From positions 262,545 to 326,544 of the forward strand of contig VIIQ02000112.1 of NCBI GenBank assembly GCA_007449985.2: DNA of 64,000 bases, given 5' to 3'. Shown piece by piece: positions 1 through 64,000 of the stretch (its first letter is position 1; every line of letters begins with the position of its first letter). Source of the stretch: Desmodesmus armatus. Its lineage: Eukaryota > Chlorophyta > Chlorophyceae > Sphaeropleales > Scenedesmaceae. The notes beneath the pieces are model-generated. The model ran no database searches. It was not told where the DNA came from and saw only the letters and a program-made list of their open reading frames with translations. The position numbers were made by a program, and so were the translations under genes.

Positions 1-281
1 GTGGGGTGGCTTTGACCTGTTGGTAGTCCTGATGTGGCCTGACCCTTTGCGGCCTTACTGAGCACGTGTCGTCCGCATGTTGTGTGACGGTACATGATGT
101 AGTACCATGCCACATGCAGAGGCTGACGTGAGGCGCATGTGTGGCTGTTTCTGTTGCACTGTGCTTGACAGTTGGAGGTAGGGTGCCCTGTTACTACAGG
201 CCCGACGTGTGTGTGTGCCTTGCAGTCAAGGGGGTTGTGGTTATGGCCGTGTATGCGCAAAGCCTGGCCTGTTGGGGCCAG

Positions 282-335
282 TCGGGGCCAGCAGTACTGA
301 CAGTGCCCACCTATCAGCTGGCAGGACGCAAAAGC
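282..335 (-). repeat. dispersed repeat, copy 1
   Basis: About 46 nt starting AGCAGTACTGACAG match 1985-2035 in the same orientation at roughly 80 percent by eye. Read on the minus strand both copies give related peptides (FCVLPADRWALSVLLAP and FCFLPVDRSALPVLLAP), suggesting the remnant of a coding mobile element. The family is not recognised. Confidence 0.4.
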
Positions 336-1887
336 ACCCTATTAAATGCATTTTTTTGTGAACGGCAGATGTGTTGCGGCACGCAGTGTGATGGGCAGGT
401 GGCGGCGCTATTTGACAAAGCACTTGGGCACACCCCTGGGTCCCCAAATACCACAGGGGATGTCCTTGGATACCTTGCGCACATTGGTTGGCACAAGTGC
501 TGATGTAACACAAGGAACGAAGGATCACACAAAGTGCAACCGGCTGTCATGACGCTGCCTGTCCTTGGGCATACGATGGTGCTACAATTGTTGTGTCGCT
601 GGGTTTGGCCCACACTTGGCATCGCTGTGATGGGCCTGATTGCACAGCGTTGGTATGCTGCAGAGCTGTTGAAACTGCTTTGGACCACAGAACCGCTCAG
701 CTGCAGGCACAGGCGTTCATTCCTTGAAGGGCCATGACACCTTGGAACCCAATGCAACAAGACAACAGCAGCCTCAATGCCAGGACTCAAGAATTGACAT
801 CAACATCCAACCTGGCCCAGGCTCACAGCCGGAACAAGCACTTCAGGCCAACACCCAGGTGCAACATGTAGCAGTATATGTTCAACCAGCTTTTGGGGCC
901 CACCAACCGAAGTGAGGCTGTGACCCCAGCACCGGTCACACAGGGTGGCATGGCAGGTCGTGTAGCTGGTCATGTTGCCCTGCCCTCAACCCTGCATGTG
1001 GCACGCACAACCTCAGGAAGCCAAAGGCTGGAAAATCGCCAGAATTTATCCATCCAGATGAGAACAAGGCATGATGACAAGGCATAAGGAAGAATGATAC
1101 CTGTGTGGGTGCGCCACAGGCAGGATCTGGTTGAAGCATCCACAACACCCACAGGCAACAGCAGGGCTGGTAGTTACTTTATCGGTTGACTCATACAACA
1201 GAACAAAGTAAATTATATTAGAAGGCTGTGAAGGAACACGTGTTGACGAATGGCGGTTTAGAGGGTTCCCCAACAAACCAACTTCTCTCGCCAGACACAT
1301 AGCCTTGCGCAGGTGGCTGCCGGAGTTGTGTCGCGCGGCCTGTATGCAACTAGTTGCCCCTAGTTGATGTACCCTGTATGTACATCGCCTTCGAGCAGCT
1401 TGCAGTGGCGGGACGGTAGGGCCCGGCTGCTGGGAAGCAGCTGGGAGCGGGCAAACGGGCAGGGAATGCTCAGGGGAGCACAGGGGCTAGGCAGGACCGG
1501 CCCCAGCAGCTTGCAGCGGCAGCAGTATATTCTGTTCCAGGGGCATGCATAGGCTGTTTGTCTCAGGGGAGCAGTGGAGGCCCCCCGGCCTTCGTGCCAG
1601 GGGAAGGCGCACTGTTTCCTTATCTGTCGAGCATGTAGAGGGTAACCTCAAACGGTGGCTGGGTGGTATCTAGCCCGTTAAGCCACTTGACACTCACCCC
1701 TGCTGCTGCCTAGGGCCTCTCCCTCCCTCCCTGGGCACAGCAGACAAGGTGCAGCTGGTCATGCTCAGTTTGCCTCGGTCTACCTGCAAAACCTCTCGCA
1801 CATCATATCCTCATGCATCCAGGCTCAGCGCGACACCAACTTTTTGAGGTGTGCTTGGTGCTGCAGCAGTTGACAGTGTCAACGCTG

Positions 1888-1918
1888 CAGGGGGTTCGAA
1901 TCCCCCGCAATCTCGTTA
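1888..1918 (+). other. tRNA T-arm / B-box-like remnant
   Basis: GGGGGTTCGAATCCCCC forms a perfect T-arm and contains a consensus Pol III B box (GGTTCGAATCC). No matching acceptor stem, D arm or anticodon arm can be found upstream, so this is not a tRNA gene. It may be the end of a tRNA-derived SINE or a tRNA pseudogene. Confidence 0.35.
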
Positions 1919-1984
1919 CGTCCTTTACTGGAAACTCATCATTAGTGAAAATCTGATAGGCTGGTGGAACCGTTTGGTGCAAGC

Positions 1985-2035
1985 AGTACTGGCAGGGCTG
2001 ACCTGTCAACTGGCAGGAAGCAAAAGTGACGTGTT
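1985..2035 (-). repeat. dispersed repeat, copy 2
   Basis: Partner of the repeat at 282-335. The minus-strand peptide FCFLPVDRSALPVLLAP parallels the other copy. Nothing else around it resembles a gene. Confidence 0.4.
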
Positions 2036-3056
2036 GCGCATTCAGTTACAGTCATGACAGGCTGCAGCAGTTGCAAGCCTGTTGTTAGCAGCACAGGGGC
2101 TCGGCCGTGGCTGCAACTGTTACACAACAAAACAGACTGCAGTGGACTATGGCACACTGCAAGAGCACATGCATGCATGAGCTGTTTCAAAAGCATCGCA
2201 CATAAGTAGCCCACACATACAGTAGCCAAGGTGTGCATGTAATGCTGACAAGATTGTTGTGCTTGGGGACGCACACACTGGCTGTGTGTGGTAGTGATAC
2301 AGTCAGACTGCACAAATGGCAGCGATATGCAAAGCTGGTGTGACCATGCATCACTGATGCTGATAGTGCATCGCCCGCTGGTGAGCTTTGATTTGATTTG
2401 ATTGAGCTTGCAGTAGTCAACAACTTGCTAGCCAGCGCCTTGAACCATTGTGCACACCGTGGACTGGGTGGCGAACAAACCCACGAATCAGCTGAACAAA
2501 CACCTGAGCATACTGCTGTAAGTGAACACACATGGCTTGGCTCCATACACATCACACCACATCGCCTTGTCAGTCCATGTGACACAACAAAGTCATGCCT
2601 AATCATGGCCATCTTAAGCCTTATCCACATGTAACCCGAGTCCCTGATCAATTACCAGTGCTGTGCAGGCTGTCAATGGACATGAGTACAGGGGCCCATG
2701 TTGCAAACATATACAACATTGCCATCTCCGCTGCACTTGGCCCACCGTGGGCGGTGACAACCGATAGACTGACAGGTACTGCTACATGATCAGCCTTCAA
2801 GGCTTGCTGCCCGAAGGAGCACAAGCACTGTAGACGGCTGACACATATGATAGTCACAACAATGTTCAAGCGCAACAGCACAGCCGTGACCTTGCGGTGC
2901 CAACATTGTGCTGCGAGCACCACCATTGCTGCCAGGTGTGTATGCAAACACTGCCATGGTGTGGCACCTCCCAGCCGTGCCCAGGTGTGACATTTGCTAC
3001 TGCTGAAGCGGTGAGGCTTCACAGCGGTGGTCCAGCCAATGCAAGAAAGGACTCAA

Positions 3057-3296
3057 TCATGCCATGAATCGCACAACAAGGGACATGCCCACCATGATGA
3101 CCAAGGCTAGCTTGTCTGATATCAACCCGTAGTATGCTGCAACCAGGGATGCAGCCGCCATCACAGACGTTTGCAGCACAAGCCGCTTGGTGCGGGCAAG
3201 CTTCGCCGCGTCAGGGTCTTGTTGCTGCTGCTCCTGCTGTTGCTGTGGCTGTTGCTGCTTCTGTTGCTGGCGCTGCTTGGCAGGTTGCTTGCCCAT
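3057..3296 (-). CDS. small two-helix membrane protein (hypothetical)
   Basis: A 79-residue frame starting MGKQPAKQ. Residues 1-28 are rich in Gln and Lys, residues 29-40 are basic (DAAKLARTKRL), and the last ~40 residues form two hydrophobic segments (about 41-57 and 61-77) separated by ISDK, ending VVRFMA. This looks like a small tail-inserted or hairpin membrane protein, for example of the ER or an organelle. The frame stays open upstream to 3476, but the internal Met is preferred because the upstream part has no protein character. The gene diverges from the U2AF-like gene, sharing about 530 bp of intergenic space. I do not recognise a family. An upstream coding exon cannot be excluded. Confidence 0.55.
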   Translation of the reverse strand: MGKQPAKQRQQQKQQQPQQQQEQQQQDPDAAKLARTKRLVLQTSVMAAASLVAAYYGLISDKLALVIMVGMSLVVRFMA

Positions 3297-3825
3297 AGTT
3301 CTATCACCAAGTCGATACTGATGAGGATTTGGGGGTTGATCAGCTGTTCCTCTGGGACCCAACACTTGGACTCTTGGCAAGACAATGGGGTGCTGTTGTG
3401 TTGCTGGTGATATGTTGCTCTTGCTCTTGACTTTGAACCGTCCAACGTACCGATCAAATGATTTGAAAGCAAGCAATAGTCAACAGGTGCATTCAGGATC
3501 AGAGTTGTTGTGGCCTGAGAGAGTGACGTGATGCCACACAGTTGGCAAGACAGCCTGGTCAAAACCTTCACGTGCTTCGCAACCGAAGGATTGCTGGGAG
3601 CTAATGGAGTGAATCTGTGTTTTTATTGAGCGAACGGCGTGCCCGGTGTCAAACACAGCAGCTTTCAGCCGAGCTTTTCTTCTTTGCTCTCCTGACAACC
3701 GCCAGCCTCCTTGCTGGGCCTGATTCTGTAGCACATACGGACGCTAGAGAATACACACGTCCCCGGAGGGCCCCTCTTTGCCCTTGCCCGTCACATCCCA
3801 GCAGATCAGACAGCACAGCAGCAAC

Positions 3826-6800
3826 ATGAGCAGGGACGACCTCGACTCCCTGCCTCCTGAGCCCAGAGGTGATTATGATGCAGAAGAAAGGCTAGAGCGC
3901 GGGGGCAGCAGAAGCAGGCGTGAGCGCAGCAGGAGCAGGGACAGGTGAGGGGGCGCCTCTGCAACAGTGGCTGCAGCACAGCACTGTCAGCAGGCTGCGT
4001 GCAGTTGGGTTTCATGCCCATGCTTTATGCCCATGCGCAGAAACGTGGAGTCACCAAAGTGCCTGTCATGCGCCTCTGAGCTGGCCCCATGCAGCGATTG
4101 GGCATGGCTACAGCAGCCAGTACGACCCAAGGCATTCGCGCATTGCAGTAGTGGCACAAACATGCTGTAAGACACTGCGCTTGGGTCCACGCTGTTGTGA
4201 CCTGACTGTGCAGGAAGCACAAGAAGGAGCACAAAAGCAGGAGAGACAGGAGCAGGTCCAGGGACAAGCGCAGGTGAGCGCTGGCTTATCAGCAATAGGT
4301 CCCACACCATGCTGACTGCACACCACCAGCATTCCGCTCCACCACCTGCTTTGACTGTCTGTACTGCGCAGCCGCCTTGCGACACCTTGATTCCAGCAGA
4401 ATCTGCAGAAGCACCCACTGTAATGCATAGACGCTCTGGTGCCGCACAATTACCATCAGCAGTGATGCAGCGGCAGCCATCCTCCCATGTATCCTTACCC
4501 CCACCCCAACCGCAACTGCCACCCCACCTTCACCATGATCTTGCAGGTCCCGCAGTCGTGACAGGCGCCGCAGATCCCGCAGCCGCTCCCGCAGCCGCGA
4601 CAGGAGGCGCCGCAGCAGCTTCAGCCGCAGCCGCAGCAGGGACCGCTTCCGCAACAGCAGGCGCAACAGGTTGGTTTGTTTTTTGATGGTTACCAGGGGG
4701 CAACAGGTGTATTCACCCACGGCATGTGCTGGCAGCAAGGGTGCACGCCAGTCGCACCCAAAGGACTCCTGCGTGTGACGTGCGTGGTTTTGGGGGGGGG
4801 GGGGGAGGTGTGTGATGTGCTTCGCATGGGTGTGGCGGGTGCATGGTTTTCTTTTGCATATGGTCTGAGGCCATGATGATATGCCGACACATGGCGTGCA
4901 GCATGTATGAGGTGGCCAGCGGTGGCTGCACCACCCCTTCAGCTTCAGCGCAGCCGCAGCAGGTACCGCTTCGCAACAGCAAGCGTGATAGGTTGGTTTT
5001 TTGTTTTGGTTGGTTACCAGGGGGCAACAGGTGTGTTGACTGACGGCATGTGTCGGCAGCAAGAGTACATGTCAGCCACACCAGAAATACCCTACGTGTG
5101 TGTAGGGGAGGGGGAAGGGGGGAGAGGCTCATCCGCTGCTTTGTGTGCTTCGCTTGGGTGTAGCGGGTGCATGTGTTTGAATGGTCTGAATGGTCTGAAG
5201 CTGGATGTTTCGACGCATGGCGTGCAGCATCTGTTTGAGGTGGCGGGAGGTGTCACCACCAGCCACAGCAGGGGCTTCTACCGCAGCAGCAGGTCCAACA
5301 GGTGGGAGGGCAGGGCATCAGAAATCTGTTCTGCTATTGGTGATCGAGTGATCGTTGATGTTTCGTGGAGCATGCACCGATGCTTAGATGTAAGGGCGGT
5401 CCTGGGGGCATTGATTTGAGTGGAGCATGCGCGTGTCTGTGTGGGTTGACGATTGGGGTGGCACCGCCCGCTAGCCACGCTGCTGAGATGGCATAGCATT
5501 TGGAATGTTGCTGCAATTTCAGCAATATGGCCAGCTGGTGGTGCGATTTCCTGGGTGGGGACTGCAACTTGCGCTCTTGAGCGAGGACTGTGTACAGCAT
5601 ACGTGTCTGCAAGTGCGTCGTGCATAACTCCACTGGGTCTTGTGCACCCTTGTGCGCAAGAACATCTCGGTATGTATTGGGAAATTTTTACCCATACGTT
5701 TTGCAACTTGACGGGTGTCAGAAATGAAGCATTATGATCGGTGCGCTGGCGGCTTTGCTAGATGTTTATTTGAGGTGGGGCGAGTGGCGGGGTGGGTTGC
5801 GTGTGCTGTGCGAGGGAAGTCATTCCATCAGGCGGCCACACCGGTAGGGCAAGGCATCAGCGACAGCCGCAACAGTTGCGTCACCAGAATGGCCAGCTGG
5901 TGGATCCAACTCACCGAGCGCACTACAGCAAGACCAAAAGCTTGTGCATCTGCGGGCGCTGCTTTTTGGGCCAACCCTGCAAGGCCCCTGCTGCATCGTC
6001 AAGGGTGCAATTCCAGCGTGGCGCAGGTGGTGGCTTTGCTAGATATATCTTTGGGGTGGGGCGAGGTGGGTCGTGGTTGCTGTGCGAGGGAACTTCCAAC
6101 ATCAGTCAGTCAGCCACACTGGTGGAGCAAGACAACAGCCCCAGCTGCTGCGCTTGTGTCAGCAGTATGGCTGGCTGGTGGTTCCCTCTCACCTCAGCAC
6201 AGCAAGGCCAGTGGTAGGCTTGTGCATCTGCAGGCGCTGCATCTGGGGCACAACCCTGCAGTGCTCCTGCTCAACCGTCAGGGGGATGTGCTTGTGGGAA
6301 TGCAGTTGGTGGCTTTGCTAGATGTATCTTTGGGGTGGGGCGAGGTGGGTCGTGGTTGCTGTGTTCGGAAAGTTGAAGATCAGCTAGCCACACTGGTAGG
6401 GCAAGGCATCAGCGACAGCCGCTACAGTTGCTCTTGCGTTACCAGAATGGCCAGCTGGTGGTTCCAGCTCCCCGCGCTCACTGCAGCGACACCATCGGTT
6501 TGGTGCATCTGCCTGCAGGGCGCTTGCTGTACTGGCAGTGGTCCATTGCCAGCGTCAGAAAAGTTTGTGCTTGTTTGCCGCATGCTTGTTTGGGTGGGGC
6601 GTGGGTGGGCGCGCTTGGTGTGTGAGGGGAGTGGCATGGCCAGCTAGTCTCACTGCTGTGCGCTTGCAGTAGGGTACCACTGCTGCTCTCGCAACACCAG
6701 TATGACTGACTGGTGGTGGATCTGACTTCCTGCCTCACGACAGCAAGACCGAACTGCGCTAGCTGTTGGAGACAGCCATAGAGTGACCCTACTCCTCCCT

Positions 6801-9800
6801 GCATGTCAGGTTTAGTGCCGGCAGCCGCCCTGGTGGCGTGCCACATTCATGTTGGGGGTGGAGGTGGGGGTGGGGTGCGCTTGGTGGGCCAGGGGTTGCT
6901 GCACCATCAGCTGATCTTGCTGCTGATACAGGGCAGCGCTCACAGGTGCTGTGCATATGTCAGCTGTGTGGCCGGCTGGTGGTGGTTGACGCCCGCCTCG
7001 CTACAGCAGGAACACGGGTGCGCAATTTTGCACGCGCTGGCTATGGAACGGACCGTGTGTCACCTATTCGACGGTGGTGTGACTACGGCATGTGTTATAT
7101 GTGTCTGTTCCCCTAATCCAAAGAAGCACTGTTTTGGTTGCGCGCTGTGGATGTGGAGGTTTGGGGTATCGGCAGCAGGGTTGCACCACCAACCAGCGAC
7201 ATTGCATCCCTGCACAGCATGCTCGGTCATTGGCAGCTTTCAGGCTGGGAGCTCATAACTTTGAGGTTGCTACCGGTCGCTGGACTAATCGTCCGCGGTC
7301 CCAGCGCACGTGCCAGCTCTGTGGTGAAGGAGTGGGAGACGAATTTCATGTCGTGTTTGAGTGTAGTGGTCAGCAAGTGCCCCGTCAGCTGCATGCTTCT
7401 CTATTTGCAGCGTTCGGGGGTTGGTCGGCCCTCCAGCCGGCTGAGCTACCCGGCGATGCAATGCGACAGTTTATGGCACAGAATCCACGTTGGGTAGCGT
7501 CGTTTATCAATGCATGCAAACAGCGAGCACTGGAAGAGCCACCTGGCGAAGTTGTGTTTGGTGATCCTGTTGACAGCTCGGAGGAATTTGTTGACTGTTT
7601 TGATGCAGAGTTTGACGAGGTTTTGGATGCTCTTGATTCCGTTCTCGAAATTGATGGCTTTGTGTCGATTACCCCATGAGCCTCTGGCTCCCTTGTGGGT
7701 TGCACGGCTTCACCGTGCCCAATTTCTGTAACTGTAACTGTAACTGTATTGCTGACACATTGCCTATGATGATAAGTCATAGCATGCTTCAGCAGTACGG
7801 CCAGCTGGTGGCGCAAAGCCCTGCCTCGATGAAGTACCTACAGGATTTCTGGGCAGGTTCAGGAGCCTGTTTACAGTTTGTTTGGTCGTGAGTCATGAGT
7901 CGTGAATGTTTGAGCTGGAGAGCTACATTGTTGCATTGATCAATCAGGCGGTGCCCGTGCATGTGTTTACGGCGGGCACACGGGGGGGGGACCTCAATTG
8001 GCAACTGCTTGAGCAGTTTTGCAGGCTAGTGCTGCAGTTTCTATTATTTTTAGCAAAATACGGGACCACTGGGCGTGCGGTGTGGGTATGGGTCTGTGAA
8101 TTTTAGGGCCGGCTAGATGTGGGCCTGGGGGCTTAGTAGGTAGTCCTGGCTAGGGGGCAAGGGAGGCCTTGCATCAACGCGATCAGCATCTGAGGGAGTG
8201 TGCGGGTGTTCAATCGTGTGGGTGTGGGTGTTTGGGGGGTGGGGGGCGTAGGTGTGTACATGGGCCCGAGGCCCTTGGAGGGAGCGGCATGCAGCTGTCG
8301 CCTTGGCAGGGTATTTGGGCGTGGAGGGGGGGGGGGAGCCGAGTTTTGTGAATTTGCCGGGGAAGCTGGTGCGGCGGGGGCTGACCTCGGCCACTGCTCC
8401 CAGGACGGGCTCGCCGCTGCTGCTGCTGCTGTTGCCGCCCTTGCTGCTGCTGTTGCTGCTGTTGCCGCCCTTGCTGCTGCTGTTATGGGTGGAGGTGTTA
8501 AGGACACCTCAACCTATGCCAGCAGCAGCAAGGGCGGAAACAGCAGCAACAGCAGCAGCAGCGGCGAGCCCGTCCTGGGCGCAGTGCCCGAGGCCAACCC
8601 CCGCCGCACCAGCTGCCCCGGCAACATAAACATAAACATCACCTGCACTGCTAGGTGTTCGCTGCCCCCTTGATCTGCAGGGGTCGTTCAGGTATCTATG
8701 GGCCAGGTGTTTGGCGAGTGATGCCGATTGCCCTCACACCTGACCTGAGAGACTGGGGTACGTCAGTAGGCCCTCTGGGCACCCTCATTGGCCCCCTGGC
8801 TCGCTGGCTAGTGCCGACTCGGCACTGCCGAGGTCGGGACTCTGTCCCCAATCACTGTTCTGCACTGTACTGTTACTGTGCTGCCTCGTGTTCTGTGTGC
8901 TGCTCAGCTTCGTGCCTTGCAGGAGCCCCAGCAGGAGCCCCAGCCTGGAGGGGCCGCTCACATCTCATGTTACATCGCATGTCCTACTGTCTAGTTGTCT
9001 CATTTTGCTGCCTTGCATTCCGTGTGCTGCTGTTCCTTATGCGTTGCAGGAGCCGCAGCAGGAGCCCCAGCCTTGAGGGAGGCTACAGGCCCCGCAAGCG
9101 CCAGGAGCCCCCTAAGGCAGCAGGTGCGGCGGGTGCCCATGTGAATGCAAATGTTCTAGTATTGCGCACGGCCGAAATGCAGTTCACACTCACAGGGCAT
9201 GCAGTACATGCGTGTAGATGTGCATGTGTGAGGAGCGTGTGTTACTGGTAGCAGTGATGACTGAATGCAAGTGGAGCAAAGAAGCTGTCTGTACTGTCTT
9301 TCCTCCTGCTGCTGCATGCGGCTGGACGGGCAGAACTAATAAAACCTGGTAGGTGGAGCGGGGGTTACAGGGAAGGGCTGGTGACTGGGCAGGCAACTAG
9401 GCGGGTTTTGCTGGGGGTCAGGGGGCGTGTGGGCAGGCATGCCGCCTGGAAATGTGCACCTTCCAGTGCAAACTGCTTGATTGCTGTACATATTGTTACT
9501 GAGGACCGCATTCAACAGCACATGTGCTTGGTTTTCAGTGGTTTGTTGATGGTGGCTGACACAGCTCATTTGCCCCCTGTGTGGCAGGCATGCAAGCATG
9601 TCAGCACTAGCCATTGCTGGTGGGTATTCCAGTGTGGTAAGGGAGGGGGGATTTTGTGCTTACGCCCCTGTGCCTGCGTGACCGGTTGCTTCCGTCACCT
9701 GCTGCTCGCTGTTGCTGTGCTGCAGCATCCATGTTTGCGACCAACGACCCCTTTGCACACATGCGCACCAAGCAGCCCATGGACCCACAGGAAGGTATGT

Positions 9801-12800
9801 ATGAACGTAGCTATCCTGCTGAATCTGATTGGCCAGCCAGATGTGCATTCGCTGGCCAGTATCCAGCTGCTGGAGATCTCACCGTGACTGGCATGCCTCA
9901 TAAACACATGCGCAGCAACTGGCCAACAGGTCTCGTTGTCATTGGTTGGAGACACTCCATCTTACTGTGTTGTGTTGTGACATGTCGTGCGGTGTGCTGT
10001 GCTGTGCTGTGGTGTGCTGTGCTGCAGCCATGCGGCTGTGGCAGGAGCAGATGCTCAAGTCACGCCAGCTGGTGCTGGCTCAGCAGGCCAAGTCGGCAGT
10101 GCAGCAGGCAAACAAGGCGCAGCGAGAGGTGAGCTGGTGTCAGCACAGGGCAGTGAGTCGTGCAGAGATGCTGTGTTCACTTGTAGAGGCATCATGCTGA
10201 GTGCAAGGAGGGATTGCTGCGTCCTGCTGCGGCGGGTGCCGTGACTGCCCAACAGTCAAGTGCAGTGTGGGGCATTGGAACCATGACTGACCCATGTTTT
10301 GTTTGCTTGGGTGCTTTCACGCATTTCTCTGCTGCGCTCCCTGCATGTGTTCCAACCTGTGCTGTATAATGTGGGAACCTGGCTGCGACGCAAGTTGGAA
10401 GCCGGAGAGCGTGCTGCTTCGCAATCTCTCTCTCTCTCCGGCTTTGCTGCTCCTCACACAGCAGCACTGCCTACACAGCAGCACTCATGCATGTGTTGCA
10501 CAACTATGCCAAAAACTGACACACCCCTCCCTCCCTCTTTCTGTGCCTGCCTGCCTGCCGTCTGTTTTTGACCCCCCCCCCTTCCTGCTGTCACCAGTTG
10601 TACATCGGCAACCTGGCAGCGGGTCAGGTGACTGAGGGGATGCTGCAGCAGGTGTTCAACAGCGCTCTCATTGCCGCCTTCCCCGATGCTGGCAGGCCGG
10701 GATGTGACCCAGTCATCAAGGTAAGGCTGCTTGTTGGTTGCAGTCATGTTCCCAGTCGTGCGTGAGTGAATGGAGCGGGTGTTGGTGTTGGGTGCAGACA
10801 AGTTGTGTTTGGGAAAGAGAAGCCTGCCACCTGAAGGTATGGTCTGGGTGATGATAACAGTGGGTGAGATTGAGTAAGTTGGGGGGTTGGTGAGACAGCG
10901 CACTCGTTGCCACCTCCTCAATTTTCTGCCAGGCCAGACATTGAGCCTGCCATCAAGGTAGGCCGAAAGGTAATGGCTCCTTGGTAATGGCTTGCTTGAT
11001 CAACTTCAGATGCCCTGCTCATCACAAACCCTCCTGTCATGTTCCCTTAGTGTCTCTGATGGTTATCGTGGACATCAATGCCCTGTGTTGGTAGCAAGTA
11101 CGCTTGGGTGTGGATACCGATCTTGATTGCACCTGATTGGAAGCAATTCAATTACAATGGGGTGAGCCTACACCAGTACTGGGTGGAGGCTCACCCCATT
11201 GTGACTGGATTGCCTTCAATCAGGTGCAATCACGCTCGGGATCCACATATCGAGCTTGATTGCGTATGATCACACTCAAGGTGTATGATCACAAGATCAT
11301 GGCCTCCCCTACCTCCCCACGCGCATCCACTCTGACGGGCGCTGTGGCTTCATCGGGTACCGCGCGCTGTGGTACGGCACATAGCTTCTGAACCCCCTCA
11401 ATAACGTGTTGCAGGCAAGCTCAGCTTGTTGCCAGCCTTGTGCCTGTGTCCTTGTCCACACGCACACACACACACCCTCTCTCGCACAGGCCAACATCCA
11501 CTCTGACGGGCGCTACGGCTTCATCGAGTTCCGCTCCGCCGAGTATGCCACAGCAGCGCTGGAGCTCAACGGCCAGATCAACCTGATGAACCAGGCACTC
11601 AGCATTGGGCGGCCAGCAAGCTACGTGGACCCAAACAAGGTGTGCAGGACGCGCTTGCAGATGCTGCAACAGGCAAAGTAGTTGTCATTTGCAACACACA
11701 TAAGTTTCCAAATTCACGCCTGCTGCCTGGGTCGTGGATCGCCGTCTGTACAACCGTTAGATCACGCCAGGATAAACCTGGGCGGGTTGCTCCTTGTTAT
11801 GGCAGTTATCGTCTGATAATGTCTGGAACTGGAGCCATCCCATCGTGCAAGACTTCATCATATCAATACCCCATCCCCATCTCTGTTCCTACCCCCGCAG
11901 GTCAATGCTGCAGCAGCACAGGCCGAGGCTGCCCTCACAGCCTTCCAGCAGGGCCTGCCCCTCCCTCCCTCCGCCGTCGACCTCCCCAGCGCCCTCGCCC
12001 CCGGCTCGGCAGGCGCAGCCATGGCAGCAGCAGGCAACCTGGTCGCCGGGGGTCACAACGCAGCAGCGGGGGTGCCTGCAGCTGCTGCTGTGGTGCCTGG
12101 GGTTCTGCCGGCAGTGGGGGGCTTCCTGGGCGCAGGGCTGCTGCCGACGCAGTTTGTGTGTGTGAATGGGATGATCAGCGGAGCAGTGCTGGAAGATGAT
12201 GAGGAATATGAGGAGGTGAGGGGTTATATGATGTGTAGGTAGTTGAGCGGCTATGTTATGTAGGGTGATATAGGGGGCTGTACTGCTTGGGGGCTGCGCA
12301 TGTGCAGGGGCTATTGGTTCAAACTGGGGTAAGCTGATGGGTGCAAGTGTGGAGGTCGTCTGATCGCGGCGGGGTCTGGTGGTGTTGGAGCAGGGGTTGA
12401 ACTGGATCGGCTGTAGGGTTTGTTTGGGGGCAAGATGGAGATCAAGATGTAGCACGTGGGGTGAACAGGGCCGGAGCCCAGAGTGTTGGTGGTGGCCCAA
12501 CGACGGTTCAAGCTGATGCGGTCTTGAAGGGTGTAAGGTCTGTGATTTTGAACCCGCGGGGGGGGGGGGGGCGTTGGTGTTGCTCACTGGCAAGGGTGTG
12601 AAACAGATTGACACAAGCAGGATGGGGGTTGGCAGGTCTGCCCCAATGGCACACGCCTCTCTGTCTTGAGGGCTGCTATATGCTTTTGATGTGCCTTTGC
12701 AGCGCGAGTGCAAGCAGCAGTGCTGCCGGAAACAGCCAGCAGCAGCTGTGCTGGAGTGCTGCTTTTCCTCCCTTGCTGCCGGGTCCTGTGCCTTTGCAGG

Positions 12801-15158
12801 CTGCTGTGCTGTGCTGTGCTGTGCTGTGTCCATGCTGCCTTTCCTGTGATTCTGCAGCACTGTTGCCGCTTTGGTGTTGGTAGGGGTGTGGCTTGGGTGT
12901 CAACAGCAATAGCAGTTGCCTTCTGCACAATTCGGCAGGCGCTTTCCAATGCTACAGTGCACAAGCACAGCTAGAAGAGTGTGCCGGAGGGGGGAGATCG
13001 TATATTCAGGGCTGTTGTGCAGGCTCCGTGCAGCAGACTGCAGGTTGTGCGCAGCACATGTGCAGAGGATCAGAAGCACGAGACATACCATATTGTTGGG
13101 GCGCAACGCCCATCTAGCGTCAGGATGGAGGCAAGTCACATGCCGTGCGCTTGTGCTGTGCCTTTGCAGTGTGACGGGCTGATAAAGGGCAACACATCAG
13201 GGCGGGAGCGCTGGGAGTGCTGCTGCTGTCATGCCTTGCTGCTGCTTGCTGTGCCTATGCAGTCCCACCCCTCTCCTGCTATTGAACCGCACCGTTGGGC
13301 ACTTACTGCCAGCCACTGGCGTGGGGCGCCGCTGGGGACGGGTTGGGCGGTGCAGCGATGGTTGGGTTGGGCATCTGCCGGCAGCCCCTGTTTGATTCGA
13401 GCACAGCTGTTGGCTTGTTTGCAGTGTGCTTGCATCCTTGAAGGCAGATTGAGCGCTGAAGCGCCCAGGAGCTGATGCAGCACACCCTCAGCAGCTGTAG
13501 CACCGCCGATCAGTCGGTGGTGGTGCAGACGCCATCAGTTTCTTTGGCCTGTGCGCGGGCTCACCGGCTCACCTCCTGCTGTGCTGTTCTTTCCCTTGTC
13601 CCTTTGCGTGCCTTTGCTTCCTTTTCCCCCTCACCTTCCCCCGCTGCTGTCCCCAGGTGCTGCTGGACCTGCGTGAGGAGTGTGACAAGTATGGCAGTGT
13701 GACGGATGTGGTCATCCCACGCCCGGCAGACCCCAAGACCGCACGCGCGCTGCACGGCACTGGCAACTTCGGCAAGGTGAGCACGGTTGCTACCGGCAGA
13801 GGCTGTTTTCGTCACCAGTGGCTGACTTGGCCGTTTGCACATGCTTGTTGACAGCAGCCGCCAGCTGCAGTGCTGGCTAGGCGTGTCAGGCTTGGAGCGG
13901 CAAAGATACTGTCCCAAAAGCACACCCGTGCTTTCGCAAACACCAACGGAGCGTCATGTCACAGTTTGACCGACCATCCCTGTGTGTCTTGCCTCCTGGC
14001 TGCACTAATCTGGAAGCACACTGAGTGTGTGTGACAAGCTGTTGGTGGTGGGGTTTGTCCGCACGGCCCCCTTCCATGCTGGTTGCGTCCGCACAGCCCC
14101 CTTCCATGCTGGTTGCGTCCCTCCGTGGCTGGAGTCATTTGCAGCATTGCTGCTCGCGCACCCTGTGTAACACCTTGTTCTCATCTCCCCTGGCTGCCTT
14201 CCACGCAGGCGTTTGTGGCCTTCCAGGATGCAGTTGAGGCTGCCAAGGCCCGTGAGCGCATCAACGGCCGCATGTTTGCTGGCAGCCTGGTGACAGTGGC
14301 CTACATCTCACAGGTACACCATAGTTATGCTGACAAATGGACCCCAACAGACCATGTGAATGCTGCTGTGCCCATTCCGGTGTCGCACTTGGCAGCGGGA
14401 ATGTCTGTCGTGCCCATTCTTATTGGGATGATGTACTGTCCAAGCATGGCGTCTTCACTTTTTTCACTGCACCTGGTGACCATGGCCGGCATGTCACAAG
14501 GCACTATGGCGATGTATGTCTCTGGAAGGGATTAGGGGTTGCAAATTTTGATACTGCTCAGATACACCTGGCTTGCTCATCACCACATATTTGTGAGTAT
14601 GCTCAGTGCATCATGTTCTTCTACACTCTCTTCCAGGCGGAGTACGAGGCAGCAAAGGCGGCAGCAGCACCAGCAGGAGCAGCCGCCGCTGCTGCTGATG
14701 ACACCGCTGCCAGTGTGGCTGCTGTGGGACTGGTGGATCATGGCAGCCCCAGCCCAGACCGCAACGGGAAGGAGGCTGAGGTAAGGTTGTCCTGGCGGAA
14801 ATGGAGGGGGGGGGGGTCGAGGTGGGGCTGGGGCGTGTGCTGCTGTTGGTGTGTCTCGGTTGCGTCCAAGCAGAGCAGGCTTGCCACCGGTAAGGCTTAT
14901 GAGGAGACATCAAGGTGTTATACGCTGCATGGACGCAGCCAGCATAGCAGCGTGGCAGCAGTGCATGGCCCACATCGACCGCAGCGAGTTGTTTCCTGTG
15001 TTTTCTGCTTGCAGGCTCCTGAGGATGGAGGGGCGCAGGCCAAGGCTGAGGATGCAGCAGCAGCTGCAGCAGAGGCGCAGCAGAATGGAGACGCAGAGGC
15101 GTCGGCAGAGTTTGCTGCGGCGGCAGAGGGCGCTGCTGCAGCAGACATGCAGGAGTGA
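3826..15158 (+). CDS. U2AF65-like splicing factor (RS domain, one RRM, UHM)
   Basis: Thirteen exons: 3826-3944, 4214-4273, 4547-4669, 9050-9123, 9726-9794, 10028-10128, 10598-10720, 11490-11639, 11901-12215, 13657-13776, 14209-14313, 14637-14780, 15015-15158. All introns are GT-AG, all phases fit, and the sum is 549 codons. The N-terminus (MSRDDLDSLP) runs into an Arg-Ser domain (exons 1-4). The RRM has RNP2 LYIGNL and RNP1 RYGFIEFRS. An Ala-rich linker leads to a C-terminal U2AF-homology motif (DDEEYEE, ECDKYGSV, IPRP, and RMF as the R-x-F loop). The tail is Ala/Gln-rich. By homology it acts in 3' splice-site recognition in the nucleus. Canonical U2AF65 has a second RRM and a Trp-containing U2AF35-binding motif; I see neither. 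An additional RS exon near 5267-5300 is possible but unproven. Confidence 0.85.
4935..4996 (+). repeat. decoy 3'-end copy of RS exon 3
   Basis: Diverged tandem copy of the end of exon 3 and its donor: CGCAGCCGCAGCAGGTACCG up to GTTGGTTTT, followed by the same intron start (GGTTACCAGGGGGCAACAGG) as at 4690. The copied block is about 300 bp. The reading frame has decayed, so this is not a usable exon. It lies downstream of its source exon. Confidence 0.65.
5490..7830 (+). repeat. decayed ~270-bp tandem array in U2AF-like intron
   Basis: A motif close to CAGNATGGCCAGCTGGTGG recurs near 5525, 5888, 6166, 6441, 6700 and 6963 (spacing about 260-280 bp after the first) and again near 7796. Longer flanks (GGTGGCTTTGCTAGATGT, GGTGGGGCGAGGTGGGTCGT, GGCATCAGCGACAGCCGC) are shared between neighbouring units. 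Identity falls along the array, which suggests an old minisatellite. A LINE fragment sits inside its right part. Confidence 0.65.
7092..7749 (+). mobile_element. LINE 3' fragment with zf-RVT-like domain
   Basis: The frame ending at 7679 contains FRLGAHNFEVATGRW followed by CQLCGEGVGDEFHVVFEC, a C-x2-C-x7-H-x5-C arrangement like the zinc-binding segment after the reverse transcriptase of plant and algal LINEs. An acidic tail follows. After the stop, a short stem (GCACGG / CCGTGC, about 7702-7718) precedes a (CTGTAA)n tail at 7726-7749. The element is 5'-truncated, lies in an intron of the U2AF-like gene and is not expected to be active. The exact 5' boundary and any target duplication were not found. 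Confidence 0.65.
8345..8631. repeat. large foldback (inverted repeat) in U2AF-like intron
   Basis: The left arm (about 8346-8498) and right arm (about 8503-8631) are reverse complements over nearly their whole length, centred at about 8500 (GGAGGTGTTAAGGACACCTC). Shared landmarks include CAGGACGGGCTCGCCG in the left arm and its complement CGGCGAGCCCGTCCTG in the right. Arms differ by a few substitutions and one extra CTG/GCC block on the left. The sense transcript would fold into a hairpin of roughly 130 bp. Confidence 0.8.
8923..8951 (+). repeat. decoy 5'-end copy of RS exon 4
   Basis: TGCAG then GAGCCCCAGCAGGAGCC copies the acceptor and first ~29 nt of exon 4 (9050-9123). The intron before it (GTGTGCTGCT, TTGCAG) is also shared, giving a ~127-bp tandem unit. 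It sits upstream of the full exon and would read SPSRSPSLEG. Confidence 0.7.
10898..10956 (+). repeat. decoy 3'-end copy of RRM exon 7
   Basis: The stretch ending GAGCCTGCCATCAAG followed by GTAGG mimics the end of exon 7 (CCAGTCATCAAG then GTAAGG), and upstream bases match the CATTGCCGCCTTCCCCGATG region loosely. It lies downstream of its source exon. Confidence 0.6.
11109..11247. repeat. 139-bp near-perfect palindrome in intron
   Basis: Arms of about 65 nt converge on CCAGTACTGG (centre 11178). The left arm holds GATTGCACCTGATTG and ACAATGGGGTGAGCCT; the right holds AGGCTCACCCCATTGT and CAATCAGGTGCAATC. Only a few mismatches interrupt pairing. Candidates are a MITE-like foldback or a small-RNA hairpin in the sense intron. 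Confidence 0.75.
11317..11366 (+). repeat. decoy 5'-end copy of RRM exon 8
   Basis: GCATCCACTCTGACGGGCGC at 11323 duplicates the start of exon 8 (11490), then continues TGTGGCTTCATCGGGTACCG versus TACGGCTTCATCGAGTTCCG in the real exon. The RNP1 region is mutated and no good acceptor precedes it. It lies upstream of its source. Confidence 0.7.
14003..14180 (+). mobile_element. diverged LINE 3' tail in U2AF-like intron
   Basis: Matches the 3' untranslated part of the CATT-tailed LINE (AATCTGGAAGCACACTGAGT, GGGGTTTGTCCG) with an internal duplication of CCCCCTTCCATGCTGGTTGC. The 3' stem is GCAGC-ATT-GCTGC at 14141-14153, followed by TGTAACACCTT. Older than the other copies; no clear target duplication. 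Confidence 0.7.
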
Positions 15159-15582
15159 AATTGCAGGGTGGCAGTGGTCTGAGGTTGACAGCAGCAGCAG
15201 CAGCAGCAGCGGCAAAGCGGGAGGCCTGAGGCAGCTGGCCCCTGCTTGCCGTGAAATTCAGGACAGCGTGTCCTGATGATCGTTGTTTGAATCGGGCACA
15301 GAGTCATCTGCTGTGGTGCGGTCGTGTTTTTTGTGACCATTGTGTGAGTGTGCTGCAGTCGGACGGCTGCAATAGATGATGTGGGTCTTTGTGTGGCGGC
15401 AGTTGTGCAGGTGTGGTTCGCAAGGGGTTTGTTGATTGATATGGCAGTGTGATTGTGAGTCGCTGCACAAGGTGTGGCGGAGGTCCTTCTGTGGCTCTTT
15501 TGCCTTGGTTGGTGTCATGTGTCAAGTAACAATGCTGCCAGAATATGTGCAGGCTGTGGTGAAGGTATGCAGCATATGTGTT
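15159..15582 (+). other. 3' flank of the U2AF-like gene
   Basis: Holds a short (AGC)n tract at 15189-15210 and otherwise plain sequence. No canonical TGTAA signal is visible close to the stop codon. Nothing else is supported here. Confidence 0.4.
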
Positions 15583-15596
15583 ATTCCACATCCAGC

Positions 15597-15752
15597 TCTG
15601 TGTTCGCAATCTGGAAGCACACTGAGTGTGCGTGACAAGCTTTTGATGGTGGGGTTTGTCCGAACGGCCCCCTTCCGTGCTGGTTGTGTCCATCCGTGGC
15701 TGGGTTCAGTTGCAACGTAGTTGCTTGAGAAACCCGTGTAACACCTTCATTC
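15597..15752 (+). mobile_element. 5'-truncated LINE copy C (CATT-tail family)
   Basis: A 156-bp insertion that is, by eye, identical to the reverse complement of the 3' end of copy A. It is flanked by the 14-bp direct repeat ATTCCACATCCAGC at 15583-15596 and 15753-15766, the signature of target-primed reverse transcription. It contains the 3' stem GCAAC-GTA-GTTGC (15712-15724), then TGTAA and a short CATT tail. Identity to copies A and B implies recent activity. Confidence 0.85.
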
Positions 15753-15804
15753 ATTCCACATCCAGCCTTGCCTCCTGCCACAGTGGCGACAGCAGCTGGC
15801 AGGT

Positions 15805-16325
15805 AGAAGAAGAAGAAGGGGTTACAGGGCGACACACGCAGCTACGCTGCAACGACACCCAGCATCGGAAGGGAACCAAAGTCCTTTGCAGGACCCACAA
15901 GGACGGGAACAGACAGCACAGAAAGGAGAGAACCCGCCACCATAGATGTCTGCAGAGGAGACTGTCTGAAAGGAGGGGACCACAGGCAAGGCTTCAACCC
16001 CACAAAGCCAGCCACACAGACAAGAGGGCTTCCACCAGTACCAAGCCGAACACACACCCCCATGCCCCCGGGGCGACCACTTCGAACACAATGTGGAAGA
16101 AAGGCTCCAGCTGTGCTGCGATACACACCCCCAAGACAGGTGCCCGGGGTGTCAGAGCGACACCTTTGTATACCGGGCTGCCCCAAGTCAGCGCGCCCAA
16201 GCACCTGCACCGTTCACAGGCCAGCAACACTGCCCCCTACAACCAGGCCCAAGGCCACTGCACGGCCCTTGCCTGCGTTCTGCTGCCACTGCTGCTGCAC
16301 ACCAGCACCTGCCTGCTGACTCAAA
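15805..16325 (-). mobile_element. 5'-truncated LINE, TTC-tail family
   Basis: Flanked by the 12-bp direct repeat CAGCTGGCAGGT at 15793-15804 and 16326-16337. On the minus strand the 3' end carries the stem GCAGC-GTA-GCTGC (plus positions 15838-15850), then CCTGTAACCCCTTC and a TTC tail. A second, plus-strand copy of the same 3' region is at 20009-20173. No catalytic domain remains. Confidence 0.75.
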
Positions 16326-16494
16326 CAGCTGGCAGGTGGTTGTTCTTCGTGTGAAGTGTGTGATTTGTTACAAGAGGCCCCGTGCATTCGGGACTTTGTC
16401 CCCCAGTATTACTGCCTTTACTAGCAGGAACAGGGCCTCTCGGCAGTAGTAGTGGTATGAAGGTGTTACAGTAGTAGTGGTAGTCGTGTTGGGG

Positions 16495-17252
16495 AATGAA
16501 TGAATGAAGGTGTTACACGGGTTTCTCAAGCAACTACGTTGCAACTGAACCCAGCCACGGATGGACACAACCAGCACGGAAGGGGGCCGTTCGGACAAAC
16601 CCCACCATCAAAAGCTTGTCACGCACACTCAGTGTGCTTCCAGATTGCGAACACAGAGATATAATACACTGGAAGGACTGAATGGCGCCAACGGCACTGC
16701 TTCTCGCACCTGCAGGGTTGCGACAAGAAAGGGCGGACGGAACAGAAAACAGCGAACACACAGCTGCGAGCCACAAAACACTCCCACATGTTGCAGTGGG
16801 CGCACGTGGGGGCAACTTCACCGACACCACCAGTCGCTGCACTGTTCACAAGCCAGCAGGATAGAAGTCACACAGCAGCCAGCAACTCACATGTCACCAC
16901 ATGCAGAAGCTCAATGCCTAACTACCCGCAAACCGTTGCCTCCTGACAGCACCACATGCCATGCAATGAAAGGCTGCTGTGTGAGCGCAAGCCCCTGCGC
17001 CCGCTTAGGGATGATTGCAGAAACCGCAAAGTCAGCCAAGACGCGCCAAAACTCCCCAACAGCAGCACGCCCTGCAATGCGCTCTACCGTCAGCAGAGGC
17101 AACGCAGGACCTTCTGCTGCCACAGCCCACGCCACTCTGCGGCCGAAGTCAACAGCACCGATGCCAGCCAGACACACCATGTCCCACACAATATGATGCA
17201 ACCGGGGATGAGGTTTCACCCCCATCCACAAAGCTGCACACTGCAGGCCGCG
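16495..17252 (-). mobile_element. 5'-truncated LINE copy A (CATT-tail family)
   Basis: A 758-bp insertion flanked by the 12-bp direct repeat GTCGTGTTGGGG (16483-16494 and 17253-17264). The minus-strand frame ending at 16911 encodes the C-terminal part of the element protein (MGVKPHPRLHHIVWDMVCL ... ERIAGRAAVGEFWRVL). A 3' untranslated region with the stem at 16530-16542, TGTAA and a (CATT)n tail follows. It differs from copy B at only about six positions over the shared ~755 bp, counted by eye. Confidence 0.85.
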
Positions 17253-17264
17253 GTCGTGTTGGGG

Positions 17265-17755
17265 GCGGCAAAAATCGCAGTCGGTGCTAAACCCCGACGA
17301 CTTCGTTTTTCATATAGTCGCAAATTTCGTCAATATGCAGACCTCCATCCTAACAGCATTCAGAGCCTGCTTGAGATAACTGAACGCATGTGGCAAAGGC
17401 GGTCAGGGTTCGCTTGTGGGCGGTGAGATTGCCGGTTCGATGCCTGGGTAGGCCAAAACTTATTGTTTTGTGTCCCCACCACCAATAAAGAGCCGCCGTC
17501 ACAAGCAGCATTAGTATAATGATGTAATATTTAGCAGCAATCCACCCACGAGCCCGCACCTGCCCTGCCAACAGAGCTTGAATGAGGTATGCTATGGGTT
17601 GGCCTCTGCAGCTGTCAACGGCTGCAGGCACATCCCAAATAAGCCCCTCAGCTGTCACCCAAACAGTACTCTGCTTGATTTCAAAATGTGCAATACACAG
17701 CCTCGTCGTCAACACCTGTGGGCCGCTGGAGTCAACAGCTTTCAAGGTGTGCAGT
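17265..17755 (-). repeat. older dispersed repeat, copy 1, with Pol III-like boxes
   Basis: Homologous to 22200-22690. It includes an A-box-like TGGCAAAGGCGG at 17391-17402 and a consensus B box GGTTCGATGCC at 17434-17444, 43 nt apart, which is tRNA spacing; the second copy has the same spacing. Acceptor-stem pairing is absent. On the minus strand both copies keep related peptides (VPAAVDSC and LPAAVDSC), so an old coding element with a tRNA-like segment is also possible. Confidence 0.55.
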
Positions 17756-19344
17756 AAATTTTTGAGGAGTCAGAAGTCATGGAGGAGTCCAAAGTCCCGG
17801 ACTCGGCAGGCTGTGCATTGGAACTATGAGCATCCTCCTACTCACCATCCCCTAGCACCCACTGGGTCCTTCAGTCCAGCACACAATTAGCGAGTCACTG
17901 GCGCACCCTTGGTCAATGATGCCCTAGTGGCCCAGCCGAGAGAATACCTGGCCAGCCCAAGTCTCATTGCCATTGTTCAAGTTGCCCAGTGTCACAATAT
18001 TGGGCTTGGGTCAGCAGTGTGTGCGACAACAGTTGGTCATGGCTGTACAACGGCTGGTCATGGTTGCCATATGGCACCATGCATGGTATGCAACCGTGGC
18101 AAAGCAGAAGCTCATAGAGCAGCATTGGCAATGCTTCACAAACTGAATTGGGTAGCATTGGCTTTGTGATGCATTGCCAATGCTGCTCTTTGATAAAGCA
18201 TGATGTTCCTTTTGGCATGGAGCCTCCAGGGAGCCGCTCTCGAAAAGATCTTGCCTTCCATTGTGTTGCTGTGTTCCGTCGCAGCGTGGCTGCTTTTGTG
18301 ACCCGTACAACCCCCTTCTTCTGATTCAGGTGTAAACATCTCCATTCGCCCCAACAAGGCTACCCGGCAAGAGTGCCAGGACTGGCAGGGCTGCCAGCAG
18401 TGCGTCAAACAACACTAGGCGCCAGGATCAGCTCAAACCAGCCCTGCCGCAGGGTTCTGAATGTTCCAGGCGGGCCGCCAACAGCTGCTTGTGGGGTCTT
18501 GACAACCAATGCTGAGTGAAGCTTGAAGCTTTTCAAAAGAAGGCGGGCCTCGATCATGCAAGACCGACGCTGGCACAGCTGCTTTGAAGGAATAAGGACG
18601 TGAATGATGATTCTCTTAGCATTAACCCCGCCAGTTCTGCGACATCGACCGAGGGAAGCAGGCGCTCGCCGACCCCATTGTCGCCAGCGACTGCCTGTGG
18701 ATTTGTTTTAGCGACTTGTATTTTTATTGTGCAGCAGCAGTAAACGGCCAGGCTGAGGGCCTCCTGGAGCTGCAGCCCTCTTCGAGGGTGAAACAGAAAG
18801 ACAAGTGTGTTGTGCAGCAAACATGCAAGCAGTGTGTTGACTATTTCGTTCATTCTCCTTGCACTTCATGCCTGCTGGGCTGCAGCTTGCTCACGACAGT
18901 TACTGCTGTTGCTGCATGGACACACCACCTGCAGCCAATCCTGTGCACGGTTCCCAGCCAACCGTTGGAGACTTACAAAGCATCAGAGCATACATTTGTC
19001 ATGTCACATGACCCAACGTTGCCCCCATCACACTTTTGGCAACACCAGCAGAAAGAGAGCCACAAGAGCACAAAGGCAGGCGCGCAACATGTGCATGGTC
19101 AACCAACCCTTTCCACGCTGCTGCGGGCCATGTACAGGTAAGGCTATCCACAAGGCACAACAGCTGCTGCAAACCACAACGCGCAGTAGCTGCTTGGGCA
19201 CTCCGACATCACATCATGTTGGTCACCACCTCCCCAACTGCGCACAAGCAACCTTGAACCCCCAGCACACGATAGCAAACCTGGTGCAATCACGGCCAGC
19301 GGTGCCACTGCTGGAGTGGATTGAGTAGCACACTGCTGTGCCTC
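17756..19344. other. gene-poor stretch
   Basis: No convincing gene. It contains a hairpin at 18116-18189. A possible plus-strand terminal exon after TTCAG at about 18329 would read VNISIRPNKATRQ and end at a TAG near 18417, but no partner exons were found. Confidence 0.35.
18116..18189. repeat. 28-bp stem hairpin
   Basis: AGAGCAGCATTGGCAATGC (from 18116) pairs with GCATTGCCAATGCTGCTCT (to 18188), and the stem extends through CTTCACAAAC / GCTTTGTGAT with a single mismatch. The loop is about 17 nt. It resembles a small foldback element or pre-miRNA-like hairpin. Confidence 0.65.
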
Positions 19345-19347
19345 ACG

Positions 19348-19790
19348 CTAGTGTACAAGCTGCAGCGGCTGCAGCTGGCCAGGTGCTGGTGCTGGGCGGG
19401 CACCTGCTAGCAGTGCTGCAACCGCAAACTGCCGAGTGCGTTCCCAAGCCCGCTGCATGTACTCCAGGTTGTCTGCTGTGCTGCTGCTGCTGCTGCTGCC
19501 GGCTGCGGCACCATCGTGTGGCCGCGCGCACATGTCAAGCAGGATGGCTCCGATCAGTGCCTCCATCCAGTCACCATATGACTTGAACAGAGGCGACTGG
19601 GCTGCATTTACACCCGCGTTTGCTGCTGCTTCTGCTGCTGCCTCTCCTTGCTGTTGCACATAGACAGGCTTCACTTGCTGGCCATGCTGTGCAGGTTTGT
19701 GGCCACAGCGCCCAGTCCTAGGACTGCATTGCTTGCCAGGATCGCATGCCGGCTGCCAAGGTATCCGTCGACGGCATGGTACACCCTGCA
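19348..19790 (-). pseudogene. RNase III (Dicer-type) domain relic
   Basis: The minus strand encodes ILASNAVLGLGAVATNLH then, after a one-base shift near 19676, VKPVYVQQQGEAAAEAA and SPLFKSYGDWMEALIGAILL. The last segment fits the second conserved RNase III block (K-x-x-G-D-x-x-E-A-x-x-G-A-x-x-L-D), with the Asp and Glu that bind catalytic metal. A Ser run and NLEYMQRAWERTRQF follow, as in the last helices of RNase III domains. The first signature (ERLEFLGD) is missing and the frame is broken, so I call it a relic, although a multi-exon gene with an indel in this assembly is possible. LINE insertions lie immediately upstream. Confidence 0.5.
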
Positions 19791-20008
19791 AGGGCTTGCT
19801 GCTGCACAACATGCCATGTTGACGGTCAACCCAATTGGGTTGCACGGTGCAACTTACCAAACAACCTGTGCTATGTCATGTAGGCATATTCATGCTTCAG
19901 GTAGTACCTGCGTTTGTTGTTGTCGTAAACTGGCATCTTGCTGCTGTTGGCAGCATTGGACACATGTGTCAGCATGTGCAGCCTGTACAGGCTGCAGCAG
20001 AGTTGGTC

Positions 20009-20173
20009 AGTCTCCTCTGCAGACGCCTTTGGTGGGGGTCCTATCCTTTCCGTGCCACGGAGAGTGTCTGTTCCCGTCCTTGCAGGTCCTGCAAATGATC
20101 CTGGTCACCCTCCCGATGCTGGTGTCAGTGCAGCGTAGCTGCGTGAACAGCCCTTGTAAACCCTTCTACTTCA
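20009..20173 (+). mobile_element. 5'-truncated LINE 3' end, TTC-tail family copy 2
   Basis: Plus-strand copy of the 3' region seen at 15805-16325 (CAGTCTCCTCTGCAGACG, TGTCTGTTCCCGTCCTTG). The stem GCAGC-GTA-GCTGC is at 20130-20142, followed by TTGTAAACCCTTC. The 8-bp direct repeat AGTTGGTC flanks it (20001-20008 and 20174-20181), which is short and so weaker evidence than at the other copies. Confidence 0.6.
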
Positions 20174-20189
20174 AGTTGGTCGATTTAAA

Positions 20190-20420
20190 AGTCCCAGTAA
20201 TGGTGCAGTACACCGGGCTCAGCAGCCCCACAGGCTACTAGCCGGCCCTGTGTGCATGCCCTGAGCCGTGGGGAAGTTCCCCACGGATGATGCGGCATCA
20301 AGGGTGAGCCTCCATGCAGGCCCAGCTACCTTGCTGGCCCAGCGTGCGTGGCACACACAGCTTCCACCATCACCAATCACCTCAGCGACCTATGGCAATT
20401 TGCCAGCAACTGGCGGCAAG
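20190..20420 (-). mobile_element. old LINE fragment (CATT-tail relatives)
   Basis: Homologous to 22010-22180 of copy B: TACACCGGGCTCAGCAGCCC is identical in both, and the minus strand retains AWRLTLDAA and PTAQGMHTG. It is clearly diverged, with stops and indels. It may extend rightward toward 20980, where I could not confirm homology. Confidence 0.6.
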
Positions 20421-21154
20421 GCAATCAAAGACAGCACTCTCTGGCAGCAAGCAGCATCATGTGCCTGTCAGCTATGGCTGATAACGCATCCCAACAGTGG
20501 CACGGTGCCCAGTGGGTAGCCAATGGTACGGTGAGGGACACCAGTTGCACCCCCCCCCCCCATGCCAAGTGTCACCATGATGCTGGCGGCCAGCCCAGAC
20601 CACCACACACCCCGTCGCTAGCTGCGGATAGCTGAGCCTCCGTGATGGCAGGCAGCCACCTAGATGGCCTAGCCCGCAGCAGTACATGTGCTGCGTCCTG
20701 CCATGCACCCGAGGATTCCCCGGGGTGCCTGCAACCGATACACCCAATGTGTGGGGCGGGCGGTCCACCCTGGCCACAGCCCTCTCTGACATACAACCGT
20801 TTATGGTAGACTTGTGAGAGTGCCCTCAGGGCTTTGATGGCATCGCAGCTGCTGCCCTCCACGAGCTGTTGCTGCTGGCAATGGGTGCTGCACAACCCCA
20901 GCACATCTTGCTGGAGGTGCAAGCGCCTGCTTCTGGCGGGCCGAAACTGAAGCAGAACTGGCTTATGTGGATCTTGCAAACTGTTTACGTGCTGTCGTCC
21001 TCAAGAGTAGCTCTGCCACCGCTGAATTGGTCTTTTCGCGGCAGCCTGGGCGGCACCTTTGAAGGCTCATGGCAAAGCGTGTCAGCAGTTTAGGCTCATT
21101 TTTCCCAAAGTAAATGTTTCGTGCATCTCAATGCCAACGGTGAGCGAAAATTGC
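20421..21154. other. no gene recognised
   Basis: A minus-strand frame (20572-20979) is open but has no recognisable motif. It may be the upstream part of the old LINE fragment on its left. Nothing else is supported. Confidence 0.3.
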
Positions 21155-21167
21155 AGGGCCAGAGCAA

Positions 21168-22186
21168 TGAATGAATGAAGGTGTTACACGGGTTTCTCAA
21201 GCAACTACGTTGCAACTGAACCCAGCCACGGATGGACACAACCAGCACGGAAGGGGGCCGTTCGGACAAACCCCACCATCAAAAGCTTGTCACGCACACT
21301 CAGTGTGCTTCCAGATTGCGAACACAGAGATATAATACACTGGAAGGACTGAATGGCGCCAACGGCACTGCTTCTCGCACCTGCAGGGTTGCGACAAGAA
21401 AGGGCGGACGGAACAGAAAACAGCGAACACACAGCTGCGAGCCACAAAACACTCCCACATGTTGCAGTGGGCGCACGTGGGGGCAACTTCACCGACACCA
21501 CCAGTCGCTGCACTGTTCACAAGCCAGCAGGATAGAAGTCACACAGCAGCCAGCAACTCACATGTCACCACATGCAGAAGCTCAATGCCTAACTACCCGC
21601 AAACCGTTGCCTCCTGACAGCACCACATGCCATGCAATGAAAGGCTGCTGTGTGAGCGCAAGCCCCTGCGCCCGCTTAGGGATGATTGCAGAAACCGCAA
21701 AGTCAGCCAAGACGCGCCAAAACTCCCCAACAGCAGCACGCCCTGCAATGCGCTCTACCGTCAGCAGAGGCAGTGCAGGGCCTTCTGCTGCCACAGCCCA
21801 CGCCACTCTGCGGCCGAAGTCAACAGCACCGATGCCAGCCAGACACACCATGTCCCACACAATATGATGCAACCGGGGGTGAGGTTTCACCCCCATCCAC
21901 AAAGCTGCATACTGCAGGCCGTGGTCAGCAGCCAACCAAGGGGGGCGTCGCCCACCCGGTGAGCTCGCAACTGCCCCTCAATCTCCGCCCGCACCGCCCC
22001 TGCAACAGGACACTCCCAACAATGGTGCTGTACACCGGGCTCAGCAGCCCCACATGCTACACAAGAGGTGCCTGTGTGCATGCGCTGGGCCGTAGGGAAC
22101 GCGTCGAGGGTGAGCCGCCATGCAGCCTCCTTGTGCTCATTAGGCACACGCAGCTTCCACCACCGCCGAAGCACCCGAGTGACCCG
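21168..22186 (-). mobile_element. 5'-truncated LINE copy B (CATT-tail family)
   Basis: A 1019-bp insertion flanked by the 13-bp direct repeat AGGGCCAGAGCAA (21155-21167 and 22187-22199). The minus-strand protein begins RVLRRWWKLRVPNEHKEAAW and includes CVACGAAEPGVQHHCWEC, a C-x2-C-x8-H-x3-C zinc-binding pattern of LINE C-termini. A one-base shift in a C6 run near 21930 breaks the frame, which then continues as in copy A to a stop at 21582. The 3' stem is at 21201-21213, followed by TGTAA and (CATT)n. Not autonomous. Confidence 0.85.
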
Positions 22187-22199
22187 AGGGCCAGAGCAA

Positions 22200-22690
22200 G
22201 TTGGCAAAATTCGCGCGTGTGCCAAACCCCGACGAATTGGCTATTCTCATGCTGCCAAATTCACACAACCAGCAGACCTCCATCCTACCGACATTAGGAG
22301 ACTGCCTAGAATAACTGAACGCATATGGCAGAGGCGGTCAGGGTTTCTTTGCAGACAGTGACATTGTCGGTTCGATGCCTGGATCGGCCAAATTATTGGC
22401 CTCCAATGACCTCACCCCCTCCCTATACAGCAAAAGTCGCCGCCTCTCAAGCTGTACTGCTGCTGTACTGCTGTTATGATGTGGTCAATTGACGCCGCAA
22501 TCCCTTCATGAGCCGGCACACTACCATGCCAATAGAGCGGTACGTGGCATAGTGTGGGTGGGCCAGTGCAGCTATCAACGGCTGCAGGCAAGAAGCTCAA
22601 AACAAACCACCGCTTGGGCACACATGTGCAACTAGCACAGCCTCGTCGTCACCACACCTGCAGGCTCAACAGGTCTCCAAGGTGTGCATG
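22200..22690 (-). repeat. older dispersed repeat, copy 2, with Pol III-like boxes
   Basis: Partner of 17265-17755. The A-box-like TGGCAGAGGCGG is at 22326-22337 and the B box GGTTCGATGCC at 22369-22379, again 43 nt apart. As at copy 1, a young LINE insertion abuts its left edge within a few bases. Confidence 0.55.
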
Positions 22691-25599
22691 CAGTCAGGTC
22701 TGTCACAGATTGCTCACGGTGAGCAGTCAAAACTCCACAAGATGTGCACTGGGTGGATTCCAGGATCATACAGAGGGCCGGCGCACAATGCAACTGCTCT
22801 GTATCTGCCGAGCACATGTGACCCTTGCCCCCAATGCTGAGGGGGCACATCAGCAAGGCCGGACTCCTACAACTGAACTTGAAGTCCAACGTGTGATATC
22901 TGCCCATTCCTTGCAATGTTCAACAAGGTTTGGCCACCCCTTCCACTGCCTATGGTCATGCGTGCGCAAGCCCGACACTGCCTATTGAGCGGCAGAAGGA
23001 CTGCCTAGCAAAGCTGTTGCAGCGGTGTACAGCACACCAAATGAAGGACACTGCGCCAACGCTTCCCCATGCTCTCTTGGTGCACCACCGGAGGCAATAC
23101 ACTTACTCTCACACATGCACTCTATGTAACAACTGTGCAAAACTCTGCACAGCATTGATGGCCAACGAGGCCATGCCAGGCTGTAAAAAACAGCCAGGGC
23201 GATGGTCTCAGCAAGTGCTGCCACTGCCAACGCAGCGCCAGCACAGTGACAACCACACCACAAATATACCCAGCTTCGGAGTACTACGAAAAAAAAGGTT
23301 GTGGCACAACTGTACGTGGTTGATGAGCCATTGGCTGGTAGCAGATCTTGTGGCTACACACCACCGCTGCTGCAAATATCCATGCTGAACTGGACAAGAA
23401 CGTCTCCATACTATGGTATACTGCTCATTGCAGCATACGCCACGTCCGACGCAGGCTGCACGGCACCAACACGGAAGGCACTAACGCTACGAAGAGCGTG
23501 CCAGAAGGCCAGAACCATGCTGTCAAAGGAGCATGAAAACAAATGGAGCATGCAGCTGCTGCAAGGCGCTGCCCGGCACAAACACTGCATGTGCTTTGGG
23601 CCCCTGGCTGCAGCTTGTCAACTGGGGGAACTGCTGCCATGCCCTGCAAACATCAAGATCCGCTCAATGCACTTGCTTCAGTGCCACTCCTTCGGAAGGG
23701 TATGCACACCAGTTCAACAGTTGATGATATCCCGCACGTCCGCGTTCGTGTTCTTGCACATCTGGCCCCAGCATGCAGGCATGCAATTGCACAATGCGGT
23801 CGCCGTTCCCCATCCCATTCAAGCCTGCAGGAACCGTGGGTGCTTTGGCAGCTACGCCAGCTGTTGCTGCAGGATGCAATACTACGTTATGCGACATGAG
23901 CCGCCCCAAATGCAGCAGCTGGTGCCAGCAGCACCAGCACAGCGTGCCACTGCTGTGTGCTGAGGGGGCAACACCACCAGTTGCCAGAATTGTGACTTTT
24001 GAACAGTAAAGCCGTTGGCCCCAGCGCAGCGTGCCACTGCTGTGTGCTGAAGGCCCAGCTTGCACCCTGGCAGGGGCCCCTGGACATGTGCTGCCTGCTG
24101 TTGCTGTGCCTGCGTGGGGTTGCTGCTGCTGTGGCTGCACAGGCTGCACCGAAGCGGCAGGTTGGGCAGCTGCCAGGCACTGTGCATCCTCCTGCTTGCT
24201 GGTGATGCGATTGGGAGCAGTGCGTCTCTGCAGCACCAGCGAAAGGGACAGCAATGCCAGTGTGGGTGAGATGATTCAGCATGGAACTGTGACAACAGCA
24301 GCCAACCTCTGGGAAAGGCGACCTCTGCTCAAAGACAGCCATGCTTGCACCCGGTGCAAGCATCAGCTATGAGAACAGCTGCTGCCTTGTGACCAAGCAG
24401 AAGTAGTGACCAGCAGAACGACTGCAGTCAGCAGCATGGCGCAGTTCAGCACAGTACAGGACAGTACAGGACAGTACAGCACGACGTGTTCCCTTCCTCA
24501 TGCCCTGCGCTGCTCCCCCCTTCGACCCCTCCAGCCCCCACTCCTTCCAGACCCCCCCTCACCCTGTCAGCGGCATGGCCACGGTTGCAGCCCTGTCGTC
24601 AGCCGCAGAGTTGGCCTCACCAGACCCATGCTTCATGCCACGGTGGTGTTCGTCTCGCCAAGCGAGCCGTGTGGTCGTGATGGCACCTGTGCATGCAAGG
24701 AATGCACAGTAGGCGACAGCACAGCACAGCATTGAAGGAGATTTACTCCAACTTCGACACGGGGTACCAAGGTTCAGATGACTGATTGGTTCCAATCTCA
24801 ATCATCCAATTACTGATTGGTTCAAGCTACTGCATATGCAACAAACATCAACACCGACAGAAGGATTGCGCAATCTGCACACAAGATTGACTCACATGCA
24901 GTGGCCACTTGCATTCCCTAGCACCCACCCTGTGCCTGCACTGCCCCCCCCCCCTCCCCCCCCCCCACACACACAGAAGGGGTGTACTTGCAACCTACCT
25001 ATGATAGGGGGGAGGGCGGGGGGGGGGCGTAAACAGGGTGGTATCCGGGCTTATGTCCAGATTCTGCAGCAGCCCACCTGAAAGGAGGGGGGGGGTGCAT
25101 GAAAGGGGTTGATGCTGGTTGGTGCGCAATACGTAAGTGAGCAACCTTAGTGGCTGCGAAGAGACAAGCTGGTGGTCACAGTGCTGAACGCCCCCAGCCG
25201 GCGAAACGCTGATTCACTGAGAAATGGCACACCATGCAGCTGTCTTCACTGCCGCCCCAACAGCATCAATGGGCAAAATGGACATCAACCCACCTGAAGG
25301 GTGCAGGTCAGGTCTGCTGTGACTGCCACTGCCAGCACGTCATTCCCTCCAGCTGATAGGGCTGGCGGGCACACTGAGCAGCTCCAGGCTCAGGCATACA
25401 TACACCATGTGACTGGATGGCCGTGTGCTGCAACACTGCTGGTGCTGAAATCACCTCCCAAACAGCAGCAGCACAGCAACGTCGGCACACGCTCTGAGAA
25501 GGCAGAGCGAGAGTTCCGCTAAGTTTCTTGGAGAGGGTTGCCATGTGTGCCGCGCAACCCCAGCCCATATTCAAACTACAGCTGTGAACACTACTACTG

Positions 25600-25648
<49 letters not shown>

Positions 25649-25980
25649 CCATTGGACCATTTTCTTCACCATGTAAGCGCCTTTGACTGTCTAACGGCCC
25701 TGGGGACGGACGCAGACAGAGCCTGAGTGTGCTGTTGGTAGCCTCTGCTGCTTGCCCTCAAGGGCAAGCTTGCGGGTGCTGATGCTGGACCATGCAAACT
25801 GTTCTGAGCGCTCACCAAAGAGATTTACCATCATCTTTCAGCCCGAAAGAGTTCTGCAGGCTCCACACCAGATGGAATGCACAGCATCTCTTTAGGTCCA
25901 CTGTAGATCTAGATCTACTGTGCTATGCCACAAGTCTGCCATCGCCGACCCGCCCCAAGGCGCTGGCAACCCACAGACTG
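22691..25980. other. gene-poor stretch with small repeats
   Basis: No gene supported. It holds a two-copy ~85-bp tandem repeat around 23930-24055 (shared GCGTGCCACTGCTGTGTGCT), ACTGATTGGTTC repeats near 24780-24830, poly-C/poly-G runs near 24940-25030 and a CTG tract. Two opposite open frames at 23301-24254 have no recognisable motif. Confidence 0.35.
25601..25646 (+). repeat. (CTG)n microsatellite
   Basis: About 15 uninterrupted CTG units in intergenic sequence. Confidence 0.9.
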
Positions 25981-28900
25981 GTTTCAAATGCCCACCAGGA
26001 CTGCCCAACCGGATAAGCATAGTGGTACCAACGCTGTTGAACAGGCAGGGGCACACGACACGGCTGTAGCAAGTGAGCGCATGTACCTGCTTTCAAGCTT
26101 TCCTGGTCACTTGGTATTCATTAGCACTAGAGACCACTTCTCTACTGAGGGACAGGCCCTCTGCTACCAGGTACTGCTGACAAAGTGACAGGATGGGACT
26201 CGCGACTACTTTGGCAACGAGCACCCCGACGCAGCCACACGCACCATCGTAATACAAACAGTGTTCGACAGTCCTCATAATCGTTCCGATCACATCCGGA
26301 GTGCTTGAAAAAAGGTATTCGCCGCAAAGTTCACATCCATCGTCGAGGCAACGATACAGTAACTCGTTGAACGGACTTTGAGGCATAAGTAGTGACGCAG
26401 CTGCATTTGCTTGCCTGATAGCGCCTGAGGAGCTGTACTCTTGGCAGCTGTATGCATCGCTGCTGACGAGACTTCCGCTTGCTTCTGACTGTGATGTAAG
26501 CTTCACATATGATCAGAACATGATGTTATTATCCTTTCACGGCCTTTTATCTGCGCCATGGAGCATAGCGGCAGTTCATATGCACCCTGTGTGGTACAAG
26601 CAGCACTTGCAGGCAACAGCATTGATGTGTCACGCAGTACCCTGCAGCGAGGGCATCAACCACATATATGTTTCGTGTGATGCAGGTCACGCCCCACTCA
26701 ACGCTTTGCAGCAGCTGCTGTGCTGTGTCTGCTGACACTGGCACTGCCAACTGCAGCACAGGACCCTGCTGCTAAAGCCTCACTCGCAGGCGATCCGCTG
26801 TTAGTACCTCTCCCTGAAGCAGTGACAGACCCGACAGATGCAGCAGCAGAGGCAGCCGCTGCAGTAAAGGCAAAACCAGGAGTGAAGGTTGGTCCTCGTA
26901 CTGTTTCAGTTGTCAGTACCAACAAGGCAGGCCCGCTTGCTGGCCCTATCTCGCAACCCCGGCACTTCAACCGGCGAGTCAAGCTGGGGTCCCTACCCAG
27001 AATGCGGGCCCTCACAAAGAGCCAGATGGAGAGGCAGTACACAGGAGCCGCAGCACCAGCAGCCTTTCACAAGGCACGTGCAGGTGCGTGTGTCTTGGGT
27101 GGTCCCCTGGGATGCTTTTCAGTTTATGTCAGCAGCAGGGCAGCATGAATTGCATCACACCAGCTAGATAGTGAGAATGGTGGAAAGCATGCATAACCAT
27201 GTGTACTGAACCATACGGAGGCACTGTGATCAACTTGAAGTCCAGTTGATTGTACGTCAGGGCGCTGGTGTCGCACTTCAGCTAGTCAATCACATCCCAT
27301 GTGTCAGAATCCATGCGGTGCCTGCTGCACTCTCCCGCAGTGTGTGTAGAGCACAGTTGTCATTTTCCCCAAGCAGCGCTGCAATGCAGTTGCTACCCTG
27401 TCGTATCAACTGTACCGCTGCTGTCCCTCTTGCTCTGCGCAGGTGACTCCATCCAAACCATGGCCAACGGGGTTGCTGGCGCATCATTCTCAGACTCCCG
27501 TTTCTCACCAGAGTACTACACACTAGGGCAGCAGCGCGTGGGGAAAATGTGGATGCGATATACCTTTGAGGACGAGACAAACTGGTACTACTGCACCGCC
27601 AGTGTCATCAACAGGGCCCTGCTGCTGACGGCGGCACACTGCCTTTGCTTCCAGGAGTTGGGAGTGGGCGAGGCATGCCTGCCAGATGTGGTGAATGGAA
27701 CCCTGCAGGTGGGTGGGGTGTGATATGGTCAGGGTTGTGAGTTAGGGTCAGCACCAGATCACAGCGCGTCAAACATGTGATGCTGAGGGTACTACTGATG
27801 ATGCTGTGCTATTGTGATGGCACCACCCTGCATGTGGCAGCAACTTGCATTCCTTACCATCTACAAAGCTCAGGCACTGTCAACGGTAGTCGCACCATCC
27901 CGGACAAGTTGTTCCTGGTAGAGTGTGGCAGAACTGCACAACAGCGTCACAGACAGGCAGTACCGCAGTAGAAAGCAGTATCGGTGCAGCAGCTGTTGTT
28001 GGCGCTGCAGACTTTGCAGCTGTTGACTGCAAGGGCCATGCACGAAGCAATACAACAGATGGTGCGGGCCCTGAGGCTGTCATGCAATGCTAGCAGAACA
28101 CAAATTGACTCAGCTTCATCATGAAGTAGTGGCAGAGACGTTACGGTGGTGTGTTACATCACATCACCATATTTGTGTATTTCCAGCTCAAGATGCAGGC
28201 TATGAATCATAGGCAATCGCCCATGCGGCCGTTGCACTACACTGCCGCCAGCATCTGCAGCTGACGTACTGATCTGTCTGCAAACCGCCTTTTGTTGTGC
28301 TCACAGGTGGGCTTTGAGTTGGGGGTAAGCGAGCCGCAACCACCCTTCTCATCGGGCTGGAGTCCATCCTGGACTGTAGCAGGGATCGTGGTGCCTACGC
28401 CGTATCTTCAGCAGACTGACACCAGCTTTCCTGGTGGCTTTTCCAGCAACAACGACCTTGCGCTGGTGTGGCTGAACCCCAAAGACGGGGTAGAGGTGGG
28501 GGACGTCGCTGGCTGGTTTTCATACGGCACAAACGGATACTCCTTCAGCCGTCCTGTGGCGTCTTTCGGCTTCCCTACCGCTCCGGCCAGCGCTCAGATG
28601 ACAGCGATCGGGTACCCCTTTGAGTTTGATGAGGGCTCGGTGCAACAAATCAGCCACAGTGCGGTTTACAATATGGTCATCAGCGCAGGGCGGCCCACGG
28701 GCGGGAAGCCCCCGCCACCAGGGATGGGTCCATCCCCAAACACAGCACTCAAGCAAATGATTAGGTGAGTGAGGCAAGCTCTCTCCAGGGCAGATTTCTC
28801 TCAGCTAGCAGCTTGCCTGCAGTGCTTGTTACTGTCCGGCCAAAGATGGAGCCAGCGTTTCACAATTTGACTGCTCAACATGGTCGGCCGAACATGTCTC

Positions 28901-30500
28901 GAGACTCCATGCTGTGCCTGTGCAGGCTGCTTGCATGCATGATGCCTGCAGAGACATGGATGTGCCAATGTTTGCTGCTTATATTTTGCACAGAAGAGAG
29001 CTCACTTTGCAAAGTTTTACTAAAATCAATTCCTGCAAGTCGTCACTGTACATGCTGACTCTCTGCAACTTTCGAATGTGTTGCTGCACGTTATCAGGGG
29101 ATCCGCGTACACTGGCGGATCCTCGGGCAGCCCCTGGATCGTCAACTATGGCATCGATGCGAACGTCACCGAGGACGGCGTGGGCTACGGCCAAAACGCA
29201 GAACGGAACGTCGTGATGGGTGTCACGAGCTGGGGCGATGTTGATCCCGCTGTGCTGATCGATGGCGCCTCGTTTTTCGGGGTGAACAAGGAGTATCCAG
29301 GCACCTATGGCTCCCGTGGCAGTGGCAACATTGCGTCCCTGATGTACGATGCCTGCGACAATCCCGAGTTCGAGGATTGGATGTTGGCAGCCAGGGACCC
29401 ACCCCTTTGCGAGTAGTCAAGTGGCGAATAGAACCACCTGGCAGGCAGGCCTGAGCTGCGGTCTGTGAACATTGTGTTTGACGATGCATCCTTCATCTGT
29501 GTCATGCATTTTGAGAGCATCTGCAGCAGGAGCAACTTTTGCGCAGCGGGCATGCACTGCGAAGTTGAGTGCGTGCCGTAGACTATTGCACGATGGGGTG
29601 TACCTCTGTGCATTTGGACGGTGACCATTACAATTGAGCACAGTTGCACTGACCCAGTGGCATAGCATGTGCATGCCATGAACAGGCCCAGTGGCGGACT
29701 GTGGCTATCTGATCCCATGAATGCATGCCAGCAAGCAGCGCATCAGGACTCTGGGGCTTGCAAAGCCTCTAGTCAATGTCGTAACATGCAGCAGGCTGTT
29801 ACAGATTTGCCCATCTATTGGTGCATATCATCATGATAGTGTGGCACCTTTGGCATGCTGCCAAACCGGTGCAGCCATCTGCAACTACTGCACAGTGACA
29901 TTGCTTGCGACGGGGACGTGGCTTTCATGCGGCACAGTCACGCACAGTCTCCACTCAACTGACTTGAGTGCCTGGCACACTGCATCACCCCCTACTAGGG
30001 AAGTAAGAGTGATTCTTTTGCAAGCACTCTGGTGGTGTTGGCACATGCCATGAATATTTGCGCAGCCTATGGGTCACCCATCCAGGGTTTGCACTGCATA
30101 GCATGCATGCCGCAGGCCGCCTGCAGTGCCAGTGCCTGTGTTGATCATCAACAGGAGAAGTTCTCCTCGTGTCCGGGGTCTATGGTCTGGAATACCGGTA
30201 CTGGTACCTGGTACAGGGCATGTGCTGACCATGGCCAAGGGCACATGCATGCATACAGCTACTGCTGCAAGGATCACACTGGGTGGTTGCCTGTGCCTTG
30301 CAGCCTTCAGCACGGTATCCTACCAAGGCAGGGCGGCAAGAGCGCTTGTGTCGCTTTCCTGCTCGTTTTGCTGTGTTAGGGCTGCCACCACTTTTGCTGC
30401 TGACGCATCATGATCCAAGGCCGCACATGAACAGTCGTCACTCGGACTTTTACGTGTACTTGCACAGAGCTTGAATGTATGCAGCCCATTCACCTGCGGT
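25980..30500 (+). repeat. tandem gene duplication, unit 1
   Basis: This unit and 30900-34990 share the protease gene, its promoter side (CTGCTGACAAAGTGACAG versus CTGCTGACAATGTGACAG) and a long 3' flank (AGAGCGCTTGTGTCGCT at 30338 versus GGAGCGCTTGTGTCGCT at 34782). Introns and flanks have diverged substantially while exons stay similar, so the duplication is not recent. Confidence 0.7.
26685..29416 (+). CDS. secreted trypsin-like serine protease, copy 1
   Basis: Exons about 26685-27083, 27443-27708, 28307-28764, 29098-29416, with phases matching copy 2. The N-terminus has a hydrophobic signal-like core (AAAAVLCLLTLALPTAA) and a basic propeptide. The S1/chymotrypsin-fold triad is visible: His in LLTAAHC, Asp in NNDLALVWL, Ser in GGSSGSPW. 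A G-S-x-G-S-P type Ser loop is usual for glutamyl-endopeptidase-like S1 enzymes. The protein ends DPPLCE. Likely secreted or vacuolar. Oddity: at the position of copy 2's ATG, this copy has an in-frame TGA followed by TGCAGG, so it has either lost its start or uses an upstream exon spliced at TGCAG (about 26685). Confidence 0.8.
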
Positions 30501-30899
30501 GCTGGATGTGATATCAATGCATGGCTGGCATGAACTATATGAGCTCAAACTAAGTGTGTAACATTGACCGAGTTATTTCTCATCGGCTGCCTTTTGGTTT
30601 GCTGCTGACAGCAAAGCAGCGATGCTGTTGCTTCTATACCTGGGGTAGCCTAGTAGGCGGTATTCCCGTCACGGCGTAGCACACCTTTGCAGGCTAGCTA
30701 TAGCCAGCCAGCCGTTGGCAGGATTGCTTTGTGCCAGCTGAAGCTGAGATCAAGAAGCTCCAATTAATCATGTTTCATGCATCTTTTGAGGAGAGTGTGT
30801 CCTCCCCTGGTGCACCAAAGTTGTGTGTGTTAGGACAGCATCAACAGCAGCCGTCAATGAAAGCCAAGTTTCAGTTCATGAGAAATACCACATAAGCTA
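29417..30899. other. intergenic region between the two proteases
   Basis: 3' flank of copy 1, homologous to the 3' flank of copy 2 (33901-34990) in patches. No gene is supported. Confidence 0.45.
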
Positions 30900-33800
30900 C
30901 TTCAGAGTTCCAGTTGAGGATAAGGAAACATCGAATTACTTGTACCCAACAGCACGGGCACATCACGCGTACGGCTGTACCGCAGCAGGTGCAAGTACCC
31001 GCGTTCAAGCGTTGGTAGGCATCTGATAACTCTGAAATATAGTTTTGTAGGACTTAATCGTCCCTGACAGTCAGGCCAGCTACTGCTGACAATGTGACAG
31101 CTGCAGGGTGGGACCTCACAGCTGTGGCAGAGAACAATCCCATGCAAGCACACGCACAAAGTATTGAGCAACCCGAAAATACTTTCTTGTCATCACTGCA
31201 ACGTTTGGGTGCTGCCGAGAATATTTATGGCGCACTGATCACACACACTCGAGCAAGCTCGCTGTCGAGCCAACGCTGCATTTACAAGCGGACGCGTCTC
31301 GGAAATTGACAACATTGTAGCTTAATTCTGCCAAGGAGTAGTACTAGGAGTGGAGCTGTATGCACAGCTGCTGACAAGTGCTCCTGTCTGTCATGTGAGC
31401 GGCCATGGTCGAAATGTGCTGGATATGCCTAGACAATACTTGTGGTTTTAAGCCACCATGCGGCACAATGGCAGTTGTAGACCTCTGTTGTGTGGTACAT
31501 GCAGCAGTAGTACACAGCAGCATGGTTTTGTCTGATGCTGCGCAGCAAAGGCATGAAAACATCGTTGCTTCATGATTTGCAGGGTGAAGCTCAACAAACA
31601 CTCTGCAGCAGCTGCTGTGTTGTGTCTGCTGATATTGGCACTGGCACTGCCATGTGGCGCCCAGGATGATCCTGTTGCTGAGGCTTCATTGACAGGCAAA
31701 CCACAAACAGTCCCTCTGCCTGAAGCAATGACTGAGCCAGTAGACATAACAGCAGCAGCAGCATCGAAGCCAGGAGTGAAGGTTGGGCCCCGTACTGTCT
31801 CCACAGTCAGCACCAGCAAGGCAGGCCGGCTCACTGGGCTTATGTCTCAACCCCGGTACATCGACCGGCAAGTCAAGCTGGGGTCCCTACCCAAAATGCG
31901 TGCCCTCACAAAGAGCCAGATGGAGAGGCAGTACACAGGAGCATCGGCACCAGCAGCGTTCCACAGCGCTCGTGCAGGTGAGTGTGGTGGTCCATTCAAT
32001 GAGAGTCTCAAATTCATCTCACTTGGATGGGATGTGACACGCATACTGACCCCATGTGCATCACAGTGCTTCTTTTGCTGCTCAGCAGCTGGCCGCGAAA
32101 CAGATCAACAGTGGGGTTGTGCGCAGTGCAGCTGGTAGCCTGCCAGCGCTGTTTTCCTTTACGAATCCAGCCCCCTTTCAGTACGCGTCTGTCTTCTTTC
32201 TGTTGCAGGTGACTCAATCCACACCATGGCAAATGGTCTTGCCGGTGCTTCGTTCTCAGACTCTCGATTCTCACCGGAGTACTTCACACTGGGCAACCAG
32301 CGGGTGGGCTTGTTGTTCATGCGCCACTCTACAGCTGCAGTACCGGGCTGGTATGCTTGCACCGCCAGTGTCATCAACAGGGCGCTGCTGCTGACGGCGG
32401 CACACTGCCTGTGTTTCCAGGAAAAGGGCGTAGGAGATGCTTGCCTCCCAGATGTGGTGAATGGAACCCTGCAGGTAAGTGCAGGGTTTAAGGTTTAGGG
32501 TGCAGTCCAGTGGAGTGCAGTGCAGTGCAAGCCTTCTCCAGACCTTGGCTCGTGGGGTAGATGCAGGGATTGAAAGTGCTGCTGGGTCCAAACTTGTGTT
32601 CGGCAGGTTGGTGCTGTCTGGGGCTTAGTAACACTATGCAACATGGGGGTCCGTTTCTCTGTGCACGTTGTCTTCTGTATGTTGACCAAACCCAGTTCAG
32701 GATCGTGGTGGGAGCTGCAGGCTTTGCAGATGTTGCAGTATCAAGGTATTGCTTTGATGCGGTCCAGCAATTGGCTGTGGGTGCTGTGAACTTTGCCAGT
32801 CGACGGTACCCTGTCGGCAGGGAACAACGCATATGTGGACACTTTCATGTGACTGTCATATCGACCTGCTGCCCTGCCTAACAAACTGCTGTGTGTGATT
32901 GTCCCAGGTTGAGTTTGAGCTGGGGATCAATGAGGCACAATCGCTTGAGTCAGGATGGATGCCATCCTGGTCAGCAGCAGGGATAATGGTGCCCCGGCCT
33001 TACGCTCAGCAGACTGACACCAGCTTTCCTGGTGGTGTGATCACCAACAACGACCTTGCGCTGGTGTGGCTCAACCCCAAAGACGGGGTAGAGGTGGGGG
33101 ATGTTGCTGGCTGGTATTCATACGGCACAAACGGCTACTCCTTCAGCCGTCCTGCGGCCTCCTATGGGTTTCCCTCCGCCCCAGCCAGTGCCATGGTCAC
33201 TGCGTTTGGATATCCCTCCAGCTTTGATGATGGGTGGGTGCAACAGATCAGCAACAGCGCGACGTACAACCTTGTCGCCTCTGTAAGTCGACCTACAGGG
33301 CAGAAGCCACCACCCCCAGTGCCGATGGCAGCACTCAAGAACATGGTCAGGTGAGCAGGGCGAGCAAATTGCTGATACACGACATACAGTGCGAACAGCA
33401 TCGCTTGTGCACAGCCATAGCAGCCATGTGTATAGCTCACATGACGACGCCTGTTGTTTGATATACATGCGCTCTTGCACCATGAACAACATGACGTTCT
33501 TGCTCTTGGATCTGCCGTGTAACCGCGCCTCGCTTACCTGTGCTGTGTTTCCCGCCTCCTTGCACCGCACGTGTTCAGGGGCGCGTCGTTCACACAGGGT
33601 GCGTCCGGAGGTCAGTGGATCGTCAACTACGGAGTCGATGCGAACATCACCGAGGACGCAGTGGGCTATGGCCAAAACGCAGAGCGGAATGTTGTGATCG
33701 GCGTCTCAAGCTGGCTTATATCCAATCCGGCCGATTCACTGATGAATGGCGCCTCGTTTTTCGGGGTGAACAAGGAGTATCCAGGCACATATGGCTCCCG

Positions 33801-34990
33801 CGGCAGCGGCAACATCGCGTCGTTGATGTACGATGCCTGCGACAATCCCGAGTTCGAGGATTGGATGTTGGCAGCCAGGGACCCACCCCTTTGCGAGTAG
33901 TCGGTGGCATTTTGAATACCTTGAAAGCGGGCTTGCACTGAAGGTCTGTGATGCGTGTGTGACACAGCATGTTTTGTCCATGGCATGTGTTTTTGAATAG
34001 CATCTGCAGCATGAGCGACTGTTGCACAGTGGGCATGCGCTATAATATTGGGTACTTACCGCAGCCAATTGCAGGGGATTGTGTTTCCATGAGCATTTGG
34101 ACAGTGACCAATCTGCGCGCGGTTGCGCCGAACGTAGCATGTGCATGCCGCAAACAGACGCTAGCGGCGCACTGTGCTGACATGAACCAGCGCATGACAA
34201 CACGTTGTGCAACATTACCCTCGGGCTTGTAAAGCCTCTGGTCTTGTTGATGGCATGCAGCAGCGTGTTGGCCTTTCAGTTTGTGCCTATCATAGTATGG
34301 TGTTACAATCTGTGCCTATCATACTAGCCTAGTATGACTGAGTCTGGCTATCATAGCCTGGCCCTTGTCTTGCTGCTACACGGGCTGCAATCATCTGCAC
34401 AGTGGCATTCCTCGTTCGGACATGGCGTCTTGGGTCACAGTCATGCGCGCTCGCCACTCACCGGCGATGATTTGACTTGACGTGCATGGCGCACTGCTTG
34501 ACCAGGAAGGGAAGGAAGTTTGCTTGTGCCCAAAGACCGCTGAACAGTGTGGCCACATATCTTGCAGATGTGAGTAGCCCATGAGTGGGCTGTGAACTGC
34601 ACAGCACGCACTTTGCAAGCTGCATGTCTTGGTTTTTCCCGGGGCCGTAACATAGGGCATGTGCATGATGCACAGGGCCCATGCATCAAGAAGGCTATTG
34701 ACGTAGCTGCGAGGAACCCCCCTCGGCTGTTGTTGTTGGTGTCTCCAGTTCAGTAGGGTATCAATGACGCAATGCTGCGGCAGGAGCGCTTGTGTCGCTG
34801 ATCTTTGCAGTACTTTTTGCATACATGTGTGTTGCTGCTGCTACTGCCGCTGCTGAAGCGTCATGGCCCAAAACCCATGAACAGCCGTCAGGCAGCCTCC
34901 TACACTGTTATTGCACAAATGTTTGACAGTTGCACAGCCACATGCAGTGCTTTGTTTACCTATTTGTATGCAGCCTCTTTGCATCCGAGG
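30900..34990 (+). repeat. tandem gene duplication, unit 2
   Basis: Second unit of the ~4.5-kb tandem duplication (see 25980-30500). The 3' flank carries GGGCTTGTAAAGCCTC at about 34224, which contains a TGTAA polyadenylation-type signal; the same place in unit 1 reads GGGCTTGCAAAGCCTC. Confidence 0.65.
31572..33900 (+). CDS. secreted trypsin-like serine protease, copy 2
   Basis: Exons 31572-31977, 32209-32474, 32908-33350, 33579-33900; all GT-AG, and exon 2 is exactly 266 nt in both copies. The start MICRVKLNKH followed by a hydrophobic core ending in GAQD looks like a good signal peptide. The triad is present: LLTAAHC, NNDLALVWL and Ser in GASGGQW. The Ser loop differs from copy 1 (GSSGSPW): Pro is replaced by Gln and the preceding Ser by Gly. 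This may change oxyanion-hole geometry or specificity. The C-terminal ~60 residues are nearly identical to copy 1 (NKEYPGTYGSRGSGNIAS). Likely a secreted protease of family S1. Confidence 0.85.
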
Positions 34991-36022
34991 CACAGTGTGC
35001 CTGCGACAACCTTGCTCAAGCGGTACAGCAGCACACATTCCCAGTTACAGGCTGCTATGCTGTATTCAGCAGTCGTTGATATATGTTCAACCGCATAACA
35101 GGCAAATACAGCTGAAAAAACAGCAACCGTACAGTTACAGTAGATAAACAACTGCATCACTTCCATCAGCTGCTCCACACAACACTGCGCAGCTGGCATC
35201 TGCTGCTAAGGCGTTGCCATCGCAACACGCTTGCCAAGTGTTGCAGTTGCACCGCCAGCCCTGAACACAAGGCCTTTTCGTCCACAGACAGCGACTGCAC
35301 TGACACAGTCCCTGTCAGTCCGTTTAATCAAACTCCCTGATGCACTTGCAGTAATGGGGGCAGAAATGGTACACGCAGAAACATTCGCCGCCACATCAAC
35401 AGCATTGCCCACCAGGATTGAGCCGGTTGAAACACCAAGCTGGGGGAAACCCCGACCCCCATCAGTAGTTTGCACCACCTACACCAGATGATAGCCTAAT
35501 CCAACTCAAGACAGCAAGGGAGTCTTCATCAAACTCCTAAAGCAACATGACATCCACGTACAGAAGTGGGGAGTGAACAGCTAGGATCCAAACCATAGTA
35601 GCGTCCAAGCTGTGCCTGGTGCAGGGTTGCTGTGGTCACTAGCTTGAGGGGGAGGTCCGTCAGCTGCCTCCAGACAGCCTGTTCACCAGGGCAGCCCTGC
35701 GCAGCCACACAGAAACAAGCAGCAGCGGAAACAACGGCGGCGGTAGCAGCAGCGGTTTCAGCAACACATCAAAAGGATGATACTCAGCACAGAACTATGA
35801 CAGACTCGGCTGCAAACACAGTAACTTTGTGGAGTTTGCACGACGCAGGGACTTCATGCATGACATGCGTACTATATCATGAAGTCAGGCAGCCATGCAT
35901 GCAACGTTGGCATCACCCCAAGCTACCAAGGCCTGCACTGGCCTGCACTGCCATGCCATGTAGTACATAAACACACCCATGATTGCGACTTGTGCTGGCT
36001 AAGATAAAGCGCAGCACCTGAC
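33901..36022. other. intergenic, no clear gene
   Basis: Includes the unit-2 3' flank with short repeats (GTGCCTATCATA twice near 34285-34320). A minus-strand 90-residue frame (35206-35478, starting MVQTTDGGRGFPQ) is open on both strands and not recognised; I do not call it a gene. Confidence 0.4.
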
Positions 36023-37501
36023 CTAGCCTGCGGCAAGCTTCAGCTTCCGCTGCATGCTTGCCATGAGTCCACAGATCAGGCGCAGCAGCTGCTTGTGCTG
36101 CAGTCTTGCTGCAACCGCTGCTGTGAGGCGCGCCTTGCACACATCACCACCTTGCAGCAATCGTGCTGCTTCCGCATCTGCTGTGTTGCTATCGCACTGC
36201 ATCTGGTGCACCTGCAGCAGCTGTGACAGCAGTGCCTTCTGCCGCTGCTGTTGGGAAGCCGCCCGCTGCATCAACTCTGGCACTGTCATGGCTGAAACAT
36301 TACCCTTGAGTGAAGAAATGACCAGGCTGGCTGCCGCCACCACCTCCTGGCTACTACTGCTGCCACTGCCACGCGCATTCTCTATCGTGGCTTTGGCACG
36401 TAGCAGCATTAGGGCTTCCAGCACACCCTGCTGCAGCTCTTGAAACTCCTGCAGCTGCTGTTCCTGCTGCTGCTGCATAGCAGTGTTGCTGACTGTGTTT
36501 TGCTGTGCATCACCTGCTGGTGACTTTGTCTTGCCTGCCGGCGGTTCAAACAATGGGCCACGCGGCCTTGCACCACTGCTGCTGCTGGCTGCTGCTGGCG
36601 CCTTGGCTGCTGGTGATCCAAACAACCGGCCACGCGGCCTTGCGGTACTGCTGCTGCTGCTGCTGCTGCTGGCTGCTGCTGGCGCCTTGACTGCTGGCGA
36701 CTGGTCGACTGCTGCTGTCTTGGCTGCTGTCGTTCCAAACAGCGGGCCACGTGGCTTTCTGCCACTGCTGGTGCCGGCTGCTGCTGCTGTCACACGTGGG
36801 TGCCCAAAGATGCTGCCCCGCGGCCTCTTTACTGCCGCAGCTGCCGCTGACACGGGCATAGTTCCTGCTGCTGCTGCTGCTGCTTCTAGCCCCTCTGCTG
36901 CTGGCGCTGGCGCACTCGCTGCCGCTGCTGCTGGTAACTCTGTTGGAGCAGCTGCTGCTGTTGTCATCATGTGAGCAGCAGCCAGCGCATCATCATCTCC
37001 CAGCAGCTGCAGCAGAGCTTGGTCTAGCTCAACGCTCGTGCTGCATTTCAGCAGCTGTAGCTGGGCCTCGTTCTGCAGTGCTGCTGCCACTAGCCCCTGC
37101 AGCTGCACCCCGCTAGGCCCCTCGCCCTCGAAAAGTCCCTTCACTAATCCCTGCTCCCAAGTGCTGGGCAAGAGGGTCCTCGCCTTACCACCTGTGAGAG
37201 ACCGGGAGAGGGTAAAGTACCCCGCTAGCTTTCCTATGAAGGCCGCTTGAAGCTGTAACCGCAACTCCTGAGGAGGCGTGCACATATACTGCGCCAGCCC
37301 TGCCTGCTGAACAAACTTCTGCTGCGGCAAGTTATTGTCGGCTGCGAACTGGCTGGCATTTGACATGCCGGCGATGATTTTGGAGGCAAGGATATACTGC
37401 TCCTTGAGCAACACGGTGTCTGCAGGATGGCTGACTGGAAGGCTGTTGAGTAGTGTCAGCAGTTTTATCCCCAGCGGCCCAGTAATAAGGTACTGTATCT
37501 C
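36023..37501 (-). CDS. low-complexity protein with RPRGxLFG repeat (3' exon)
   Basis: A 492-residue open stretch with no in-frame ATG at its start. It begins after CTGCTGCAG at 37502 (EIQYLITGPLGIKLL), so 5' exons are missing from the model. Residues 1-170 look globular and helical. The middle is Ala/Ser-rich and holds four spaced motifs: KRPRGSIFGHP, RKPRGPLFGTT, ARPRGRLFGSP and ARPRGPLFEPP. The C-terminus is Gln-rich, then helical, ending MQRKLKLAAG. The repeated short linear motif could be a docking or nucleic-acid-binding element; that is inference. It lies just downstream of the SET gene on the same strand and could be its extension, but the intron phases I could test did not join. Confidence 0.6.
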   Translation of the reverse strand, partial: EIQYLITGPLGIKLLTLLNSLPVSHPADTVLLKEQYILASKIIAGMSNASQFAADNNLPQQKFVQQAGLAQYMCTPPQELRLQLQAAFIGKLAGYFTLSRSLTGGKARTLLPSTWEQGLVKGLFEGEGPSGVQLQGLVAAALQNEAQLQLLKCSTSVELDQALLQLLGDDDALAAAHMMTTAAAAPTELPAAAAASAPAPAAEGLEAAAAAAGTMPVSAAAAAVKRPRGSIFGHPRVTAAAAGTSSGRKPRGPLFGTTAAKTAAVDQSPAVKAPAAASSSSSSSSTARPRGRLFGSPAAKAPAAASSSSGARPRGPLFEPPAGKTKSPAGDAQQNTVSNTAMQQQQEQQLQEFQELQQGVLEALMLLRAKATIENARGSGSSSSQEVVAAASLVISSLKGNVSAMTVPELMQRAASQQQRQKALLSQLLQVHQMQCDSNTADAEAARLLQGGDVCKARLTAAVAARLQHKQLLRLICGLMASMQRKLKLAAG

Positions 37502-37920
37502 CTGCAGCAGTGGTCACATGCACAACAGGACAGAAAGACACGCGTACGGGGCAGTAGGGTCAGCATGGCCAACAGTCACACCTCCAGCCGGCATCTTGAA
37601 ATGCAAAGCAGCTGCTGAAATGGCTGCAAAACGAAATTTCCCGCCACACTTTGCTGATGGCAATTGAGAATACTTGTCAGTTGGATGGTTTGATAGGCTC
37701 CAGTGCAACCGAATACATGTGCAAATGCTTTGAACAGGGCTCAGCACAAGACATTCACCAGTTGCATGCATGTAGGGAAGTCGAGCAGTAGTGCTGGATG
37801 TGTCGTGGTGCTATCAAGGTTGAGATCGCACCAAAAAACATCCTCATCCGCCACAACATGTGCGCTCCATGGCTGTTGGCATGCTTTTCAAAGCGCGTCA
37901 TCCTCTGCACCTACACTGCT

Positions 37921-38722
37921 TCATGCAGTGCTACCCGCAGCAGCAAGCCATTCTGCATGTCTTCTTACCAACTCTTCTTCTCCCTTTGGACAGTGCACTC
38001 CCATTTCTGTCATAACATCACATGCAGCCCACGCAAGCACCCGCATATCCATCCCAGGTAGTGCCCAACACTGCGCTGACAGCACCAGATCTGGTCGCAC
38101 ACCAACATCAGGCAGCATGGGCGGTGAAGGTGGGCAGAACCCCCAGCTAGCCAGCATCGTCAAACTGCAGCTTTCTGTGTAGCTTATGGTAAGCTCAGAG
38201 GCTGCTGGGATGCCAGATCCATCTGGGGAAGCTGACACGATGAGCCTGCAAGGAGTGTAAATGAGAGAGGTAGTTTCAAGTGGTTCTGGGCACCATCCAC
38301 TCTGGACTGGCAGTATGAGCCACAACACATGCCACGTGCCTTCAGTGAAGTGTAATGAACAGGAGCCAGCCGCAAATATGCCGAACATGTTGGTGGTGCA
38401 GGGGTTGTAGGGCTACACATTGCAACACACAAGATCAGTTGCAACAACACATAAAGCACTGCTGCTGTCTACCGGCAAGTAGACCGTCTACTACGGTAGC
38501 AGTGCTTGTGTAGTACATGGCCAAACGCCCATGTAGTTGGCACTTACAGTTGACACTAACACCACTTACCCTTGGCTGTTGGATGCGTAAACGCAGTTCC
38601 AGTCGTCAGCGTGGTTCAGCAAGTCATAAATTGGTCGCAGTGCGGTGCCGCCATAACCTGTCCATTCGAATTGTGCAGCCCGAGTTTGTGCGACTGTTAT
38701 GGCCCAAAGCACGTCCAGCTCT

Positions 38723-38779
<57 letters not shown>

Positions 38780-39458
38780 GCAGCAGCAGCGTGTTGAAGT
38801 CACACTGACTAAGTGACGCTATTGTTGCGACGCGTGTCCACAGCACAACACATGTTGAGATGTGGGACAGATTGATGCACCTTCCCATCGGTGCTTAACA
38901 GTACTCCCAGACACTAAAAATGTGCATCACGTCTTTTCCTACACATGCACTGACAGAAGCATGCACGATGATGTCAACACTTGGAAAAGTCACTGACTCC
39001 CCCTGGACGAGTGTGCTGTCTACCAAAAGACCCTCCGAAAGCACACCTTCCTAACAAAGCAGCAGTACTACTGTAACAGCCTGAACCATGTAACAGTAAC
39101 AGTAGCCAGTAGCACACACTGCAAGTCCACCCAATGTGCATCATTACCTGTCTCAGCAAGCCGAAGAGGGCTGATGTCAGGGTTGGTAGATAGGAACTTG
39201 AAGGCGGCTGTGACTTGTCTGGCAACGTCGCCATTGTATAAGCTCATGTGCACCTGGGCATGCGGTGCAGAGCAGCCAGCCACATCAGCAGCACACATGT
39301 TAGTGTAACAGTTAGGTACACGCTGCTGCTGCTGCTGCTGATGATGATGAAGATGATGATGCCACAATGGATGAATCCAATGTCATCACTGTTGGGCGCA
39401 TGTGACTCCCCCTTGTAATGCTCCTGCTGTAGCTGTTGCAGCTATGACCTTTGCCCAG

Positions 39459-39510
<52 letters not shown>

Positions 39511-39573
39511 CCGCACAAAACAGCCTCACCTTGTAATGCTCCAGCTGTAGCTGCTGCAGCTCTGCTTCATTCC

Positions 39574-39610
<37 letters not shown>

Positions 39611-39697
39611 TGCCGCCGCACAATATAGCCTCACCTTGTAATGTTCCGTCTGTAGCTGCTGCAGCTCTGCTTCGATCCATGCTGCTGCCGCTGCCGC

Positions 39698-39731
<34 letters not shown>

Positions 39732-39915
39732 GCCGCCGCCTCATAGACAGCCTCACCTGATTTTGCTCCAGCTGTAGCTACTGCAGCTCTGCTTCGATCC
39801 GTGCTGCTGCCGCTGCCGCTGCCGCTGCCGCTGCTGCTGCTGCCGCCGCCGCCTCATAGAATAGCCTCACCTGATAATGCTCCAGCTGTAGCTGTTGCAG
39901 CTATGGCTCCTGCCC

Positions 39916-39954
<39 letters not shown>

Positions 39955-40493
39955 GTGGTGGTGATGGTGGTGGTGGTGGTGGTGGTGGTGGTGCTGCTGC
40001 TGCTGCTGCCACCGCACAGGACAGCCTCACCTTGTAATGCTCCAGCTGCAGCTGCTGAAGCTCCGCTTCGTTCCAGGTTCTAGCAGCAGTCAATGCCTCA
40101 AGGGGTGGCAGCAGAGCCAGCCAGGACCGCCAGAAGCTGCTGCTGCTGTGCTTACTGCGAAGGTATAGGATCCACGCTGCTAAGCGCGTGTTGTCTGGAA
40201 TGCATGTTGGCTCTGCAGTGTTAGTGCAGTTCATAACACAGTGCAAGTGTAGTGTGTAAGGGGCAGGAGCGGGGCTAGCGTTCCAGGCAGCAGCTGTGAT
40301 GAGGTTGCTGATGAACAAATGCTGCGACGCGGGCTATGCTGCTGCTGCTGCTGCTGCTACGGGAGAGAAGCTGAAACACAGCAATAACACAATGCGAAAT
40401 GCGCAATGTGCATCAGAGTCCGGTTAATACCCCCTCTGCACCTGCAAGAACACAATGAGTGCTGCTGTTAGTTCGCCATGCTGCTGCTGCTGC

Positions 40494-40532
<39 letters not shown>

Positions 40533-41316
40533 AGCAGCAATGAGTGAGCTGTCGTTGTCCATTGCAGAGAGCAGCTGAATACGATTTGTACCTCTTCCTT
40601 ACCTGCAAGGAAACGAGTGAGCGCCATTGGCAGCTGGCCATTCTGCTCCTCCCAAGGCATAAGGAACTGCTGCTGCCATGCGTCTATGGCCTCTTTTGGA
40701 GATCCTGTGTAGGGTGTGGCAGAGCAACAGTTCAGACGTTTAGGATTTAGATGAACCTCTTATAGCGATAACAGCTGTAGATGCATCAGGCTGCTTCTTT
40801 GTGCGAGTAACACTGCACATAGCATGTCGCTACTGCCTGTGCAGCGCAAGGTACAGGAGTATGTATCGACAGCATGCATGCATCACTGCATTGACAGCTG
40901 TTGCTGGCGTGCATCAGGCTGCTTCGCTAGGTAGCTAGGCCAGCAGGCTTGATAGCCCTGCTCTTGCTTGTGCACATCATTGACAGGCCAGACAGCTGTT
41001 GGCGCCACTGCAGGTTTTAGGTATCAGGTTGCAAGGCAGATCTACAGGCCTGAACCCTAAACCCACCTTGTTTGAGCACAACCAGGGCATTATGGTTTGG
41101 GAGCTGCAGCACGGTCTGGCCTGCTTCTATCCTGGCTCTTGCTGCCAGGCCGTTGCCCCATGGCTGCTCTAGTAGCTCTGCCAAGCACACTGGTGCTGCT
41201 GCCTGAAGCACTGCAAAGGCCGCCTGCTGCTGCTGCTGCTGACGGGCTGGTGAAGCGTTTGCAGTGTGCTGGGCGCATACAGTCACTCTTTGGCGACGCA
41301 GGCATGGCGCATTGGA

Positions 41317-41372
<56 letters not shown>

Positions 41373-41390
41373 CTGTGGCAACTCCAAGCG
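37921..41390 (-). CDS. SET-domain lysine methyltransferase (SETD3/6-Rubisco LSMT type)
   Basis: Exons on the minus strand: up to about 41390-41067 (5' end unresolved), 40704-40603, 40194-40031, 39253-39148, 38720-38570, 38245-37921. Phases fit throughout. The SET motifs appear in order: WGNGLAARARIEAGQTVLQL (G-x-G, S-adenosylmethionine binding), SPKEAIDAWQQQFLMPW, FWRSWLALLPPLEAL with WNEAELQQLQ (the split-SET insert typical of LSMT/SETD3/SETD6), LRPIYDLLNHADDW (the NHS-type motif, here NHA) and ELTISYTESCS (catalytic Tyr region). A shortened C-terminal part follows, ending either at TGA 37921 or at a donor near 37935. It would methylate lysine or histidine of a protein substrate. A poly-Ser/CTG tract precedes the first recognised motif. 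Confidence 0.8.
38724..38790 (-). repeat. (CTG)n tract forming the acceptor of a SET exon
   Basis: In gene sense this is about 20 CTG units ending CTGCAG, directly followed by the exon at 38720 (AGCTGGACGTGCTTTGG). The repeat supplies the polypyrimidine-like tract and the AG. Confidence 0.75.
39405..39912 (-). repeat. five decoy 3'-end copies of a SET exon
   Basis: Downstream of the exon at 40031-40194, the segment GCAGAGCTGCAGCAGCTACA ... CATTACAAG plus GTGAGGCT recurs with donors near 39870, 39757, 39634, 39531 and 39411 (the last has lost its GT). Units of ~100-165 bp are separated by CTG/CCG tracts. The two copies nearest 39540 and 39640 still read EAELQQLQ. Confidence 0.8.
39940..40005. 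repeat. CTG / GGT microsatellites in SET intron
   Basis: A CTG tract passes into a GGT tract (about 39955-39992) and back to CTG inside one decoy unit, showing strong local slippage. Confidence 0.8.
41318..41370 (-). repeat. (CAG)n tract encoding poly-Ser upstream of the SET domain
   Basis: About 17 CTG units on the plus strand. In the frame that continues into the SET domain they read as Ser. Confidence 0.7.
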
Positions 41391-42566
41391 GGTGTTGACC
41401 GTCTCAGGAGCATTTCAGCAGATCTGCTCTAGAGCTGTGCAGTGGAAGCGTGCCAGGGGTTGGCCTAGTGAGAGCCTGGCAACAGATGCAGTTCAGTGCC
41501 ACTGTGGCACTACACAAAGGCATGCGGGGCCTTGGTTCAGCACCCGGCGCTTTCGAAGCGGTTTCCGTTCACTTTGATCGGTTGTAAAACGACGCCGATC
41601 ACAGATTGGCAAACGAGGTCTCGACTGGGAGGGGAGGAAGGCAGATCAGTACTGGTGATCTGCGTTGACGGGACCACAGTCGTTTGAGAACCCCATGCTT
41701 GTGCAAAATTGCTAGATGAAATTTTACATATCGAATGCCAACTTGTCTTTGGCAATCAGGGTCTGCATGCCACTGGACATGGCTGTGTGACTCATTTTTA
41801 GTCATGCATGAGCATTGCAGCATCATCTGTTCATGCAAGCAGCATAATCATGTTCATGCAAGGAGTCCCACCAGTCATTGCAAGTCACTCAGTGCAACGA
41901 GCTGCTCATGACATCCTGACCCCGTGCAGGTAGTCAGGAGGATGGCAAAAAGGATCTTCATGCTGCTGCCTGCTCAAGCAAGCTTGCAGAACCCACACGT
42001 CCGAGTTCCCGCCTGACACCTTGACACACTGTACTGTATTTGTTGTTCTGTTGTTAAACAAATTTCAACACCTTGCTTCAACCTCCTCCCACAGCGACGT
42101 CCAAGCAAGGAGCAGCGAGGTTCGAGAATTCCTCTTGGTTTGAAACCAAAGTCAGCCACCACAAGCAACCTGAGCAGGAGCTTTACATGGTGCAGGGAAC
42201 AGCCTGCAAGCCAAACCTGCAGATAGTAGCTGAACGCAGCACCCACAAATGCATGAAGCTTGCGCATACGCGGTTGTTGACTTGTCACCAAAGCAGCAAA
42301 CACAGCTGTTGCACACAAAGTGACGCCTCTTTACACACCACACCAAGGCAGCCAACTCCCCACACCACCAGCAATATGCTCAACCCTGACAAAAGCCCAA
42401 GACGCCACATCTCGGAGCGATGAGCTGCAAAAGCACGACCTGCTATTAACTGCATTGACAAAACCCGGAAAGACCACCTCACACCACCCATCACAATGCT
42501 ACTTGCCCTCCCCACACCCCATGCTTCTCATTCCCCCTTACCAATCCACACCCCCCTCTGTGATCA
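41391..42566. other. intergenic region between SET and dynamin genes
   Basis: No gene supported. The first exon and promoter of the SET gene should lie here, but no confident start was found. A short telomere-like ACCCTAAACCC occurs just to the left, at 41053-41063. Confidence 0.4.
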
Positions 42567-45500
42567 TCAATGCTCCTCGATTTCCACCTGGAAAGCCTTC
42601 ACAGACGCCGGCCCCCCATCACCCCCAGCGCCACTCACGTCCACCTCTAGAATAGACGGCAAGCCGTCGCTGCCGCTGCCGCCGCTGCCATTGCTGCCAC
42701 TCACAACCGCCGCAACTGCTGCCGACGACCCCACCATAGCCAACCCCGTCGCGGACGCGATCTGTGCTGCGATATGCATGCTGGGGTGCCGCTCGGCACC
42801 GAATGCTGGCCGGCGGCCGCTGCTGCTGCCAATGTCACCAGAGGTCCCGAATGCGCCGCCGAAGCCCTCACGGGAGCCGGGTTTGGTGATCTGGTTGGGT
42901 GGTGCTGTCGCTGCGATGGATGATGCCAATTCACTGGGACGCTGTCAAGGGTGGAGCAGGCAGCCTGGGGGGGGGGGGGGGGCAGGGGGGCAGGGGGCAG
43001 CAGCAGCAGCAGCAGCAGAGCGCAACTTCAGCGGTCGCTGATGTGATAACACTCATAGTGTCTGCACTTGCTGGGGCTCGCGAATGTAACCCAGCCTCAC
43101 TGCAATGCGCCTACGGCAATTCCCCCCTTCTCAACCCACTTGCAGTGCCTCCACCACCGCCTATGCCTTGTTCTTGCCCCCCCCCCCCCCCCCAAAAAAA
43201 AAGAAAAACACCCCCCCCCTCACCCCCTCCAGCAACCCCCCCCCCCCCACCGTTTACAAACATACCTGCAGTGCTGCCTGTGCCTTGCTTCTAGCCTCCC
43301 CCCCAAACCATCCTCCTCCCCCCCCACCCCCGCCCCAAAATCCACCCACCGACCCCCCCCCCCCCCACACACACATGCAGCGCCTTGACTGCTGCCTTTG
43401 CCTTGCTCCTTGCCTCCACCCCCCCCCCCCCCCCCGCCCACGCCCACCCCCCGTGCACCCCACCCCCCCTGCAGTGCCCCCACACAGTTACCACCAATAC
43501 GACCCAACCCCCTTCACACCCAGACCCCCCCCCCCTCCCGCACCCCATGGGGGCACCAAAAAGTAATATCCCCTTCACACCTGTAGTGCCTCCACTGCTG
43601 CCTGTGCCTTACTCCTTGCCTCTGCACTGCACAACCAGCACCTCAACCCCTCCCCATTCAGACCCCCCCCCTCCCCGGGGGCCTGGGGCCCACCAACCAC
43701 ACACGCATGACTCTCCTTGTAGGGTCACATTTGTGCCTGATAGAGTTTGCTTGCTTGTGACTTGCATGTGCGCTGTAGGCTAGCTATATATATGTATGCT
43801 GTATGTCTATCACGTACCTGTAGTGCCTCCACTGCTGCCTGTGCCTTGCTCCTTGCCTCTGCACTCCACCAACAGAACCCCCTCCCCATTTCAGACCCAC
43901 ATGGGGGCCCCAAGGGCGCCCAAGACTGACGACCCCCCCCCCCCACACACACACACACACCTGCAGTGCCTCCACCGCTGCCTGTGCTTTGCTCCTTGCC
44001 TCTGCCACATCATCACGCTCAGCAAGCAACTCCTCAGCTAGGGAGTCCCTATTGAGTGTGGCACAGCAGCAGAGCAACCGGTGACACACATTCAGTAAAG
44101 TGTGTTACACAGAGCATAATAATGGAAGAGTCCCTGTGGGAGCGGCAGCAGAGCAAAAGTGACGCACAGCTACGCCAGGAAGTATTGCACTCATCACGAC
44201 GATGTGCTGCCATTGGCCTCCATCCACACAGGGCATTCATACTCACCCCCCCCCCCCCATCCCTTGCCCCCCTCCCACACACAGGCACATGTTCATCTCT
44301 GTAGAATGAAATCTCCTCATCTCTGCCCCCCCTACACAAATGTGTGTGACGAAACACACTTGGCGAGACTGGCCTGTCATCAATACGACTGTTCAGGTCC
44401 AGCAAGACAGGTACCTTGCTGGATGCAAACCATGTATGAACCCACCTGTAGCGTTGTGCGATGAGGTGCTGCTGCAATCATCCCCCCCTACACACCCCAC
44501 AACCATCACCACTACCCTGTGTGCCTTGCTCCCCCCCCCCTCTCACACAAAAACACCACCCAAACCCAAGCCTACTGGATTTTGCAGCCCCACCTGTAGA
44601 GTTGTGCGATGAGGTGTTGCTGCAATCATCCCCCCCTACACACCCCACAACCATCACCACTACCCCGTGTGCCTTGCTCCCCCCCCTCTCACACAAAAAC
44701 ACCACCAAAACCCAAGCCTACTGGATTTTGCAGCCCCACCTGTAGAGTTGTGCGATGAGGTGTTGCTGCAATCATCCCCCCCTACACACCCCACAACCAT
44801 CACCACTACCCCGTGTGCCTTGCCCCCCCCCTCTCACACAAAAACACCACCCAAACCCAAGCCTACTGGATTTTGCAGCCCCACCTGTAGAGTTGTGCGA
44901 TGAGGTGTTGCTGCAATCATCCCCCCCTACACACCCCACAACCATCACCACTACCCCGTGTGCCTTGCTCCCCCCCCCCTCTCACACAAAAACACCACCC
45001 AAACCCAAGCCTACTGGATTTTGCAGCCCCACCTGTAGAGTTGTGCGATGAGGTGTTGCTGCAATCATCCCCCCCTACACACCCCACAACCATCACCACT
45101 ACCCCGTGTGCCTTGCCCCCCCCCCTCTCACACAAAAACACCACCCAAACCCAAGCCTACTGGATTTTGCAGCCCCACCTGTAGAGTTGTGCGATGAGGT
45201 GTTGCTGCAATCATCCCCCCCTACACACCCCACAACCATCACCACTACCCCGTGTGCCTTGCCCCCCCCCCCCTCTCACACAAAAACACCACCCAAACCC
45301 AAGCCTACTGGATTTTGCAGCCCCACCTGTAGAGTTGTGCGATGAGGTGCTGCTGCAATCATCCCCCCCTACACACCCCACAACCATCACCACTACCCCG
45401 TGTGCCTTGCTCCCCCCCCCTCTCACACAAAAACACCACCCAAACCCAAGCCTACTGGATTTTGCAGCCCCCACCTGTAGAGTTGTGCGATGAGGTGCTG

Positions 45501-47989
45501 CTGCAATCATCCCCCCCTACACACCCCACAACCATCACCACTACCCCGTGTGCCTTGCTCCCCCCCCCCTCTCACACAAAAACACCACCCAAACCCAAGC
45601 CTACTGGATTTTGCAGCCCCACCTGTAGAGTTGTGCGATGAGGTGCTGCTGCAATCATCCCCCCTACACACCCCACAACCATCACCACTACCCCGTGTGC
45701 CTTGCTCTCCCCCCCCCCCCTCTCACACAAAAACACCACCCAAACCCAAGCCTACTGGATTTTGCAGCCCCACCTGTAGAGTTGTGCGATGAGGTGCTGC
45801 TGCAATCATCCCCCCTACACACCCCACAACCATCACCACTACCCCGTGTGCCTTGCTCCCCCCCCCTCTCACACAAAAACACCACCCAAACCCAAGCCTA
45901 CTGGATTTTGCAGCCCCACCTGTAGAGTTGTGCGATGAGGTGCTGCTGCAGCCCCTGTTGGCTGTGTGCCTAGCTCACCCCCCCCCCCCCCACCACACAC
46001 ACACACAGGTACACGTTTGGATGTGTGCTGTCTATCTACACACACGAAAAGCCCCACCTGTAGAGTTGTGCGATGAGGTGCTGCTGCAGTCCCCGTTGGC
46101 TGTGGTGCACCAGGAAGCGCATCAGAGCCTTGGGCACTAGGTCAGCCAGGTTGCCACGAACAATGTCGAAATAGTTGGATACCAGCAGCCGAATCACCTC
46201 AACCTGTGCAGAAATGGTGGCAAGTGATAGTGTGTGGGTGTGTGGTGGTGGTGGTGGGGGGGGGCACAGAGCAGCTGTCAAGCGCATGATCCAACACTGT
46301 AGTGAGTGAAGTTGAAATTTTGGTCAGGGGTGATGTCATATACGAAGCCTTGGGCACTAGGTCAGCCAGGTTGTCGCGAACAATGTCGAAATAGTTGGAT
46401 ACCAGCAGACGAATCACCTCAACCTGTGCAGATATGGAGGCAAGTGATGGTGTGTGGGTGTGTGGTGTTGGTGGTGATGGGGGGGGGGGGCACAGAGCAG
46501 CTGTCAAGCGCATGATCCCACAACATAGTGAGTGAAGTTGAAATTTTGGTCAGGGGTGATGTCATATGCAAAGCCTTGGGCACTAGGTCAGCCAGGTTGT
46601 CGCGAACAGTGTCAAAGTAGTTGCTGACTAGCAGACAAATCACCTCAACCTGCGTGGAAAAAACGACAATAACAGTGTGTATTGTGGATGGGCCAGGTTG
46701 GTACACACACAACCAAGGCAGTCGGTCAACAAATCATGCCACACATCCCAAAACGCACCTGCACTTCCCATCTTCTTGTGTTGGCTTGGTTTCAGCTGTG
46801 TATCTGTGTGTCCCGTCAACCTCTATAAACCCTCACCCCCCTTGCGGTTGTTGCTCGCATCAGAACCCCTTCCTGCTTGGCTATATTGCCACTTCGACCC
46901 CCTACAAACCAGGCACCCTGGCCCTTCCTCACTGCCAGTCCTCAACCCCTAAACAAAAAACATTATATGTCCGGTTCAAAACACACCTGCACCTCTTCAT
47001 GTTCATTCCTTGGCTTTGTCTCCATCCTCATGTCCATGCCTCCCCCCTCACCCCCTTCCACCCTCTCCACCCCTTGTTCCTGCTGCTTGCCCCCCCCCCC
47101 ACACACACACAGATGTAACACACATGTTAACACACACACATACACCCTTCTGCTACCTTGCGCACTATGAACCCCCCACCCTCCCCACCCTCCCCCTTCC
47201 CAAAACCACAACCCAAAAGAACCTCCTTCCACAAACCCACCTGCACCTCTTCATGTTCGTTCCTAGGCTTTGTCTCCGCTGCCATCCTCATGTCCATGCC
47301 TCCCCCCTCACCCCCATCCACCCTATTGTCCCCACCGCTTGCATCAAGCCCCCCTGCTTTGCTACCTTCCCGCCTCAAACCCTTACACACCACCTGCACA
47401 ACCAGGTACCCTCACCACTCTTCACCCTTGATCCCTCAACCCTAAAACCCAAACCAGAGATATTGTCACGTCTCCCGGCTCAGAGACGCACCTGCACCTC
47501 TTCATGTTCATTCCTTGGCTTTGTCTCTGCCGCCATCCGCATGTCCATGCCTCCCCCCTCACCCCCCTCAACCCCCTTGTCCCTACTGCTGTCAAACTTG
47601 CCCAGCCAGCCAAACCAACTGCCGCCGCTGTGGCTGCCACTGCTGCTGGCGTCCGGCGGCTGGCGGCTGCTGCTGCTGCCGTGGCTTAGGCTGTAGCTGC
47701 TGCCGAATGCTGCGTTGCTGCTGCTGCTGCTGTCGTCGAACTCGATCATCAGCGGAGAGCGAAGGGGATTGCCGCCACGGCCACGCCTGTGCAAATACAG
47801 AAGTATGTGCAAAGGGCGGAGGGGAGGGGGCAACACATTGTGAGTGGGGTTGTGTAAAGGGGTGTGGGGATGGAGAGAGGGAAGATGGGGAGCAACCCAC
47901 GGCATGTCGGCGCCTGGCGGCTGCTGCTGCCGTGGCTGAGGCTGTAGCTGCTGCCAAACGTGGCTGAGGCTGTAGCTGCTGCCAAATGC

Positions 47990-48027
<38 letters not shown>

Positions 48028-48873
48028 CGTCGAATTCGATCATCAGCAGAGAGCGCAGGGGGTTGCCGCCACAGCCACGCCTGTGCAAAGAGAGAGGTAT
48101 GCGCAAAGGGGGTGGGGAGGGGGGAGGGCAAAACACTGTGATTGGGGTTGTGTGAAGGGTTATGGGAAGAGAGTGAGAGGATAATAAGGAGCGACCTAAG
48201 AATGTGCGGTTGGCAACTGCTGCTGCCGTGGCTGGGGCTGTAGGTGCTGCCGAATGCTGCAGTGCTGCTGCTGCTGCTGCTGTCGTCGAATTCGATCATC
48301 AGCAAAGAGGGGAGGGGGGAGGGTGCAGGGAGCACACACTCAACCCCCTCAACCCCCAAACCACATCCCGGCACTGCAACCCCACCCACCCATACAGTAG
48401 GCCGCTGCCCCCCCCCCCCCCCGCCCCCACTTGAGTGGCCCAAGTCTCCCCCCCCTCCAACCCCCACAACCCTCGTTCACCTTCCCTCCCAACAAGTCCA
48501 GCCACTCTCCCACTCACCCTACCAGCAGGGCGTTGCTGCCCGTCAGCACGCTGCTGCTGCCACTGCCACTGCTGCTGCTGCTGATGTGGCTGCTGCTGCG
48601 GCTGCTGGTGCGTGACAACCCCCCCCCCCCCCCAAAAAAAGAAACGTCACTCACCCTGCCAGCAGGTCATTGCTGCCGGCCAGCACATGGCTGCTGCTGC
48701 TGCTGCTGCTGGTGGTGTTGGTGCGTCCCTCCCCTCCCCCCCCCCCCCCGCAAACGTTTCAAGCACCCCTCTCAGCACGCTGCCGCTGTGTGTGTCATTT
48801 CCCACCACCACCACCCCTCCCCCCTTGGAAAACATCACTCACCCTGCCAGCAGGTCATTGCTGCCGGCTAGTA

Positions 48874-48930
<57 letters not shown>

Positions 48931-49413
48931 GTCACCCCCCCCCCCAAAAGCCTCACACACCCTGCCAGTAGGCTATTGATGCCTGCTAAATGCTGCTGCT
49001 GCAGCTAATGCTGCGTCGCCCCCCCCCCCCCACGCATACGCAACAATAAGCCCCACTCACCCTACCAGCAGGGCGTTGCTGCCCGTCAGCACGCTGCTGC
49101 TGCCACTGCTACTGCTGCTGCTGCTGATGTGGCTGCTGCTGCGGCTGCTGGTGCGTGACAACCCCCCCCCCCAAAAAAGAAACGTCACTCACCCTGCCAG
49201 CAGGTCATTGCTGCCGGCCAGCACATGGCTGCTGCTGCTGCTGCTGCTGGTGGTGTTGGTGCGTCCCTCCCCTCCCCCCCCCCCCCCCCGCAAACGTTTC
49301 AAGCACCCCTCTCAGCACGCTGCCGCTGTGTGTGTCATTTCCCACCACCACCACCCCTCCCCCCTTGGAAAACATCACTCACCCTGCCAGCAGGTCATTG
49401 CTGCCGGCTAGTA

Positions 49414-49458
<45 letters not shown>

Positions 49459-49756
49459 GTCACCCCCCCCCCAAAAGCCTCACACACCCTGCCAGTAGGC
49501 TATTGATGCCTGCTAAATGCTGCTGCTGCTGCTAATGCTGCGTCGCCCCCCCCCCCCCCACGCATACGCAACAATAAGCCCCACTCACCCTACCAGCAGG
49601 GCGTTGCTGCCCGTCAGCACGCTGCTGCTGCCACTGCCACTGCTGCTGCTGCTGATGTGGCTGCTGCTGCGGCTGCTGGTGCGTGACACCCCCCCCCCCC
49701 CAAAAAAGAAACGTCACTCACCCTGCCAGCAGGTCATTGCTGCCGGCCAGCACATG

Positions 49757-49787
<31 letters not shown>

Positions 49788-50531
49788 GTGTTGGTGCGTC
49801 CCTCCCCTCCCCCCCCCCCCCCCCCCGCAAACGTTTCAAGCACCCCTCTCAGCACGCTGCCGCTGTGTGTGTCATTTCCCACCACCACCACCCCTCCCCC
49901 CTTGGAAAACATCACTCACCCTGCCAGCAGGTCATTGCTGCCGGCTAGTACGCCGCTGCTGCTGCTGCTGCTGTGTCACCCCCCCCCCCAAAAGCCTCAC
50001 ACACCCTGCCAGTAGGCTATTGATGCCTGCTAAATGCTGCTGCTGCTGCTAATGCTGCGTCGCCCCCCCCCCCACGCATACGCAACAATAAGCCCCACTC
50101 ACCCTGCCAGCAGGTCGTTGCTGCCGGCCAGCACGTGGCTGCTGCTGCTGCTGCTGCTGTCACGCAGACCCTTCAGGCCCATGGCACCACCAGCAAGACC
50201 ACCACCACCTCCTGTGTAAGCAGGGGGCGAAGATGCAGCGCACACACAAGCACATCAGATTGACGTTCCATCAATACACCAGCCAAGAAGAGAGGGGGGG
50301 GGGTGAAGGGGGGGGGGGGCTTGATGTTGTCTGGTCTCAACAACATACACTGAACCCAATGCCACTAAGCATGTTGCATACACAGCTTCAGGCCCATGGC
50401 ACCACCAGCAAGGCCCGCACCACCTCCTGTGTAAGGGGGGTGGGGTGGGTGTGGGGTGGGGTGTGTGCAGGGGGGGGGGGGGGGGGGACACACAGTCAGT
50501 CCGAGATTGAACACCAACAGCACGTGCTTGA

Positions 50532-50564
<33 letters not shown>

Positions 50565-51606
50565 GCAAGGGAGAGGGGTAATGCTTCCAGCACACTATTT
50601 ACTGGGGACCCTTCAGGCCCATGGCACCACCAGCAAGGCCCGCACCACCTCCTGTGTAAGCAGGGGGCGAAGATGCAGCGCACACACAAGCACATCAGAT
50701 TGACGTTCCATCAATACACCAGCCAAGAAGAGAGGGGGGGGGGTGAAGGGGGGGGGGCTTGATGTCGTCTGGTCTCAACAACATACACTGAACCCAACGC
50801 CACTAAGCATGTTGCATACACAGCTTCAGGCCCATGGCACCACCAGCAAGGCCCGCACCACCTCCTGTGTAGGGGGGGTGGGGTGGGGTGGGGGTGGGGG
50901 TGTGTGTGCGGGGGGGGGGGGGGGGGGGCGGAGAACACACAGTCAGTCCGAGATTGAACACCAACAGCACGTGCTTGACAGCAGCAGGAGCAGCAACAGC
51001 AGCAGGCAAGGGAGAGGGGTAATGCTTCCAGCACACTATGTACCGGGGACCCTTCAGGCCCATGGCTCCACCAGCAAGGCCCACACCACCTCCTGTGTCA
51101 GCGAGGGGGAGGGGGCACACATGAGCACAGACAACAATTGACAGGCTCAGGCTGTCATGGGTAAGGCCGAGTGTGCCGCATACCTGCCCCCCCCCCGCGT
51201 ATGTTTGACTACTTGGGCATAACTGTCGGAGTCGTCAAACCCAAAGATACACTCTGAACCCCTATAACTTCAACCCTGAACACATCCTAGGTCAAATACG
51301 CAGCTTGCAGCGTACCTCCTCCACCCCCGCGTGTGTCAGGCACTCTGAACCCCTATAACTTCAACCCTGAACACATCCTAGGTCAAATACGCAGCTTGCA
51401 GCGTACCTCCTCCACCCCCGCGTGTGTCAGGGGTTCAAAATAGCCTGATACCCTGAACAAATTCTGACCCCAATACCCTAGCCCCTATTTTTCTAAACAA
51501 ACAGCTTGCTGCATACCTCCTCCACCCCCGCGTGTGTCAGGTGTAGGTGGTCCCCCTCCACCTGCTGCTGCCAGCATGGGGTTGGACTTCGCCTTGTGAA
51601 GGTCCT

Positions 51607-51664
<58 letters not shown>

Positions 51665-54600
51665 TTTAGACGCTTGTACTGTGATAGCAATCTGCTCTGG
51701 TGCACGTCTGGTCCCGATGCTGGTATTGCTTGAAGGTAACCAGCTGAGGCTAAGTGAATATTGTCAGCTGCAATCGCAAACAACCAACATCACTGGGAAC
51801 TAGTAGCCTTAGTAAGCACAGCGAGGAGCCAGCATATTTGTTTCGGACAAACACTCCCAAGCAACACGCACCGTTCGTCCGTCTGCTCCCTCTGCTGCTG
51901 CTGCCTTGCGCGCCTCACGTTGCTCCATAACAGCCTGAAGGGGGGGTGGGCGGAGGGGGGGGGGGGAAAGGGGGGGGGGGGGGGGAGGGAGGGAGGCAGA
52001 AGCGGGGGGGGGGGGGGGGGGGGAGGGAGTCAGTCAGTCAGTCAAAAAGTTGTTGAGAAAGGATGAGACAGGGCTGGGGCAAGAACACGAGTCCTGTTGT
52101 GCTGGTCGAATTGAGGGCAGCAACAGCATGCAGTCAGGTGGCGACACTACTGCTGCTGCTCCCTCTGCTGCTGCTGCTGCTGCTGCTGCCTTGCGCGCCT
52201 CACGCTGCTCCATATCAGCCTGGAAGTAGGGGGGGGGGGGGGAGGGGAATTGCACAACAGGGTAAGTGGGGCAAGGGGCAGGCATTTTTGATGTTGGTCT
52301 GGTGGTGGTGATGGTGTGTGGAAGGGATTGTGAGGGCGGCAGAGAGGGGTGCATGGTGTGGCGGTGTGTTGATTGCACAAGTTGTGGGTGGTGTGGTCAA
52401 TGCACAACTTGTGGGGGGTGTGGGGACGTCTTTTCGCGGCAGCCTATAAAAAGCGAGCAACAGCTTGTGGACATGAAAGTGGTGTGGTCTGTGTATGTGG
52501 GCCGGCTCCGGCCAGTGTAGAGCCCTGGCAAATGTGACTTGAAGTTACACGCAGTACACAGCCGATACAAGAACGCCACCAGTGGTCCAAAACAGGGCCC
52601 CAGGGGGGGGGGGGTGGTGACCATATGTGTAGGCATCAAATAGCTGGGCGGCACACACTGTTGATACATGCAGAAGTGTAGGCCATCACCCACCTTGACT
52701 GCACGTGTGCCCCCAATGAAGTCAGGGTGGTCTGTGTTGATGTACTCATGCCCGTATGTTGATGTGATAAGCCTTGCTGCATGTTGCACTCCAACATCCA
52801 TTCACATTGTCTCCAAGCACAGCCTACCCCCCCCCCACACACACACACATCACCACCACCACCACAAACATACATTCTTGACCCCACCCACCTTGACTGC
52901 GCGTGTCCCCCCAATGAAATCAGGGTGGTCTGTGTTGATGTACTCATGCTCACACGCAACCAACTCACGAATCATCTTCTCAGCAGGCTGGGCACCAGAC
53001 TGCAGCAGCAGCAGCAAAGAACTGCCGGCCTTCAAAGAGAGCAGGGTTCGCGATTGGCACCAGTGTTGCAGTGTGTTGAGGGGTTTGGGACTTTGGGGGA
53101 GGGGGGGGGGGTATCGGCAATAGAAAGCAGTTGAGCCCTCCCCTATTGGCCTTGATGTAGCTGCTACAGTATGAGTCACAAGCAGCAACTGAAGTTGTGG
53201 TATACATTTGAGATTTTGCCCAGCAACAGTGCCCCCCCCCCCAAAAAACCCCAACTGCACCCCCCCCCCCCCACGTCCAAGCGCAGAAGAACCACAGACG
53301 AACCACAGTGCCCCCCCCCTCCTGGATGTAGTCCAGCACTGCAGGCGCCGTTGCAGCGCCCGGAAGCGGCCCACCCCCTCAGCAACCTACTTCTGTCTCC
53401 CCATCCACAAGTTGTGACCCCACCGTCTCAAAGCCCCCCCCCCCAAAAAAAGACAGCCCCCCCCCCCTCCCCCCCAAAATAAGACAGCCCCCCCCCCCTC
53501 TCTTTCAACCACACACACACACACCTGGATGTAGTTCAGCACTGCTGATGCCAGGCGCCGCTGCAGCGCAGGGAACCTGCCCACCCCCTCCCCATCTGCT
53601 TCTGTCTGCCCATCCACACCAGTTGTCACCCCACCATCCCCCCCCCCCCCTGCATGTAGTCCAGCACCGCGGATGCCAGGCGCCGTTGCAGTGCGGGAAA
53701 GCGCTCCCCACCCCCCTCACCATCTGCATCTGTCTCCCCATTCACCCGACTTGTGACCCCACCGTCACAAAGCACCCCCCCCCTGACAGCCCCCCCCCCC
53801 CCCCCCCCCCCACACACACACAAAACACACAAACCTGAATGTAGTGCACTGCTGATGCCAGGCGCCGTTGCAGTGCAGGGAACTTGCCCGACCCTTTACC
53901 AACTTGCTTTTGCCCGCCACCCACCCACACAGATCCTGACCCCACCGTCTCAAAGCACACACCCCTCTCCCCCTGGTTCAACCAGTCAGTGACACCCCCC
54001 CCCTCCCCCCCCCCCCTCCAACACACCTGGATGTAGTCCAGCACTGCTGATGCCAGGCGCCGCTGCAGTGCGGGGAAGCGACCCAGGTCCCGGGGTGCAG
54101 CAGCCTCAGCTATCTTCAACAGTTCACCATGAACCAACTCCTGTGGGAGACATACAGACACCAAAATATGGGGTTGCTGGGTGGGGTGCGTGTGTGTGTT
54201 TTTGGGGGGGGTAAGGGACACCAAGCAGTGGTGTTGGTGGTGGTGTTGTTGTTGTTGGTGGTGCATCGCAACAACGAGCGCAAAACACCCATGCGGACAC
54301 GGAGGGTCCCCAATGAAGGGGGTGCAGCAGCCTCAGCTACCTTCAAGAGCTCACCATGAACCAATTCCTGTGGGGGCACAGGCAGACAACAGGAGAATGC
54401 GGTGTGTGCATGGTGGGGGCAGTGTTGGTGAGGGGGGGGGGGGGGTTGACTCAATGCAGTGCAGGTGGCGGTTGAATGGTGCACTCCTTTGCCAGAACCA
54501 GCGCAAACATTCAACCGGGAGGGGGCTCCCCATTAGGGGATGGGGGGGGGGGGATGGGGGTGCAGCAGCCTCAGCTATCTTCAACCATTGACAGCTCACC

Positions 54601-56404
54601 ATGAACCAACTCCTGGGGGGACGGACAGACACCAAAAGAGGAGACACCAAAAGAGGGTGGTGTGTGGGTGGGTGCTGTCGTGGTGTGTGGAGTGTATGGG
54701 GGGGGCACCAAGTGGTGGTGGTGGTGGTGGTGGTGTATCGCTTCGCCACAACAAGTGCAAACAATAAATACAATTCATACCAGCACGAAGGTGCTGCACA
54801 ATCAAGCAAGGGGAGGGGGTGCAGCAGCCTCAGCTATCTTCAACAGCTCACCATGAACCAACTCCGATAGGGGCAAAAAAGACAAGACCAATTGTTTTCT
54901 GGTTGCTTTGGTCTGTGGGCTTTTCTTCCAGTTCATGAGGTGGGGGAAGACGCTGAGCTGTGGCAGTAGAACCTACTGGTAAGCATTAAGCCTAAACCCT
55001 AAACCCTACAACCTAAACCCTAAACCCTAGGGTCTGCTAGGGTTTGCACCTGTACAACCCTTCATCTTGACCCAAACCTACACAGCGGCCTCCCAGAGAC
55101 ACCTTGCAGTTCTGTGCTGGCTCTGTTAGGCGGCCTATGGAGCTCAGCACAAGCAGCTTCAGAAAGGGATCAAGAAGCATGCTGAACCCCCACCAACCAC
55201 CCTCACGGATTAAAACACACCGACTGTCTGTGTCACATGTTCAGCACAACCACACATGCATTCATCTGATCCATTGTACAGCCACAGCCAAGAATTAACT
55301 ATATATGATAATATACTAATATATTGATATTATTATTATTTTATATCATTTTTTTAACAGCCATGTCCTCATCAACAAGCCCCCACCTTGCAGTTGAGTG
55401 CTGGCTCTGTGAGGCGCCCTATACTGCGCCGCACCAGCAGCTCAAACGGCTCCTGTGGGATTAACAGTGTGCCTGAAACAACAGCGCAACAGCAGCGGCA
55501 GCAGCAAGACAAAGTCGCTGATGCGTGCAAACTAGCTTAACATTCCACCACCGCCCCAATGGAAGGAGGGGGCAATGATAGCATAGAATGACAGTGCCCA
55601 GCATATGTGTCTGTCATGGTCCCCCCCCCCTCTAGCAGGCCCCCAAGCCCCCAAGCCCCCCCCCCCCAAACCCCCCGGAACGTCAGGTATGACTAACTCC
55701 ACCCAGCGAACCACACACCCACCTGCCACTCCGCTGCTGTTCTTGATGGCTGTGCGCAAATCATCGTCAGTCCTCTCCTTGAAGGAGACATCATCAACAC
55801 TGACTGACAGAAGACTGACAGTAGCCAGCTTTTACCTGTTTGGTGCCCTCCCCCCACCCCCACCCCCCTCCCACCCCTTCACCCTGTGCCCCACCTCCAC
55901 CTCCACACCTCCAACACAACCCCCACCCCACCATCCACCCACCCACCTGCCACTCCGCTGCTGTTCTTGATGGCTGTGCGCACATCATCATCCGTCAACT
56001 CCTTGAAAGGATCCAGCGACCGCAGCTGACGTGCAAACACCTCCTGCATGGGACAACATAGCACACATAGCACACATACATCATCTATCGATGGCCACGA
56101 CCTTGCGTAGGACACATGTACCACTAGCCAACTCCTTGATGGGAACCAGCGACCGCAGCTGACGCGCAAACACCTCATATGGGTATCAACAACCGCGCAA
56201 CCAGATAGTATCAAAGCCTGTGATCAAGTGTTCAGCAGGCCAGCACCCCCCCCCCCTTCACACATACGTCGAAGCTGTGTCGTATGCAAGCGACGCCCAT
56301 TAGTTAGGACAGCGGCAAACCCTCTCTGTGGTCTCCCCCCCCCCCCTCTCGCCCCCCGGTGCTGCCAAAACATCCACACCCACATGCCCAGACACACGCT
56401 GACC

Positions 56405-56465
<61 letters not shown>

Positions 56466-57103
56466 GACGCCCACATGCCCAGACACACACACTCCTGAAA
56501 GATATGTTGCATGCATGCACCCCCCTGAGTTCACTGAGTGGCAGGGTCTTCACTGCCTCCATGCAAAGTGAGACCCCCCCCCCCCCCCCCACCACGCTCC
56601 AGTCACAAAGGCACACACCTGGAAGATGTGTCGTATGCGTGCCCCTCCCATAAGTTCACTAAACGGCAGGTCCTCACTGTGTCCCCGGGCCCCTTCCCGC
56701 TGCACAAACACACACACACCCAAATATACTCCTGTGTCTACACAGGCACAAACACCTGGAAGATGTGGCGGATGCGTGCCCCGCCATATAGCTCACTCAA
56801 TGGCAAGTCCTCGCTGTTCCCAAACAAACCTTTCAGATACATCAACAAGCAGACCCACACACGGAAACACATGACGAACCCCTGCCCCCTTCCTTGAAAG
56901 CAGCCCCCCCCCCCCCCATCCTCGCACCTACCTGGAAGATGTGTCGTATGCGTGCCCCTCCCATTAGTTCACTGAGTGGCAGGTCCTCACTGTGTCCCTG
57001 CAGCAGCGCTCCAAAGCGCTCAGCATAGCCACACAGCAGCTGCAGCAGCGCAGCACCCCTACAGCAGCAGCAGCAGGAGGAGCAGCACAATGCAAGAAGC
57101 ACC

Positions 57104-57162
<59 letters not shown>

Positions 57163-58755
57163 GGTCTCATGTTAATTTAGCCTTATATGACCCAGTCAGC
57201 GTTGCACATCACCGTCAATATCAACGCCGCCGGTTTGTCATGCAACGCTGCACGCCATTGATGCAGTAGGTTTTGAGGTGTGACACCCGATCTGTGAACA
57301 ACAAACCACAAAGAAACAGTGTTTCCACTGTTACCCAGGCTCACCTAGCTCCCTCTGAGCCCATGTCCAGTGGTGGCCCATACCCTGCTAGCTCAGCGCT
57401 CTTGGCCTCAAGAGCCTCACTGATCTGACGGCGCAGGGTGGGAAGCATCAGACGAATGTGGTTGCCTGTGTTGGGGTTTTTTTGGGGGGGGGGGGAAGCC
57501 AAGTCAAAATGTGTGTCATGTGAGTGACATAAACAGACAAGCCTCAAGGGCCTCACTGATCTGACGGAGCAGAATGGGGAAGCATCGGATGTGGCTGCCT
57601 GTCACAAGGCAGAGGGGACAGCAAAGTCACAACGTGTGTGTTCGACAGGTTGCCCCTCGTCACCGACACTGCAGACAACAACAGCTCCCCACCCTGTCAG
57701 TACCATCTCCCCCCCCCCCCTCCGCCACCGCTTCTCCCCCCCCCCCCCCCCCCCAAAAAAAAACACACATGCAGTCCCCCCCCCCCCTTGCTCACCCAGT
57801 ATAACGTTGATGCGCTTGGCCAGGTTTCCAGTGCCACACTGATGGGGCACATCACTGTAGTCGGGGTGCGCAGCAAACCACTCACGCTCAGCACTGCAGG
57901 CAACAGCAAGGATGGCGGGGCGGCGGGCCGGGGGGGGGGGGGGGTGAAAGGGAGATGGCATGGTGTGGGGCGTGACAAGGAGCCAGTCTACAGGGGTGGG
58001 GCACGTCACTGTTGTCGGGTGCGCGGCAAACCACTCGCGCTCAGCACTGCAGGCGGAAGTAAGGTAAGGAGCAGGTACCAAGGGAACCAGCTGAACAGAT
58101 GGTTCCAGCCAGGGCAATCCTGGGCCTTTCACGGTTCAGGGTTGATCTGGTCCCCCAATTGAGGAGCGCTGCTGAAGCTCAGTAGGGTTGAAGCACCATT
58201 TTTGATATAATTTGTTTGCAGATTGTGACGCTGCAGTTCACAGTACGCTCAGATCTTCATCATTCGAGTGTGGGGGTGGGAGGGTCCGAAGAGGGGGGGG
58301 GTGTCCATGGTAAGGTTTGAGCGAGGAAGGGAAAGCGTGGCAAACCACACATGCTCAGCACTACAGGAAGCAGGCAGAGTGCAGTAAAGTTCACATATGG
58401 CAAGAGGCGGGGCACCCCACTGTACTCAGGGTGTGCAGCAAACCACTCATGGTCCGCATTGCGGACAAACAATACAGCAGAAGGACAGAATTCATGCGGC
58501 CGGGACTGCAAAACCGACGGGGAGGGGGGGGGGGGTGCAACTTCACAGTGTGTTTTGCAACGCCACAGTGTGTTTTTGCCAGGACAGCAGGTGTTTTTGA
58601 AACCACATTTACTCAGCATGCATTGATATGGGCAAGCGAGCGATGCCATGCACTTAATTTATCCGCGGGGAGGGGGGGGGGCAACAGTGAGTTGTTGGTG
58701 TGTGGATGTGGGTGTCGACAAAGGGAGTACTTGGATACATGCAAGCTGTGTGTTT

Positions 58756-58787
<32 letters not shown>

Positions 58788-61700
58788 GGTGACAGAGAGA
58801 GTTGTTGGGGGGGGGGTGGAGGGGGAGGGAAGGCGATGTGGAGGGCGCAAAAGGCAAGTCACCTTTGGCAGCCTCCACATTGCGTGCCCGTTGTCCCCCC
58901 CCCCCCCCCCCCCCCCGCAAAACAACTCTCTGTCCCAAATTGACTCAAGAATCCTCTTGTGCAGCACAGTGATTCCTTCATACAGAGCTTCAGCCCTGGC
59001 TCACTACTGGTGTGTAGGAATTTGGCTCAGCAGTGATAGCTGATTGCGTACGCCCAGGGCCTTGATGTGCACACCACGCTCATCACTTGATGTGTGTAGA
59101 CACAGGGAGTGCATCCAGCCAATGCATCAACCATCCAAGGTTGTGACATTCCAAAGTTGGGTGTTTGTTTGCAGCAAACTCACTCTTTTTTTTCGTTACC
59201 TCACTTTTTTTTGCTACCGCACTCACTTGCGTGCCGCCCTCATGCTCTTGTTGCTGATGATGTCAGCCTGGCTGCGGTTGACAGTTGCCACGTAGCCCAA
59301 GCGCAGGGGGACAACCAGGTTGGCCAGGGCTGCCATTGCATTGGTGCCACGGTCCATGATGTCAAGCTTGGTCAACACACCTGCATTTGGGTGCAGAGGC
59401 GGGCGGTGGGGCGTGGGGTGGGGTGGGGTGGGGGGTGGGGGGTCACACACCATACCGCTTGCACACGTGCGGTGGAGCATTTCCAGTTATTCAACCTGGC
59501 CCCCACACAAAGACAACTGACAGCCACACCGGAGGACAACACAGGCAGGGCTGCCATGGCATTGGTGCCACGGTCCATGATGTCAAGCTTGGTCAACACA
59601 CCTGCATTTGGGTGCAGAGGCGGGCGGTGGGGCGTGGGGTGGGGTGGGGTGGGGGGTGGGAGGGTCACACACCATACCGCTTCCTTACGTGCGGTGGAGC
59701 ATTTCCATTTATTCAACCTGGCTCCCACACAAAGACAACTGACAGCCACACCGGAGGACAACACAGGCAGGGCTGCCATGGCATTGGTGCCGCGATCCAT
59801 GATGTCAAGCTTGGTCAATACACCTGCATAGTAAACAGAGGGGGGTGTCAAAATGTTGCGAGGGCCCGGGGGGGGGGGGAGAAAATTCAACCTGATGAGT
59901 CAATTTGCACACACATGTCCACAGGCAAGGGCTTCGACCCAGCTGGCTGAAAACGTATAGGAGCTGGCCAGCGCAGCCATGGCATTGGTGCCCCTGTGCA
60001 TGATCTCAAGCTTGGTCAACACACCTGCAGCGGGGAGGGGGAGGGAGAGTTGGGCGAGAGGGGGGGGGGGGGTTGTGTGGGGTTGTGTGTGTGTGTGGGG
60101 GGGGGGGGGGGTCAGAAGAGGATCAACAGCCACACAGCAACCAGCCCTTGCCACCCACTGTCATCTTTCTGTGGGAACCTGCTGCACCATCCCACTGCAC
60201 CATCTGCAGTGCTTTGCTGTTGGCCACCCGATACACATGCCGCCCCCCTCACCATTGGGACCAAAGGTGTTAGTGTCAACACCTACCTGTCAACTGTGCC
60301 TTCGCCCCCCCCCCCCCCGCCGTCCACCAGCTTGGCTGTCTGCACTGCATTCTGTGGCACAGGAGTGCACATGCAAGCCACTTTGCCCTCGAAACCTCCC
60401 GCACATCGACCCATACTAGACTGACTAATGCCGCAGATGCTTGGACAATTGCCTACATGTCACACCCGAAACCCTTTTCCCCCCCCCATGACACCCCCCC
60501 CCAACTGGAAGTCCAGATGATGGAAGTCTTCTGATGAGTAAAAGGAAAGCATCCTTACCCACCGTGCGTGCTCCCTCTGCGTCCACAAGCTGCGCCATCT
60601 GCAGTGCATCGCTAGTGGCTGACTGTACACCCCATTCCTCACTGGAACCCCTTGTCTGGCATGTAAAGGCAATGCCACTGATGCCTGCATACTGGCTGCA
60701 CCCCCCCTCCCCGGGGGCAGGTTTGATATCGCCGGATTCAATGCTTTTTTATTGAAGGAGAAAGGGGAGTAACCCTACCTATCGTGCGTGCTCCCTCTGC
60801 GTCCACCAGTTGCGCCATCTGCAGTGCATCGCTGTTGGCCAGGTCTGTGTTAGCGGCTGACACCGCCAGGATGATACACGACGGCTCACGAATGTACTGT
60901 GTGGTGTGTGTGTGTGGGGGGGGGGGGGCAAGCGGGAATGCGAGAGGTAAGGGGGGGGGAGCAAAAGGGGAGAGGGAAGTCAGTCATGGGTATCTGAGGG
61001 AGGGGGGGGTGCAGAGCGTATAAGCAGCTGGCAGTGGGTTGCTGTTGTCAGCGGACACTGCAAGGCGATGCACGATGGCTCACGAATGTACTGTGAAACA
61101 AGGGAGGGGAGAGGGGAAGCAGTCAACCACAATGTAATTGGAGGGAGGAGAGACGAGTTGCAGGAGGTACAAAATGCAGTGGAGGATCGCATGCGGTGCT
61201 GTTGGCCGCTGACACCGCAAGGATGATGCAGGACGGCTCACGGATGTACTGCAGAGGGAGGGAGGGAGGCAAGTCGTCAGTCACTGGCCATTGGGGGGAC
61301 AATTGGCGGCTGACACCAAAACAGTGATGCAGGACGGCTCACAAAGGTACTAGGGTGAGGGACGAGAGAGGGTGCCACCCTTGGAGGGGGGAGAGATTTG
61401 GGGTCTTGTCAAAGCGAACACGGTGAGTCAAAGCTTGGGGTGGTCGAGGCCCCCACTACGGCAGATGATGCACGAGGGTCAAGAACATGCTCTGTAAACC
61501 CTGCAGTCCAGCAACCCAGCAACAAACCCACACACCTGCAGAATCATCTCCTGATGCGCTGCTCAATATTTGATGGCCACCCACCCTCCAAACCCCCACT
61601 GTGCCAACCCAAAACCCCGCAATAAACCCACTCACCTGCAGAATCATCTCCCTGATGCGCTGCTCGATGTTAGAGGGTTGGTCCCCCACAGGAACCTTGG

Positions 61701-62511
61701 TAATGCCTGGCAGGTCAATCAGGGTCATGGTGCTGCACGACAGCAGCAGCAGCAGCAGCAGCAGTGTCAACAGTACAGTACAGTACCCATCAACCCTTCG
61801 GAAATGCTGACCCCATACACGAGCTTGTACTGTGCTTGAACGACACCACCCCCCACACACAGTTGCCCCCTTCGCTGCACAGACACGGGCGCTGTAGGAC
61901 CGCTAGCTAGGATCACAGCATGGTACAGGTGTGCTTATGCTGACACAGACACATCAACACTTTGCATATGTACTAACAGCACGTGTGGTGAGAGGATCTT
62001 GAGGCAAGTGGGGTTTTTCCGCTGGTGTTCCTGTACATTGCCAACAGCGCCTTTGGACCTGACACCCCCTGCATACTGCAAGCAACCCCTCAGAGTCATA
62101 TCCATCCCCTTCCCCCCCCCCCCCCCCCGGGCTCCTACCCCCCCCCCTCCTCCCCGCTGGCCCTGCACTCACAGCACGTTGGTGAGAAGATCTTGAGGCG
62201 TAAGGGTTTGTCGCTGATGTTCTTGTTGCCACCAGAGACCATTATCAAGGCACACAACCAAGTCCCATCATCTGTGTTGCGCTGTGCGTGCATCCCCCCC
62301 CCCCCCCCGCGCCCGTCTCTGCCCCTCCCCTTCCACCCCCCCCCCCCCCCCACCACAACACACACACACACACACGCCCCAGATTCCAGGCTGCCACTCA
62401 CAGCACGTTTGGTGAGAAGATCTTGAGGCGGATGGGTTTGTCACTGATGTTCTTGTTGCCACCTGACACCCTGTCCGTTCTCACTCGCAATCTCAGCACG
62501 GATCCTGCAGC

Positions 62512-62562
<51 letters not shown>

Positions 62563-63035
62563 GAGAGGTTCAACACTGCGCATATGCATTTCCTTTTGCA
62601 TGTGTCTCGACGAGACATTCCGTACAACATGCCCAGGTCAACATTTGTGTGGAAACAAAAGGACTACGTGCCGCCCTGTGCAGTTTGCTGCAACTGACTC
62701 CCACTGGCTGTGACATGTCAGAACAACTGCATCACAAGCGCACACACATTTGCCTGTTTAGGTTGCCCTGTGCCAGCAAACCGACATCCCCCTCCCAAAA
62801 ATCAAAGCACCCCCCCCCCACCCCACCCACACCCACCTGTCAAAATCATAGAAGACCTTTCCAGGTGCATGCAGGAACTCCCCCCCCTCTTGCCCTGCCC
62901 AGCCGCCGGCCATTGCTGCCACTGCTGCCGCCCTGCTGCCACTGCTGCCATTGCTGCCGGTGTCTTGATCAGCTGCAGCACCAGAGGCCGCCGTGTGCAG
63001 ATGTCCGGACCACGCGGCAAGAAATCCCTGCCCAC
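42567..63035 (-). CDS. dynamin-related GTPase (Drp1/DRP3 type), 5' end outside window
   Basis: Exons in gene order: 63035-62837, 62504-62402, 61732-61636, 60896-60779, 59380-59227, 57893-57796, 57465-57345, 57058-56932, 56043-55947, 55692-55682 (microexon), 55452-55387, 54140-54027, 52999-52892, 51934-51872, 51604-51517, 50211-50103, 47786-47492, 46203-46058, 44048-43961, 42964-42567. GTPase motifs: [11 protein letters not shown] (G2), [14 protein letters not shown] (G3), TKLD (G4). The middle domain has [23 protein letters not shown] and [11 protein letters not shown] Ser/Gly-rich variable region ([26 protein letters not shown]) replaces a PH domain. The GED is [16 protein letters not shown] through [20 protein letters not shown]. 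The P-loop exon should lie beyond 64000. It would drive mitochondrial/peroxisomal fission by helical assembly. Three one-base indels interrupt the frame. Confidence 0.85.
43130..43860 (-). repeat. decoy 3'-end copies of GED exon 19
   Basis: The end of exon 44048-43961 ([14 protein letters not shown] plus GTG donor) recurs at about 43818-43855, 43581-43625, 43379-43410, 43264-43290 and 43138-43165, always downstream. Units are separated by long poly-C runs on the plus strand. Identity falls away from the source exon. Confidence 0.75.
44430..45970 (-). repeat. 11-copy ~148-bp array of GED exon end
   Basis: Each unit holds, in gene sense, GATTGCAG, the 26-nt CAGCACCTCATCGCACAACT-CTACAG and a GTGGGGCTGC donor. 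They begin near 44443, 44590, 44737, 44880, 45029, 45177, 45322, 45471, 45620, 45771 and 45917; the true exon end (46058) makes twelve. Units differ mainly in the length of one C run. The exon fragment encodes QHLIAQLY. Because 26 nt is not a multiple of three, including extra copies would shift the frame. Confidence 0.9.
46330..46655 (-). repeat. two decoy 5'-end copies of GED exon 18
   Basis: Copies at about 46330-46434 and 46567-46653 repeat the acceptor and [20 protein letters not shown] of exon 46203-46058, with the same upstream intron. The unit is about 225 bp. Both lie upstream of the complete exon. Confidence 0.85.
46985..47330 (-). repeat. decoy 3'-end copies of variable-region exon 17
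   Basis: About 47240-47325 ([20 protein letters not shown]) and 46985-47055 ([18 protein letters not shown]) copy the end of exon 47786-47492 with its donor. A weaker third trace is at 46750-46800. All lie downstream. Confidence 0.8.
47990..48310 (-). repeat. decoy 5'-end copies of exon 17
   Basis: Copies with [17 protein letters not shown] near 47985-48085 and a shorter MIEFDDSSS near 48284-48305 repeat the start of exon 47786-47492 with acceptor ACAG (ACAGGCGTGGCTGTGGCGGC). Both lie upstream of the complete exon. Confidence 0.8.
48500..50102 (-). repeat. higher-order repeat of exon 16 3'-end copies
   Basis: Blocks of about 545, 523 and 508 bp start near 48515, 49065 and 49588. Each contains several variants of the end of exon 50211-50103 (AGCAGC-rich, then GCCGGCAGCAATGACCTGCT and a GTGAGT donor), separated by distinct poly-C/poly-G spacers. 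Variants read [11 protein letters not shown] and [10 protein letters not shown]. Corresponding monomers in neighbouring blocks are almost identical, while monomers within a block differ. Confidence 0.85.
50230..51100 (-). repeat. decoy 5'-end copies of exon 16
   Basis: The acceptor plus [14 protein letters not shown] start of exon 50211-50103 recurs near 50385-50437, 50609-50661, 50820-50872 and 51052-51097. They are arranged in two ~450-bp blocks that also share AGATTGAACACCAACAGCAC and a CAG tract. All lie upstream. Confidence 0.85.
51300..51430 (-). repeat. decoy 3'-end copies of exon 15
   Basis: Two virtually identical ~85-bp units (CCTCCTCCACCCCCGCGTGT near 51318 and 51403) copy the TRGGGG end and GTA donor of exon 51604-51517. 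A degenerate third lies near 51185-51240. All lie downstream. Confidence 0.8.
51607..51662 (-). repeat. (CTG)n tract forming the acceptor of exon 15
   Basis: About 19 CTG units in gene sense end in CTGCAG directly before exon 51604 (GACCTTCACAAGGCG). Confidence 0.8.
52150..52221 (-). repeat. decoy 5'-end copy of exon 14
   Basis: [13 protein letters not shown] with acceptor TTCCAG, upstream of exon 51934-51872 ([13 protein letters not shown]). It has a longer CAG/Ala tract and no proper donor. Confidence 0.7.
52690..52760 (-). repeat. decoy 3'-end copy of exon 13
   Basis: [19 protein letters not shown] with a GTGGGTGA donor, downstream of the complete exon 52999-52892. Confidence 0.85.
53320..53900 (-). 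repeat. four decoy 3'-end copies of exon 12
   Basis: [21 protein letters not shown] ends at about 53836-53895, 53651-53702, 53527-53590 and 53322-53375, each with a donor and a following G-rich intron start. All lie downstream of exon 54140-54027. Confidence 0.85.
54316..54865 (-). repeat. three decoy 5'-end copies of exon 12
   Basis: [21 protein letters not shown] starts at about 54818-54863, 54573-54612 and 54316-54368, each behind an acceptor. All lie upstream of exon 54140-54027. Confidence 0.85.
54991..55045. repeat. interstitial telomere-type repeat
   Basis: CCTAAACCCTAAACCCTACA continuing with ACCTAAACCCTAAACCCTAG, then TAGGGTTT: short CCCTAAA arrays with a head-to-head end inside a dynamin intron. 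The TTTAGGG type is known from plants and several green algae. Confidence 0.8.
55095..55175 (-). repeat. decoy 3'-end copy of exon 11
   Basis: Reads [18 protein letters not shown] versus [18 protein letters not shown] in the real exon 55452-55387, with the donor altered. It lies downstream. Confidence 0.75.
55295..55355. other. AT-only island in dynamin intron
   Basis: About 55 nt almost entirely A/T (ATATATGATAATATACTAAT) in an otherwise GC-rich intron. Function unknown. Confidence 0.7.
55682..55692 (-). CDS. predicted 11-nt microexon of the dynamin gene
   Basis: In gene sense GAGTTAG precedes TCATACCTGAC, and GTTCCG follows. Exon 56043-55947 ends in phase 1 and exon 55452-55387 starts in phase 0, so a segment of length 2 modulo 3 is required. 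This one adds V-I-P-D, matching the conserved (L/F)(F/V)xPD that precedes PFE in Drp1/DRP3 proteins. Not part of a longer frame, so easily missed. Confidence 0.55.
55720..55795 (-). repeat. decoy 3'-end copy of exon 10
   Basis: [21 protein letters not shown] with a GTGGGT donor, downstream of exon 56043-55947 ([20 protein letters not shown]). Confidence 0.85.
56115..56180 (-). repeat. decoy 5'-end copy of exon 10
   Basis: [17 protein letters not shown], upstream of exon 56043-55947 ([17 protein letters not shown]). Confidence 0.75.
56406..56463 (+). repeat. (CTG)n tract
   Basis: About 19 CTG units on the plus strand (CAG in gene sense) between decoy copies of exon 9. Confidence 0.9.
56490..56825 (-). 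repeat. three decoy 3'-end copies of exon 9
   Basis: [24 protein letters not shown] ends at about 56755-56822, 56617-56687 and (degenerate) 56490-56560, each followed by a donor-like GT. All lie downstream of exon 57058-56932. Confidence 0.85.
57105..57159 (-). repeat. (CTG)n tract upstream of exon 9 acceptor
   Basis: About 18 CTG units in gene sense, followed by a T/C-rich stretch and CTGCTGTAG before exon 57058. Confidence 0.8.
57545..57600 (-). repeat. decoy 5'-end copy of exon 8
   Basis: CTGTTCTCGG-region copy: in gene sense it retains CTCCGTCAGATCAGTGAGGC from exon 57465-57345 and sits upstream of it, with the start of the exon degraded. Confidence 0.7.
58003..58470 (-). repeat. decoy 5'-end copies of exon 7
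   Basis: [10 protein letters not shown] at about 58003-58051, [16 protein letters not shown] near 58425-58470 and a poorer copy near 58340-58380. All lie upstream of exon 57893-57796. Confidence 0.8.
59545..60024 (-). repeat. three decoy 5'-end copies of the G4 exon
   Basis: [19 protein letters not shown] recurs at 59546-59601, 59766-59823 and (as [19 protein letters not shown]) 59970-60024. The unit is about 221, 221 and 201 bp. Each has TGCAG before it. All lie upstream of the complete exon 59380-59227. Confidence 0.9.
60186..60640 (-). repeat. decoy 3'-end copies of exon 5
   Basis: [19 protein letters not shown] ends at about 60553-60620, with degenerate ones at 60310-60350 and 60186-60225, downstream of exon 60896-60779. 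Confidence 0.8.
61038..61352 (-). repeat. three decoy 5'-end copies of exon 5
   Basis: YIREPSC-type starts at about 61041-61093, 61197-61252 ([17 protein letters not shown]) and 61302-61351, upstream of exon 60896-60779. Confidence 0.85.
61535..61585 (-). repeat. decoy 3'-end copy of the G3 exon
   Basis: Copies the [11 protein letters not shown] end of exon 61732-61636 but has lost one C, which breaks the frame. It lies downstream. Confidence 0.75.
61978..62240 (-). repeat. two decoy 3'-end copies of exon 3
   Basis: [16 protein letters not shown] near 62171-62238 and a degraded copy near 61978-62045, both downstream of exon 62504-62402 ([19 protein letters not shown]). Confidence 0.8.
62512..62561 (-). 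repeat. (CTG)n tract forming the acceptor of dynamin exon 3
   Basis: About 16 CTG units in gene sense, then CGCTGCAG and exon 62504. Confidence 0.8.
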
Positions 63036-63167
63036 CTGCATTGCATCAGAAAGGGGGGGGGGTATCAGGGAGGATAAGCGGAGGAGGGGGAATGCCATGA
63101 CAGAATGAACAAGGTGTATATTGAAGGTTGTAGCAAGAATGGTTGTAGGGCCTTATTGCGCCCCTCA

Positions 63168-63233
63168 CCACTGTAGCACCAGGGGCCGCCGTGTGCAGAT
63201 GTCCGGCCCACGCGGCAAGACATCCCGGCCGAC
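63168..63233 (-). repeat. decoy 5'-end copy of the G2 exon
   Basis: [20 protein letters not shown] behind CCCGCAG, upstream of exon 63035-62837 ([20 protein letters not shown]). Confidence 0.85.
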
Positions 63234-63240
63234 CTGCGGG

Positions 63241-64000
63241 GCCCGGGGGGGGGGGGGGGGTAGGGGAAGGGAAGGGGGTTCAAGACAGTGTCAGCAAAGG
63301 TAGCAAGAAGGCCGAGCCAACCTGCACAGGCAAACGGCATGCAGAGGAGAAGTCCTAGATTGGTAGTGCAGGTGTAATAGGACAAAGATCCCCCGGCCGC
63401 CACAATAAAGTCCTCTGCCAACAAATAATAAATCACCATGCAGCTGTGCTGCTGTTGGTGCTGCTGCTGCTGCTGCTGTGGAGGATTCTTCCATGCTGCT
63501 GCTGCCGCAGCAGCTGCTGCTCAGGTCTGTTCCAAGCTTTTGAGGGCACGCTGAGTGCTTTTGTTGAGCCTCGCAAAGTGGAGTCGCTGGATTTGTGATC
63601 CATTGTCCTTCCGCTGCATCCCTGCATTGCTGCCGTCCAATTTCTGAGTAGATGCTGGGTCACGTTTTGACACGCATTCTCTTGCAGTTTCATGCTGCTG
63701 CTGCTGCTGCTGCTGTTGGTCACCAGTGTCGACCACCCCTGCTACGGCATCGGCTTGTGCTGTTACCGCCGCCGCCGCCCTGCTGCTGCTGCGGATGCTG
63801 CTGTTGCCGCAGCCGCCGCCATCGCCATTGCTCCTGCTGGTGGTGCGGCTGCTCTTGCTGCTGCTGCAGCTGAAGAGACTGTTGCAGCAGCTGCTGCTGC
63901 TGCTGCTGCTGCTACTGCTGCCCCCACCGCTGCCTCCACTGCTATTGCTGCCGCCACTGCTGCAGCTCCTACTGCAGCCGCACCACCACTGCCAGCCCTA
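63241..64000. other. dynamin 5' intron or N-terminal region, unresolved
   Basis: No GSQSSGKS P-loop exon is visible, so it must lie beyond the window. CTG/GCC-rich sequence at 63440-63960 could encode Ala/Ser-rich N-terminal sequence, but I cannot support a specific exon. Confidence 0.4.

Follow-up and report, generated by a model that had tools for sequence, protein, structure and literature searches.

The stretch of Desmodesmus armatus DNA analysed here (64,000 nt, hereafter the window) carries on its minus strand a dynamin gene for which a hand-anchored model gives 19 exons, A to S, running from position 63035 down to 42567. A single dynamin reading frame extends across exons A–R except for a one-base insertion in exon B, and a second frame shift sits in exon S. 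The end of the window is also the end of the contig; the P-loop exon is absent from the gene model and no coding exon was found in the window above exon A. A previous sequence-only reading had placed the upper end of the gene at 63240, where there is instead a copy of the head of exon A (63171–63236). Its exon 2 is taken here as exon A, which makes its exons 5, 10, 12, 16, 17 and 18 the present D, I, K, O, P and Q. The exons, all from the reading-frame model, are:

62837..63035, minus strand, exon A
62402..62504, minus strand, exon B, frame broken by a one-base insertion
61636..61732, minus strand, exon C
60779..60896, minus strand, exon D
59227..59380, minus strand, exon E
57796..57893, minus strand, exon F
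57345..57465, minus strand, exon G
56932..57058, minus strand, exon H
55947..56043, minus strand, exon I
55387..55472, minus strand, exon J
54027..54140, minus strand, exon K
52892..52999, minus strand, exon L
51872..51934, minus strand, exon M
51517..51604, minus strand, exon N
50103..50211, minus strand, exon O
47492..47786, minus strand, exon P
46058..46203, minus strand, exon Q, which we take to be the GED domain
43961..44048, minus strand, exon R
42567..42964, minus strand, exon S, the last exon, without copies (also from an exon-intron alignment)

Smith-Waterman comparison of each exon with its two adjacent introns recovered 71 exon-like copies, which are 60–100% identical to their own exons and decayed to varying degrees. 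They comprise head copies (the 5' part of an exon with its acceptor) and tail copies (the 3' part with its donor), distributed as follows:

63171..63236, minus strand, one head copy of A, with acceptor
61972..62240, minus strand, two tail copies of B, with donors
61513..61576, minus strand, one tail copy of C, with donor
61043..61350, minus strand, three head copies of D, with acceptors
60196..60619, minus strand, two tail copies of D, one donor lost
59528..60029, minus strand, three head copies of E, with acceptors
57983..58468, minus strand, two head copies of F, one acceptor lost
57541..57602, minus strand, one head copy of G
56258..56821, minus strand, four tail copies of H, one donor lost
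56129..56183, minus strand, one head copy of I, acceptor lost
55692..55804, minus strand, one tail copy of I, with donor
55100..55158, minus strand, one tail copy of J, with donor
54319..54865, minus strand, three head copies of K, one acceptor lost
53321..53882, minus strand, four tail copies of K, two donors lost
52687..52751, minus strand, one tail copy of L, with donor
52192..52222, minus strand, one head copy of M, with acceptor
51250..51434, minus strand, two tail copies of N, 91-bp tandem unit
50377..51092, minus strand, four head copies of O, with acceptors
48509..49948, minus strand, nine tail copies of O, with donors, in three superunits of ~535 bp
47901..48318, minus strand, one head copy of P with acceptor and an older degenerate copy
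46759..47339, minus strand, three tail copies of P, with donors
46346..46650, minus strand, two head copies of Q, with acceptors, 226-bp unit
44441..45966, minus strand, eleven tail copies of Q, with donors, 148-bp unit
43375..43889, minus strand, three tail copies of R, with GT
down to ~43265, minus strand, a fourth, weaker copy of R that stops before the donor

The arrangement follows a simple rule, heads upstream of the complete exon and tails downstream, which is obeyed by 66 of the 71 copies. All 22 upstream copies begin at exon base 1, and the 44 downstream copies either reach the last base of the exon (37) or stop within 6 nt of it (7). Five copies were unclassified (two of A, two of P and one of R), and among the 71 there was no head downstream and no tail upstream. 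Each of the 18 exons A–R has at least one copy, and D, I, K, O, P and Q have copies on both sides; the splice-side arrangement, the figure of about 18 exons and the list of both-sided exons had all been given in the sequence-only reading and are upheld here. No copy of the final exon S was detected by the same search in its adjacent intron.

Whole-exon duplication and exchange with other introns of the gene were both considered and ruled out: none of the 71 copies runs from the first to the last base of an exon, and the same alignment test yielded only four matches, attributable to chance, in non-adjacent introns (19 exons against ~15–18 kb each). Seven downstream copies cover most of the exon (one each of B and I, three of K, two of R). 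The longest, positions 6–113 of the 114 nt of exon K, is a gapped alignment at 72% identity that BLAST limits to 61–113, and for the near-exon-long downstream copies of B and K BLAST restricts the matches to the 3' half of the exon.

Unbiased self-BLAST of the masked gene returned 151 same-strand pairs (two of them more than 12 kb apart) vs. three inverted ones. Near pairs linked by overlap formed 23 groups. An exon boundary lies within 22 of them, and no group is confined to an intron; the remaining one resembles an internal part of exon A (67%). The repeat units, assigned to 24 families, are 100–294 bp long and directly oriented, and in the young units of E, N, O and Q the exon and intron parts are repeated jointly (E 221–222 bp, N 91 bp, Q 148 and 226 bp).

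The dozens of decoy splice sites that had been foreseen amount to 59 with an intact dinucleotide, namely the acceptor AG in 19 of 22 and the donor GT in 40 of 44, and the loss in 7 of 66 is roughly the rate of exonic decay. Donor scores, computed without the O and Q arrays, were 6.8 for decoys (n = 24) vs. 9.1 for true sites (n = 18; P = 0.33) and acceptor scores 6.8 (n = 22) vs. 6.1 (n = 19; P = 0.27), against a background of −0.8 (GT) and −1.2 (AG) across every such dinucleotide in the introns. Many donors have a G-run after them, and many acceptors a C-run before them. Use of a decoy in place of the true site would cause a stop or frameshift for 63 of the 66 (56 of the 59 intact ones), and exon-proximal choice would therefore be needed. 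Among competing sites, the true donor is the first transcribed and the true acceptor the last. The intact reading frame suggests that the exon-proximal sites are the ones in use and that the decoys would stay unspliced, a position pattern that would fit exon definition but contradict intron definition by the nearest pair, first-come splicing and scanning for the first AG.

The same placement rule, at lower density than in the dynamin gene, occurs in an FZL-like gene and in six of nine chaperonin genes. For eight of the latter, L035 being omitted, the median intron length is 532 bp where copies are present (n = 9) and 324 bp where there are none (n = 64; one-sided P = 0.0002). A set of 122 predicted, unverified exons elsewhere, excluding L013, gave 18 copies that obey the rule and 14 that depart from it or could not be classified, and one full-exon match was found among 133 predicted exons. 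Exons at these other loci were partly derived from a simple splice-site and codon finder, and the counts are taken as supporting only because this finder also accepts decoys.

The most probable origin of the copies is ordinary local tandem duplication of ~100–300 bp across one splice junction, tolerated and followed by drift. Duplication across an acceptor would give extra exon heads upstream and duplication across a donor extra tails downstream, the geometry being automatic because each duplicated unit spans one boundary. The spliceosome would keep to the exon-proximal pair (last acceptor, first donor), that is, to exon definition, and junction-crossing duplications would survive because this pair stays in use; duplications lying inside an exon or taking in a whole one would disrupt the protein and be removed by selection. 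The spare piece would then drift, and repeated rounds would lengthen introns from ~260 to ~980 bp and leave dozens of strong decoy sites. The median dynamin intron measures 976 bp now and 258 bp without the span of the copies, similar to the three decoy-free introns (267–332 bp), which bears out the earlier proposal that introns grew mainly by junction-straddling duplication.

The divergence of the copies points to the same origin. Flank homology (z ≥ 3) was recognizable in 19 of the 53 pairs of true exon and copy and not in the other 34, a selection that favors young pairs. Divergence in these 19 was 81/942 for the exonic block and 272/1376 for the flank, near the 1:2 ratio expected for one constrained and one free copy, the exonic part being about half as diverged because one partner is constrained. 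The earlier suggestion that tandem duplication across one junction yields the observed geometry is supported.

The near-exclusive straddling of junctions could alternatively mean that duplication is aimed at them, transcription or splicing breaking or slipping the DNA there through stalled forks, RNA:DNA hybrids or the G-run and C-run flanks beside the sites. Such flanks, the 22 of 23 boundary-containing groups with none intron-only, and the products of probabilities for random tolerated placement of the 24 exon-end families (8.5e-17 with present introns, 7.7e-6 with ancestral lengths) are in its favor. However, in ancestral-sized introns a unit placed at random and tolerated would span a junction with a mean probability of 0.62. 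Duplications confined to an intron decay at roughly double the rate, and with exonic blocks masked, only 6 of the 24 families remain detectable. After correction for visibility, ~3.7 visible intron-only families would be expected in the dynamin gene; the absence of any is somewhat too few for ordinary duplication, but the excess of junction families is weak (P ~0.025). Likewise, the nine chaperonin genes contain 15 junction families vs. three intron-only or unresolved ones, for which P(≥15 of 18) is 0.047 at a p of 0.62 borrowed from the dynamin gene and with no visibility correction. The count reported by the sequence-only reading stands, but it is less remarkable than was supposed; tolerance, short ancestral introns and visibility mostly explain the impression that only junctions are duplicated, and aiming is quite unlikely.

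Maintenance of similarity among the decoy part-exons, by short-tract conversion or by a splicing or regulatory role (restraining or tuning splicing), is also considered unlikely. Exonic blocks are somewhat better kept than under neutral decay (81 mismatches seen vs. at least 109 expected in the 19 pairs, 277 vs. 376 in all 53), with P < 0.02 in 7 of the 53 pairs, led by L033 e9 (block 1/65 vs. flank 33/92, P = 5e-6) and the K head at −724 (P = 6e-4). Between decoys the exonic part is 86% identical and the flanks 72%, not far from the 66% baseline for unrelated sequence, decoy-private changes fall 30:22:55 by codon position, a third-position bias (O and Q tails left out), and most AG and GT dinucleotides are intact. 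Against this, the block-to-flank ratio is near the neutral prediction where flanks can be aligned, sites are lost at about the exonic decay rate, changes in true exons (4:6:39) are far more third-biased than the decoy-private ones, and G-rich or C-rich flanks may turn over fast through slippage. Conserved decoys are retained only as a rival, with the outliers named above, because alignable flanks give a near-neutral ratio. The order of duplication could also produce the third-codon bias of the decoy-private changes. Many BLAST alignments of copies end 3–10 nt past the splice site; patch-like insertion of exon ends, or conserved decoys, read from such sharp block edges was rejected on the same ratio. 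The comparison between decoys and the codon-position counts had appeared to favor these two readings. An assembly artefact, with haplotypes or repeat reads joined in the wrong order, is most improbable. In its favor, the reading frame is shifted by single bases in exon B, exon S and the cpn60 gene L035, as assembly indels might do, and the contig breaks off within the dynamin gene. Against it, the window is free of N, the copies have decayed unequally, unrelated genes on other contigs show this geometry as well, and misjoins should not land inside an exon every time with the partner on the expected side. A haplotype chimera was set aside, the decoys of one family having common breakpoints and partial flank homology in place.

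Several known systems resemble the pattern in part. Introners are dispersed families common to many genes and carry splice sites; the dynamin copies are likewise numerous and bear splice sites inside a gene, but in the within-gene search they match their own neighboring exon (71) and barely other introns (4). Mutually exclusive splicing involves whole duplicated exons with both splice sites; exon sequence is similarly repeated within the dynamin gene, but no copy is complete. Decoy exons of regulated intron retention also present strong, presumably unused splice sites within introns, but the available portions of those accounts do not describe them as partial copies of a neighboring exon.

The nearest published case found is a single tandem duplication in potato that crosses a boundary, running from the 3' end of one intron into the 5' part of the exon after it; there the copy was spliced in via a cryptic donor (106 RNA-seq reads), making a new exon and intron (2016, PMC4974935). 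As in potato, the acceptor, pyrimidine tract and exon head are duplicated; unlike there, the dynamin copies appear to remain within the old intron, on donor and acceptor sides and by the dozen, lengthening introns with the exon count unchanged. The Rogers model, as outlined in the available text, invokes tandem duplication of an exon segment containing AGGT, giving rise to an additional intron with no change to the coding sequence (Hellsten, 2011; Gao and Lynch, 2009, via PMC3443670). It shares with the present case a local tandem duplication within genes that supplies splice sites, but the dynamin unit is not purely exonic and creates no new intron in the reading-frame model, the copies lying inside existing introns of the 19-exon gene. 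No literature on arrays of part-exon copies was found. The earlier statement that no named class exists is therefore to be qualified, a single junction-crossing duplication being in print and nothing on the dynamin scale having been found.

The 59 decoys are like the true sites in strength and local sequence, with position as the main difference. They make this wild gene a natural test, to be read in its RNA, of how the correct exon edges are picked out from among equal sites. They also carry a warning for gene prediction, since the splice-site and codon finder, trained on the dynamin gene, called 71 exons in this 19-exon gene. In addition, the gene offers a concrete and datable route of intron lengthening, from ~260 to 980 bp. 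It is conceivable, though doubtful, that introns in this lineage lengthen chiefly by junction-straddling duplication, near-invisible under strictly exon-defined splicing, perhaps aimed at junctions and with copies perhaps kept alike by short-tract exchange; if so, intron length would be a by-product of the mode of splicing.

The dynamin-related gene was modelled as 19 exons (A to S), anchored by hand on their GT/AG edges and on the reading frame. Spliced exons A to R encode one dynamin protein whose sole break is a one-base insertion in B, and exon S holds a further frame shift close to its start; such one-base shifts in conserved coding exons (B, S and the cpn60 gene L035) suggest residual assembly indels. 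The P-loop exon of the gene is absent from the window, which ends with its contig (C108; assembly of 115.8 Mb in 831 contigs) and has a GC content of 0.52–0.64 per 2-kb bin. The features of the window are as follows.

63035 down to 42567, minus strand: dynamin-related gene
42567–63240: runs of G after many donors and runs of C before many acceptors, both in the true units and in their copies
54991–55029: short plant-type telomere repeat array (CCTAAAC, 5.6 copies) in intron J-K
39411–40100, minus strand: end of an exon (near 40.1 kb) of a neighbouring gene, LEHYK followed by GTGAGG, and several donor-bearing tail copies of it about 100–120 bp apart, in the same geometry as in the dynamin gene
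36023–37513, minus strand: 496-codon open frame, its start rich in Q, L and A
5747–7041, plus strand: tandem repeat, about 280 bp and diverged, part of which falls in a 311-codon open frame

Comparison of each exon with its two adjacent introns, simple repeats being masked, revealed 71 part-exon copies in total, with at least one at each of the 18 exons A to R. Upstream copies that begin at exon base 1 (heads) account for 22 of them, and downstream copies (tails) for 44, of which 37 end on the exon's last base and 7 within 6 nt of it. Five belong to neither class (two in A, two in P, one in R). The sequence-only reading had placed heads upstream and tails downstream, and 66 of the 71 copies agree with this, none lying on the wrong side; the exons with copies on both sides (D, I, K, O, P, and Q) also reproduce its list if A is taken as its exon 2. 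Seven downstream copies span most of the exon in gapped alignment (B, I, three in K, two in R; the longest, K 6–113 of 114, at 72%), BLAST restricts the long copies of B and K to the exon 3′ half, and none of the 71 runs from first to last exon base. The acceptor AG is kept in 19/22 heads and the donor GT in 40/44 tails (20/24 without the O and Q arrays). The same test on non-adjacent introns gave four matches altogether for all exons of the gene. Model-independent self-BLAST of the locus gave 151 same-strand pairs (2 separated by more than 12 kb) vs. 3 inverted ones; near pairs joined by overlap form 23 tandem groups, 22 of which contain an exon boundary, as had been anticipated, while the remaining one aligns with internal sequence of exon A (67%) and none is intron-only.

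Use of the splice site carried by a copy (decoy) in place of the true site (the exon edge of the reading-frame model) would produce a stop codon or frameshift for 63 of the 66 decoys, and for 56 of the 59 whose AG or GT is intact; the three that would leave the frame open are the F head at −153, the P head at −294 and the K tail at +192. Scored by a leave-one-out matrix on samples of 18–24, decoys are not significantly weaker than true sites, either as donors (6.8 vs. 9.1, P = 0.33) or as acceptors (6.8 vs. 6.1, P = 0.27), the background being −0.8 for all intronic GT and −1.2 for AG. For the protein to be produced, splicing would have to use the first donor of each series and the last acceptor. 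A lone exon head, or a lone tail, could not serve as an exon of its own. A shortest-intron rule would choose decoys on both sides, and first-come splicing or first-AG scanning would choose decoy acceptors; exon definition would choose the required pair on both sides. We infer from the sequence that exon definition probably picks the true sites.

The median intron of the gene measures 976 bp, or 258 bp once the span of copies is subtracted, and the three introns without copies measure 267, 286, and 332 bp. The copies form 24 families, defined by exon ends, with units of 100–294 bp. Under a random-placement model in which a tolerated unit neither lies inside an exon nor contains a whole exon, such a unit crosses a junction with a mean P of 0.21 in the present introns (product 8.5e-17) and of 0.62 at ancestral intron lengths (product 7.7e-6). 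When exons and all copied blocks (the exonic parts of units) are masked, only 6 of the 24 families are still detectable, pairs being assigned to families by hand, and therefore about 3.7 visible intron-only families are expected vs. none seen in the gene (P ~0.025). The claim that nearly all duplications cross junctions thus stands as a count but is less striking than proposed, the excess being mostly, perhaps not wholly, explained by which events are tolerated, by the shortness of ancestral introns, and by visibility.

In young units the repeat comprises both an exon part and an intron part (E, 221–222 bp; N, 91 bp; Q, 148 and 226 bp), and in older ones the intronic part (flank) has decayed. 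The comparison covered 53 true-copy pairs, of which the dynamin gene (without the tail arrays of O and Q) supplied 46, an FZL-like gene 5 and a chaperonin gene 2. Flanks are still homologous in 19 of them (z ≥ 3), a choice biased towards young pairs; mismatches there are 81/942 in blocks and 272/1376 in flanks, and neutral decay with one constrained partner predicts at least 109 in the blocks. Flank alignment of the other 34 (z < 3) is not clearly above shuffled sequence, so flank divergence is understated; blocks of all 53 pairs hold 277/2681 mismatches vs. at least 376 expected. The rival reading, preservation of the decoys beyond neutral decay, has its best support in two other tests, which point to it more strongly: the decoy-decoy pairs (86% in exonic parts vs. 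72% in flanks; unrelated baseline 66%) and the decoy-private changes by codon position (30:22:55; true exon 4:6:39). Both results may be distorted by flanks that cannot be aligned and by the order in which the duplications occurred. The simple neutral model agrees with the counts to about one quarter; 7/53 pairs are outliers at P < 0.02, led by exon e9 of locus L033 (block 1/65 vs. flank 33/92, P = 5e-6) and the K head at −724 (P = 6e-4).

Elsewhere in the assembly, L013 on contig C699, a predicted FZL-like gene named from its GTPase exon, has eight junction families, one of which adjoins an exon that was read by eye; two further copies are mid-exon and ambiguous, and no family is intron-only. 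Twenty stretches of 7–10 kb, L013 included, 11 of them picked for, or adjoining, dynamin-family matches, were scanned with an ad hoc exon finder whose exons are predictions. Copies occur at 29 of the 133 predicted exons (14 heads upstream, 16 tails downstream, 2 heads downstream, 1 full, 13 mid-exon, and no tail upstream), and at 22 of 122 without L013 (10 heads upstream, 8 tails downstream, 2 heads downstream, 1 full, 11 mid-exon). Homology-anchored exons were taken from nine Cpn60/CCT genes (from 50 matches, without C75 and the second C171 cluster), which yielded 15 junction families and, in L030, L034 and L035, 3 families that are intron-only or unresolved, several being classed by eye and one only 34 nt long. 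Junction families thus recur at these chosen loci in L013 and in six of the nine Cpn60/CCT genes, and L032, L034, and L037 have none. In eight of these genes (without L035) the median intron is 532 bp with copies (n = 9) vs. 324 bp without (n = 64; one-sided P = 0.0002, calculated with one of the nine lengths overstated by 21 bp; the corrected median is still 532 bp). Long palindromes, 79–89% self-complementary over about 119–165 bp, also recur in introns and flanks of the genome (coding-strand coordinates):

L013, 4602–4720: palindrome
L030, 3703–3831: palindrome
L037, 3983–4118: palindrome
L038, 1566–1704 and 2383–2547: palindromes

According to PMC3443670, new introns do genuinely arise by tandem genomic duplication, and in potato one duplication across an intron-exon boundary is reported to have added an exon, which is spliced, and an intron (PMC4974935). 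For Tetradesmus obliquus (108 Mb, GC 57%), which the assembly resembles in size and the window in base composition, PMC5966456 gives a mean intron length of 462 bp, vs. 230–302 bp for four further green algae. The dynamin duplications likewise cross intron-exon boundaries; unlike the potato case as presented there (PMC4974935), they involve both boundary kinds, number dozens in one gene and have lengthened its introns, and their copies, in contrast to the spliced potato copy, leave presumably silent splice sites. The pattern is classed here as the known boundary-crossing duplication in a new form. Since copies occur at L013, at predicted exons and in Cpn60/CCT genes, the process is genome-wide but uneven, and the dynamin gene is the extreme case among the genes examined.
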